Source of the DNA: Liolophura sinensis
Lineage: Eukaryota; Mollusca; Polyplacophora; Chitonida; Chitonidae
NCBI RefSeq assembly: GCF_032854445.1
Contig: NC_088297.1
Span: forward strand, 4,341,991 to 4,405,990
DNA length: 64,000 bases
Reading direction: 5' to 3'
Numbering within the stretch: position 1 is the stretch's first letter; every line of letters begins with the position of its first letter. Shown piece after piece: positions 1-64,000 of the stretch. The notes under the pieces are model-generated. The model was not told where the DNA came from, made no database searches, and saw only the letters and a program-made list of their open reading frames with translations. Made by a program: the position numbers and the translations under genes.

Positions 1-590
1 CATTCATTTATGTGTTTATTCAGTTATTTATCCACTCACTCATTGTTTCTTTTATATATTTATTTATCTGCTTATGTCTTTACCTGTTTATTTATTTATT
101 GTTATTTTTTATTCAGTTTTTCATTGGTTTATTCATTTCATCTTTCGTTTATTCATGCCTCTATTTATTCACTTTTGTATTTTTCACATTTGTATTTTAT
201 CTAATCCTTTCTTTATATATATATATTCATTTGTTCCCTCACTGATATTTAGTTATTCATTCATTTATTTATCCACCTGTTGAGTTATTTATTTATTATT
301 CATGACATACTGATTTGTTTGATTTGTTGGCTAATTCGCTAATTTATTTTATTTATTTATTTATTTCTTCATTTATGTATTGAATAAAAATTAATGAATA
401 CATGAATCGCTAAATAAATTAACAAACAAATAATTATATGATATAATAAGTTATTAAAAAAAAAATAATAAATTGAAAAGTAATGAATAAACACGAATGA
501 TTAAATGAATAATTAAATAAACGAAGCAATGAATAAGTGAATAAACAAATGAAACAATAAATATATAAATAAATAAATAATTACTTGTTG
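1..590. repeat. AT-rich simple sequence, T-rich then A-rich
   Basis: 1-370 is built of tttattcattta-like words and 370-590 of the complementary aataaatgaataa words. The short ORFs here are runs of Phe, Leu, Ile, Ser and Tyr and are not genes. Confidence 0.9.
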
Positions 591-599
591 CTGCCTTGC

Positions 600-810
600 T
601 TGGCGCTCGGCATTATGCGGTTATGTAGGTATCAGTGTAATGTGACTGCGTGGGGTGTCATGTCTGGTGTCTTCGGCATGGTGCTTCAGTGGCGGCATAG
701 ATTCGCCTGCCACAATAAGACACGTGTACACACACCTGTTGAGTCCCTCGTCGTCGTATGTTAAAATTGTTAAGCACGTCATGAAAGCCCAAGCAAGTAA
801 CTACACATAT
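600..810 (+). repeat. Third SINE-like family, copy 1
   Basis: Shares gtcagtataatgtgactgngtggggt, tctggtgtcttcngnatg and an end gttaagnangtnntgaaagccc-like with 15985-16245. The end resembles the SINE-2 tail. Confidence 0.7.
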
Positions 811-1004
811 TCTGGTCGATGTAACTCATTTGTTATATTTTATATCGTAAACAAGGCAATAGACTAGACAGTATACCGTTACAATGTGGCTGTGAGTGAC
901 GATCAGTAAATTTTAACATTGTTCTCATCTACCACATGCAGTAGTAGCGTATGTGTAATAGTGTATGTAGTCTGAAACAAAGGTACATTTATTCATTTAT
1001 TCCT

Positions 1005-1165
1005 TTATTTATTTGATTGGTGTTTTACGCCGCACTCAAAAATATTTCACTTGTACGACGGCGGCCAGCATTATGGTGGGAGGAATCCGTCTACATGTAT
1101 TTATTTCGTTATGTCATTGTTTTTTTTATATAAACTATATATACTAAATTTCTCTTATATACGAT
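1005..1165 (-). repeat. SINE-1 tail fragment plus shared flank
   Basis: The SINE-1 tail (1005-1083) is followed by catgtatttatttcgttatg...ataaactatatatact, which also follows the SINE-1 tail at 16380-16545. Confidence 0.8.
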
Positions 1166-1865
1166 GACGGACAAACATCACCAGGGGGGAACGGGAGTGC
1201 CCGGGGTAAAGGTTGATGAACACCGTATTAAGCGGGGAATTCACAAATTCCCTTTCCAAGGCTGGGTTTGAAGAACTTCTCGTATGCTCCAGCGATTTGT
1301 AGACAAGCCGTCGTCATGAATATACGTAAAACACTTAACAGTATAGTCCGATGGCGTTTAGCAGCATTTAATTAAATGCCTAAATTGTAGATCTTCTATG
1401 CAAATGAAGTGATAAAATTTTGTATTTAAAACTGTTGTCATTAATAAAAAAAAGACACAAAACTCGCATTCCTGCGTTTTTTCAACCATATACAATATTT
1501 ATTTCTGTATATAGATGATTCTTTATCGCTGACTTCAATGTGGTGAACTTCAGCCAGTGGCTTCAGACGTTTTTGTGGTCTGCATAAATTACTTCATAAA
1601 TTACTTCAAACTCATCAACCCCAAAATGCCTTTGATTGGCCGACATCATATACAAGCCACATACCGTGGTTAAATATTTATTAGCTAACCAAACGTCTTT
1701 TCAGTAGTGTGTGGTAGGCCTATTTAGATCAAAATTTTTGTATTTCAAGTTCACGAGTGATGCTTTGCCTATCTAAGATTCCGTTTGATCCTTATAATTT
1801 TATGTGATAGACAGAAAACATTTTGGTTTTTAATCACAAATTTTTCGATTTTCATTGTTTAAATA

Positions 1866-2134
1866 TTTATTTATTTATTTGATTGGTGTTTTACGCCATA
1901 CTCAAGAATATTTCACTTATACGACGGCGGCCAGCATTATGGTGGGAGGAAACCTGGCAGAGCTCGGGGGTAAACCCACGACCATTCGCAGGTTGCTGGA
2001 AGGCCTTCCCACTCATGGCCGGAGAGGAAGCCAGCATGAGCTGGACTAGAGCTCATAGCGACCGCATTGGTGAGAGGCTCCTGGGTCATTACGCTGCACT
2101 AGCAGCGCTAACCGACTGAGCCACGGAGGCCCCC
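1866..2134 (-). mobile_element. SINE-1, near full-length, with target site duplication
   Basis: Complete from the (ttta)n tail to the tRNA-like head gagccacggaggcccc (box A on - strand TGGCTCAGTCGG; box B degenerate). Flanked by tgtttaaata at 1856-1865 and 2137-2146. Confidence 0.93.
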
Positions 2135-2146
2135 ACTGTTTAAATA

Positions 2147-2658
2147 ATAAATCTGTGCTGGGCTATCCTAAGCTATGCAAACTTTTGTTCCGACAACTGA
2201 TTGAGAATATTCTTAAAATTGTTGCTTTTTTGGGTAATTCAACGGAAACGGATTGAAAACTTACATTGATCCAGTGTCTTTGAACTTTTGTCATTTATTA
2301 TCTAATTACATTTGTAAATGTAACAGTAAAGAAATGACCTGACCATTGTCTGTGTAATTAATAGGAACTGTGCAAAGCATTTTCTGTTTTTCGGCGCACA
2401 CCTGTTTCCTTCAAACTTTACTATCTGTCGTATAGGTGATTTTTGGTCTCTGTACGTCTCCAAATCCGTCGAATAAATAAATCATTGAACATCTTATAAC
2501 ATATTTTCAGAAAATGTCACAAACATCCAAAACCACAGAACCCAGCTCACATCCAAGTTTTAGCAAACCATGTATATTACAGATTTTCAAAATAAGACAA
2601 AAAATTATCGGCTTCATTTGACGGTTGGTAGATAGGACGCTTGACTCGATTATGATTG
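2147..2658. other. Gene-free unique AT-rich stretch
   Basis: No coding ORF, RNA gene or repeat family recognised. Confidence 0.6.
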
Positions 2659-2668
2659 GATGTTGTTG

Positions 2669-3049
2669 AAGTGAGTGAGTGAGTGAGTGAGTGGGTGAGT
2701 GCTTGGGGTTTATCGCCGTACTTAACAATGTTTTCAGTCATATGACGACGACGGACTTCTTAGAGTGCATGCAATATGCCTCCTTGTTGAAGGACGGATT
2801 TCAACAACCGCTCTTTATCTAGTGCTGCTTCACTGAGACGCCTACCGAAGGCAAGTAAGCCACCCGCCCCGAGCCATTATACTGGTACGGGTCAACCAGT
2901 CGTTGCACTATGCCCTTAACGTGGAACGCCAATCAAGGAAGTTACAGCTTCCTCTTTTAAGTTCTTAGGTGTGATCCGACCTAGGATTGACCCGGGATCT
3001 ACCGCTCCAGAAGGAGAACACTCGACTAGCTGAGCTATTAGGGCCAGTA
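2669..3049 (-). mobile_element. SINE-2, near full-length, with target site duplication
   Basis: (gtga)n edge, then gcttggggtttatcgccgta, a body, and a tRNA-like head on the - strand (TAGCTCAGCTAG, box B GGGTCAATCC). Flanked by gatgttgttg at 2659-2668 and 3050-3059. Confidence 0.88.
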
Positions 3050-3828
3050 GATGTTGTTGGAAGAAGGGAGGTAATTCAGTTCATTGAGTAACGAAGCAGT
3101 TGCAAATTATTTCTAATTAATCCATCTTTGATATGAATCAATGACATCGAGCTGTAGTTACCTAGTATTTATATGCTGGACAAAAAATTATGTTTGACAC
3201 GAATCTATCTTTTCGCAATAATCTACGATTCACATGAACCCGTATTTGACATTCATCTATTTCTAGCGCATCCTGGAGTTTTGCATTAATATAGCATATT
3301 CTATTATATTTCTATATTTATTCTTTTTTATTCACAAAGATCCGTGTTTTAAACATTACACTACGTTTCGTAAGAATCTTTGTGTTTGACTGTTGGCGAT
3401 TAATTATTATTTGGGATGAGTCTATATTTTAACATGAATGTATGTTTGATATGGATTTATGTCTGACATAAAAAACCAAACACTTAGGGCCCTATTCTTG
3501 TGTTTTCTGAAGGACTGTATTAGTCCATTTTGAGTAATTCTAGAGAAGTGACGTTTAATAAATGGCAAGAAACACCACTGCATGTCTTTTTTTTTTTTTT
3601 TTTTTTTACATAATGGTGCTTAAACCATATTACCAGGGGCGTGTCACTTGCTACTATTTATGCATTGTATTCATACATTAACAGTTAGAATAAAACCCTA
3701 ACTGAGGTCACGTGATAATAGGCCGTATTTCGCTGGTTATGTGTGACCATGCATGCAATTTACAGTTACCACACTATGGTTGCTGTTCTGGTTTTGCTCT
3801 GTATAATTGCAATTTATACAATCTGTTG

Positions 3829-4225
3829 ATTTATTTATTTATTTGATTGATGTTTTACACCGTACTCAGGAATATTTCATTTATATTTATTTTATTTATT
3901 TGATTAGTGTTTTACGCCGTACTCAAGAATATTTCACTTATACGACGGCGGCCAGCATTATGGTGAGAGGAAACCGGGCACAGCACGGGGGAAACCCACG
4001 ACCATCCGCAGGTTGCTGGCAGACCCACTTACGGCCGGAGAGGAAGCCAGCATGAGCTGGACCTGAACTCACAGCGACCGCATTGGTGAGAGGCTCCTGG
4101 GTCATTACGCTGCGCTAGCCCGCTAACCGACTGAGCCACGGAGGCCCCATTTCATTTATATGACGGCGACCAGGATCATGGTGGGAGGAAATCGGGCAGA
4201 GCCTGGTGGAAATCCACGGCCATCA
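3829..4225 (-). mobile_element. Outer SINE-1, 5'-truncated, interrupted by a second SINE-1
   Basis: The tail part 3829-3884 continues at 4149-4225 after the inner element. Its head is missing, and SINE-2 follows directly. Confidence 0.9.
3885..4148 (-). mobile_element. Inner SINE-1, full-length, nested, with 11-bp target site duplication
   Basis: Full element with box A, inserted in the outer copy; atttcatttat at 3874-3884 is repeated exactly at 4149-4159. Confidence 0.95.
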
Positions 4226-4597
4226 TTTAGTGAGTGGGTGGGTGAGTGCTTGGGGTTTAACGTCGTTCTTAAAAATTTTTCAGTCATATGACGACGAAGG
4301 TATCCTCAGAGTGTATGTAGGCCTAATGTGCCTCCTTATTGCAGGACGGATTTCCACCGCTCTTCTATCTATAGTGCTGCTTCACTGAGACGACTTACCG
4401 AAGGCAAGTGAGCTGCCCGCCCGAGCCATTATACTGATACGAGTCAACCAATCGTTGCACTATCCCCTTCATGCTGAACGCCAAGCGAGGAAGTTACAAC
4501 GTCTTCTTTTTTAAAGTCTCAGGTGTGAGCAGACCCAGGATCTACCGCTCCCGCCGCGGACGCTCTACCAACTCCGTTATTGGCGCCGGTCTTTTTC
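4226..4597 (-). mobile_element. SINE-2, near full-length
   Basis: gagtgggtgggtgagtgctt edge to the degenerate head accaactccgttattggcgcc. Body matches the copy at 2669-3049. Confidence 0.87.
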
Positions 4598-5057
4598 TGC
4601 AGTAACACTGTTGGTCCAGAGAATCATATCGCCGTCCTATGACTAGACTACTCCTTATAAAGCCTTGTCAAAATACAATGCACTGCCCATTATGTTACTG
4701 AAGTGCATATGAAGGGCATATTGTATATGTACATTTGTATTACACATCTCGAAAATTGGAGACATGGAGATTTCTAAAAGGAATGAGCAAAATATAATGA
4801 CTCAATCAATCAATAAATTGTAATTGATAAATTCATTCAGAATTCCCGGGCGATAACATCTTTAAATCTGTCACTCTTTTTTCGTAAATTCCGCATTGAT
4901 GCAGCATTGCTAAATGTAACCACCTTAAACATGGTTTAATTGATTTAGGCCTATACCTTTTTTAATTGCTATGTTGTTTGTTCAGCACATGTAGGCTACT
5001 TGTATTCATAAGTAGGCAACATTTATACGAGTAGATCAAAACATAATGCTTGATTTG

Positions 5058-5322
5058 ATTTATTTGATTGGCGTTTTATGTTGTACCGGTACTCAAGAAT
5101 ATTTCACTCATACGACGGCGGCCAGCATTGTGAGGGAACCGGGCAGAGCCCGGAGGAAACACACGACCATCCGCATGTTGCTGGCAGACCTTCCCACTTA
5201 CTGCTGGAAAGGAACATGGGCTGGACTTGATCTCACAGCGACCGCATTGGTGAGAGGCTCCTGGGTCATTACGCTCCGCCGCGCGGTAACCAACGTAGGG
5301 CCTACTGAGCCACGGAGGCCCC
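5058..5322 (-). mobile_element. SINE-1, near full-length
   Basis: Tail to gagccacggaggcccc; carries small insertions (ccggtac, gtagggcct) against other copies. Confidence 0.9.
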
Positions 5323-5323
5323 C

Positions 5324-7689
5324 CCAAAAACGTAATAGTTACATGTAGTGTTTTCAATGTACATACTTATAATAGCATGGGAGAATTACAATTGTGTTTA
5401 CAGTACTTATTTTATTGAACAATAAATTGAATACGTTAAACTGTGTACCTTCATACGGGTTTGAACCCGCTACTGAATGATCCCTAAAATTTTCATAAAA
5501 CATATATTTCCGTGTGAAAAGATAATTTTACAGAAACTCTTCAGCTTTGTAATTTAGATTTGATTTTGATTTGTTAGACTTATATTTTGAGAGTTTCATT
5601 TCTATAAAAATGTTAATATCCACAGTGTCGAGGTATTGATAAACGTTCAGTGTTCACGACCTCGTTGCTGCCTCGTACCTTCCAACAACGTGCTACAGAT
5701 ATCTATGACGACAAAAGCAGAATCTGATGACGAAGCACCAGTGTGTGACGATTACAACACCAGGTGCCATATCCACGAATTTTGTCTGCGGTTTTGCGCT
5801 GTTTTGAACTTCGTTCTCCCTGGTATGTAAGTTTCAGATCTTTTTGTGAATGAATGTGAAAGAGGAATATCAGAGGTGTGGTCAGTGCACGCGAAACGTG
5901 AAGGAAGACGTGTAGGGAGCACAGACTAAAGAGATCCAACCGCCATTCATTGTGATGGTCCAACAACAACAACAGGCATATTTTCCGGACAGCTGTCATA
6001 TTTTGTCGGCAGGCTTTTTGTCGTAAAATATAAAGATCGATGATGTACATTTTATCATTGTCTATTGTTGCTTTTATTTTGACAGAGGAGCATGCTACCT
6101 GTTGTTACCTGCCGCTAGTCAATCTAGATGAACTCCTTGTGCTGTTTTAAAATTCTTACATTCTTCCCGGAGTCCATCCCTGTCTCTCAAAAAACGTGGC
6201 GTGGATTTCCGACTCTCACCTCCTTCCCACTGATAGCAATCAGACACACCAGCTCTGCACATTTCTGTGTTATTTTCCTGTTGAACCTCGAATACTTTCA
6301 TCTTAATTTACTAGCCTCAGTTACTAAGCGACATTTACGTTCAAATGATCCATCTGTTTCTAAAACATATAGATTATACAGAAATCTTCCCACGTACGAC
6401 CAGAGAGGAAGCCAGCATAAGCTGGTCTTGAACTCACAGCGACCGCATTGCTGAGAGGCTTCTGGGTCACTACGTTGCGCTAGCGCGCTAACCGACTGAG
6501 CCACGGAGGCCCTGACATGGAAATTAATAAATTATTTAATAAATACAAAAAGACATCTAGATTCACCTAAAAGTTTCAATATTAATGGAGAATTGCATGC
6601 CCTGTAAACAGAATGTTGGGGGGCATAAAATTTTTGTTGCCCATCACCCTGCCTGAAGATGAATAACACATTCCAAACATGGCAGACGTTGATTTGAATT
6701 GTCCAGTTTGAAAGTTTAAATGACTGGATTACTGTTAAAAGATGGTTTACCAGTGCTGACTTTGACATATTACATTTCAGGCATTTTAGGGAATCAGTGG
6801 ATAGCAAAAATAAGGTGGGGTTCGAGATTTTTTTGTCCGCATGGAAGTCTATATGACATAGGCCGGACATTATTACAGGAACATCCAGCTTAGCTTTGGG
6901 CAAGGCCTCTTACAGCCTTTCATGTTCTATGGATGATGTCCTGTGTATAGTGAACTGTTTCGGTCAAACTTGCCAGCTATTTTTAACTTTCCTAAACCAA
7001 CATCACAGCATGCGCCATTTCATAATCAGTTGTATTAATAGCTGTAGTAGTAAAGTTGAGACAAAAATTGCCCATCAAACACTATAGCCTAACCTTACAC
7101 CATTTTCTGGGTACTTACAAAATATATTTCCTGATGCAAGCTTGCATTTTGCCCATAAACATGAGTTCAAATTCAGTCAGCTCACCCTGTATGTCATATA
7201 CTCATACCCTATATATATATATATTCCCCATTCAGTCATTATAGTGGTGAATTTCTGAAGCAGAAAGTAAGTGTGTTCAACCTTCTTGTCTGGACGACCA
7301 GTCACAGGAGGATGAAATCATGTTCTTGTGGATGAATGGCCCTAAAAGACTAAGAAACAATCAAATTTTATGTCATTCATGCAGAGATCAAAATGTTAGG
7401 TCATTCACTTCTTTTCAAGAGCTAAAATAAAAACTGATAATCTCATATTGAACCTCACAAAATGACTTTGGGCCGTGCAAATATGGCTAATTTCTGACAA
7501 ATTTGTGATTGATTGTTATGGTGTATCCACTTCCATGTTGGTTTACAGTATTATAAAGGAATATTATATATTTTTCACCTTTACAATATATTGGATGACC
7601 TCAATTTCTGGCAAGGCCATCACATTGAAGAGCTCAAAATATTGAACATTTTGACCCCTGTCATGTGACAGTATATGTACTGATATAGG
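5324..7689. other. Gene-free region before ZNF706
   Basis: Apart from a SINE-1 head (6388-6513), I see no gene. 5630-5826 is somewhat richer in GC and ends ctccctg|gtatgtaag, a donor-like site; it could be an untranslated ZNF706 exon, but nothing else supports that. Confidence 0.4.
6388..6513 (-). mobile_element. SINE-1 head fragment
   Basis: Only the tRNA-like half (gaggaagccagcataagctg to gccacggaggccc). Confidence 0.85.
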
Positions 7690-7895
7690 CGTTATGCTTA
7701 CCCTAATCCTTCAACTTATTCAATCACCTCTGAAACCAATATTCTGAAACATTCTGAGAGAACTATGGGGTTTAGAGAAATAATTTACATAGTTTTATGA
7801 AGCTCTCGTCATTTTTAGGAAATTTCCATAATTTGCATAAATTCCACTGGAAAAAGTGCTGTAATGGTTGAAAAGGTTGAAGATTCACAGTATAT
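7690..7895. repeat. MITE-like repeat B, copy next to the ZNF706 ATG exon
   Basis: taccctaatccttcaactta ... aaaaggttgaagattcacag. Inverted ends; lies just before the candidate acceptor at 7953. Confidence 0.68.
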
Positions 7896-7971
7896 ATATA
7901 CTGACAATGTGGTGCTAAAGCATAGTGGTTGAGTTTTTGAATTCTGATTTCAGAGTGGACACAAAGGAAAC

Positions 7972-8109
7972 ATGGCTCGTGGTCAGCAGAAAGTACAATC
8001 ACAGCAGAAAAACGCTGCAAAGAAAGCTGCCGCGAAGAAGGGCAATAATGCAGCAGAACAGAAAAAAGCAGCATTGAAAGCGCTAGTATACACATGCACT
8101 GTTTGCAAG
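7972..8109 (+). CDS. ZNF706: ZNF706 coding exon 1
   Basis: 46 codons from ATG to TCTVCK, giving the SERF-like N-terminus and the first two zinc ligands. The donor gtatgt starts at 8110. The exon probably begins at 7954 after a cag, with an 18-nt untranslated lead. Confidence 0.95.
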
Positions 8110-9743
8110 GTATGTGCAATTGTTTTTATGTCTTTTTTTTTATCCTCAGCTCCAGAAGGATTACAAAGTAATACCAAGCCTCAGCTTATCCATGTGTCCG
8201 TCTTTCTGTCTCCATTTTTATGATGGTCACCTCTCTCAACCTAGTATAAGGATATTGAAGTTGTATCAACCAAAATGATGCATTATTTGAAGCTCTTTAT
8301 TTGTGATCTTGTTCAATATTTCTGCCACAAATGCAGATCTTTCTGTCTCACAGATTGACTGCAAGAAATAAACAAAGACAGTTTACTATCTTGAGCTTTA
8401 ACTCACTTGTAACAGATCTATGTGGTGGTTCTGTAGACATTTAAATCATACAAACATTTTCAGATACATTGGATATAAAAACTTTGTTACCTGACAAATT
8501 CTAATAAATGCATTATATAGAAATAGACTCATAAACACAGTAGTAAGCCAGTAATCAGTATATTTATGTCAAGTCTAATGGTTTTCATATTTCACCAATA
8601 ATATACGATAAGCAAAACAATTGAAAAAGAAAATGTAAAACAATGTGATCAGCGGATGTACAATAATAGGAAGTTTATGGTAACACACCACACAAGCGTG
8701 TAAGCTCATGGCCTCATGGAAACAGCTTTGACATGTCAAATATATAGCACAATTACAGTTAAAAAGCATTGGCAATGAACAACTTCATTACAAAAACACA
8801 ACTGACACTCATCGGACTGTTTTATACACCTTGGTAGACACATGTGCCAAGACTCTCAAGACTTTCACATTGATCGCCATTTCATATGTTTTACGTGAAA
8901 CAACGCCCTCCCATGAACTGTTGCGCAGTGGCCTCCCTTAACTCACAAGTTAGGATACACGCATTACTTGAATCTTACAATGTACTTAAATTATTAGCAT
9001 AACCAAAAAAATAAACATTTACAAAAAGTGACACTTTGACCGTTTTGCGGAAATGATCATTGTGATGCAGATATATGGCTTTTGGCCTTTTGATGTCTAT
9101 TCTGGCATTTGCGTATTATTTAGCTGATTTTGTATAGCCTATTTTTTCTACTCCTGCAACAAGGAGGCACATTACATGTACGTGCACTTTAAGGACTCCT
9201 TTATCGTCATACGAGCGAAAAATTATTGAGTATGACATTAAACCCCAAGCACTCACTCACAAACTCACTAAATGATGAGCTTTCCCTGGCACATGGGATG
9301 CAAAGCTATGGACCAGCAGAGTAAGCTAACATGCGCGTCATGTTCTTGTAAAGAGCATCCATAAACTGTCCTAGATATGTACTGATAAAATAGCCCGTTT
9401 CTAGGCCTCATGGCGAATACGTGCATATCTTTGTGGTTAGGAAAGTCCACCATAGAAACAAATGTTTCATGTGAATGTTTCTAGTAAAACTTAAAACAAA
9501 TATGAATGAAATTGTTTTCATCTGTTCTTTGTGTTAGTGTTTCCTTTTGCCTTTTATTAAATGACCTGCTTACTACATGCACCTCCCAGTGCATGCCGAG
9601 TACATTTGTCAATTTATCTGTTGTAATGTTTTTGTGTTTTTATATTTCAGTCACAAATGCCAGACACAAAAACATACAAACAACATTTCGAGAGCAAGCA
9701 TCCAAAAGCCCCCATACCAGATGAGTTAAAAGAATCTGAGTAA
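7972..9743 (+). CDS. ZNF706: ZNF706 orthologue, single C2H2 zinc-finger protein, complete, 2 coding exons
   Basis: Coding exons are 7972-8109 and 9651-9743, joined in phase 0 (AAG|gtatgt ... tatatttcag|TCA). The product is 76 aa, the same length as human ZNF706. It begins MARGQQKVQSQQKN, the conserved SERF-like basic, Ala/Lys-rich N-terminus, and is followed by one zinc finger with C42, C45, H58 and H63 (C-x2-C-x12-H-x4-H), then a short acidic tail ending ELKESE. The start is certain from the family match, and a 3' splice-like cag lies 18 nt upstream (7951-7953), so the 5' UTR is probably spliced. In vertebrates ZNF706 is a small nuclear protein linked to repression of pluripotency genes; its role here is inferred only from orthology. 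The 1.54-kb intron holds SINE fragments. Confidence 0.95.
9129..9264 (+). mobile_element. SINE-2 fragment in ZNF706 intron 1
   Basis: gcaacaaggaggcacattac, then cgtcatacgagcgaaaaatt and cattaaaccccaagcactca, the SINE-2 3' half. Confidence 0.8.
9651..9743 (+). CDS. ZNF706: ZNF706 coding exon 2
   Basis: 30 codons plus TAA, starting SQMPDTKTYKQHFESKHP and supplying both histidine ligands. The acceptor is tatatttcag at 9641-9650. Confidence 0.95.
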   Translation, partial: SQMPDTKTYKQHFESKHPKAPIPDELKESE

Positions 9744-9775
9744 AGACGTGTAGCTATATATCAAATGTAAGTTTC

Positions 9776-9866
9776 ATAAAGCCCCCATGCCAGAAAACTG
9801 TTTCACTTATTTGATTTTCATGAACCGCCATGAAAAGAATCTGAGTAAAGACATATGTAAGTTTTC
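9776..9866 (+). repeat. Partial second copy of the end of ZNF706 exon 2
   Basis: Downstream of the stop codon the segments aaagcccccatgccag (about 9778) and gaaaagaatctgagtaaaga (about 9832) repeat the last codons, stop and first 3' UTR bases of exon 2. The second copy is split by about 35 unrelated bases. It cannot add coding sequence to the gene because it lies after the stop. Confidence 0.8.
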
Positions 9867-9878
9867 TGTGTTTCTTTA

Positions 9879-10034
9879 TTTTTTTTTTTTTTTTTTTTTT
9901 GATTGGTGTTTTACGCCGTACTCAAGAATATTTCACTTATACGACGGCGGCCAGCATTATGGTGGGTGGAAACCGGGCAGAGCCCGGGGGAAACCCACGA
10001 CCATCCGCAGGTTGCTGGCAGACCTTCTCACGTA
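9879..10034 (-). mobile_element. SINE-1, 5'-truncated, in ZNF706 3' UTR region, 13-bp target site duplication
   Basis: Poly(T) tail then body to the point tggcagaccttctcacgta. Flanked by ctgtgtttcttta at 9866-9878 and 10035-10047, so the truncation occurred at insertion (LINE-type target-primed process). Confidence 0.92.
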
Positions 10035-10343
10035 CTGTGTTTCTTTAGATGTATGTCATATTAGTGCTATAGTATTCTGAGAGCATTGTTCTTTTTCAGT
10101 CCTGTGTGGTAGAATCCTAATTTCACCTCCCAAAACATAACCCATATGCCGTCTAACTGTGGGAATGTATGATTGGTTCTGGTCATAAAACTCCTGTAAA
10201 ATGTGTACAGAGCATATACAGTGTACAGTATATTGATACCCATTTTCAATTCATTATCAAGAGTCAGACTTCGTCACTTTAAACCTAAGACTTTAAAAAA
10301 ATAACACATCTTGGAATCTTCTTGCTTGGTGGACAAGTAAGAG

Positions 10344-10490
10344 GTTATTTTGTTGGGGTTTTACACCGTACTCTAGACTATTTCGCTTGAACGATGTTGG
10401 GAGAAGATCTGCCAGAGCCTAGGCACACTCACATAACCATCTGCAGCTTGCTGGCAGCCCTTCCTACATACGATCGTAGAGTAACATCGC
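10344..10490 (-). mobile_element. Degenerate SINE-1
   Basis: ggggttttacaccgtactct ... accatctgcagcttgctggc; many substitutions. Confidence 0.75.
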
Positions 10491-11250
10491 AATATGAGAC
10501 TGAAAACCCAAGCAAGGTTTTGTGTACAGAAAGAAAATTATGTCATACATATGTTTACTGTTTTTTGACTTAAATTTTTGTTATCAGGTTGTATTTGATA
10601 ATTATTGCAAAGTTGTTTCTGTCTTCTTTCTTTCAGATATGACATGGCTGGTTTTGTACATTTTGCAGAAAAAGGCGCTGAAAATTCACTATACTGGATA
10701 CTCATTTCTACAGATGTGAAAACATTCACCCTTTATGTTAATTCTGGAACTTTTGTGTAGTATTTCTTTTTTCAATTTTTATTCCCAATGATAGAAGTTG
10801 AATTTGTGATTCAATGTTATCAAATATAAAGGATAAACATTTAATAGCAGCCAAATGTGACATTGGTTTATTATAACTATACAGAACTAAGGTAACTTTT
10901 TCTTTTTTTTTTTTTGTCTGTATTTATAATTGTTGTTTATTTTCATCATTATTAAATAGTTACAAGCTGGGTAAAATGCTATAAATGTTTTGTTTTGTTT
11001 TTTTGTTTTTTTTTCTTTCTTTGGCAATGGGTTTGTGAAAATTTCAGGGACTTCTGTATGATATTGTGTTCCGCTTCAACACCGTTAATTCTTTGTTTGC
11101 AACGAAAATTTAATATTTTACGGCATGGCATTTTGCAGAGGTGTGAAATATCCATAAATGTTACTGGCCTACCAAAAATCAAACTTCTTGAAATTTTTAT
11201 AGTATCCAGAAGACATGACAGAAATCAAAATATCACCATTACGATTTATA

Positions 11251-11256
11251 AATAAA
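11251..11256 (+). promoter_or_regulatory. Candidate ZNF706 poly(A) signal
   Basis: AATAAA follows about 1.5 kb of gene-free sequence after the ZNF706 stop. The 3' UTR would then run 9744 to about 11.27 kb and contain a truncated SINE. There are other AT-rich hexamers nearby, so this is only a candidate. Confidence 0.35.
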
Positions 11257-11519
11257 CTTTAAAGACAGAATTTGTTAGATAGAGAGAGGCAAGCATTAAT
11301 TTTCTGTATTTTGTTTCATGGATCATCTAATGTGAATGGTGGTATGATGGAGTTGATTCCTTACATTTTATCAGATATCATATGTGATTATAGGTTCAGA
11401 GAAATCAAAACCTTTTATTTTATTGATTAAAGGTTCATGCACTTGTTTTTACATCCGATCTTTGTTTTTATTTTATTTCCTGTCTTGAATTGTGATGATG
11501 TAAGGTACAGTGTTATTGT

Positions 11520-11735
11520 TTATAGAGATTACACTTCCTGAATATAGCACAGATTCTAGTGCTGAAATTCGGCCGATACCACTGCGGGTTTTGAACCAGC
11601 GACCTCAGAGTCAGGCACCAAATCGCCAGCACCACTCGACCAACAGGCCTTCCACAGAAATGGAAGGCAGTTGACCGGGAGACTTCACAGGGAACTTGCA
11701 TTACCCCTCTGATGATATCAAATGACGTCACTCTC
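11520..11735 (-). mobile_element. SINE with a Leu/Ser-type tRNA-like head
   Basis: On the - strand the region 11655-11560 reads TGGTCGAGTGG (box A) and GGTTCAAAACC (box B) with a long variable stretch. It is unlike SINE-1 and SINE-2. Only one copy was seen in the window. Confidence 0.6.
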
Positions 11736-11752
11736 TTAGGTGAATATATCAG

Positions 11753-11841
11753 ATAGGTACAGATGTCATTTAGAAAGTGTTAGAAACTATTAACAATGAT
11801 ACTGTTACTTAATCCACTTTCTAAATGACATCTGTACCTAT
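11753..11841. repeat. Perfect 27-bp inverted repeat with 35-nt loop
   Basis: Arms 11753-11779 and 11815-11841 are exact reverse complements (ataggtacagatgtcattta... / ...taaatgacatctgtacctat). Confidence 0.93.
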
Positions 11842-13108
11842 ATGATGTAAGATGCTATTTATTTATTTATTTACCCTAATTCTTGTAATTTCTAGGACAG
11901 ATATTAGTAGTGCTGAAAGCAAATAGTAACATTCCTCCGTAAAGATATGACTATGTTGTTCAGTAGATGGGCTAACCATGTGAACCCCCCCCCCTCCCAA
12001 ATAAATATTCTTGCTACGATTACATGTATATTGGGTATAAAAAGCACACCAGGGGTCGCAAAAATTTTAAGAATTAGGGTAACTGAAGGTTAAAGAAGAA
12101 CCCCCAGCACTGACCTTCCAAACTGCATATACATGCGTTTATGTTCCCTGAATCCATTTCGATCGTTTAGAACGTCAAAAACGGAAGAAAAATGGTAGAA
12201 TCTGAAAATCTGCTCCACTACAATCGAGCCACTGTTGACCCTGTGACGTCATGGCAGTACATTCTCTGTCGGCATGTGAGGCTTCTCTGTGTACAACACA
12301 GACCACAGGAGACAATAGCTATACTTATCTCAGATCTCATCCTTTGAACACCCTTTGATTATGGAGGACTTGATCGTAGGAGATTTGCTGGTTCAGTGAC
12401 CTACTAAAATAAAAGGTAGTTGGACCAGGCTTATATCCCGTCAAAATGCCAAATGAAAAAGGAAAGAAGCCCAGATTTTCACTTTCAGAACATAGAAGTT
12501 GTTCAGTTACTTGCTTGTTTGAAACAGCAGGGTGTGTAATGAACTGTAGGGAGCCGCTGTGCACAACGGCCACTAGGCTACAGTTCACACCTCGCCTCTA
12601 GGCCGCTGTGGGTGCATAATACCCCGCAGCATGCTGTACCTTGAAGCCCGTAACAGACAAAAGTTTAACTGGCATTTCTGTGTGTAACCACTCGCTGTTT
12701 CCATTAAACATAATTCAAGCTTTAGCTACTTTTGGCGGGGATACTGTTTTTTTTAAAACAAAAGTATTTGTCTTCTGTGTACACATTAATCGAAGTTCTC
12801 AAATCACATGAAACACATTGATACTATTTTCACATGGATTTGAACATCACCCTCATACCAGAAAGTAAATACAGTCCCAGTATGACAGGAAATGAACTGT
12901 TGCTACCAGCCCCAGATAGGTCAAATGTTGAAGGAAATATTTCTTAAAAGTTCTTCGCGTGGGAGAGGAAAAAAGATGACTGGTTCACTGTAGGTAATTT
13001 TAGTCTACGTTTTCATAAAATTTTTTTTGTTTGTAACATTCAGCATGCTCTAAATGCCATTGAACAGATGTTAAGTTAAAACACAATTTTTTAATAAAAT
13101 GTTGAATG

Positions 13109-13808
13109 TTGGCCCTAGTTGGGCCGTGTAGGTCCTAGTTGGGCTGTGTATGTCCCAATTGGGCCTTGTAGGCCCTAGTTGAGCCGTGTATGTCCCAGTT
13201 GTGCCGTGTTGGCCCTAGTTAGGCCGTGTAGGCCCTAGTTGGGCTGTGTAGGTCCTAGTTGAGCCGTGTAGGCCCTAGTTGGGCCATGTAGCCCTAGTAG
13301 GGCTGTGTAGGTCCTAGTTGGGCCGTGTAGGTCCTAGTTGAGCCGTGTAGTCCCTAGTTGAGCCATGTAGCCCTAGTTGGGCTGTGTAGGTACTAGTTGG
13401 GCCATGTAGTCCTAGTCGGGCTGTGTAGGTACTAGTTGGGCCGTGTAGGTCCTAGTTGGGCCGTTTAGGCCGTAGTTGGGCCATGTAGCCCTAGTTGGGC
13501 TGTGTAGGTCCTAGTTGAGCCGTGTAGGTCTTAGTTGAGCCGTGTAGGCCCTAGTGGAGCCTTGTAGCCTTAGTTGGGCTGTGTAGGTCATAGTTGGGCC
13601 GTGAAGGTCCTGGTTGAGCCGTGTAGGCTCTAGTTGGGCCATGTAGCCCTAGTTGGGGTGTGTAGGTCCTAGTTGGGCCGTGTAGGCCCTAGTTGGGCCA
13701 TGTAGCTCTAGTTGGGCTGTGTAGGTCCTAGTTGAGCCGTGTAGGCCCTAGTTGAGCCGTGTAGGCCCTAGTTGGGCCATGTAGGTCCTAGTTGAGCTGT
13801 GTAGTTCT
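13109..13808. repeat. 20-bp minisatellite between ZNF706 and RCC1L
   Basis: About 35 copies of gggccgtgtaggtcctagtt with 19- and 21-bp variants. GC-richer than its surroundings. Confidence 0.95.
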
Positions 13809-13879
13809 GTATCTAAACGGGATTACAGCAATCTCTCAATTCTTTTTTCTTCTGAATTATATAACTTTATCTAATTTAT

Positions 13880-14101
13880 TAGCTGGGTTGCTTCAGCCTT
13901 TTCACATGTTTGCAAGGTGTTTATTCAAGCACACTCTGAAGGCATTATTCTGTGTAGACTGATCAAACCATACTTTTGTAAAGCCCTGAAATTGGCCAAT
14001 CTACCCCAGTTAGTTTTGTCTCTAAAATCAAAGTAAATATGTGCATAAATTGCTCTGAAAGTTGCTCTTTCATATGCAAAATGGTTGAGGAATTAGGGTA
14101 C
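13880..14101 (+). repeat. MITE-like repeat A, copy 1
   Basis: Starts near gcttcagccttttcacatg and ends catatgcaaaatggttgagg + aattagggta. Inverted ends and shared inner words (tgcaaggtgtttattcaagc) recur at 39735, 45247, 61098 and 63773. Confidence 0.75.
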
Positions 14102-14651
14102 GGTAAGTAAAGTGATGAAAACTAAATTAGAAAGGGGGAATCTGGAGTTCAATCCCGCATCAGTCTACCAAACTTTGGCTCTACCTCTGTTGACACTCAG
14201 CATAAAGGAAAAGGGCCACCCAGTGTCAGTATGGTGTGAATGGCGGCCGGGTGGGGGCATTGTGTCTAGTGTCTTCGGAATGGTGTCCCAGTGAGGCAGC
14301 ACATTAGGTATGTTTGCATTGGTTCCGCGGCCTACCACAAGGAGACAACTTTGTGATATGACCAAAACAATGCTGAAAGTCACAATAAACCTCAACAAAT
14401 AAACCGTAATTTGTAATTTGGCTTAAATTCATACTAAAATGATTTTTTTCTTTTTTTAAAATGTGTAAGCCCATGTCCTGCATGTGTACATTGAAATGCA
14501 AAAGAAACACCACAAGGCAACATCCTACAATACATGGAGGTTTGCTTTACTGAGCACATTGACAAATATTTTATAGGATAAATGCCATTGAGGTGTACAG
14601 TCCGTGTCCACTTTCTCTTAAATTCCGAAAAATCCCATCAGCCTCGATAAA

Positions 14652-14663
14652 CAAGATGGCGGC
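14652..14663 (+). promoter_or_regulatory. YY1-like promoter motif and candidate non-coding first exon of RCC1L
   Basis: CAAGATGGCGGC matches the YY1 consensus typical of housekeeping-gene start regions, and it lies in a small GC-richer island. A strong donor GTAAGT follows at 14768-14773. A strong acceptor (attttctcttag, ending 16547) lies 33 nt before the RCC1L ATG. A non-coding exon ending at 14767 spliced to 16548 is therefore plausible. The ATG inside the motif opens only a 6-codon ORF. Confidence 0.4.
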
Positions 14664-15984
14664 GCCCTGTCGGTGACATAAGTTTTGGAAAGATGACACG
14701 TCTTTCAGTGTGTGAAAAGCATTTACAGCGTTGGGTCGATTTGTCATTGTGTTAATTTTGTTTAAGAGTAAGTTGATGCTGTCGATTACTTAGATTAAAG
14801 CAATGCAGTCAGACTAAAACATACAACATCACTTGTATTGAAAGTCGTGTACATCACGTGCAACTGTTGTTGTTGTTGAATGTTGTTAAATTCCTGAGTG
14901 AATCTTTTAGCTTACTTCAATCCCGGAGTCAGATTGAGTGGCATGAGATGCTGAACCATTAGAGAAATGAGCGTCTAATTGTGAACTGTGAAGTAAACCT
15001 TAATTTCATGACAAATGGGTAGCCCTTGCCCAAGGTGGCTGCTTTAACTCGTCAATTTATACTGACCTGGCAGAGTATCCCCGCCACAGATGCGATCAAT
15101 GGTAACCCATACACTGATTCACGCCATGTCAGATAAGTTCTTTTGAAACAGTGGCAGTGTGTCAACTTCAGTTCTTACTTCTCAGCTCGAATTCACACGC
15201 AGCATCCCAGGTATATTCCATTCGGGGGGTAAGGACATTACTGTAGCCACCTGGGGCTGAGGTAGTTTTGGCTTTGTACTATGCTTCTTCTATTCTAGAA
15301 CTGACATGCTATATTTTATTGGGGTTTAGCTGGCATGAGCCCCCTAACCAAGTCTGTCAGGTTCAACCCTGCCTGAATAATGTCTTTACTTGAGGTGAAT
15401 CTGGTGTGCAAATATTCCTCAACATACATGTACCTGCTTGAGTGTGCCAGGTATACAGGGTGTGACTTGAAGCTCAAGGTGTTGCTTAATAGACTGTCAT
15501 TTTTATCATAGAGGTGTTGAAGTTTTTGTTATCGATGCAGTGTGCAACTATGTCGCACATGTTGTCAGAATGATGCGTTATGGATGGACATCAAAATGTC
15601 TATGGCAGGAATGATGGTGTGACAAGACTTTTGGAATACTGGACTACTGGTATGTTGAGAGTTGTGTGCACACCAGATTTATCACAAGTATTGAAGCGAA
15701 TAAAGAAGTTATCACAAGTAATGTTTTACTTGGCTAGCAGAACCAGACTCAGAGTAATTATAAGGAGGCGAGCCAACATCTGTAACAGACCCAGTCCAAT
15801 AACAGCATGTGGTTACAGATACACAGTATCTAGCCCTGTCAGGCTGCTCTGATATAGTAAACTATTTACAGACCTTTGGACCACTTGAGTGGCATAATGT
15901 TCACAGCATCGGTCTCAAAGTCAAAGAGACCATGGATCAAATCTGAGTGAGGTCATACTAAAGACTTTCATAAATTGTGCTTGT

Positions 15985-16245
15985 TGCTGTCTCTTTTGGC
16001 GCTCATCCCTGAGAGGTTAGAACAAGGAAAACACAACTGGCTGGCTCGGTGTCAGTATAATGTGACTGGGTGGGGTATCACGTCTGGTGTCTTCAGTATG
16101 ATGCTTCAGTGGCAGCAGCACTTTGAGGGCATGGACTCCCCCCTGCCACAGTAGGGTAGACACAGTATATGTACACACATCTAATGACTCCTTGTCATCG
16201 ACTGAAAAACTGTTAAGTATGATGTTAAAACCCAAGCATACATAC
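15985..16245 (+). repeat. Third SINE-like family, copy 2
   Basis: ttttggcgctcatccctgag, ctcggtgtcagtataatgtg, tgactccttgtcatcgactg. Same family as 600-810 and, reversed, 48640-48800. Confidence 0.75.
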
Positions 16246-16375
16246 GTAAAGAGAGCAATCCTCATTCACCCACTTTGTTCTGGATTACTCGGTGAACTGC
16301 TGACCTTGCAGCAATAACTCACAATAATTCCATTTAGTAATGGCAGGTCAGTCACGAATTCACAAAACTGAATAT

Positions 16376-16547
16376 TTATTTATTTATTTATGTATTATTT
16401 GATTGATGATTTATGCTGTACTCAAGAACATTTCACTTATACTACAGCGACCAGCATTATGGTGGAAGGAAACCATCTACATGTATTTATTTACTTGTCA
16501 TTGTCTTTTTTTTTTAAACTATATATACTCGGCAAATTTTCTCTTAG
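16376..16547 (-). repeat. SINE-1 tail fragment plus shared flank, ending in the RCC1L acceptor
   Basis: SINE-1 tail to about 16475, then catctacatgtatttattta...aaactatatatact...ttttctcttag. The last bases are the likely acceptor of the RCC1L ATG exon. Confidence 0.75.
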
Positions 16548-16580
16548 GCAGCCAGAAAAATCTTCAGAGTTTTATTCACG

Positions 16581-16791
16581 ATGAGAGGGAATTCTGGACA
16601 AGCCATAGTGTGTGTCCAATGTCTTCAGTGTTTACGTCAGCAGTATGTCCCTGTTAGGCTGGGCAGTTCCTGGAGGAAGCGGGTGCTGAAGAGAGAAGCC
16701 ATTAAGGATCGTGTGATTCAGTATGCTGGTGACACGGCTCACCAGACACAGCGTGTATACGTGTGGGGTCTGGCAGCCACTGGGGCTTTAG
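16581..16791 (+). CDS. RCC1L: RCC1L exon 1 (presequence and first WG motif)
   Basis: 70 codons plus 1 base, from MRGNSGQAIV to WGLAATGAL|G; the donor gtaagc starts at 16792. Reading through the donor meets a stop within four codons. Confidence 0.93.
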
Positions 16792-19700
16792 GTAAGCTCA
16801 CATAGGGTGTTTATTATGAGGATAGGCTACCAGTGCGACTTTAGGCAAGCTCACACAGGGTATGTACCTGTGGGGACTGGCTGCCATGGGGTCTCTAGGT
16901 AAGCTCACACAGCTTGTGTGCGTGTGGGGACTGGCAGCCACTGGGGCTGTAGGTAAGCTTACACAGGGTGATGCATGCGGGGACTGGCTGCCGTGGGGTC
17001 TCTAGGTAAGCTCACACAGCTTGTGTGCGTGTGGGGACTGGCAGCCACTGGGGCTGTAGGTAAGCTTACACAGGGTGATGCATGCGGGGACTGGATGCCA
17101 CTGGGGCTCTAGGTAAGCTCACACAGGGTGTGTACGTGTGGGGACTGGCTGCCATGTGGGCTCTAGGTAAGCTCACACAGGGTGTGTACATGTGGGGACT
17201 GGCTTCCATGTGGGCTCTAGGTAAGCTCACACAGGGTGTGCACGTGTGGGGACTGGCTTCCATGTGGGCTCTAGGTAAGCTCACACAGGGTGTGTACGTG
17301 TGGGGACTGGCTATCATGTGGGCTCTAGGTAAGCTCACACAGAGTGTGTACATGTGGGGACAGGCTATCATGGGGGCTCTAGGTAAGCTCACACAGCGTG
17401 TGTACATGTGGGGACTGGCTGCCATGGGGGCTCTAGGTAAGCTCACACAGTGTGTGTACATGTGGGGACTGGCAGCCATGTCGATGTCACACAGCATGTA
17501 CGTGTGGGGACTGGCTGCCATGGTAGCTGTCAGTTCAGTGCTATTGTTTAGGGACAAATATGACAACCATGATATGAAACAAGCTGTTATACAAAGTTTG
17601 GGATCTCTGAAGTGAAGTGGTTAGCGCGCTGGTGCAGAACAATGTCTCAGGGACCCCCAGCACCGCGCGTTCAAAGTCCAGAGCTGGACTCTTCAAACAT
17701 GGGAAGGTCTGTCAACAATCTTTCACTGTTAATGGATATCTCCCTGGCTGTCCAGTCATGTTTTTTTGGGTTCCTCCCGCTGTAATGCTGACTAACCTTG
17801 CATAAGTGTAATTTTCTTGACCTCCTTTCTTCAGGAATAAGAAGTTATCTGCGGCCAGAGGCTAAAGGTCAGAGAATGTTGAGATATCAGCCGCGACCAG
17901 CTCTTCAGACATTCTGGGATGGAAAACATACAAAGGTAAGGTTATGCTAGTCCAAAATACGTTTGTTGGTCGTAACCTAACCGAGCCTCCACAACAACAA
18001 TTATGCACTCCAGATTTTTTTGTTGGGGTTTTGATTAAACATAATTTTCCTCTGCATTTTAATTTCTTTTAAATCCTTTATCTTTTTCACCAGCCAGATA
18101 AAAGGTCATTACTGACCCACACTAATTTTTTTTTATAGAATCAGATTACGACCAAACAAGGAATTTTGTACAAATAGCATGAGGTTTATTTTGATGTAAG
18201 AAATAAGTTTTCTGGGGGCGATAAGCTGTGCGCGCTTTGCCACATTCAGATGTGGTTTTTACACTAATCTTGGAATATGGCAATATGTACCTCATAAAAT
18301 TTAAAAATAAAATTTTTGATGGCACCCTTAGTTTTGTTTTGCTAAATCTTGTTCTGTAAATAACGCATGGTCATACAATTCTTCCTTGTCTCCTAAGCCT
18401 AAATCGGTGTTTCACCATGGATGATCGCGTAATTCAAACGGGATTTTCTCAACTTTCTTACAGGTCAACACTCACAGTTCACCATTCAACATATTGATTG
18501 AGAATTCATGTAACCATGTAATGTGGAACTCGTTGAGTTCCTTTTCACCTGTAATAAAATGGTCCAAAGCTAAGAACACTTTTGTTCTTTGTTCTCCTTT
18601 ATTATGTCACTCTTATCTGTGTACTTGTGCTCATAAAACACGAGGTACACATGCACTGGGAGGTCACAGAAGAAAACAATGTGTTGTGCTGCAATTTGCG
18701 TCTTGTGTATTGCTCATCCTCGAGTCTCCGATTAACACCTTCTGCTTTCAAGGGCGCTAATGTGATAAAGCATAACTCCCCAATTTTGTCTTGAATTTTC
18801 CAGGTTGAAGATGCAGCTTGTGGATATGGTTTCAGTGTTTTTATGACCAAGAACAGAAAATGGGGTGTGTACGGTACAGGGATTAACACAGAATCTCAGC
18901 TGGGAGTCCATGAGTACCCCAGAAACACAGGTTTGTAAAGGTCCTCAATCCGGAAAATCAGAAAAGCTGCTATGGGGGCCTCCGTGGCTAAGTGGTTAGC
19001 ATGCTAGCGCAACACAGATGACTCCAGCCCCTCTCGCCAGTGTGGTTGTTTGTCCCACCACAATGCTCACTGCTGTTGTTAAAGTTAAATAAATGGGTAA
19101 GTTGACTCATCCAGCAAACTGTGGATGGTCGTGGGTTTCCCCCAGGCTCTGCTCGGTTTCTTCCAACCATATTGCTGGCTGCCGTTGTCTAAGTGAAATA
19201 TTCTTGAGTACGGTGTAAAACACCAATCAAATCAATAAATAAATAAATAAATAAATACATGTTTACTTTTAAGACCATACACATAAATCATGCAGCAAAT
19301 GTACTATTCCAGGGGTTATGGGCTGTGAGAAAGTGTTAAGAACTTTGACTCAGACCAAGGAACAAAAACGCTAATGACCTGACAATAGGGACCATCTTTA
19401 CTTTTACAGGTAGGCTTTTAGAATACATCATTGAACCAGTGCGGATTGACCTTCCTTTGAAGGCTCCAGACACCACCAGAGTGAAGCACGTGGCTTGCGG
19501 TCGAGCACACACGCTAATTTTGACGGACAAGGAAGGAGGTAACAAAAAGTAAAAAAAAATTAAGTCTATCATCTCTCTGTCCCCATCTGTTTTTGTACAT
19601 GGCTGTGTCGGTGTCCAGTGTGGTTAAAGTTTTTGGACCAATCTTGTCGCTGTGAGTTCAAGTCCAGCTCATGCTGGCTTCCTCTCCAGCTGTACATGGG

Positions 19701-22700
19701 AAGGTCTGACAGCAACCTGCGGATGGTTGTGGGTTTCCGCCGGGTTCTGCCCAGTTTCATCCCACCGTAATGCTGGCCGCTGTTGTACAAGTGAAATATT
19801 CTTGAGTACGGCGTAAAACACCTGTCAAATAAATAAAATAAATAAATGAAGTTTTTGGCCAATCATAGGATTGGAGTGGCCACCCATGGTAGCAGTTTGC
19901 ATATGAAAGACCAGGATGTTTTTTTACCTCCTACAGCTGTAGCTCAAAATTTCCTTGGCCATTCACAGGACTGCAGTCGCCACCCATAGTACATGGATTG
20001 CCAAATGTAGTTTGCAATTTGCATATCAAAGACATCCGCGGTAAATTTGTGCACGAACTCCCATGACTGCTCAATAAATTACAACTCCATAACATAAGAA
20101 ATCACTGCTCTGCAATCCTCGTGCATGTAATAGACAGTCATGGTTGTAACAGCATAATAATTTGGGCCTTTCTTGTTGATTTGATGGCAAGATGGTAACA
20201 TTATCTAATTTGATACTCTCATGCACAGATATTAATCTTGATGATTCTACTTTATTTTGGTTTAGAGGTTATATTCGAGTGTATCACATGACTTGAACAT
20301 TATGCAGTTTTATGAACTGCTCAGGCGAGCCACCATCATTCTCTGAACATCTTGTTTTACATTAGACCTTGAAGAGACAATTTTAGCTGTAGTTCAGATC
20401 AGTCACCAATGCGGTCGCTATGAGTTCAAGTCCAGCTCATGCTGGCGGCCGTACGTGAGAAGGTCTGTCAGCAACCTGCGGATGGTCGTGGGTTTCCCCC
20501 AGGCTCGGCCCGGTTTCCACCCACCATAATGCTGGCCGCCGTCGCTCCAGACACCACCAGAGTGAAGCACGTGGCTTGCGGTCGAGCACACACGCTAATT
20601 TTGACGGACAAGGAAGGAGGTAACAAAAAATAAAAAAAAATGAAATCTATCTTCTCTCTGTCCCCATCTGTTTTTGTACATGGCTGTGTCGGTGTCCAGT
20701 TTGGTTAAAGTTTTTGGACCAATCTTGTCGCTGTGAGTTCAAGTCCAGCTCATGCTGGCTTCCTCTCCAGCTGTACATGGGAAGGCCTGACAGCAACCTG
20801 TGGATGGTTGTGGGTTTCCGCCGGGTTCTGCCCAGTTTCCTCCCACCGTAATGCTGGCAGCTGTTGTACAAGCGAAATATTCTTGAGTACGGCCTAAAAC
20901 ACCTATCAAATAAATAAAATAAATAAATAAAGTTTTTGGCCAATCATAGGATTGGAGTGGCCACCCATGGTAGCAATTTGCATCTGAAAGACCAGGATGT
21001 TTTTTTACCTCCTACAGCTGTAGCTCAACATTTCCTCAGCCATTCTCAGGGCTGCAGTCGCCACCCATAGTACATGGATTGCCAAATGTAGTTTGCAATT
21101 TGCATATCAGAGTCATCCGCGGTAAATTTGTGCACGAACTCCCCATGACTGCTCAATAAATTACAACTCCAGAACATAAGAAATCACTGCTCTGCAATCC
21201 TCATGCGTGTAATAGACAGTCATGGTTGTAACAGCATAATAATTTTGGCCTTTCTTGTTGATTTGATGGCAAGATGGTAACATTATTTAATTTGATACTC
21301 TCATGCACAGATATTAATCTTGATGATTCTACTTTATTTTGGTTTAGAGGTCATATTTGAGCGTATCACATGACTTGAACATTATGCAGTTTTATGAACT
21401 GCTCAGTCGAGCCACCATCATTCTCTGAACATCTTGTTTTACATTAGACCTTGAAGAGACAATTTTAGCTGTAGTTCAGATCAGTCACCAATGCGGTCGC
21501 TATGAGTTCAAGTCCAGCTCATGCTGGCGGCCGTACGTGAGAAGGTCTGTCAGCAACCTGCGGATGGTCGTGGGTTTCCCCCAGGCTCTGCCCGGTTTCC
21601 ACCCACCATAATGCTGGCCGCCGTCGTATAAGTGAAATATTCTTGAGTACGGCGTAAAACACCAATCAAAAAAAAAAAATTAGATCAGTCCTCAGATCAG
21701 AGTTGGTGTCAGAACTACTTCACGTTTACATGTGCTTATTTTTCCTGACATCCTGAAAAGAAGCAAGATGTGCAAAATTACCCCAATTTGTGAAAATAAC
21801 TAGTTATCAGTTAACCTCTTCCTCAAGTTGTCTTTGTATTGAAAAAATTTCTCAAAATTAAACATGTGATTTTAAAAAATGAATTATTTACTTTACACCA
21901 TATAGAGAGATTACACAGAGAATTTGGGTTATTGTAGACTGGATGAATATCATAATTTAACATGTTACTTATGGTTATATTTTTTTAAACTAGTTTTTAT
22001 TAATTATTTTTGTACTGGTGTTATTTTTCCATATCTTTTTCTTTCCAGTCTTCAGTATGGGTAACAATGGCTATGGTCAGTGTGGGAGATCCATCATTGA
22101 ATCAGAGCAGTACAGGTACGGTTGTCATGGTAATAAGGACTATGGTCTATTTGGGTGAATTGTCATTGAATCAGAGCAGTACAGGCCTGGTTGTCATGGT
22201 AACAATGGCTATGGTCAGTGTGAGAGATCCATCATTGAATCAGAGCAGTACAGGTACGGTTGTCATGGTAACAATGACTGTAGTCTATTCGGGTGAGTTG
22301 TCATTGAATCAGAGCAGTACAGGCCTGGTTGTCATGGTAACAATGACTATGGTCATTGTGGGCGGTCCATCATTGAATCAGAGCAGTACAGGTACGGTTG
22401 TCATAAGGACTATAGTCTATTTGGGTGAGTTGTCATTGAATCAGAGCAGTACAGGCCTGGTTGTCATGGTAACAATGACTATGGTCATTGTGGGCAGAAA
22501 ATCATTGAATCAGAGCAGTACAGGTATGGTTGTCATGGTAACAAGGACTATAGTCCTATTTGGGTGAGTTATCATTGAATCAGAGCAGTACAGGTATGGT
22601 TGTCATGGTAACAAGGATTACAGTCTATTTGGGTGAGTTATCATTGAATCAGAGCAGTACAGGTACGGTTGTCATGGTAACAAGGACTATAGTCTATTTG

Positions 22701-25700
22701 GGTGAGTTATCATTGAATCAGAGCAGTACAGACCTGGTTGTCGTGGTAATAAGGACTATAGTCTATTTGGGTGAGTTATCATTGAATCAGAGCAGTACAG
22801 GTGTGGTTGTCATGGTAACAATGGCTATTGTCAGTGTGGGCAATCCATAATTGAATCAGAGCAGTACAGGTCTGGTTGTCATGGTAACAAGGACTATAGT
22901 CTATTTGGTTGAGTTATCATTGGATCAGAGCAGTACAGGCTTGGTTGTCATGGTAACAGTAGCTATGGTCAATTTGGGTGAGATATCCTTGAATCAGAGC
23001 AGTACAGGCCTGGTTGTCATGGTAACAGTTGCTATGGTCAATTTGGGTGAGTTATCATTGAATCAGAGCAGTACAAGTATGGTTGTCATGGTGACAGTGG
23101 CTATGGTCAATTTGGGTGAGATATCCTTGAATCAGAGCAGTACAGGTATGGTTGTCATGGTAACAATGGCTCTGCATGGTCATGATCATGGTAACAAGGG
23201 AAAAAAGAGGAAAAACAAAAAAAGTTAATGCGAAGTGGATGGCAAGCAACAAACAAGTAAAATGATAAACGTACAAAGGTAAAAAATTTACTGAAGCCAG
23301 CAGAAATATTCGAACTGCCTTGACTGTGTGATATTATTCACACGATCAAACAGAAAAGGAGCAAACAACAAGCAAATCAGCCTGATAAGACAGAATATAT
23401 ACACATGGGCCTTACTGTTAAATATTAAAGTATTGGTATTTTTACCTGCAGGGGTAACCCGCTGATCCACTGCATCGCAGAGTTACCCGACAACATCAGT
23501 CAGGTGAGTGCTTATGGTGCTGCAGCCAGTCTCCAAAAACCTACCTGGTGGTATCTCACTGTGCCTGCCATTTAGCGGAAAGTGCCGTAAAGTTTCAAAA
23601 AAATTCTCATGCAACAACAATTAACGCCCATTATTTCTATTCACTTGACGTGTGATGAGCTGTCTTGCAAGGAGAACTTTGCATGGTAGAAGAACAGTTT
23701 TGTGCGCAAGTCATACAGAAAAATGCCAGTCAGAACTCGCCAATGTCATGAGCTTTTCTTTGTTGGTTTTGCATGCGGAACTTTTTTAACGGCTCTGCTG
23801 GCAGATTTAATCAGCAGAGGCATATTTTTACATAATTAACATTTCCATTTTTTTTTTTCAAAACGTTGGCCTTCTGTTATTTTTTAACATGAGTCAGTTC
23901 CGCAGTGTCAACCCAGAATATCTAAAACATTTCTCATACGGCCATGGTGTATTTACAGTGCATGGCTCAGTGGTTTGTGTCGGATTCTTTAAGTTAGAGA
24001 CATTCTTCGCAATTGGTCAACGGAGTAACCATTAATTAATTTCTGTTGCAGGTGATTTGTGGCCCTGATCACAGCTTCTTCCTGACTGAAACCGGGCAGT
24101 TGTACAGCTGTGGACTTGGGGCTGATGGACAGACAGGTACTGGTATGATAACAAATCAGATAGGCAGGTAGGATAATGAGTTAGACAGGCAGGTAGTTGT
24201 ATGATAACAAATAAGATAGGCAGGTAAGATAATGAGTTAGACAGACAGGTACTTGTATGATAACAAGTAAGATAGACAGGTAGGATGATGAGTTAGGCAG
24301 ACAGGTACTTGTATGATAACAAGTAAGATAGACAGGTAGGGTAATGAGTTAGACAGACAGGTGCTTGTATGATAACAAATAAGATAGGCAGGTAAGATAA
24401 TGAGTTAGGCAGACAGGTGCTTGTATGATAACAAATAAGATAGACAGGTAGGATAATGGGTTAGACAGACAGGTACTTGTATGATAACAAATAAGATAGG
24501 CAAGTAGGATAATGAGTTAGACAGGCAGGTAGTTGTATGATAACAAGTAAGATAGACAGGTAAGATAATGATTTAGACAGACAGGTACTTGCATGATAAC
24601 AAATAATATAGACAGGTAAGATAATGAGTTAGACAGACAGGTACTTGTATGATAACAAGTAAGATAGACAGGTAGGATAATGAGTTAGGCAGACAGGTGC
24701 TTGTATGATAACAAGTAAGATAGGCAAGTAGGATAATGAGTTAGACGGACAGGTACTTGTATGATAACAAGTAAGATAGACAGGTAGGATAATGTATTAG
24801 ACAGACAGGTACTTGTATGATAACAAGTGAGATAGACAGGTAGGATAATGTATTAGACAGACAGGTACTTGTATGATAACAAGTGAGATAGACAGGTAGG
24901 ATAATGTATTAGACAGACAGGTACTTGTATGATAACAAGTGAGATAGACAGGTAGGATAATGTATTAGACAGACAGGTACTTGTATGATAACAAGTGAGA
25001 TAGACAGGTAGGATAATGTATTAGACAGACAGGTACTTGTAAGATAACAAGTAAGATAGACAGGTAGGGTAATGAGTTAGACAGACAGGTACTTGAGTGA
25101 TAAGTATCGATTTATTTGTTTGATTAGAGTTTGACATTGTACTCAAGAATATTCCACTTATTCTATGACGGCCAGCATTATGGTGGGAGGAAACCACGAC
25201 CATCTGCAGATTTTTGGGAGACCTCCCCATGTGCGACCAGGATGATATTGTGTCAGACAGGTAGGATATTGTGTTTGACATTAACGATGTTGAACTGTTG
25301 TTGTACTTTCAGGAGCAGGACATTTTGACTGTGTCGGTGTTCCACAACTGGTGCAAGGAGACATTCAAGGGGAGACAATCGTGCAGGTGTCATGTGCAGG
25401 AGACTGTGTACTGGCATTGTCAGGTATATGTCAGTGATCTACAAGACATCCTACGCTTTTCTTGTTAACATCAAAAAACAGGAAAACATTTATTATATTT
25501 ATATTTATTGCCAGCGTGATTTTTACGAATTGATAATGGAGCAGACATCAAAAGCTGATGTTTCCATGGTTGATAACTCTGCCCTACTTGTTACATAAGG
25601 TAATGCGGTCAGTATAATGCAACTGACTACATGACTTATTAATTAATTAACTAATTTATTTATTTATTTATTTGATTTTATGCTTTACTCAAGAATGTTT

Positions 25701-28700
25701 CACTTATATGATGGTGACCGGCATTATGGCGAGAGAAAACCGACCATCCGCAATTTGCTATCAGATCTTGCCACGTACAACTACATTTTTTTTTTTATTT
25801 CATCACACCTTGTTCTCATGGCTGTGTTTGAAATTTCAGAAAATGGTGACGTGTTTGGATGGGGTAACTCAGAATACAATCAGTTGTCTATGGTATCCCA
25901 GGATACACAGGTGGCTGTTGCTAAGCACCTGCCAATGAGAGGCCTTGGCAGGGTATCCATGGTAGCATCAGGGGGTTCCATCTGTGGTGTGCTCAATGGT
26001 AATTATTCTTTGTCTTCTATTTATACTGACCCTTGTGTTTTAAATAACACTTTCTTGCATAACTTTTTAGAATGTTTATAAAGTTGGGAGGAAATTTATG
26101 TTAAGAAATTTGAAATTGTTTCGGATTGGACAGTGATTGGACAATTAAGATGTTCTTAGATAATGCTAATGGGTTGTTCAGTCTGCATCCTGACAGCAAG
26201 ATCTAAGGATCCAAGCCTTGTTGGTTCAGCTAGGGCATAGTGTCAGTAAGTTTGTCAGGTACCTGGTAAAAAGCGGAGGTTATACCCGGACACTGCATTC
26301 TGGTTTCTTTCACCCATAGACTGCTCCCACCCCCCACACACACACACAACCCCACCCACCTACCTTGGCCAGGTGGTTAGTGTGCTAGCACAGCATAATG
26401 ACCCAGGTGCCTCTCATCAAAGTGATCGCTGTGAGTTCCAGCTCAAGCTGGCTTCCTCTCGGGCTGTATGTGGGAAGGTCTGTCAGCAACCTGCGGGTGG
26501 TGCATGGATTTTCTGCCACCATAATACTGATCATCGTCTATAAGTGAAATATTCTTAAGTACAACGTAAAACGCCAATCAAATAAATAAATAAATAGATT
26601 CATTTATAAACTTGACCACTTTCATGGGTATGGTAACTTTTTGAGAGTGGCATTTAAAAAACAACCAAATATATAACGAATTTAATACATCGAATGCAAA
26701 TGATCCGCCCTCAAATATTTCATTTGATTTGCTCGAAATTGCAAAATTAGTGGGCTAATGATATGTAACATTAATGAACTAATTGTTAATTCTTTGTAAT
26801 CATGATTTGTGGAATTCATCTGATACGTCAGAAGAAAATCTTTGTGAGGTGTAAGAATGGGTAATTGTTCACTGTTTCAGACAAAGGCAGTGTGTTTGTT
26901 TGGGGATATGGAATTCTGGGTAAGGGCCAGATGGTAGAATCCAGTTCTGCTCCAACACAAATTCCGGACACACTGTTTGGGAAACATGACTTCAACACGG
27001 ACAGTAGAGTCTCCATTCTGAGATCGGGTCTGTCATATTTCGCAGCCATAACATGTGAGTATAACAGAATGTGGATCATTTATAGTCTTGTCACATCTCT
27101 CATGATAATAATGATGATTTGAGTCATGTCTCCCAAGATAATATGACAATTTGAGTCACGTCTCGCAAGATAATATGACAATTTGTGTCACGTCTCCCAA
27201 GATAATATGACAATTTGTGTCATGTCTCCCAAGATAATATGACACTTTGAGTCACCTCTCTCGAGATAATGACTATTTGAGTCATGTCTTCTGAGATAAT
27301 ATGACATTTTGAGTACTGTTTCTCTAGGTAATACAACAATTTGAGTCACCTCTCCCATGATAATACAACAATTTGAGTCCTGTCTCACAAGACAATGTGA
27401 CAGTTTGAGTCCTGTCTCTCAAGGTAACATAACAGTTTGAGTCCTGTCTCACAAGATAATAAAACAATTTGAGTCCTGTCTGTCAAGGCAATATAACAAT
27501 TTGAGTCCTGTCTCGCAAGATAATATAACAATTGGAGTCCTGTATCTCAAGGTAATATAACAATTTGAGTCCTGTCTCTCAAGGTAATGTAACAATTTGA
27601 GTCCTGTCTCTCAAGATAATATAACAATTTGAGTCCTGTATCTCAAGATAATATAACAATTTGAGTCCTGTCTCTCAAGGTAATATAACAATTTGAGTCC
27701 TGTCTCTCAAGGTAATATAACAATTTGAGTCCTGTCTCTCAAGGTAATATAACAATTTGAGTCCTGTCACAAGATAATACAACAATTCAATTCCTGTCTC
27801 ACAAGATAATGTAACAATTTGAGTCCTGTATCTCAAAGTAATATAACAATTTGAGTCATTAGGTTTGTCAGGTACCTGGTGAAGTGTGGTGGCTTTCCAA
27901 GGAAACTGTTTGGTTTCCTCAACACCATAGCCATCATAGACTGTACATGAGAAGTTCTGGAGTCCATGAAAGGCAATAAACTCCAGTCCAGTAAATAAAT
28001 AAATAAATTATTTCTTTGATACATGTAAGAGGGGAGTTTTGAGTTCAATATTGTTTATTGCTCAAGGTGAAAACAGGGTCCCACTGTATCATGTGACCTG
28101 TCAGGAAGGTCGGACACCTATATGTGATCACATTGGTATAGGGTAGAACAAAAAAGATGAAACGTGAGGAGTTGAAAGTTTGTGTGTCTGGAAAATGGCA
28201 AGACAGATAATGGGTAAATTAATGTCATACAAAACTTGCCTATTGCTTTTGACAAATCACATATAATATAACTGGACTGTCTTTACCTTTAGTGACAAAA
28301 GAGTTCAAACTTAAAGCTCCCCTATTGTGATATATGTATGCACTGCCTCCCCCGTGAAATTCACATGCTCTGCTTTTGAAGGCTTGCATATTGTTGTTGT
28401 ATTTGAATGTCTTCAAGATATGCAAGAGATGTGAGATACATGCAGTGTGACATTTAACGATACTTTTTAATATTTTTGTTTGTTTTTCTCATATGAAGCC
28501 TCTGGAGACCTCTACACCTGGGGTAAAAACAGGGGAGGTAATCTTGGATTGGGACAAAGGAATGACCAGTTCTTCCCCTTTAAGGTAGGAGATGATTTTT
28601 GCTTTACTACGCAGAAAAACCTCCGTGGCACGGTACCTCGTAGCTTTAAATTAGAAGTTCAGAGAGATGCTGGGTAGAAATATTAAGATAATATGATGAA

Positions 28701-29876
28701 AATCATTTGAAACAGCGCTAACAACATGATTCAAAAGGAATTATGATGAATAACACTATTAGACTCCCTATTTGTGAAGAGTCCTTAGCAACAAAACCTT
28801 CGGTAGTTTCCATAAAATTTTCCTGATGTGACATGAGAGTATTTATTATGTGATGGTAAATCAGGCAGGGATAACATCTGATAAGTCAGTTATGTTAGAC
28901 CATGTTACACCATTCGAAATTTCACCATTATTTTTGGCATCATGCCTCCAATGGAAGGGGCAGAAACTTTGTGTTCCTGTATTTTTCTTCAAAACTTACA
29001 GTATCGTTTTAAATACATTGGAATTTGTAACAGTTAAGGAAAACTGTGTGGTTTGATCTCAGTCATTATTTTATCTTTAAAATGCAGTCGTTTTGACATT
29101 GAAGTAGCTGTTGACACCTCGTGATAGTTTAATGCAGTAGCATGGCACAGTGCCAGTCGTGGGTTTTCCCCGGGATCACAGTCATGGGTTTTCCCCAGGA
29201 TCACAGTGGTGGGGTTTTCCCCAGGATATGGCTGGTTTCCTCCCACCATAATGCTAGCCGCCGTCATATGGGTGAAATATTCTTTAGTACGGCGTAAAAC
29301 ACCAATAAAATAAATAAATAAACAAATATTCAGATTTTTCACATCCTATCTTGTTACATAGGCCATTCACGTAACAAGGGTAAGCCAGCAATGACTTCTA
29401 GGGAATAAATCTTATAATCTGAGTCTTTAAATTAATTGATCATCAGATATATATTTTTCTCCAAGAAATATTATCGGAAAGTACAGCTATTATACTCTAA
29501 TTTCTTTTGCAGTTGAAATATGAATATTCTTGAGCGTGCTAGTGGTCGCCAATCTGAGAGATAAATGTTGACCGAAAATTTTTAAGTTACTCATTTATCC
29601 TGCTTGCGAGTTTTATTCATCTTAAAAAAGGTGTTTTTAGGTTTTTTTCGGCATGTAGAATGATATCCTACTGGAAAAAGCCACTTCATTTTCATCACCA
29701 AAGTAATATTTTTGGGCAAATTGCTGGAGAACATGTTTCACAGTGATAACCTGGTGTTACAAAGACATTGTAATGTTTTTCTTTCCTCTCTGCGCCAGGT
29801 GTCAGTACCAGCCGAGGTTGGAGATGTTCGATGTGGAGTTGATCACATGGTTGCCTTGTGCAAGACTTTCACTTAA
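16581..29876 (+). CDS. RCC1L: RCC1L (WBSCR16) orthologue, mitochondrial RCC1-like protein, complete, 12 coding exons
   Basis: Coding exons: 16581-16791, 17835-17935, 18804-18930, 19410-19538, 22049-22115, 23452-23503, 24052-24136, 25313-25423, 25840-25998, 26881-27054, 28499-28584 and 29799-29876. They total 1380 nt (459 aa; human is 464 aa) and every junction keeps phase. The first 60 residues are Arg-rich and poor in acids, as expected for a mitochondrial presequence. RCC1 propeller motifs follow in family order: RVYVWGLAATGALG, VEDAACGYGFS, HVACGRAHTLILTD, SMGNNGYGQCGR, VICGPDHSFFLT, GDVFGWGNSEYNQL, SVFVWGYGILGKG, DLYTWGKN and VRCGVDHMVALCK. The human protein acts in mitochondria, with reported roles in mitoribosome/16S rRNA biology and as an OPA1 exchange factor; function here is by orthology. 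Introns 1, 5 and 7 begin with minisatellites made from the preceding exon end. Confidence 0.96.
16747..17530 (+). repeat. 54-bp minisatellite built from the RCC1L exon 1 / intron 1 junction
   Basis: About 14 copies of a unit holding about 42 nt of exon end (tgtgtacgtgtggggactgg...ctag) plus the donor gtaagctcacaca. The exon 1 end itself is copy 1. The 54-bp period equals 18 codons, so long ORFs run through it on both strands (GKLTQGVYVWGLAAMWAL on +). One copy at about 16841 has gcaag instead of gtaag. A 107-bp dimer is repeated at 16880-17095. Confidence 0.95.
17835..17935 (+). CDS. RCC1L: RCC1L exon 2
   Basis: Acceptor tttcttcag, phase 1 in and 0 out. Codes GIRSYLRPEAKGQRMLRYQP and on to FWDGKHTK. 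Donor gtaagg. Confidence 0.92.
17940..18800 (+). other. RCC1L intron 2
   Basis: No repeat family or ORF recognised; one of the few repeat-poor introns here. Confidence 0.6.
18804..18930 (+). CDS. RCC1L: RCC1L exon 3
   Basis: Acceptor ttttccag, phase 0 in and 1 out. Codes VEDAACGYGFSVFMTKN...SQLGVHEYPRNTG. The donor gtttgt is weak but gives the conserved frame. Confidence 0.93.
18973..19256 (+). mobile_element. SINE-1 in RCC1L intron 3, rearranged
   Basis: Head gggcctccgtggctaagtgg, then a body with a 60-bp non-standard middle (ttaaagttaaataaatgggt), then a normal tail with (aaat)n. Confidence 0.88.
19410..19538 (+). CDS. RCC1L: RCC1L exon 4
   Basis: Acceptor cttttacag, phase 1-1. Codes RLLEYIIEPVRIDLPLKAPD and on through HVACGRAHTLILTDKEG. 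The last 78 nt with the donor are duplicated about 1.08 kb downstream. Confidence 0.95.
19636..19852 (+). mobile_element. SINE-1 in unit 1 of the 1.08-kb duplication
   Basis: From cgctgtgagttcaagtccag (box B) to ataaataaatga. Head replaced by other sequence. The second copy is at about 20716-20932. Confidence 0.88.
20396..20545 (+). mobile_element. SINE-1 cut by the duplication joint
   Basis: caccaatgcggtcgctatga to ctggccgccgtcg, then exon 4 sequence. The intact version is 21481-21675. Confidence 0.92.
20546..20620 (+). pseudogene. Duplicated 3' part of RCC1L exon 4
   Basis: Repeats the end of exon 4 (APDTTRVKHVACGRAHTLIL, then TDKEG) with its donor ggtaac, but lacks the first 51 nt of the exon and its acceptor; a truncated SINE is joined directly in front. 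It should not be spliced in unless a cryptic acceptor such as gtcgctccag is used. Confidence 0.9.
20716..20932 (+). mobile_element. SINE-1, unit 2 copy
   Basis: Same insertion as 19636-19852, duplicated with the segment. Confidence 0.88.
21481..21675 (+). mobile_element. SINE-1, unit 2 copy with intact tail
   Basis: caccaatgcggtcgctatga to aaacaccaatcaaaaaaaaa. Confidence 0.92.
22049..22115 (+). CDS. RCC1L: RCC1L exon 5 (seed of a 69-bp minisatellite)
   Basis: Acceptor tctttccag, phase 1 in and 2 out. Codes VFSMGNNGYGQCGRSIIESE then QYR. Donor gtacgg. I chose this as the real exon because it is the only copy with a 3' splice site. Confidence 0.93.
22049..23190 (+). repeat. 69-bp minisatellite built from RCC1L exon 5 and its donor
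   Basis: About 17 copies of exon 5 plus the first intron bases. Two alternating types are seen: A keeps GNNGYGQCGRSIIESEQYR in the exon frame, and B reads GNKDYSLFG and then TGA. The exon-end / donor site is acag|gtacgg or gtatgg in many copies and acaggcctgg (donor lost) in others. The 69-bp period gives a false ORF (SLNQSSTG... repeats) in another frame. Confidence 0.95.
23452..23503 (+). CDS. RCC1L: RCC1L exon 6
   Basis: Acceptor ttacctgcag, phase 2 in and 0 out. Codes the end of R, then GNPLIHCIAELPDNISQ. Donor gtgagt. Confidence 0.88.
24052..24136 (+). CDS. RCC1L: RCC1L exon 7 (donor is the seed of a 56-bp minisatellite)
   Basis: Acceptor tctgttgcag, phase 0 in and 1 out. Codes VICGPDHSFFLTETGQLYSC then GLGADGQTG. 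The donor gtactg begins the repeat array. Confidence 0.94.
24128..25105 (+). repeat. 56-bp minisatellite built from the RCC1L exon 7 / intron 7 junction
   Basis: About 17 copies. Each holds gacagacag|gtacttgtatg, which copies the last 9 exon bases and the donor of exon 7, plus about 40 bp of intron. A second AGGTAGG or AGGTAAG donor-like site lies in every unit. The 56-bp period is not a multiple of 3, so there is no long ORF. Confidence 0.93.
25106..25240 (-). mobile_element. SINE-1 fragment in RCC1L intron 7
   Basis: tttgattagagtttgacatt to catctgcagatttttgggag + acctcccc; directly follows the 56-bp array. Confidence 0.85.
25313..25423 (+). CDS. RCC1L: RCC1L exon 8
   Basis: Acceptor gtactttcag, phase 1-1. 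Codes GAGHFDCVGVPQLVQGDIQG and on to VSCAGDCVLALS. Donor gtatat. Confidence 0.93.
25650..25790 (-). mobile_element. SINE-1 fragment in RCC1L intron 8
   Basis: (attt)n, tgctttactcaagaatgttt, gaccatccgcaatttgctat. Confidence 0.82.
25840..25998 (+). CDS. RCC1L: RCC1L exon 9
   Basis: Acceptor aaatttcag, phase 1-1. Codes ENGDVFGWGNSEYNQLSMVS and on to GGSICGVLN. Donor gtaatt. Confidence 0.95.
26350..26600 (+). mobile_element. SINE-1 in RCC1L intron 9
   Basis: Head ggccaggtggttagtgtgct through to aaaacgccaatcaaataaat. Diverged. A related ggtacctgg motif lies in front and also at 27870. Confidence 0.85.
26881..27054 (+). CDS. RCC1L: RCC1L exon 10
   Basis: Acceptor actgtttcag, phase 1-1. Codes DKGSVFVWGYGILGKGQMVE and on to LRSGLSYFAAIT. 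Donor gtgagt. Confidence 0.96.
27092..27860 (+). repeat. 32-bp minisatellite in RCC1L intron 10
   Basis: About 23 copies of gagtcctgtctctcaaggtaatataacaattt-like units (aaggtaat in most). The array starts about 38 bp after the exon 10 donor; unlike the exon-edge arrays it contains no exon sequence. Confidence 0.92.
27865..28012 (+). repeat. Degenerate SINE-like fragment
   Basis: gtttgtcaggtacctggtga ... gtttcctcaacaccatagcc ... (aaat)n; the first part also occurs at 26255-26275. Confidence 0.55.
28499..28584 (+). CDS. RCC1L: RCC1L exon 11
   Basis: Acceptor ctcatatgaag (a pyrimidine tract lies just upstream), phase 1 in and 0 out. Codes SSGDLYTWGKNRGGNLGLGQ and on to FFPFK. Donor gtagga. Confidence 0.93.
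28680..29050 (+). repeat. Dispersed repeat D, copy 1 (RCC1L intron 11)
   Basis: Shares cataaaattttcctgatgtg, ggtaaatcaggcagggataa-like and ggaaggggcagaaactttgt-like segments in the same order with 43505-43930. Confidence 0.65.
29150..29328 (+). mobile_element. SINE-1 with internal triplication (RCC1L intron 11)
   Basis: The gtgggttttccccgggatca segment is present three times (about 29159, 29184, 29210) before the normal tail. Confidence 0.85.
29799..29876 (+). CDS. RCC1L: RCC1L exon 12 (last)
   Basis: Acceptor ctgcgccag, phase 0. Codes VSVPAEVGDVRCGVDHMVAL then CKTFT and TAA, matching the human C-terminus VACGVDHMVTLAKSFI in position and length. Confidence 0.95.
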   Translation: MSVPAEVGDVRCGVDHMVALCKTFT

Positions 29877-29879
29877 AGT

Positions 29880-31190
29880 TTCAACAGCTACTATACAGGC
29901 TGTCACAAACCTTCGCTAGGTACTGGATTTACAGTTAAAACATCAGGGCTGTGTACGCACTGTCACAAGCCTCTGCTGGATTCTGGATTCACAGTTAAAA
30001 GTACCAGGACTGTATACAGACTGTTAGAAAGCTTTGCTGGATGCTGGATTCACAGTTAAAGTACCAGGACTGTGTACAGACTGTTAGAAGGCTTTGCTGG
30101 ATGCTGGATTTACAGCTAAAGTACCAGGACTGTATACAGACTATTAGAAAGCTTTGCTGGATGCTGCATTCACAGTTAAAGTACCAGGACTGTATACAGA
30201 CTGTTAGAAAACTTTGCTGGTTGCTGCATTCACAGTTAAAGTACCAGGACTGTGTACAGATTGTTAGAAAGCTTTGCTGGATGCTGCATTCACAGTTAAA
30301 GTACCAGGACTGTATACAGACTGTTAGAAAACTTTGCTGGATGCTGGATTTACAGTTAAAGTACCAGGACTGTATACATACTGTTAGAAAACTTTGCTGG
30401 ATGCTGGATTTACAGTTAAAGTACCAGGACTGTGTACAGACTGTTAGAAAGCTTTGCTGGATGCTGGATTTACAGCTAAAGTACCAGGACTGTATACAGA
30501 CTGTCACAAAGCTTTGCTGGATGCTGGATTCACAGCTAAAGTACCAGGACTATATACAGACTGTTAGAAAGCTTTGCTGGATGCTGGATTTACAGTTAAA
30601 GTGGCAGGACTGAATATAGACTGTCACAAAGCTTTGCTGGATGCTGGATTTACAGTTAAAGTGGCAGGACTGTATACAGACTGTTAGAAAGCTTTGCTGG
30701 TTGCTGCATTCACCGTTAAAGTACCAGGACTGTATACAGACTGTTAGAAAGCATTGCTGGATGCTGGATTTACAGTTAAAGTGGCAGGACTGTGTACAGA
30801 CTGTTAGAAAACTTTACTGGATGCTGGATTTACAGTTAAAGTACCAGGACTGTATACAGACTGTTAGAAGGCTTTGCTGGATGCTGGATTTACAGTTAAA
30901 GTACCAGGACTGTATACAGACTGTTAGAAAGCTTTGCTGGATGCTGGATTTACAGCTAAAGTACCAGGAATGTATACCGTCTGTCACAAACGTTTGCTGG
31001 ATGCTGGATTTACAGTTAAAGTGGCAGGACTGTGTACAGATGTCACAAAGCTTTGCTGGATGGTGGATTTACAGTTAAAGTGGCAGGACTGTGTACAGAT
31101 GTCACAAAGCTTTGCTGGATGCTGCATTCACAGTTAAAGTACCAGGACTGTGCACAGATGTCACAAAGCTTTGCTGGATGGTGGATTGAT
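29880..31190 (+). repeat. 60-bp minisatellite in the RCC1L 3' UTR
   Basis: About 21 copies, starting a few bases after the stop codon. The unit contains gctttgctggatgctggatt and tacagttaaagtaccaggac. The 60-bp period (20 codons) gives long ORFs on both strands, rich in Cys/Trp/Gln or Ser/Cys/Phe; these are artefacts of the period. The first two units are the most diverged, as expected at the edge of an array. Confidence 0.93.
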
Positions 31191-31420
31191 GACTTTTGAC
31201 AAGGAGAAATGAAGAGTGACAGGATAGGTTACTGTCTCACCACTCCAACTTGTGGGCTATTTATATTAGAAAACACCTTGGATTTATTTCGACTGGGACA
31301 AAAAAAAAAAAAAAGAGCCCAGATCCATCAAAATTGTCAGTCATTTTTGTTGGGAAGTATTAATTGGCTTGATCAACAAACCAGAGGTAACTGTGAGATA
31401 TATGTATTATGAAATGAGTA

Positions 31421-31426
31421 AATAAA
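31421..31426 (+). promoter_or_regulatory. Candidate RCC1L poly(A) signal
   Basis: AATAAA lies about 1.55 kb after the RCC1L stop, past the 60-bp 3' minisatellite and before the next SINE. If it is used, the minisatellite is part of the mRNA 3' UTR. Confidence 0.45.
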
Positions 31427-31526
31427 CTGATGTGAAGCTTTAACGTAAGCTTTACATGAGTTGTTGCCCTTGATCCAGATGTCTCTCAGAGTGATCTCCC
31501 TTACCTGTACATATTTCATTAGTTAA

Positions 31527-31838
31527 AGTGAGTGAGTGAGTGCTTTGGGTTTAACGTTGTACTTAACAATTTTTCAGTCATGTGACTCCGAAGGAGTCTT
31601 TAGGATGCACGTATGTGTAATGTGCCTCCTTGTTGCAGGACAAATTTCCACCGCTCTTTTATCAGCTATACAGCTATTTTTATCAAGTGCTGCTTCATTG
31701 AGATGACCTACCGAAGGCATGTAAGCCGCCCTACCCAAGCCATCATACTGATACGGGGGTCAGTCAGTCGTTGCACTATCCCCTTAATGCCGAACATGAC
31801 TGAAAAATTGTTAAGTGCGACGTTAAAACCCCAGGCAT
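31527..31838 (-). mobile_element. SINE-2, partial, joined to a reversed SINE-2 tail
   Basis: gtgagtgagtgctttgggtt through atccccttaatgccgaacat, then an abrupt switch to gactgaaaaattgttaagtg, the opposite-orientation tail, and (actc)n. Confidence 0.82.
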
Positions 31839-31930
31839 TCACTCATTCACTCACTCACTCACTCACTCACTCACTCACTCACTCACTCACTCACTCACTC
31901 ACTCACTCACTCACTCACTCACTCACTCAT
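31838..31930. repeat. (ACTC)n microsatellite at the edge of SINE-2
   Basis: About 23 perfect actc units directly after a SINE-2 tail (taaaaccccaggcattcact). Confidence 0.95.
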
Positions 31931-32002
31931 GTTACTGGATTGATCCATGTTGATTTATTTTTTGATGGGAAAATTTTGCCATGTATAAGAATAGTAATAC
32001 AC

Positions 32003-32200
32003 AACGCTGTGAGTTCAAGTCCAGCTCATGCTGGCTTCCTCTCCGGCTGTACATGGGGAAGGTCTTCCAGCAACCTGCGGGTGGTCGTGGGTTTCCCCCG
32101 GGTTCTGCCTGATTTCTTCCCACCATAATGCTGGCCACCGTCATATAAGTGAAATGTTCTTAAGTACGGCATTAAACACCAATCAAATAAATAAATAATA
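32003..32200 (+). mobile_element. SINE-1, head-truncated
   Basis: cgctgtgagttcaagtccag to caccaatcaaataaataaat. Confidence 0.92.
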
Positions 32201-32852
32201 CACAACTATCCAGAGGTTCCTAAAACCTTCCTTCGTATTTCCAGAGAGGAAGCCAACATGAGTTGGACTTGAATTCACGATCCATGTTGATGTGTTAGAA
32301 GAAATTACACGCTGATAAGCAGGATTTACCATGTTGATACATGAACTGTATCGCACACTTGTGGTAAGGGCCAACACCAGCACTGTTTTTGGGCCGGTGT
32401 TCAATTTCACCTGATGCTGGTTCAACCTCAATCTTGCGCCAAGAGCTTTGTAAAACATATTCCTGCAAACTCTACTAGTCCGGTTGTCTCCGCCCATACA
32501 CCTGACCACAATAATACCTACATGTAAGTGAAGTACTCGAGTGGTGAGAAACACTCGTGCAATGAAACAAATGGAATTAGTGTATGTAATGCGAAATCCT
32601 GCTTCTTAATGTGAAGTCTTTCTCCAAATGATTCTAAACCGATTCATCAAACAACCCACAAATCTCACCAAAGTGACAAATGGTGTTACAGCTGAATGAG
32701 CGAGATAAAATTATCCCCCCGACTAAGATCAAATTGTATTACATTGAAAACGCTGGAGGAATTACAGCATGTCAGTTAAACATGGGGGTTCAAGTTTTGC
32801 TGTTACATCATCATGTCCATTCATCATTTTGATGTCCCATTGACCTATGTGG

Positions 32853-33000
32853 TTGCTGTGAGTTCAAGTTCAGCTCATGCTGGCTTCCTCTGGGAAGGTC
32901 TCTCAGCAACCTGCGGATGGTCGTGGGTTTCCTCCAACCATAATGCTGTCCGTCGTCCCATGAGGGAAATATTCTTGAGTACGGCATTAAACACCAATCA
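32853..33000 (+). mobile_element. SINE-1, left arm of an inverted pair
   Basis: gctgtgagttcaagttcagc to ttaaacaccaatcaaataa; tail meets the tail of the next copy. Confidence 0.92.
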
Positions 33001-33002
33001 AA

Positions 33003-33268
33003 TAATTTATTTGATTGGTGTTTTACGCCGTACTCAGGAATATTTCACTCATACGATGGCAACCAGCATTATGGTGGGTGGAAACCAGGCAGAGCCCGGA
33101 GGAAACCCACGACCATCTGCAGGTTCCTGGCAGACCTTCGCACATTCGACTGGAGAGGAAGCCAGCACGAGCTGGACTTGAACCCACAGCTGCCGCATTG
33201 GTGAGAGGCTCGTGGGTCATTATGCTGCGCCAGCGTGCTAACCAACTGAACCAAGGCGGCCCCCCAAT
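33003..33268 (-). mobile_element. SINE-1, near full-length, right arm of an inverted pair
   Basis: tttatttgattggtgtttta to the degenerate head gaaccaaggcggccccc. Confidence 0.92.
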
Positions 33269-33559
33269 CAAATAAATCAATCACTGATGTCCCACTGTGT
33301 CCATAGGGTAAACCACTGCATTTTAACACAGGCGGGATATAAACTATAACTTTTACTGACTTGCCTTGCAAATCCTACAAAATAAATAATAAATAAATGC
33401 ACGTTCCACAAAATATGTCCTCAGTCAGGAATAATATTTATTATTGTATATACCTCGTGGATTAAATTGCACTGATTTACCCCAACCACTGTGCCCCAAA
33501 GGATGTCATTTTACTCTGGCCGCTGTCATAAGTGAAATATTCTTGAGTAAATAAATGAA

Positions 33560-36500
33560 TTTTCTCCATATCCCTGTATTGGCCCCCAAGAAATAAGTAG
33601 CCAGGCAGAAAAACATGAAGACTTCAATAAAAATGGAAGATATTTTAATGCAAATCACTGTACATCAAATTACTAAAGAAATCATGGTGATAATGGGAGT
33701 GATATTGAAATGAGTTCCTCTCAATGTGAAGAGGCACTTGGTGAGGTGGGATGCAAGAGTTATTGCCCTTGATCCATTTTTTGTCTCTCGAGAGTGATCT
33801 CCCCTTATGTTGCGCTTGTAAGTACCTTCACATGGCTCACCAAGTACCTGTTCACATTCGTAGGTTTTGTATCTGGGGATTATAATCTACACACATGTAT
33901 TCTCATAATGACTAAATACAATACACTTTCCTAAGACTTCACAATATAATTACAGAAGTAAATTGACCTTTGAGTCATTAAAAGAAGAGGTTACATCCCC
34001 TATCAGGCAGCATACAGCTTGTTTGGGACCCACGTAACACAGGTGGCACGAACAGAAAACAAAACAGTGTCTCTTGAATGATGCAAAAACATATGGTAAC
34101 CAAAAAGTCACAGATTTAAATAACAATTGTTTGAGGTGAACATTATTACTGTGTACATTCTAAAATAAAAGTCGTTTTTTTTTCTTTTTCAATCTTCCTC
34201 TTTCTATGAAAAAACATTTTTTCACTCCACAAGAATTTGTTAAAATGTCTCCAAAGATAGTGGAGAACCACCTGTTCAGCTTTTACTATTTCAATCAGCA
34301 AAACTAGCATACAACAACGCATCCAAAGAACTAAATATAATTTATACTGATGATAAACATTGCATTGGGTTGTGAGCTATCATTTTCTGTGAAGAACTGC
34401 TTATCGTCTTAGCCAAGACTTAGCATCAGTAACATTCTAAAGCTACAATAAAATTTGGCAGGAGTCTGATGGTATTTTTCTCAATATTCTTACAATGGCA
34501 TCTAGTACCCCCCACCCCGCTTCCCAATCATGAGCCTTCAGGCGACAGATTCTGACAAGCTTACGAATCATAAAGACCCGATATTGATGGATAAAGCCCT
34601 TGTCATATCTCACTGATGTTCCTGTGCGTATGGACCCTAAAACTGGAGTCTGCTACATCCAGGTATTCTTGTCACTAGACCCAAGTCTGTTCGGGTTACT
34701 TGACCGAAGTCCTATAGACCCTAAAGCTTTGGGGTCAACTAGAACCCCATTTCTGGTGTCACTAGGCCCCAGTTTGCCACAAGAACTACTTGGCGACCCA
34801 AATTCTTTAAACCTTAAATGTTTGAAACACTGTTGCTGATCACAGTGAAACTGAAACCCTACCCGACTCATCACTGCTTTTTCTTTTTCTGTTATACAGT
34901 CTGCATAGTGCTACAATATACATAGATATAGTTTAACATAATTAAAGAAATTACATCTGTCACAAGCACAGAGGGCGAGAAAAAAAAGAGACTGCTACGA
35001 CTTCAAGAATATTTATTCTGTACCCTTTTTCATGGATGGAAAAAAACAAACTTCGGCTTCTTAGCTTCAACATTAAAAAAGTAACATGTACATGTAATAA
35101 TTTGATTATCAAACTGATCGGTGTATTGAATGAAAGTTGAAAACACTGATCAACGACATCATACTTGAATCAAAACTTTTCAAGAAAACAGACTTAACAG
35201 GTTCTATTTAACTAAGAACTTCTGAAGAAATGAGAATCCGGATTAAAAACTTTCTCATCCATCATCACAAAACAGAAAAGAAAATATAAAAGGAAAAAGC
35301 TCAGTGTTGGACACTGGACAGACATATTCAGGGTAACATGGTGGTCAACTTTGGGGCCAAAATGCCCAGGAGTTCACAAGCTATATACATCACAAAAAAT
35401 CCGGACTCTCCCCGGTTACAGCCTAGCTGCTTACTCCCCCGTTTGTAAACAAGTGCAACTTGTTTTTAAGTTCAGTCCTTCATTATAGTTACAAATTCTT
35501 ACTTACTGGACAGTGTCAAAGAACAGAAAGTTCCTGTTTATAGGCGGACAGTATTACTTCATTATCTTTTTACACGCCAAAATTCTCCTGACATATTTTT
35601 ATGGAACAATCGGAGGGCTTCAAGCAAAAGAAATGTCCTCTGTCGTCCAATCTCGAATCCCAAAATACAACTTAACTTGCACAAAATGTAAAAAAAATAT
35701 TGGCAGCAAATTCAGTCGAAGAGTCACCTAAAATGCTTCAAAACATGGCCGTCCAATTACAAAAAAATTCAATTAAACCAAATTCATGTAAAGAAAATAA
35801 GAAGAAAAAAAAAAGGCTAATTCATTTTTTTAACAAACAAATAGAATGCTCAGTTATTCCACTAGCGTACAAGTTATGGCGTTAGTTTAAATTCCACCAG
35901 AGGTTGCAAAGAACACCAATTAAAAAGACGCTAAATGATAGATTGGCGGGCCAAATTCATGAAGCCAACTGCAATTCCTCAAAACGTCTGAAGTCATTCT
36001 GAGAAGAAGTTATAGTTTTCCAGCATAGCAAAGAAAGAGTAAAATTTTGAAAATCTCATAAAAACTTTGTTGTATTTGGAAGGTAAAAAGTAGCTAAAGC
36101 ATAATAAATTTAAAACTGACACAAAATCAAGCTTCCAAGATATGAACATATCATAAAAAAATTGGAGTGTCAAACTGGACGAGGAAACTAAAAGCACTCT
36201 TAGGCATCAGGTTCTGTTTTTATGAACAAACCAAGATTTCTGCTGAAACTTACTCCGTCTGAGGCATGACATCAACATGAGGTAATGAAGAAATAGTGTC
36301 TTGTCTTTGAATGAGTTATCTCCCCTCTCCACCCACCCACCCACCCAAACCCCAGCAAGTCATTACGTTTACGTTTGTGATCATCAACAAATAAAAACAA
36401 AAAATACATACGTGTAACACTGTTACACCCCCACCCCTCTCAACCAACCCCAACTGCATTAGCCCTGCCCTAGGAAAGGTCACTCCCCAGGAATTAGACA

Positions 36501-37042
36501 TGACAACCACACCCAACAACTAAAATATTAGAATGGAAAGTCATTTAACCTGCACAACAATTTTCACAAGACCTACTCAATCGATGGTTTTCTTGTAATG
36601 GACGTACAAACATACAGTTAATAACCTTCGATCAGATCACCTTACATGTAGTTGTGGTTGACATGTTCCCTTGGGCATCAGCCTTTACACCTTGTTAACC
36701 CTTTCCCTTAAGAACTACCCCTCCCCTCCCCCACCCCACAGTCCCCAACCCACTCCATTCCCTTCCCTAAGGGATGCACACACCCTTATCCCCACCCACC
36801 CACCTCTTAAAACACCTGTACTGCAAACAAGACAAGTTCACATATGGTTGATGTTGTTTTGAGAACTTTCATACAAGTGTAGTATAGTTCTCTTATATAA
36901 AGTCTGTTTGCAGCAGAAATCCTCATATTTGCATTCGTGCACAGTCTTTTGTTTCTGCACCTCCTTTCATTCATTCCTTCACGACAAGAACATTTCAGAC
37001 ACGAGGCCAATTGCATTAGGCCTTCAATGTCTGTTTGCGACC
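33560..37042 (-). other. Probable syndecan 3' UTR and downstream sequence
   Basis: About 3.5 kb almost free of SINEs directly after the syndecan stop. That fits a long conserved 3' UTR. Possible - strand AATAAA sites are at 35012-35017 and 33437-33442; I cannot choose between them. Confidence 0.45.
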
Positions 37043-37212
37043 CTATGCGTAATACTCGCGGTCAGGTGCCTTTTGGTATGCGTATGCTCCGCGTGCTTTT
37101 GTGGGTTCATCTAGTGCATAGCTTCCCTCGTCCTTCTTCCTCATGCGGTAAACAATAAACATTACCAGTAAAATGGCACACAGAAGTCCAACCACTGCCC
37201 CTCCAATGATAC
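37043..37212 (-). CDS. Syndecan last exon: TM helix and cytoplasmic tail
   Basis: 170 nt, phase 1 in, ends TAG at 37043-37045. The TM helix starts [16 protein letters not shown] and is followed by C1 [15 protein letters not shown], a short V region and C2 EYYA. The usual C-terminal PDZ ligand is EFYA, so Tyr replaces Phe here. I chose the acceptor at 37213-37215 because it is the copy directly joined to the cytoplasmic tail. Confidence 0.95.
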
Positions 37213-40200
37213 CTGTAAACAATAAACATTACCAGTCAAATGGCACACAGAAGTCCAACCACTGCCCCTCCAATGATACCTGTAAACAATGAACATTACC
37301 AGTAAAATGGCACACAGGAGTCCAACCACTGCCACTTCAATGATACCTGTAAACAATGAACATTACCAGTCAAATGGTACACAGAAGTCCAACCACTGCC
37401 ACTTCAATGATACCTGTAAACAACGAACATTACCAGTAAAATGGCACACAGAAGTCCAACCACTGCCCCTCCAATGATACCTGTAAACAATGAACATTAC
37501 CAGTCAAATGGTACACAGAAGTCCAACCACTGACCCTCCAATGATACCTGTAAACAACGAGCATTACCAGAAAAATGCAGCCCAACTATCTGTGAATCAC
37601 ACACATGCACATTTACATGTATTCACCATTCTTTTATAGCAGTTTGTGGTTCCACAAATAATTTAATGTCTACTCTCCAAAACTTGAACGCATTCTCAAA
37701 CCACCCATCAATTACTGATGAACTTTCAGATAGCGGTGGAAGACAAACCGTGTGAGCACGTTTGTCTGCTTGTGGTCACCAACGTCCCACAAACAATAGC
37801 AGGTGAGTGTCTAGGAATTCACTATCCAAGGCCAGATTTGAACCCTCATCTCTCGTGCCAGCTATTGTGTGTCTTGAATGAAGCTGTTCTGTCACATCCA
37901 GCTTCCCATGTACATGCATGTGTTAGATTTGAATCAATTTGATTTGATTGGAGTTTTACACCATACTGATATATATTTCACTTGATATATGACGGCGGCC
38001 AGCATTATGGTGGGAACCAACCCGGCAGAGCCTGGAGGAAACCCACGACCATCCGCAGGCTGCTGGTAGGAGTATGTATTAGATCTATACCTGACAATCT
38101 ACTAGTGACAGAAGGGTAATTCGACTGCCCAAGTTCCAGACAACTGATGGAATTATTGTCTACCATGCTGACAGTGGTTCTGTCCAATATTGCCTTACTG
38201 TCATTCGTCAGTCAGAAAACCAAAAACTTGAGTTTTAAAAATCCATCATGGAGAGGCAGTAGTAGGATTTGAACCTCTGACACTTACCTGCCAGTATTCC
38301 AGGCTGTCCCATTATGGTAACTGGCTTGTTAGCCTGATTTCCTTTACTCTCTGCTTCTTTTCCAACTTCATTTGTTTCTTCTTCTTTTTTCTCATATGAA
38401 TCGTCATCATCATCTGGAGACAAAAGAGAAAAAAGTGGCAAAACTGAGAAATAGAGGATGTGAGTTATATCAAAAGACGTACTCTATTTGCCTTAAACAA
38501 TTTGCCTGCAAAAATGCTTTTCTAGGGACAAATAAAATGTATGTATGTATGTATGTATGAATGTTTCTTGTATAAAAGAATTTAGAATTCCAACACTTTT
38601 TCACCCTTACCACACAACCCTACTGGAGAGGGTAATTTGGATGATAATCCTCATAGCTGCTTTTAGATTATTTTGTGTATAGTATGTACTGGCCAATGTT
38701 CTAAATCACACAAAAAAGAATTACCTCCCTTGAGGTCACTCTCCAATACAAATGGAACATTTAACAGAGCATGATCAGGTGGTCAGGTGGAACTCTTGAA
38801 AATGGCTGAATGATAATAATGGCAAGACAACAACACCTTAAACGCAAAGGTGCGCTTGCTCACACCCACCCAGCTTATGGGCCTGTAAAAAGCAAGCAAA
38901 GATTTTGTCTCGAACAGAACACAATTGCCAGAGGAAATTATCAAACTGTCGCTAGTACTTACCTGGTATTTTTCTACCGACTTCATTACCTGGCTCGGTG
39001 GCTTTTGTTTCAGGGGTTCCAAACTGCAAGATAAAGTCTCCCTGGTTACTTCACTTAAAAAATAAAACTCAACAAAATTCAAAAAAAAAAAAAAAAAGCC
39101 CCCAATCCTAGGTATAACATAACCATAAAGCTGGATACTTGTTAAAAACAAACTTGGATTTCTTTTTGATCTCATGTTCTAACTTTTAGCATTACTTACT
39201 AAAGATTTACATCAGTGACTTATTATTCTGGTTGTTGTTTAGCTCTGTGGAGTTTTAGGTCAAGTGACAATGGTTAGGCTTATGTGCAAATGAAAGACGT
39301 GTGCCCAGAGTAAACCACTGCCACTGGCCAGGTTCTCTGCAGCTGGACTTGAACCTGTGATCTCACTGGTCAGATGCTGATCAACAGGTAAAAGGAGAGC
39401 TGCTTACGTTATACGTTACAATGGTTAAGGAAGCAATCTTTTTCTCTTACGTTTGGCTTGACTGTCTTTGTCACAGTGAAATCTGGAACGATCGCTGGTC
39501 CATCAGTAACTGCTGAAATTAAAACAAAAAACATTTTTATGCTCACATGTACATAACACACAATGACGGAAAATAAATAATGTATCTGGGTTGTAGGTCC
39601 CACTTCAGGCCAATGTCAAACAAACAGAAACAAAATTTCCACAAGCTTTAGAGTGAAGCAGGTTAGTTTAGTCTTGCATCGGGTTGTCACAGAGATATTT
39701 CAAAACAAAAATTCACGTCTTTTCCTGACTGTAATTCTTCAATCTTTCCGCATGTCTGCAAGGTGTTTATTCAAGCACGCTTCTACGGCATTATTCTGTG
39801 TACACTGGTAAAATTATACTTTTAGTGAAATTGAAATTGGCCAATCCAACCAATGTAGTTTTATTTCAAAATCAAATTAAAAGTGTGCATAAAGTCCACT
39901 GAAAGTTGCTCTTTCATACGCCAAAAGGTTGAGGCACTAGGGTAAATCTGACATCTCATTACCACAGAAAATGACAAAATCTGAAGAAATTTCGTAGTTC
40001 AGATGTTCCACCATCAGGCTGGATTAATTAAGACAAGAAATTAAAGAAATCATCCAATGACTGCTCATGTAAAGAACATGAGCCAAAATACTAATGTTAG
40101 CACATACCGGTGCACATTAAGAACTTCTGAGATGAGAAAATTTATCGCTATTTTAGAACTTTTTCCACAATTTTCCACAGGCAGGGCTTTTCTTATGTGA

Positions 40201-43200
40201 ATTCATGACCGAGAACTGGCCTTATAACTATTCAGTATCTCTTTTACACTAGCACTGAGCATGCTCAGTGTTTAATGTAATTGAGGAATAGCCCTATTCA
40301 TACTAGAGGAGGCTGACAAGTACTTAAAGACCACTCGTAAGACATGGTGATGTTTCTCATTCAATCACTCAGACTGTAGTGGTGGTACCCAACATAACAA
40401 GCCTACAGGAGGACTCACAGTATCTTTTCAGTCTCAACTGCGTCACTGAGAATGCGTTATGACACCCCACCCACTGAGGAAAAGCAGCAATATTATCAAT
40501 TTTAAAATCTTCAGCTGAGCCAACACTGGATTGAACTCATGTCTCTTGGATTACAAGCATACACTGTAACCTCATTACGTACTGTCACCTCACCAAGCCC
40601 CACAGACTGCTGTATGTGACACTGACAAAAGACTTACGGTCACAGTTGGGTTTGTTCGGGTGTACGGTGCGCGTCCCTGACATTTCTCGGCCGTGGAGGT
40701 CAGCGCACCAACACTCATTATCCCGACACTGAACTTTCTCAAACTCCCCAGTGTCTGTGCATCGTGGGGAGAAGGCCCCCAGAAGGTGTTCCCATTCACT
40801 TTTCACACGCAGGTACACGCACGGCGTCAAGTTTGATCCTGAAAAACACAAGTATCAACTAACTATAACCAGGTTATACATTAAATCTATTTACATTAGG
40901 TCTCCGGCCGTAAGTGAGAAGGTCTGCCTGCAACCTGCGGATTCCCCCAAGCTGTGCCTGGTTTCCACCCACCATAATGCTGGCCGCCGTCGTATAAGTG
41001 AAATATTCTTGAGTACGGCGTAAAACACCTATCAAATAAATAAATAAATTTACATTAGAATGTTGTTGCATGCCATATTCAAACTTCTTTCCTTACACCA
41101 TGGTTGGCAGTATTCCGGATGGAAGAGACTCAAGTGCCTGTGGAAAAACCATGTACCTTTGTCATGCAAGTGACAAACATTCCCATGCGTGACCTATGAA
41201 CTTGCATGTCTTATGGGTAGAAGACACGTCATCTTGAATGAGCATTGAATGTGCAAATGGCTACACAGTTGGCTCCTGTCAAAATACAATGTGGCCGCAG
41301 GACATTGTCACTGACCTGCTGCTTATTTCCGGGCTTGTCTCTGCCACGTGGCCATACCCTGCTACCGGCGGACACACACACATTCCAACAGTATTCAGAA
41401 ACTACTGAACTTTCGATTTATGACGCTGAATCAGAATTCTGACTTACCACCTTCACAGTCTGGCCGGTGTATATTTACATCCCCTTCTTTTTCTGTGCCC
41501 TGTATAATTTTGCCCTCTGGGTTGACACACCAGCACTCGATATTTCCTCGGCATTGCGTCTTTTCGAACTCGCCTGTTCTAGTGCAACGTGGGACATAGC
41601 TGTCTTTGAAGCGTGAACTGGAGACTCTGAGCTGCTGGCAGGGGGTGAGGGGCATCTGGGTTGAGGGTAGCTGGGTGGTGCGCCTGGGCGTGGGGCGATT
41701 AGTCACAGGCACCTCGGAACCTGCACATACGTACAAATCAATGGGTGAATTTTTCATTCCCTTGTTTACTTGTTGTTCAACACTGTTTCAACAAGAATTC
41801 TGACATAGTTTTAAGGTTGCAAGAAAACATATGCCTGGAGAAAACCATCAACCTTTGGCCAGACAAACTTTCCCATAAGTGAAATTCAGATATGCACTGT
41901 CTTTGACTGTTAGACTTCTCAAACAAACACAAGAATGTGACCAACTGTATGTCACTAAGGCCCCACAGAAAGTGAGAGCAGGTAAACCTTGAAGTTTCCT
42001 GTCTGGAGTCAGGTTTGAACCCACACCTGATCATATTGGGACCAACAGGTTTTTGCCATTTAACACACACGGATGGCTAGACTGCATTACTCTAAGTGGA
42101 ATATATCTACAGATCTATGAATGCAATAACCTAATGGATCTCGAAACAAACTATTTCAAGTTATTGGTGAACTAGTGGTGTTTTTCACTGATACACGCTG
42201 GGTCACTACAGGCCACCATGAAATCTCATGTCTAAAACTATTTTATTCGGTTGGCAAAAATTCTAAAACAATAATTCAAACTATTTTCCTGAACACTGGT
42301 CTTTCATCTGATATATGCATCATTTTGGTGTTTTGTTTGCCTTTAATGCTGTTTTCAGGGATATTTCATGATGCTAATTTATGCTAATTAGGAAATGGAA
42401 GAAACTGAGCAAAACAACAGCAAACACTATTTCCATAATTCCATAAAACTGTCCTTCACGAAAAATCTTGATTCAACTGATGTACTCAAGAGAAGATTAG
42501 GCAAATGTTTTCCATCACAACTGTATAAATTCATATATTTCTTTGATTGGTCTTTTACGCCGTATTCAAGAATATTTCACTTATACAGCATTACGGCAGG
42601 TAAAATTGATCAATTGATCAAATCAGGATCATGACAGATATGCAGAACAAGGGAGATCATCTGTGTGATAAGGGGAGAGAACTCTCACCATCGCCAGACC
42701 CAGGGAGGAATACGGCTGCACCAGACCCATATCCATCCTCATCATCTCTCTCTGTGTCATCGTCTGGACCACTACCTTCTGTGTGCTCGGCATCCATCAG
42801 GTATCCATCCTACACAACAACAACAACGATGGTGATAAGCACGCAGTCTGACCAGATGCTTCATAGGTCAATATAAAAAGATTTTTTTTTTTTTTTTTTG
42901 ATTGGTGTTTTACGCCATACTCAAGAGTATTTCACTTATACGATGGCGGCCAGCATTATGGTGGGTGGAAACCGGGCACAGCCCGCAGGTTGCTGGCAGA
43001 CCTTCCCACTTACGGACGGAGAGAAAGCCAGCATGAGCTCGACTTGAACTCACAGCGACAATATAAAAAGACATGAGACAGACATTACTGGAAATCCTTC
43101 ATAAAATCTAGCTATTTATTCATTTACTTAATGGTTTTTTACACCATACTCAAGATTATTTGATGGTGGCCAGCATTAAATTTGTGGACACTGAGCAGAA

Positions 43201-46200
43201 CCAGGTGGAAACCCACCACCATCCTTAGAACATCCAATACTTTTTTGTTGCTTTTAGCAACTTTTCAGCTAAATTTTCCAAAAAAATTATTTGAAGAATT
43301 CCTCCAAAATGCGGTAATTTCTCATGCCTGTGATACATTTTCATTGCTAAATGTGTGCACACGAGTATAGTCCTATAGACCCAATTGCTTGCTTAGCCAG
43401 TAGACAGTAACAGCCAAGGACAATCATGTCAACCATGGAAGTGAACACGAAATCAGAATTTTACCGAGCTGCGAAGCTCTGGGTGAAGCTCTGTATCAAA
43501 CTCATGAAAAGGCCATTAAAGTGCCACTCTGGTCAGAATACAAATTGCATAGAAATATTACAATGATATGAAAGAAATCCTACAGGGTAAGCCTAACACT
43601 ATCTTTCAATAGGACTTTGTTGAATAACATTATTTAACCCATATAACTGAAGATTCCTTGAAAAACAAAACGTTCGACTGTGTCCGTAAAATTTTCCTGA
43701 TGTGACGTGATAATATTCCCTGTATGACGTTGAATCAGGCAGATGCGACACTGAGTAAAGCATTTATGCTGGGATAACATCAAGAGCACTTGAAAGGGCA
43801 GCGTCATTTGTGGATATATGTCAGTGATTGATGACGTCATGTGTTCGTGGGTGACGTCACACCAGGCAAAGTGGAAGGAACAGAAATATTTTGTTTCCAT
43901 ATACTCTGACAAAACGTACACTATCGGCTTTAATTCACAGCAATATTTTCACAATTTAGGAAAGCAATTCAGACTATCCCAGTCATTATCAATTTACCTT
44001 GTTTTTAAGAAACAGATGTTCTGACACCAACGGAGTTCTCTCACTGAATACATGCAATTGTACGTGTAACTAAAATGATTAACATATCCTTCTGAACGGG
44101 GTGCAATTGGAAAAAGGCTTGAATCCTCATGTATATACAAATACAAGGATGCTTACATACTATAAACTTTTCACCTTGTCAACCACCAAAGCACTTTTTA
44201 AAGTGGAATTTATGCATACTATTATTAAAAAAATTATGCTATAAACAATGTTGTTCGAGTTACTTGAGATGCAAGCTTCCTAAAACTTTGCGAATTATTT
44301 CTCTACACCCCTCAGTTCTCTCTGAATGCTTCAAAATACTGGTCGCAGCAGCAGTTGAAAAAGCTGAACCATTAGGATGCATCAACAACTGCATTTAATT
44401 ACATTCAGATATCTACAAGGTATATAGTTTATAAACTGTCCTCTTCTATGTTCCATGTTAGTACTGTTTTCCACCTAACAATACACCCCATAAAGTCCAT
44501 CTTCCCAGGCAAAAAATAAAGGTCAAAAAATATTACTTCTGGTGTTGAAACTTTATTTTCTCCACTCGGATATCATCCTATTCCCCCCCCCCCCCCCCAA
44601 AAAAAAAAAAAAACTAAATGAACCCTCAGAATCCGGCAAAATGTGTAACTTACTGAGCATGCTCCCACACAAAAAATTGAAAGCCAAATACAGGTGTACA
44701 TGTACTGTACATCACACACCTATTATCAGGATATAACAGAATTGCATTTACAGCTGCACATCCACGTGCGTACAGGTACTTAATGCTTGTCAGTATTATC
44801 AGCCTGTAGCAAGAGTAATTAATTATGACAGAAGACAGAAATGTCAGTGTTTATTTATCTAAAAACATTTGAGGTCTTATACAAGAGTGTGGGCGTGTGG
44901 GCGTGAGGGTGTATGTGGGTGGATGTAAATCTAACATATTCATCTGATCGCTGAATAATGCCATCCTCGAGGATATGACACAACCTGGATTTCTGTCTAC
45001 ACAGTGTTGTGGTCTCTGTCAAATGAGCTATTTCGTAGGAATCGAATGAGAAAAATGAGATATGAAGTTTTTGGTAATGACTCTGAGCTGAACTGCCATC
45101 TGAAAATAGACTTCCACTTTAACATTGTCCAGATTAAGATCATGATGTGTAACATGATGTGTAACAAACTTGTGTAACATGATGTGTAACAAAAATGTGT
45201 AACATGATGTGTAACAAACTTGTGACAAACGTGTAAATATGAGTACCCTTATTCCTCAATTCTTCAATTTTGCACATTTTAAAGTTTATTTTGCCAATAA
45301 AACTACATCGGCTGAATTTCAGGACTTCACAAGAAACTATAATTTTTTCCAGTCCACACAGAATAATGCCTTCAGAATATGCCAGAATAAACACCTTGCA
45401 AACATGTAAAAAAAGTTGAAGAATTACATACAGTATGTACCTTATAGTACATGGACCAAAAAATGCAAAGACGCGATAAGGTTTTCAGCTCACCACATTT
45501 GGGTGCCAAGACCAGTTAACTCAGGGCTCTCAATGAATGAGAAGTAAATAAATAACTGACCACAGCGCAATCCTTTAACTCTATGTACAGGTATCAGGAC
45601 AAACTACCTTATTTGACATACACATGTACACTGCTAGCATGTGATTGAAACAGATCACCATCAGAACCTGTGCATCCTATCAGAGTTGTCATCCTATCAA
45701 AGTCAATTCTTCACAAAGTCAATTCCTCACCTACATGTACATGTATAATCCGGGGGAAAAACAAAACCCGCTTTTTCAAAATTTAATTGTGGCTACACCA
45801 TTTTTAATTTAACTGTAGCTATCGAACTGACTCACACTGCCATAACTTTCTCTGCTCTCTCACAATATCTAGCCTTCATATAAATCTTCAACCTATTAAA
45901 CCACTAAAGCACTTTATTCAGTAGAAGCTATGCACACTATTATTGTGAACCCCCCCCCCCCCCAAAAAAAAATGATTTGTTTGTGTCACTAAAGATGAAA
46001 GCATTATAAAACTGGGCGGATTATTTCTCTACACCACATAGTTCTCTCAGAATGTTTCAAAATAATGGATGCGGTCGTAGCTGAAAAAGTTGAAGATTTA
46101 CGGTATATGTAATTTATTATAGCACTATACGCTAAAGCTTATCATGTCTCTGCAGGCAGGTTAAAATATACACGTAAGTATGGCTGTGTACGGCCAGGTA

Positions 46201-49200
46201 TTATTCCTTATCGTTGATAAGAAGCCTTAGCTAACAAATCTGGCTGATTAGGAAGCTGACAGGCTGTCAGTAAAATGTCAAAACAGCATTACATCAAAGA
46301 GCCAGCAGATTCATAAAGGCCAGGTGTACAGTGAACCTGTAATCCAGGTGTAAAGCTACCAGGCTTGGATGCTGGATATTACAGGCGACTACCATACAAC
46401 TATAAACTTTTAATCACAAGGTAAATATAAACTTTAAGAGATGAAATCCAATTTTGCCTATGTACATGACAAAACTCAACTGAGAACTGGGACCACAACG
46501 ACATTTTGTGACTTAAGTCAAAATTTAAAACCTTGTCACAATGCTTAGTTTTCGGTACTGAAATTTTGACACATTTGTCTTAAGATGACATTAATAAGGT
46601 GGTCAAATTTTTAATTAAATGATCAAAATTAAGTTCTAAAATCATATTTCAAATTTTTGACTTGAAGTTCGAACTGGCTTTATGGAATCAAATCCTGAGG
46701 CTGATTGTCCACCCTTATCGGTCAGGGTACTCTCGTCAGGGGAATGGATACACAAAAGTTTCTATACATGTACAATGTACAAGGATAAGCATTTAATACC
46801 TGGATTGGTTGGATTTATGATTGTTGCCACTTGGACAAAAACGACAAATATACATCCACAGGTACTGTACACCTACAGCACTACAATGCACACTACCAAA
46901 TCTAAGCCAGCAACTAAACAGCCGAGAAAGGTTTTCTATGTATTTGTAGTCTGAATTATATACATATATGCCCTGCCCTTTTAATCTGTCCAATCTGCCT
47001 TGTCTCGGCTCCCTTCCTTTACGATCTTAAAAATGTCAATGTGAAGTCAATAAACCTTAACGACATAGTCATGCTTACTGAACGCACACAAAAGCCTCAA
47101 TGCAAGGCTTGATCATTGGCAAGCTTGCATAAATCCCTCAACTTATTGTTATGATGCCAAGGGCCGTGTGAAAGATCACTAATTATATGTATCACGTACA
47201 TGTAATTGTCGTTGTACACTGTATGCTGCTGTGCACGAGTAAATGGCATCATGTATATAGCACTACCTTTGTGTATGGAAGAGCAGGCTGACATTAGGGA
47301 CAATGCAACCCTGTATATAGCACTACCTTTGTGTATGGAAGAGCAGGCTGACATTAGGGACAATGCAACCCTGTATATAGCACTACGTGTGTGTATGGAA
47401 GAGCAGGCTGACATTAGGGACAATGCAACCCAGTATATAGCACTACCTGTGTGTATGGAAGAGCAGGCTGACATTAGGCACAATGCAACCCTGTATATAG
47501 CACTACGTGTGTGTATGGAAGAGCAGGCTGACATTAGGGACAATGCAACCCTGTATATAGCACTACCTGTGTGTATGGAAGAGCAGGCTGACATTAGGGA
47601 CAATGCAACCCTGTATATAGCACTACCTGTGTGTATGGAAGAGCAGGCTGACATTAGGGACAATGCAACCCTGTATATAGCACTACCTTTGTGTATGGAA
47701 GAGCAGGCTGACATTAGGCACAATGCAACCCTGTATATAGCACTATGTGTGTGTATGGAAGAGCAGGCTGACATTAGGGACAATGCAACCCTGTATATAG
47801 CACTACGTGTGTGTATGGAAGAGCAGGCTGACATTAGGGACAATGCAACCCTGTATATAGCACTACGTGTGTGTATGGAAGAGCAGGCTGACATTAGGCA
47901 CAATGCAACCCTGTATATAGCACTACCTGTGTGTATGGAAGAGCAGGCAGACATTAGGCACAATGCAACCCTGTATATAGCACTACCTGTGTGTATGGAA
48001 GAGCAGGCAGACCATTGCATGAAGGGGATAGTGCAATGACTGGTTGACCCGTATCAGTATAATGGCTTGGTCGGGGGCATCTTACTTGCCTTCGGTAATG
48101 CATCTCAGTGAAGCAACACTAGATAAAAGAGTGGTAGAAATATGTCCTGCAACGGTGAGGCACAATATGTGCGCTCTAAGGATTCCTTCGTCGTCATATG
48201 AGTGAAAAATTGTTAAGTACGACGTTAAACCCCAAGCACTCACTCAAACCATACCATCTACATCTAGCTTATTATGACTGCTGTAATACATGTTATCATA
48301 ACTGCAACTAATCACTGGTTGAGAGTGGAGATACCTGTACAAGTAGGGGATCTGAGATTAAACCTGATGTACTGCCAACACCTAAATGCTGTTGCCAAAT
48401 CAACCACACTCAAAAACACGGACCAACCCTGACCGCAGTTACCAAACCAACCACACTCAAAAACACAGACCAACACATGAATGCAGTTGCCCAACCAACC
48501 ACACTCCAAAAACACAGACCAACACATGAATGCAGTTGCCCAACCAACCACACTCCAAAACACTGACCAACACATGAATGCAGTTTCCAAACCAACCACA
48601 CTCAAAAACACTGACCAACCTTGAGTGCAGTTGCCAAACCTGATGGCACTCACCACACTTGAAGTACATGTAACATGTCGAAGACACCAGACATGACACC
48701 ACACCAAGTCAAGTTATACTGACACCAGGCCAACCAGTGCTGTTCCCTTGGACTAACCTCTCAGTGCTGAGCGCCAGACGAGGCAGAAACAAGCAGCGTC
48801 TTCAGTAACTAAATGTGAAAAGAACTTCAGCATTTGTTATACATGCTTCTAGATCCAATGGCGCATGTACATCCCACATTAAATATGCACCTGTCTCACA
48901 ATCCCCTTCCATCTGCACCTATCTAAATCCTCTTTTTTGTGACAATTGTAAAGTAAATTTTTATTGCTAACAAATACTATTATACATACATATGTGTACC
49001 CCACCACCCCCCACACCCCAATCCTTTCACCCCAAACCATATATTTTAAGGTGGAGTTATCTGATTTGTCTGATTTGTGTTTGTTTAGGGGTAATCAACA
49101 ATACAACTACATGTCACGCATGAGCCTGGTTACAGTTACATGTGCGTGTTAGGGTGGAACATGCCCAACAGAGTCTAGAGCAAATCCTTACACCGCCAGA

Positions 49201-52160
49201 AAAATAGACAGCACCTGTCAGGCGTGAAAATCTATACACATCAGACCTGGTTTGACAAGGGAGAGTTGTTTTAGGCACAACCCCTTAAACCACTTAGCCA
49301 GTGAAGACACAGAACAAACATATTACCTCAGCATGACACCTTGAAGCCTTTATTTTAAGACAACCTTCACAGACCATATTGTGTGCCTAGTCTGCAAGGA
49401 CCGCAGATGGCATCATGCCACTTAGCTGAATGAGTTATTGTGGAAACCCCATCTATAAGCCTCTAGTCTTTACCAACCCAGAAGATAGGTGGCTATAATT
49501 TCAACTGTCAGTGAAGCATTGTTAGCAGAAAATACACCCAGAAGATAGGTGGCTGTAATTTCAACTGTCAGTCAAGCATTGTTAGCAGAAAATACACACA
49601 TACAGTTGATGACATACACGTAAAGGTCTGAGCAGGCTGAAAAATTGAACACAAGGGAAATTTACCTTGATGTAAGGTTACTTTAATAGTCTACTGACGG
49701 CCATATAATAGTTTGCAAGGCAAAATCAGTCCAGAACTCATTTGACAGCTGGAGCCGCATCTTCTATGTTTCATACAGGATTACTTCTGGGAGGATAGGT
49801 GTAGATAAATTACAACACATACATGAATAAAGCTGTGCCTCAACAATGACTATGCTCATGTGAGCAGGGACAATATGTTAACAACCGTAGTTACCTCCCC
49901 TGATGTACATGTACATGTATGCTAGTCCAGCAAAAGAAAAGCAGAGTGAAAATCTTTACAGACACCAGTGTTTCCAATGTAACGACATCTGGATTTATTT
50001 ACAAATTACAACATGGGCAGGTCTGTCAGCAACCTGCAGATGGCTGTGGATTTCCTACCACTACAACGCTGGCCTCCATCATGTAAGTGAAATATTGATG
50101 AGTATGGTTTAAAACACTTATTTATTCCTTTAAAAATAAATAAATAAATAAATCAATAAATAAATAAACAAAAATTACATGTCGAAATCTCACCGATAAG
50201 TGAAACTTTGAATGTTGTATTGATTGATCGAATGATTCAAAGTTGTTTGATGCATGTCACACTCAACAATTTTTCACACCTCTAAAAAAGCAGTCAGTTT
50301 TAGCGACATACCCTGGGGAAATCCTTGACTTGATGCTGACAGACATTCCCAAATATGATGTACATGTACACACACGATATTAAGGCGGAAAGACAAGAGC
50401 TCTTCAATGAGCGTTAATTTATTTATTTATCTGTTAAGTATCTGTTAAGTGTTTTACACCGCTCTCAAGAATATTTCACTTATATTACAGCGGCCAGCAT
50501 TATGCAATGAACGTTAGACAGCACAGATAGGCATAGTTGTAAACAAGGCACCAGGTGTATAATTAGCTGCAACACGTAACGATGTACATGTACCCTGACA
50601 GCCAATAAAATACCCTGTCTTCAGCCTTAAAATAAACCCTGATATTATTGCTTTTTGAAGATCACCATTTCTTGTCTTGCAATCACAATTAAAACGAAAG
50701 CTTCTAAACTGACTCAAGGGATTAAGGCAAGACAAAAGCAAAAAAAAATAACCAGTAATTAGCCGTTTCTTTCCAGCGTCCATATTTGTGTGAATTTCTA
50801 CGACAGATGATGTACAGGTACAAGGACTACTGAAATTCAGGATACAATGTACGTGTATATGTATGTGTTTTGAAAAAAAAAATGTTTTAGCAGTAAGATT
50901 GTATTCAGCTTTATGTAGAAGTATGATATGATGAATGATTGATTGACTGAGTGGTGTTTTATTGTGCCGTACTCGAGAATATTTCACTTATACGACGGCG
51001 GCCAACATTATGGAGGGTGGAAACCCACGACCATTCACAGGGTGCTGGCAGGCCTTCCCACTTACGGCCGGAGAGGAAGCCAGCATGAGCTGGACTTGAA
51101 CTCACAGCGACCGCATTGGGGAGAGACTCCTAGGCCATTACGCTGTGCTAGTGCGGTAACCAACTGAGCCATATTTTAGTTTAAGCAGATAAACACCAGG
51201 TGAAACCATTAAGAAATGGGGTAGTACATATGTGTATGGTAAACAAGCGGAAATAAAAGTGGATTTCGAGCTTATGGGGTCATCGATGTTGATGGTATCG
51301 TCATCATGATGATGATGCTTGTGAGGTCCACATACAAGTACAGTAAACTAGGGTAAGTAAAGTGAATGTTGAACTTAATGGGTCATCGATGTCGATGGTA
51401 TCGTCATCATAATGATGATGCTTGTGAGGTCCACATACAAGTACAGTAAACTAGGGTAGGTAAAGTGAATGTTGAACTTACCGGGTCATCGATGTCGATG
51501 GTATCGTCATCATAATGATGATGCTTGTGAGGTCCACATACAAGTACAGTAAACTAGGGTAAGTAAATTGGATGCTGAACTTACAGGGTCATCGATGTCG
51601 ATGGTATCGTCATCATAATGATGATGCTTGTGAGGTCCACATACAAGTACAGTAAACTAGGGTAAGTAAAGTGGATGCTGAACTTACAGGGTCATCGATG
51701 TCGATGGTATCGTCATCATAATGATGATGCTTGTGAGGTCCACATACAAGTACAGTAAACTAGGGTAAGTAAAGTGGATGCTGAACTTACAGGGTCATCG
51801 ATGTCGATGGTTCGTCATCATAATGATGATGCTTGTGAGGTCCACATACAAGTACAGTAAACTAGGGTAGGTAAAGTGAATGTTGAACTTACAGGGTCAT
51901 CGATGTCGATGGTATCGTCATCATAATGATGATGCTTGTGAGGTCCACATACAAGTACAGTAAACTAGGGTAAGTAAAGTGGATGCTGAACTTACAGGGT
52001 CATCGATGTCGATGGTTCGTCATCATAATGATGATGCTTGTGAGGTCCACATACAAGTACAGTAAACTAGGGTAGGTAAAGTGGATGTTGAACTTACCGG
52101 GTCATCGATGTCGATGGTATCGTCATCATGATGATGATGCTTGTGAGCTTTATTCCTCTC
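37043..52160 (-). CDS. Syndecan with two thyroglobulin type-1 domains, 5' end missing
   Basis: Exons in transcript order: 52160-52098, 42809-42689, 41720-41448, 40838-40638, 39512-39451, 39023-38963, 38413-38288 and 37212-37043. They total 1077 nt (358 aa plus stop) and all phases agree (0, 1, 1, 1, 0, 1, 1). Order of parts: His/Asp-rich segment; acidic GAG-attachment segment with three SG sites (EGSGP, YGSGA, PGSGD); TY-1 domain 1; TY-1 domain 2; Pro/Thr linker; acidic DDDDDSYE juxtamembrane region; TM helix; cytoplasmic C1 [11 protein letters not shown] region, and C2 EYYA. Cytoplasmic C1 and C2 identify a syndecan, a heparan sulfate proteoglycan co-receptor of the plasma membrane. The two TY-1 domains are not part of the usual syndecan. 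No signal peptide exon was found, so the gene is incomplete in the window. Confidence 0.9.
37146..37580 (-). repeat. 67-bp minisatellite built from the syndecan TM exon and its acceptor
   Basis: Six copies counting the real exon, with tandem acceptors (read as - strand tttacag|GTATCATTG) every 67 bp at about 37212, 37279, 37346, 37413, 37480 and 37547. Copies alternate between a type with an open TM frame (CCATTTTACTG) and one with a stop (CCATTTGACTG). Confidence 0.95.
37935..38072 (-). mobile_element. SINE-1 fragment in syndecan last intron
   Basis: tttgatttgattggagtttt to accatccgcaggctgctggt. Confidence 0.88.
38288..38413 (-). CDS. Syndecan juxtamembrane acidic exon
   Basis: 126 nt, phase 1-1. 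Codes [20 protein letters not shown] and on to MGQPGILAG. Acceptor tttgtctccag, donor gtaagtg. Confidence 0.88.
38963..39023 (-). CDS. Syndecan linker exon
   Basis: 61 nt, phase 0 in and 1 out; codes [20 protein letters not shown]. Acceptor atcttgcag, donor gtaagt. Confidence 0.8.
39451..39512 (-). CDS. Syndecan linker exon with NAGNAG acceptor
   Basis: 62 nt, phase 1 in and 0 out. Codes [20 protein letters not shown] then N. The acceptor reads tttcagcag, so splicing may use either AG and include or drop one codon. Donor gtaaga. Confidence 0.8.
39735..39944 (+). repeat. MITE-like repeat A, copy 2
   Basis: attcttcaatctttccgcat ... tacgccaaaaggttgaggca; the ends are imperfect inverted repeats. 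Confidence 0.72.
40638..40838 (-). CDS. Syndecan exon with thyroglobulin type-1 domain 2
   Basis: 201 nt, phase 1-1. Six cysteines: [33 protein letters not shown] and PNC. Acceptor tgtttttcag, donor gtaagt. Similar to domain 1 (PRCT.TGEFEK.QCR), so the two probably arose by exon duplication. Confidence 0.93.
40905..41050 (+). mobile_element. SINE-1 fragment in syndecan intron
   Basis: ggccgtaagtgagaaggtct to aacacctatcaaataaataa. Confidence 0.9.
41448..41720 (-). CDS. Syndecan exon with thyroglobulin type-1 domain 1
   Basis: 273 nt, phase 1-1. After a Pro/Thr-rich stretch come the six TY-1 cysteines in order: [30 protein letters not shown] and RPDC. The CWCV motif and GEF/QC spacing are diagnostic. 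Acceptor tatgtgcag, donor gtaagt. Confidence 0.93.
42530..42600 (-). mobile_element. SINE-1 tail fragment
   Basis: tttgattggtcttttacgcc to cttatacagcattacgg. Confidence 0.8.
42689..42809 (-). CDS. Syndecan GAG-attachment exon
   Basis: 121 nt, phase 0 in and 1 out. Codes [20 protein letters not shown] and on through [20 protein letters not shown]. Ser-Gly pairs in acidic context are heparan sulfate attachment sites. Acceptor ttgttgtgtag, donor gtgaga. Confidence 0.85.
42882..43058 (-). mobile_element. SINE-1, 5'-truncated, with 13-bp target site duplication
   Basis: Poly(T) tail to gacttgaactcacagcga (truncated at box B). Flanked by caatataaaaaga at 42869-42881 and 43059-43071. Confidence 0.95.
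43112..43232 (-). mobile_element. Degenerate SINE-1 fragment
   Basis: ttttttacaccatactcaag ... gaaacccaccaccatcctta. Confidence 0.72.
43505..43930 (+). repeat. Dispersed repeat D, copy 2 (syndecan intron)
   Basis: gtaaaattttcctgatgtga, gttgaatcaggcagatgcga, gtggaaggaacagaaatatt; matches 28680-29050. Confidence 0.65.
44160..44372. repeat. MITE-like repeat B, copy
   Basis: Shares aaagcactttttaaagtgga, aattatttctctacacccc and gttctctctgaatgcttcaa with 45878-46105 and, reversed, 7735-7895. Confidence 0.7.
45135..45235. repeat. Short tandem repeat of gtgtaacatgat
   Basis: Five to six irregular copies of gtgtaacatgatgtgtaaca. Confidence 0.75.
45247..45432 (-). repeat. MITE-like repeat A, copy 3
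   Basis: attcctcaattcttcaattt ... acaccttgcaaacatgtaaa + aaaagttgaagaatta. Confidence 0.72.
45878..46105. repeat. MITE-like repeat B, copy
   Basis: aatcttcaacctattaaacc ... gaaaaagttgaagatttacg. An internal poly(C)/poly(A) run at 45950-45970. Confidence 0.7.
47240..48010 (-). repeat. 60-bp minisatellite in syndecan intron
   Basis: About 13 nearly identical copies (gtgtatggaagagcaggctg, acattaggcacaatgcaacc, ctgtatatagcactacctgt). The 20-codon period leaves all units open on both strands, producing ORFs of 277 and 307 codons that show no protein family features. Copies differ mainly at two or three fixed positions. Confidence 0.95.
48035..48246 (+). mobile_element. SINE-2 fragment in syndecan intron
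   Basis: gactggttgacccgtatcag to ttaaaccccaagcactcact; directly follows the 60-bp minisatellite. Confidence 0.87.
48385..48640 (-). repeat. About 50-bp minisatellite in syndecan intron
   Basis: Five units with accaaccacactccaaaaaca and gaccaacacatgaatgcagt. It abuts a reverse copy of the third SINE-like family (48640-48800). Confidence 0.85.
48640..48800 (-). repeat. Third SINE-like family, copy 3
   Basis: gaagacaccagacatgacac ... cctctcagtgctgagcgcca, the reverse of 15985-16110. Confidence 0.75.
50010..50165 (+). mobile_element. SINE-1 tail fragment
   Basis: gggcaggtctgtcagcaacc to (aaat)n. Confidence 0.8.
50415..50506 (-). mobile_element. SINE-1 tail fragment
   Basis: (attt)n, ttttacaccgctctcaagaa, cagcggccagcattatg. 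Confidence 0.82.
50938..51172 (-). mobile_element. SINE-1, near full-length
   Basis: gattgattgactgagtggtg to gtaaccaactgagcca. Confidence 0.9.
51277..52157 (-). repeat. 103-bp minisatellite built from the syndecan His/Asp exon and its donor
   Basis: Nine copies counting the real exon, at about 52099, 51997, 51894, 51792, 51689, 51586, 51483, 51380 and 51277. Most copies keep the donor (gaccctgtaagttc); in the 51380 copy and the terminal 51277 copy it is degraded. All replace the exon start by other sequence ending cctcacaag. Two copies (51792, 51997) have lost one base. Confidence 0.95.
52098..52160 (-). CDS. Syndecan His/Asp-rich ectodomain exon
   Basis: 63 nt, phase 0-0; codes [20 protein letters not shown] then P. 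Acceptor tgtttttgcag, donor gtaagttc. Phase 1 would give a stop, so phase 0 is required. It seeds the 103-bp array next to it. Confidence 0.72.
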
Positions 52161-53329
52161 CTGCAAAAACAAAAACAGACAGGTCAAATTAGAGCCACAT
52201 GGGCAAAATCCACAATCTGAGACAGCCAGAAAAAAAACAGAAATGGAAGAGGGAAAAAATGGTGCAGGGCATGTGAAGACATCTGTGGCTGGGTGAAACA
52301 GCAGTGATAGGAATCTAAACCCTGCCCTGCTGACTGATTCCCCCCCCCCCCCCCCAGGGATTCCATCTACCCCACCCACTCACCACCTCCAGCCCTTCTA
52401 CTTTATGGTCTAATTACTATCACTCAGACCCCTGGTCAAATTTCTCCACCCATTCACCAAGGAAGAGGACTCCTCCCAATGGTACACACAATGTACCTAC
52501 TTCCGACACACCACATGTAGAAACGGGAGCACTTCTTTACTTTTTCTTTTTGATTATTTATTCATGGTTTCCATTTTCAGCACTGCACCACATCTTGTAT
52601 GTACACTGATTGAACAAGTTTTCTCACATTACAAAATGTACACATTGAAGACATGGATAGGAAGTTAACAGCTGGTAATTCTTCTGGTAACACAACTGGT
52701 CAGATTGCAAACCCCGTGACTTATTGGAAATACACGTATTAAACTGCCCACCCTTCCCGAAAAAAAAAAAAAAAATCTACACTTCACTAAATTGAGATTA
52801 TTAAGTGCCGTATGGTAAGGTCATGACTCCGTGCAAAAAATTCATGAAGTTTTGGTAAACATGGTCTCTGTGTTTTATTATTTATTTATAATGTAACTTT
52901 GTGATCAAAATGAAGCAAATATTAATTCACCAAGTTAGGATCAATCTAGGTGTATTCTGAACTTAGCAAACTCTAGTATACAAATGTATGTAGTGAATTT
53001 ACACAGCCATCAACATATATATATACAGTGTAATTTTCAGCTCTGAGTATACATGTACTGTAAGTGTACCTCCCACTGTGATGTGAACGGTACAGAAATA
53101 ATTTTCCATGTGCAACAATGTGCCTGTAATTACAGGAATATTGAGACAAATCTCCAAACACTGGTGCACCACATGTACACTGTACCCTTGTATACTGTGG
53201 TCTATGCTAACCTAGTACATATTTACCATGGCACACATTCTGGCTATCTAGGGCAGGCTGTGTGACAGGCCACTGGGGAATAATCAGCTAACTCCTGTCC
53301 ACACATGTGACTCTAGACCCAGTGTACAT

Positions 53330-53945
53330 GTGTGAGTGAGTGTTTAGGGTTTAACATCATACTTGTACATGCAGGAGTGAGTGAGTGAGTGAGTGAGTGA
53401 GTGAGCGAACAAGTGTTTAGGGTTTAACATCATACTTGTACATGCAGGATTGAGTGAGTGAGTGCTTAGGGTTTAACATCATACTTGCACATGCAGGATT
53501 GAGTGAGTGACTGAGTGAGTGAGTGAGTGCTTAGGGTTTAACATCATACTTGTACATGCAGGAGTGAGTGAGTGAGTGCTTAGGGTTTAACATCATACTT
53601 GCACATGCAGGAGTGAGTGAGTGACTGAGTGAGTGAGTGAGTGCTTAGGGTTTAACATCATACTTGTACATGCAGGAGTGAGTGAGTGAGCGAGTGCTTA
53701 GGGTTTAACATCATACTTGTACATGCAGGAGTGAGTGAGTGAGCGAGTGCTTAGGGTTTAACATCATACTTGTACATGCAGGAGTGAGTGAGTGAGCGAG
53801 TGCTTAGGGTTTAACATCATACTTGCACATGCAGGAGTGAGTGAGTGAGTGAGTGAGTGAGTGAGTGTTTAGGGTTTAACATCATACTTGTACATGCAGG
53901 AGTGAGTGAGTGAGTGAGTGCTTAGGGTTTAACATCATACATTTA
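53330..53945. repeat. About 50-60-bp satellite derived from the (GAGT)n end of SINE-2
   Basis: About 11 units, each a variable run of gagt followed by gcttagggtttaacatcata and cttgtacatgcag. The conserved part equals the tail end of the SINE-2 family, so the array grew from a SINE fragment. Confidence 0.9.
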
Positions 53946-55061
53946 GATGCAGGAAAACAGATTTGCAGAATCTCTAAAGAGAGTGTCATTTCAGACTAAA
54001 AATGTCATTTCTGACTTGCAAACCTGTACACGTATATACATATGTATGTGTAAGTCCAAATTTAAAACCTCATTGGAGTGTTTCATTTTTTGAAACTGGA
54101 ACTTACAACTTCACACATCTGTCTAAAGGTGCCATTCATAATTAAGGGGGTTAAAATTCAAATTTCTGAAGCCCCAAAATATAAACTCTAATATTTTATT
54201 TCCATCGTCTTGATGCATTCACCGAAGCACACCTTACATGAATAATTGATTGACTGGTGCTTCAACCTATTATCTGTCATATACACTGTGCGCGTATATG
54301 CTGGTAGTCTGGTTTAGAGGTGAAAGAAACTGGATTGTCTTAGCAGTTACAGCTCACTCTTTAACAGTCACATGACCATGAAGACTTTAAACTTCCAACC
54401 AATCAGAAGACTTTAAACTTCCAACCAATCAGTTCTTGGCTCTTTCACACAAATCCTGCTGCTCTCCACTAGGCAAGCTCAAAAACAACTCTGTGAGAAG
54501 CAAAGAAAGCATTTACCCCACCCAAGTTCTGGGATCTGCAGACTGAAGGGTGTTTATGGTCTACATGTATCAGATGACTTTGTATGGGAAGGTCTCAGTC
54601 ATAAATCAGATAGAGTATGTACAGCAATAACAGGCCTGTCAAACATTTCAAACCAAGAGGAATGGCCATGTGTTTGCTCGGACAGTTTTAAGTTGTGTAC
54701 ATGCATATCAAGGTTACTTGGATTTAGGTGTGTTTGAGCTTAGCCAAGTGTCTTAATACCCACCCACATAAAAATGAAGGAGTTAGTAAAATAATACTGA
54801 TGCACGTGTTGACATACTTTCTTTTTATTATGATAAACATGTGTACACTTTTCTATTTTATACACAGTTTGACCTTTGCATCATTCGGATTTATTGTTGT
54901 TTACTTAAGACCTTTGCATTGTGAAAAAAAAAAGAAAAAAAAAGAAAGAAAGAAGAAAAGAGTAAATGATGACATGGAGCTATACAATGTTTACAATGAC
55001 AACTTACGAAATATCTGATTTCCTATTTTTCTACTAATTGTACACTGGGTATTTACTGATC

Positions 55062-55218
55062 TGATTGGTGTTTTATGCCGTACTCAAGAACATTTCACTT
55101 ATATGACGGCGGCCAGCATTATGGTGGGTGAAAATGGGACAGGCCCCGGGACTAAATCCACATCTATCTGCAGGTTGCTTGCAAACCTTCCCACAAACCT
55201 ACGGCCAGAGAGGAAGCA
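55062..55218 (-). mobile_element. SINE-1 fragment
   Basis: tgattggtgttttatgccgt to cggccagagaggaagcaca. Confidence 0.88.
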
Positions 55219-58200
55219 CAGTGAATAAGGCACTAACAAGAATACTACTGCTGACAGCATGACCAATCACGTACATTTTTAGGGACATCAGCAGATTTTG
55301 TATCACCTCTTCAGAGATAGACATAATCCTAAGCCAGTTGCTACAACAAAGTTTTGGTTGTAAAGTTAGTATAACTTCTAGTACATGTATACATTGACTG
55401 GATACATTCTCAGCAAGGGTATCAAATGCCTCTTGCCTTTAGGGTGATTAAGAACTATTAGCAGCCATTGAGTGAGGGAGGGAGGTAGGCTTAATGTGAG
55501 AGGGCTTTAGGAAATCCCTTTGATCTCTGCCAGAGGCAATCCAAGAACAGCAGGGACCATATGTAATATACAGGCACCTCAAATCAAGTTTTTAAATTGA
55601 ATGCTTTGAAATCCCAGTATTCCTTCCGTAAAGAAGCATGTAGTTCTTGTGAGGAACGTTCAATACTCAATCAATAGTATTCCATGCGCCTTTTGTCTTT
55701 CTTTTAGCTCATGTACAAGTTCTGGTCTTTGAACTTGAGAGACGGCCCCTGACTTGGTCAGCATAAGCTCCCCAGCTGGGAAGCAGAATCCTGTAGTTAA
55801 TGGCTGACCAATCCTTAACCCTAGCCTCCTTGTGTGGGACCATTTAACAATAATCCACCTCATCCCCAGGGTAATCAGGTTTACTTGTGGTAACATATCC
55901 CTCATCACAGCAACCACTTAATAATGAGAGCCTGAGGAGGGGATCTGACCAAACAGACACATGGACAGACACAACACATACAGTATGTACTTCACATGCG
56001 TCCACGCCTGGGTATCCCAAGAAAGAGACAATTTTGACAACATGAGGTTAAGAAATTAGGAAAAATCTGCATGATTTGGTGATTTAGGACTGTATTTTGG
56101 CATATAATACAGGGATGAACAGTTCCATGGTATGAAGTTCAGTTTGAACAATCATGGAACAATCATGGAACAATCAGGTTGACGAATGAGCACGTATGTA
56201 ACAGGTGGATTTCTTTTTGTCTTTGAAAGGGTAGATTAGAAGGTTTTCTCTTGCAGTTTCACCCAATTTCTACAAACAGCATACTTTGATCGAGTAATTA
56301 AGATCAAAGTTCACACTAACTTTGCACATTGTATGTCAGAATTAGACTGTCAATGCTTCCCAGCTAAATGTTCACAATAATTGTATATTGGATGTCAATG
56401 TTACACAATAATATAAAGCTGGATGTACATTTATACACACAGCTGTAACACTGTATACATCTAGTCCTGCTCTGCTATTATTAGACACCTGTACTCATTT
56501 CTCTGGGAAAAGTTAGCCTAGCTGATAACCTGCAGTATTATTGTGGAAAACAAATTAGAGGATGGGTAAAGCCACAGAGAGGAAGGGGGCAGGGCAGCTT
56601 GAGGAGAGGAAGGGGTGGGGGAGGAGAAGGAGGGTAGGGGGAAGCCAGGATGGGGTTCAGAGGTATGAGTTGAGAGGTTAAAGGGAGCAATACCAGTAAA
56701 CAGTAAATAGCGCAAGGGATTGGCAATGATCCAGTAAGAGTACTATCTTCCTAGAAAGCATACAGATAGAATCTATAAAAGAGAAATAGGTATCAGGACT
56801 CTGACACTATCTACAGAGTTCAACTCTACATCATCTGCTAATATAGGATCAAAAAAATGCTAACAATTCTGACCCATAAACAAAGGGTGTACATTGAAGA
56901 TATACCTGTACACTACAAGCACAAGTGTACATGTGTATGTGATAATGACAGGATATGGGTAAAAACATATTGTAAAACATCTCCTGCACCGCAAGACCTT
57001 TTGGTGTGTGAATGTAAATATTTATGTCACATTCCGATCAGAAATCTATGCACCCAAGAACTGGCAATGAGTGTAAAAACAGGCTGTAGCCTGGTCCATG
57101 TCCTCCAGCAGTGCCGACCACAGATCTGCTCATCAAAATTCACCGACATGTATGCCAGAAGCTACGATCAATCATGGAACTGTATTTCCTAACATAAGCT
57201 GGTCTCAGCCCCCAAAAGACACAGATATTCCTTTACTTAGCTGTATGTACATGTACACTACATCTATCTGATTGGCATTTAGAACCACTACAGAATTATC
57301 CACTTAAACAGCAGCCAGGGTCATACAGGTAAGGGTGGGAGATATTGAAGTGCCGAGAGTAAACTACCACATTATGTCAACCGCAAAAAATATGATCCAT
57401 TAATTTTAACAGAAAGTCTGAGAGTTGTTAGAATGTATTCTGTTATCATAACACAATACTGTGTTATACTCAACAGAATATCTTGTTAATCTAATAGAAT
57501 CTTTACGCCGAAGCGACAGAATATACATGTACAGTTAACAGTACAATAACAGAACAATAACAGAATACATTCTAGCAGCACTCACACCACATATTAATTT
57601 TTCTGATCGCAGGTACATATTCCTCTTGTTCTCAAACCTCCTGATTCAAAACTGGATCCATGCCAGAGTACAAGCCGAGAAATCATTTTTTAGTTGGTGC
57701 AAAAATTTGGCAAATCCTCCAGCTATTCATGTTACATGTATTTGAAAAGTTACACTGTGATTTATAAGGCAGCTTTGTAGTGTACCACACAGCTGTTCCC
57801 TATCAAAACACTATTTGGTGAAGGGCATTGTCCTGCTGCTTATTTCTTGACATCCAACTGGATTTGAACATCCAGACTCAGAGGGGAAACCCATCTAAGT
57901 TTTAAATCATCAAGGTAGGGAGGGCTGTGATCGGATTTTGTTTAAATGTACCTATTATTCAAACAAAGCTGCTGACATAAATTCAAAGGGTCAAACAGAA
58001 CAAAGTTTGCAGCGAAGACCAAATACACAAATGCTGCTTGCTATCTTCAAATGTGAAATGGTTATCTTTGGCTAGTGAAACAAACAACAGAGTTCCTGAT
58101 AATAACCATACTGAAGGACACAGTATAACCCTTTCTTTCACTTCAGTGAATGATTAAAGTTCAACACCACTGATTCCCTTGGGAATACATGGTCCTTGGC

Positions 58201-58299
58201 AAGGTATTTAGGCATGTACATCATAATCAGATCTATTATGCCAATTAACCTCAATATAAACCAATCCTTCATCTACAGTGTATTTATTTATTTGAAGAA

Positions 58300-58572
58300 G
58301 TTTTCGCTTATATTTATTTATTTATTGGTGTTTGATTGGTGTTTTACGTCGTACTCACGAATCTTTCACTTATACAATGGCAGCCAGCATTATGGTGGGA
58401 GGAAACCGGGCATAGCCCCGGGGAAACCCACAACCGTCAGCAGGTTGCTGAAAGACCTTCCCACATATGGTCACAGTGGAAGCTAGCATGAGCTGGACTT
58501 GAACCCACAGCGACTGCATTAGTCGGGGGGGGGGCTCCTGGATTGTGTCAGGCTGGTGCTAACCTCAGCCAC
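58300..58572 (-). mobile_element. SINE-1, near full-length, diverged head
   Basis: (attt)n, tttgattggtgttttacgtc to ggctggtgctaacctcagcc; contains a ggggggggg run. Confidence 0.87.
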
Positions 58573-61097
58573 ACATGTACAGTGTACATGTATATTGAAG
58601 CAGTCACAATCTTGAGTACATCCGGTTCTCTTCTCCCTTGTGGGTAGGCCAACCTAGGTTGAGAGCTACACAAACATGTGTATAGATATGCTTGTAAACA
58701 GGGGCCATATACAGTATCTCACCTAAAGTTGAACCTTTTTCAAGAGACACATTTTCTTTGATTCTGACGGATTAATTCATCTTATACGCCCACATAGAAG
58801 AATTTTACTTACTTAGTTTCTTATCACAGAAACATAAGTTTTAGCGCTGAAAGTATTATTTTTCCATGCCGAACTTTTGTCTCAGATAATCTACAGCATA
58901 ATTCCTTAAACCTCCTTGTTAAACATGCCAATATCATTTCCCCAGACTGTATTCGAACTACATTTCATTGAAAATGAGAAAGAATATCATCCAAATTCCC
59001 AATCAAAAATCTGAAGTTGGATATGGTGTTCCCCTGCAGGCTGCTTGCGTGTGTACATGTACATTCATGAAATGATTTCAAAAAAAAAAAAAAACCCACA
59101 ATAGGCAACACCATTCCTATCAGGAATGAAAAATTTTAGTACACATGACAGTTTCAAATAGCTAGAACATACATGTATGACCTGTATTTGTTTACTACAT
59201 GGACAAATTGGGGCACCTGCCTCTCACATGACTTTTTAGATGTATTCAATAGAGAAGCACATATTTAGGGTAAGGCCGGCTCCACTCATACAAACATTCA
59301 GGGTCAGCCTTTGTCCCCACCCCTGACAGGCCCTGTCAACAGACCAACACAAGTGAAATAGCCTCCCTGGCAGCCTGGGTAATCATGTAGTCTCAGCACC
59401 TCATGGTTATAGTGAAGTACAACTGTATATCTAATGGAACTTCGCCATTACTTATGGTAAATGGCCAAAAAATATTGCCCCAAAATAGATCATTTTAGAG
59501 GCCAATAAATGTCATAAAATATTGCATGTACTTTTGGTTTTGAAACAAAAAAGTTCAGGATCCAAAATGATGAAATTGTCATACTTTTGTGTTATGTACG
59601 TTTACAAAAGTGTTGAAACGGACAGGTTTGCTTAGCAAGGGCGCCCAAACCATTCAACTAAATGTACAGGTAGATCAACAAATGAATACACATGGAATTT
59701 CTGACAATGAAATATTACTTTGAGACCAACTAGACACCCTTAACTGTGAGTTCGAGTCTCATTACAGCGAGTATTTTTACTGGTCTCTGAACTGTTACCT
59801 CAGTCCAGGAAATTCGCGGTATATTTTGCTGATCTGATGGTAATCTTTCACTACATGTATATGGAACCCTCTAATGCTTATTCCAAATAACAGGGAAGGG
59901 AGAGTTGTGCATTGTCAAAATAACATCTCACTTGGTAGATTTTGTACAATGGAAAAACTATACCTGCCTCTACCCTTCCGATTTTGCCAAATAATGAATG
60001 TGAAACATTTTTCACGGGAATACTCAAAGAATATACTGATTTGGAATTAGGACATAAAGCCACAATGAAGAGAGATAACAGTGAATAAAAATGCCAGTGA
60101 CTTAATTCTCTGCATAATCCTGGCAGGAATAAAGTATATATATAAGAACAAATTACATGCACAAGACAATGGAATTGTATTCCTTTACTAAACCAGCATT
60201 AACACTGTCAAGACAGGACAATTACAACAAATAAAAAGCCACAAGCAAAGTGTTTCATAACCTGAGTGCGAACTGCCATATATGTTTTAACTATTTCATA
60301 AAAGACCTGAAAAAAAAATGAAAACAAACATTTCCCAGAGCTAAATATCAACCCAAAGCGGTGAGGTGAAAACAACACTGCAAAGGCACCCGAGGGCCAT
60401 GAATTTCCAACAGCGAAAAAGATGAGAAAAACAATTTCTTATGACGCCTTTTCTCCTGTCACAGATAAAAACTACAATAATGGAATTTGTGGACGCAAAA
60501 AGCAGAACAGTAAGAAATCTTTCCATTCTGTACGTAGGCGATTATCACGCCGATGCCGGTACACAAGCAGAGTGGCAATTATCCAGAAGGTGAAACTGTC
60601 CTTGTGGACAGAAAGGACAGACGTTTCCCCGTAGGCCAGCAATCCCGGGTTGACAATCATGGCTTCATCTGTCCAGAAGCTTGGAGGACCACAGTCAGTC
60701 TTAACTGTGGCGGTTCGAGAGATATCAGACTGACAATGCCTCATTACGACAGGACTTCCTTCCCTGACGCCATGGTTTGGATCGGTTAACAAGGCATAAC
60801 AGGAAGCTCTGCTAAATCGGCTCTCCAATAGCTTTCAGGAACGTCTGAGAGGTATCCATGTTGATATTTAGAGAACATCCCCAATCCGAATAGACAGACA
60901 GGTCACCCTTAGGCAGATTGATAATCGAAATACCTCCCCATCATTACTAAATCTAGCAATCTTATCTTGGCTTTTTTTTCTTCTTTAAATAATAGAGAAA
61001 TGCTAAAGTTCAAAAGCCTTACTGTGACACAACTGGTTTAACCAGTACTTACACACTACATGAGTTTATTCACATGCATAATGTGAAACAATAAGTC

Positions 61098-61300
61098 TAC
61101 CCTAATTGCTCAAATTTCAGCGCTGTTTATGTACATTTTTAATTTGATTTTGGAGACAAAACTACATTAGTTGGGTTGGCCACTTTTAGGGCTCCACTAA
61201 AAGTATAATTTATCAGTCTACACAGAATCATGCCCTCAGAATATGCTTGAATAAACATCTCGCCAACATGAGAAAAGGTTCAAGAATACCAGTAGCCTTT
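61098..61300 (-). repeat. MITE-like repeat A, copy 4
   Basis: taccctaattgctcaaattt ... aaaaggttcaagaatacca: inverted ends over about 18 bp. The 30-bp satellite starts right after it. Confidence 0.78.
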
Positions 61301-61311
61301 GGTACATGTAA

Positions 61312-62195
61312 ACATATGCCCATGCACACATGTGCATGTAAGCGTATGCCTGTGTACACATGTGCATGTAAGCGTATGCCTGTGTACACATGTGCATGTA
61401 AGCGTATGCCTGTGTACACATGTACATGTAAGCATATGCTTGTGTACACATGTACATGTAAGCATATGCCCATGTACATGTAAACATATGCCCGTGTACA
61501 AATGTGCATGTAAGCCTATGCCTGTGTACATATGTACATGTAAGCATATGCCTGTGTACACACGTACATGTAAGCATGTGCTTGTTTACACATGTACATG
61601 TAAGCATATGCCCATGTACATGTAAGCGTATGCCTGAGTACACATGTGCATGTAAGCATATGCTTGTGTACACATGTATATGTAAGCATATGCCCATATA
61701 CATGTAAACATATGCCCGTGTACAAATGTGCATGTAAGCGTATGCCTGTGTACACACGTACATGTAAGCATATGCCTGTTTACATATGTACATGTAAGCA
61801 TATGCCCATGTACATGTAAGCGTATGCCCGAGTACACATGTGCATGTAAGCATATGCCCGTGCACATGTGCATGTAAGCTTGTGTACACATGTATAAGTA
61901 AGTGTATGCCCGTGTACACATGTGTATGTAAGCGTATGCCCGTGTACACATGTGCATGTAAGCGTATGCCCGTGTACATATGTGCATGTAAGCGTATGCC
62001 CGTGTACACATGTGCATGTAAGCGTATGCCCGTGTACACATGTGCATGTAAGCGTATGCCCGTGTACACATGTGCATGTAAGCGTATGCCCGTGTACACA
62101 TGTGCATGTAAGCGTATGCCCGTGTACACATGTGCATGTAAGCGTATGCCCGTGTACACATGTGCATGTAAGCGTATGCCCGTGTACACATGCAC
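61312..62195. repeat. 30-bp minisatellite
   Basis: About 29 copies of acacatgtgcatgtaagcgt + atgcccgtgt. The right half (61910-62190) is almost perfectly homogeneous and the left half is diverged. The period of 10 codons gives ORFs up to 327 codons on the - strand, all artefacts. Confidence 0.95.
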
Positions 62196-62369
62196 ATTTC
62201 TTTGCACAGTTTTGCACATTTTACTACTGGCTCATGACCACTAGTATATAGTGCATTTGTGCTGGTAAAGTAAAGCGGAAGATCACAAGCTCTCCAGTAA
62301 AACAGCAGAGAATGCAGGATGCGTTCATGACAGGTGCCCACGAGGAAGTTTGGCTATTTCAGCTTGTAA

Positions 62370-62520
62370 ATCAAAGCACCTCCTGGTTTGTATACCTGCA
62401 TGTAAATCAAAGCGCCTCCTGGTTTGTATACCTGCATGAAAATCAAAGCACCTCCTGGTTTGTATACCTGCATGAAAATCAAAGCGCCTCCTGGTTTCTA
62501 TACCTGCATGAAAATCGGAC
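62370..62520. repeat. 36-bp tandem repeat, about 4 copies
   Basis: Units of aaatcaaagcacctcctggt + ttgtatacctgcatg. Confidence 0.9.
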
Positions 62521-63772
62521 TTACATGTAACCATGCCCCTACGCCAGGAACTAAATTCACGATCCATATCAGAATGAGTTTGCGGCTGCCAAAGAGTTTA
62601 TACCGTTAGCCATTAACCTTTGCCTAATAATGTTTAATTCAGTCACATGCACAATGTTCAGGGGGCCATTTTGTTCAATTCCTAGAGAAAGTGACAGGAC
62701 ATCAGCTACATAATCTCATCAGAGTGATATTAGATTTGTATTTAAGTTTTCTGCATCTTTCCACAAAGCATAAAAATTGATTTTCACACAAGGAAACTAC
62801 CTCATAACATTCTTTTCTCACCATACTCCTAAAAAGATGACATTTACTGTCATTATTCTCCATTTGGTAACGAGATCATTTCTCAAAGCAAACAAGTCCA
62901 CAGGCATTCAGATTTGAAAATTAAGTTATCATTAATCAGTATTCCTATAACATCTAAAAACTATTGATGCGGAAATAATGCGATTTTATAAACTTTACTT
63001 AATTTGTGCTTATTTTAGTATTCCATAACAACTAATGAACAGCCTATTAAAGCATGAAGGACACGTGATTCATGTGCAGAGATCATACACATCTACTCTG
63101 AATCCAAGAACAATGGTCACCTACATGTATGACTTAAACAGAACTACACATATACATCCACATATATATATATTGCTACATCACATAATCTGCTATTTGC
63201 CAGCTTCAGATCATTTTCAAGTCTTTGCAATGACTTTGAATAAATGAAGTTTTTTTATAAGCACCACTGCAACTATATGTAAACATGTTTATTTATTTTG
63301 ATCGATTGTTGCTTAAAACCACACTCAAAAACTGCGCAGGCTCATGGGTGGAGTAAAGTGGGGAGCTGGTATAAAACACCAACCAATGGCAAGTTATTGA
63401 CAAACTTGGAGCCTTCTTTTGACCATACACACAAATTTTTCACTCATACAAAGGCAGTGCAACTTATGGATGGAGGAAGCAGGAGTGCTGGTGTGAAGCA
63501 CCGACATTTGGCAAGTTACAGATGATCTTTCCAACACATGAGGGACAGTCTTGCATACCATACTGGCAGAAGGCAAGGGGTCTTCAACAAAATGTTATAT
63601 TTCATAAATGGCCAACCAAGTGTTATTGACCACATACTGTCGCCGAGGCGTCACATCCACCAAGAGCAAAGGAATTCCTTGTCCAAGGTCAGATTTGAAC
63701 CTATACCTTGTCTGCCCTAGCGAATGTAAGGCACGTAACCCAATTCCTCACCCTTTTCACATAGGAAAGAAC

Positions 63773-63950
63773 AACTTTCAGTGCAACTTATGCACACTTT
63801 TAATTTGATTTTGGAAAAAAAAACTACATTGATAGAATCGGCCAGTATTAGGGCTTATAACTTTATCATTAAACACAGAAAAAATGCCTTCAGAATATGG
63901 TTGAATAAAGACCTTGCAAACCTGCAAAAAGGCTTTGAAGAATTACAGTA
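63773..63950 (-). repeat. MITE-like repeat A, copy 5
   Basis: gtgcaacttatgcacacttt ... ccttgcaaacctgcaaaaag + gctttgaagaatta. Confidence 0.75.
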
Positions 63951-64000
63951 CCTCTAATAACTAGACCAAGTGAGTGTAAAGCTACCAAGAAAGAAAGGAA

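Follow-up and report, generated by a model that had tools for sequence, protein, structure and literature searches.

Five exon-intron borders in two genes of the chiton Liolophura sinensis lie inside tandem arrays whose unit joins exon sequence to the border's own splice site. They are a real feature of the window, by which we mean the whole stretch of 64,000 nucleotides of scaffold_11 analysed here. The assembly first appeared under the name Liolophura japonica, which was afterwards changed to L. sinensis as a correction (PMC11068029, PMC12441733). The reading that we favour, with a probability of roughly three in four, is that these arrays are minisatellites of the type called mirages in amphioxus, produced by tandem duplications that were tolerated at existing introns. 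A tandem duplication would by chance have covered the border of an intron that was already present, and the spliceosome, to judge from the predicted reading frames, would have kept using the copy of the splice site nearest to the exon. Because this proximal site stayed in use, the extra copies would have fallen into the intron, where they would be close to neutral. They would then have multiplied and been homogenised like ordinary minisatellites, making the intron longer, and purifying selection would have held the exon copy single. By inference, the introns predate the arrays, RNA splicing takes the proximal site, and the arrays are without function.

The borders were placed using rebuilt exon models, which are predictions resting on intact reading frames and homology. 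The 12 exons of the RCC1L gene, on the forward strand, are separated by GT-AG introns and join into one open frame of 459 codons followed by a stop. Residues 39-458 of its protein match an RCC1-like G exchanging factor-like protein (PDB 5xgs, E 7.8e-132), and the alignment is colinear across the ends of exons 1, 5, and 7. RCC1L thus aligns with 5xgs through all three exon ends that bear arrays, which indicates that the exon part is ancestral. The syndecan gene, on the reverse strand, was rebuilt from an exon of the His/Asp ectodomain to the stop codon as five exons in frame, the His/Asp exon fusing in frame with the downstream ones; its C-terminus corresponds to PF01034 (3.4e-26). Between the glycosaminoglycan-attachment exon (EGSG, GYGSG, PGSGD) and the juxtamembrane exon of this gene sits an exon with a thyroglobulin type-1 domain (40638-40838, reverse strand; PF00086, 4e-15; 201 bp, phase 1-1), grouped with the syndecan pieces at 42689-42809 and 37043-37212 on the same strand. 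A literature search listed 8 of 71 matching papers, and none of the 8 mentioned a thyroglobulin type.

A preliminary description of this DNA had listed five arrays with units of 54, 69, 56, 103, and 67 bp at exon borders. All five were recovered by TRF with these periods, and the exon models confirm that each spans a border (Table 1). Four of the borders are donors (exons 1, 5, and 7 of RCC1L, at 16791, 22115, and 24136, and the His/Asp exon, at 52098), and one is an acceptor (the syndecan TM exon, at 37212). The same description had all junctions carrying AGGT, which is the case for four of them; the His/Asp exon ends in CCG/GT. In every one of the five arrays the exon side holds at most one unit. 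Among the intronic copies, in tables limited to copies with at most 8 mismatches in 24 bp, GT is kept in 43 of 52 donor copies (11/12 for exon 1, 9/15 for exon 5, 17/17 for exon 7, and 6/8 for the His/Asp exon), and CAG/G in all five acceptor copies of the TM array. The early copies of the exon 5 array (22116-23168, forward strand) have donors alternating between GTACGG and GCCTGG, a two-unit (138-bp) higher-order pattern.

Table 1. Predicted exons of RCC1L and syndecan and the repeats around them, in window coordinates (a slash marks the exon-intron border).
Feature	Position	Strand	Description
RCC1L exon 1 (coding)	16581..16791	+	donor TTAG/GTAAGC; one open frame, PDB 5xgs match
54-bp array	16746..17480	+	unit 1 = last 46 bp of exon 1 + donor
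RCC1L exon 4	19410..19538	+	donor GGAG/GTAACA; 12-exon model
Two-copy tandem duplication, 1,081 bp	19463..21626	+	97% identical; begins within exon 4
RCC1L exon 5	22049..22115	+	donor ACAG/GTACGG; 12-exon model
69-bp array	22060..23168	+	unit 1 = 56 bp of exon 5 + donor
RCC1L exon 7	24052..24136	+	donor ACAG/GTACTG; 12-exon model
56-bp array	24128..25103	+	unit 1 = last 9 bp of exon 7 + donor
32-bp array, RCC1L intron 10	27096..27857	+	begins 42 bp past exon 10 donor; non-straddling
60-bp array, ~21.6 copies	29892..31187	+	begins 15 bp past RCC1L stop codon
Syndecan TM + cytoplasmic exon	37043..37212	-	PF01034; acceptor TTTACAG/GTATC
67-bp array	37148..37577	-	65 bp of TM exon + acceptor AG
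103-bp array	51256..52147	-	exon-side unit = 50 bp of His/Asp exon + donor
Syndecan His/Asp ectodomain exon, 63 bp	52098..52160	-	donor CCCG/GTAAGT

The window holds a sixth border case, absent from the preliminary description: a direct duplication of 1,081 bp in RCC1L, whose second copy repeats the 3' end of exon 4 with its donor (near 20620). It is easily missed because it exceeds the TRF period limit used. The 60-bp array downstream of the RCC1L stop codon straddles no splice site. Four more long arrays (13107-13804, 47252-48012, 53383-53954, and 61305-62192; units of about 20-114 bp) contain no known exon border, the exons mapped in the window being those of RCC1L and syndecan. A literature search with a SINE 20-mer gave no match.

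Straddling arrays recur in other, unrelated genes. We searched the genome (609,464,459 bases, 632 contigs) with profiles of the RCC1, myosin head, kinesin, and kinase families. The first sample comprised 153 hand-picked exon rows—45 of 70 for RCC1, 44 of 81 for myosin, 44 of 132 for kinesin, and 20 of 138 for kinase—chosen as those in or near the fetched loci (152 inside), which merge into 103 intervals of 206.7 kb. A border was kept if the profile match ended within the model and if its splice signal scored above 3, and 111 donors and 106 acceptors passed. In full context, arrays straddle 8 of these donors (7 in windows of 280 bp) and 4 of the acceptors. The second sample consisted of 100 further kinesin and myosin donors, for which the counting criterion was fixed in advance; its borders are new but come from the same families, and DNA of the first sample recurs in a few of its windows. 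Arrays straddle 5 of the 93 donors that passed the filter, which brings the pooled count to 12/204 (5.9%). The cases fall in RCC1-family, myosin, kinesin, and kinase genes. Within the fetched windows, L108 is the only counted case with more than one unit in the exon, and it is a weak one (2.4 copies of 30 bp); in two counted cases of the second sample the fetched window begins inside the array, and the exon share is a lower bound. These counts suggest that arrays of this kind are widespread in introns of the L. sinensis genome.

The position of the border within the unit varies from array to array. The exon share of the unit in 16 donor arrays has a mean of 0.52 and is compatible with uniformity (KS p = 0.66); among the 16 values, two are lower bounds, and for two arrays the shorter of two TRF periods was taken. 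The set combined the arrays seen in full context with those of 12 donors, sampled or from the window, whose support is better than weak; L108 was omitted. Since the exon share fits uniformity, the breakpoints seem untied to the splice site or to AGGT. A random phase, together with an exon that holds at most one unit, fits duplications that arose at random, with purifying selection then acting on the exon.

The coverage of exon borders by tandem repeats shows no peak. Across donors, it rises from 2.3% at 60-30 bp inside the exon to 7.8% and 8.8% on the flanks of the border, and further into the intron it reaches 14.5% (100-150 bp) and then 15.2% (700-1,200 bp). The acceptor profile climbs from 1.0% to 16.3%. 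Coverage is thus 1-2% in exons and rises to about 15% in introns, with borders falling below the intron level (12/204 donors versus 980 of 9,720 intron windows, or 10.1%; P = 0.024). Plain coverage is an unfair measure because selection removes arrays over the exon interior, and we therefore added controls based on placement, in which the fair measure is how often the edge unit of an array takes in a border.

By this measure, straddled donors are more frequent than expected. Uniform seeding (38 arrays in 162.7 kb, mean unit 59 bp) predicts 1.4% of donors and matched windows predict 2.8% (273/9,720), for which the 12/204 observed have tail probabilities of 4e-5 and 0.013, respectively. Acceptors alone do not reach significance (4/106 versus 1.5 expected, P = 0.06). 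When the 38 arrays of the sampled loci were placed at random wherever they did no harm, 2.3 were expected to straddle a border and 6 did (P = 0.018). The same placement in the window gave 0.5 expected and 5 seen (P = 7.5e-5), in a post hoc test of a window chosen for the pattern, with 19 arrays hand-picked from 59 TRF rows. The argument that chance would rarely hit splice sites five times thus holds in the window, with this proviso, and the excess elsewhere is smaller. Arrays away from exons, which had been named as evidence against a tie to borders, are in fact common: 32 of the 38 sampled-locus arrays and 14 of the 19 window arrays touch no known border, counted on known exons in loci where further exons may exist.

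The starts of arrays are also crowded near donors. We analysed all 211 windows, with the border set at the end of the match, and compared them with control windows drawn solely from RCC1-family and myosin loci (44 after merging). Relative to control, starts are at 0.34 between 47 and 30 bp inside the exon, rise to 4.0 over its last 30 bases, and stand at 1.9, 4.9, and 4.4 in the successive bins of the first 100 intron bases; no starts were seen from +100 to +150 bp. Bootstrapping over loci gives ratios of 1.9 for exon-side starts (95% interval 0.8-4.2), 3.1 for the first 60 intron bases (1.0-7.2), and 2.3 from -47 to +60 bp (1.1-4.6). An excess of about 2- to 4-fold near donors, extending through the first 100 intron bases, is therefore likely but not secure: the controls differ in its size, the interval for exon-side starts includes 1, and the figures were computed without control for sequence age or transposon content near exons.

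This excess bears on the most serious alternative, which the preliminary description had put forward as a local process favouring borders. Exon-intron borders, chiefly donors, would be mutational hot spots that actively seed minisatellites, for example through DNA structures coupled to transcription or splicing. The straddling beyond allowed random placement in other genes, the frequency of straddled donors relative to both expectations, the crowding of starts from the last 30 exon bases to +100 bp, and the location of four of the five window arrays at donors all point this way, and the first three of these also count against uniform seeding under the reading we favour. But the excess is modest, the deficit of starts deeper in the exon and their absence from +100 to +150 bp do not fit well, acceptors by themselves give no significant signal, coverage has no peak at borders and is lower there than in introns, and breakpoint phase is compatible with uniform. 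We regard active seeding as doubtful, and give slightly less credit still to the specific proposition that chiton borders, mainly donors, are true duplication hot spots where about one donor in 17 bears a mirage. The excess may have other sources, as exon-flanking DNA may be the oldest and least disturbed by transposons, or exon ends may be somewhat prone to duplication. In 2-kb composition, the coding strand is rich in G in the stretches of the RCC1L arrays and of the TM array, and it is not in that of the His/Asp array; an explanation by R-loops or strand skew was dropped on this informal comparison.

Which copy of the splice site gives an intact protein can be read from the gene models. Splicing from any of the listed downstream copy donors of RCC1L exons 1, 5, and 7 leads to a stop at codon 75, 226, and 269, respectively, and with any of the six GT-bearing copy donors of the His/Asp array the translated piece stops at codon 46. 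In the TM array, all five upstream acceptors ruin the syndecan C-terminus. Only one site per set thus gives the normal protein. The proposal that such duplications are tolerated if one working site stays is supported by these premature stops at the tested downstream donors and by the single unit, at most, in the exon. Both observations are as expected from tolerated duplication at existing introns, the reading that we favour.

The same results make it very unlikely that the extra donor and acceptor copies have a role in splicing, as decoys or regulated alternative sites kept by selection. The high retention of GT and AG in intronic copies would agree with such a role, as would the splice columns of exon 1, which are unusually invariant in its intronic copies: only 0.04 of 9-bp windows are at least as conserved. 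This last result counts against the reading that we favour, as it could mean constraint. But the corresponding values for the other three arrays are 0.70, 0.23, and 0.91, GT is lost in 6 of the 15 intronic copies of exon 5, and use of downstream donors leads to stops. We rejected special conservation of the splice columns as a general property because the signal is inconsistent across the four arrays. The exon copy is slightly farther from the intronic consensus than the intronic copies are in all four (0.148 versus 0.106, 0.145 versus 0.100, 0.071 versus 0.054, and 0.039 versus 0.022), by small differences that may not be significant; the consensus excludes the exon copy, and 17 of 18 copies were used for exon 7 and 8 of 9 for the His/Asp exon.

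None of the arrays reaches the far end of its intron: the acceptor is array-free in RCC1L introns 1, 5, and 7 and in the His/Asp intron, and so is the donor in the TM intron. With the other splice site outside the array in all five introns, the arrays appear to have lengthened pre-existing introns. We consider it most improbable that the duplications make introns or shift their borders through repeated AGGT proto-splice sites, an idea raised in the preliminary description and published for other genes (PMC4974935, PMC2891723). Four of the five window borders carry AGGT, but the His/Asp border lacks it, and the phase of the unit relative to the border is variable. Both splice sites of an intron gained in this way would need to come from copies of the duplicated segment, whereas here one of the two lies elsewhere, and we rejected AGGT-driven intron creation.

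The closest known counterparts are in amphioxus. The mirages described there (PMC3087553, PMC3902484) are tandem duplications, resembling minisatellites, that cover exon-intron borders at either end of an exon; they are found in Adh3, the globins BflGb6 and BflGb9, TnC, and PGBD5, with regular splicing by RT-PCR. Chiton arrays share with them tandem units that hold exon sequence plus its own splice site, occurrence at both exon ends, AG or GT in many, not all, copies, and a copy at the cluster boundary that stays outside homogenisation. The four features of mirages that we looked for are thus present: a unit spanning the border, involvement of 5' and 3' borders, partial retention of signals, and an unhomogenised boundary copy. 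The differences are that the chiton is a mollusc, from a different phylum, with up to 17 intronic copies; that several of its gene families were sampled at random exons, whereas mirages were described in single genes; and that the chiton arrays are known from the sequence of one assembly, whereas mirages also have RT-PCR data on splicing and count length instability between alleles or cells among their features. Intron gain from AGGT-containing segments, as in the papers cited above, shares with the chiton arrays the tandem duplication of sequence with a splice signal, but there the duplicated copy becomes the intron, whereas here an existing intron is lengthened. Ordinary intronic minisatellites resemble the chiton arrays in unit size, copy number, and homogenisation; unlike them, the first unit of a chiton array has exon sequence and a working splice site. 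On this comparison, and with a pattern not confined to two genes, we consider that the chiton arrays belong with the known amphioxus mirages. No report of exon-border arrays in molluscs was found among titles and the beginnings of abstracts, which is weak evidence of absence.

Mirages at about 6% of the sampled mollusc donors suggest a recurrent route of intron lengthening, and the arrays are natural tests of how the spliceosome chooses among a dozen near-identical donors. Should the excess at borders survive a control for sequence age, it would argue for a mutational process linked with how genes are structured. If borders were indeed hot spots, introns would grow outward from exon borders by a process of independent evolutionary origin from the amphioxus one, and ladders of donor copies would be present in many genes, where an order-dependent choice of donor would be directly testable.
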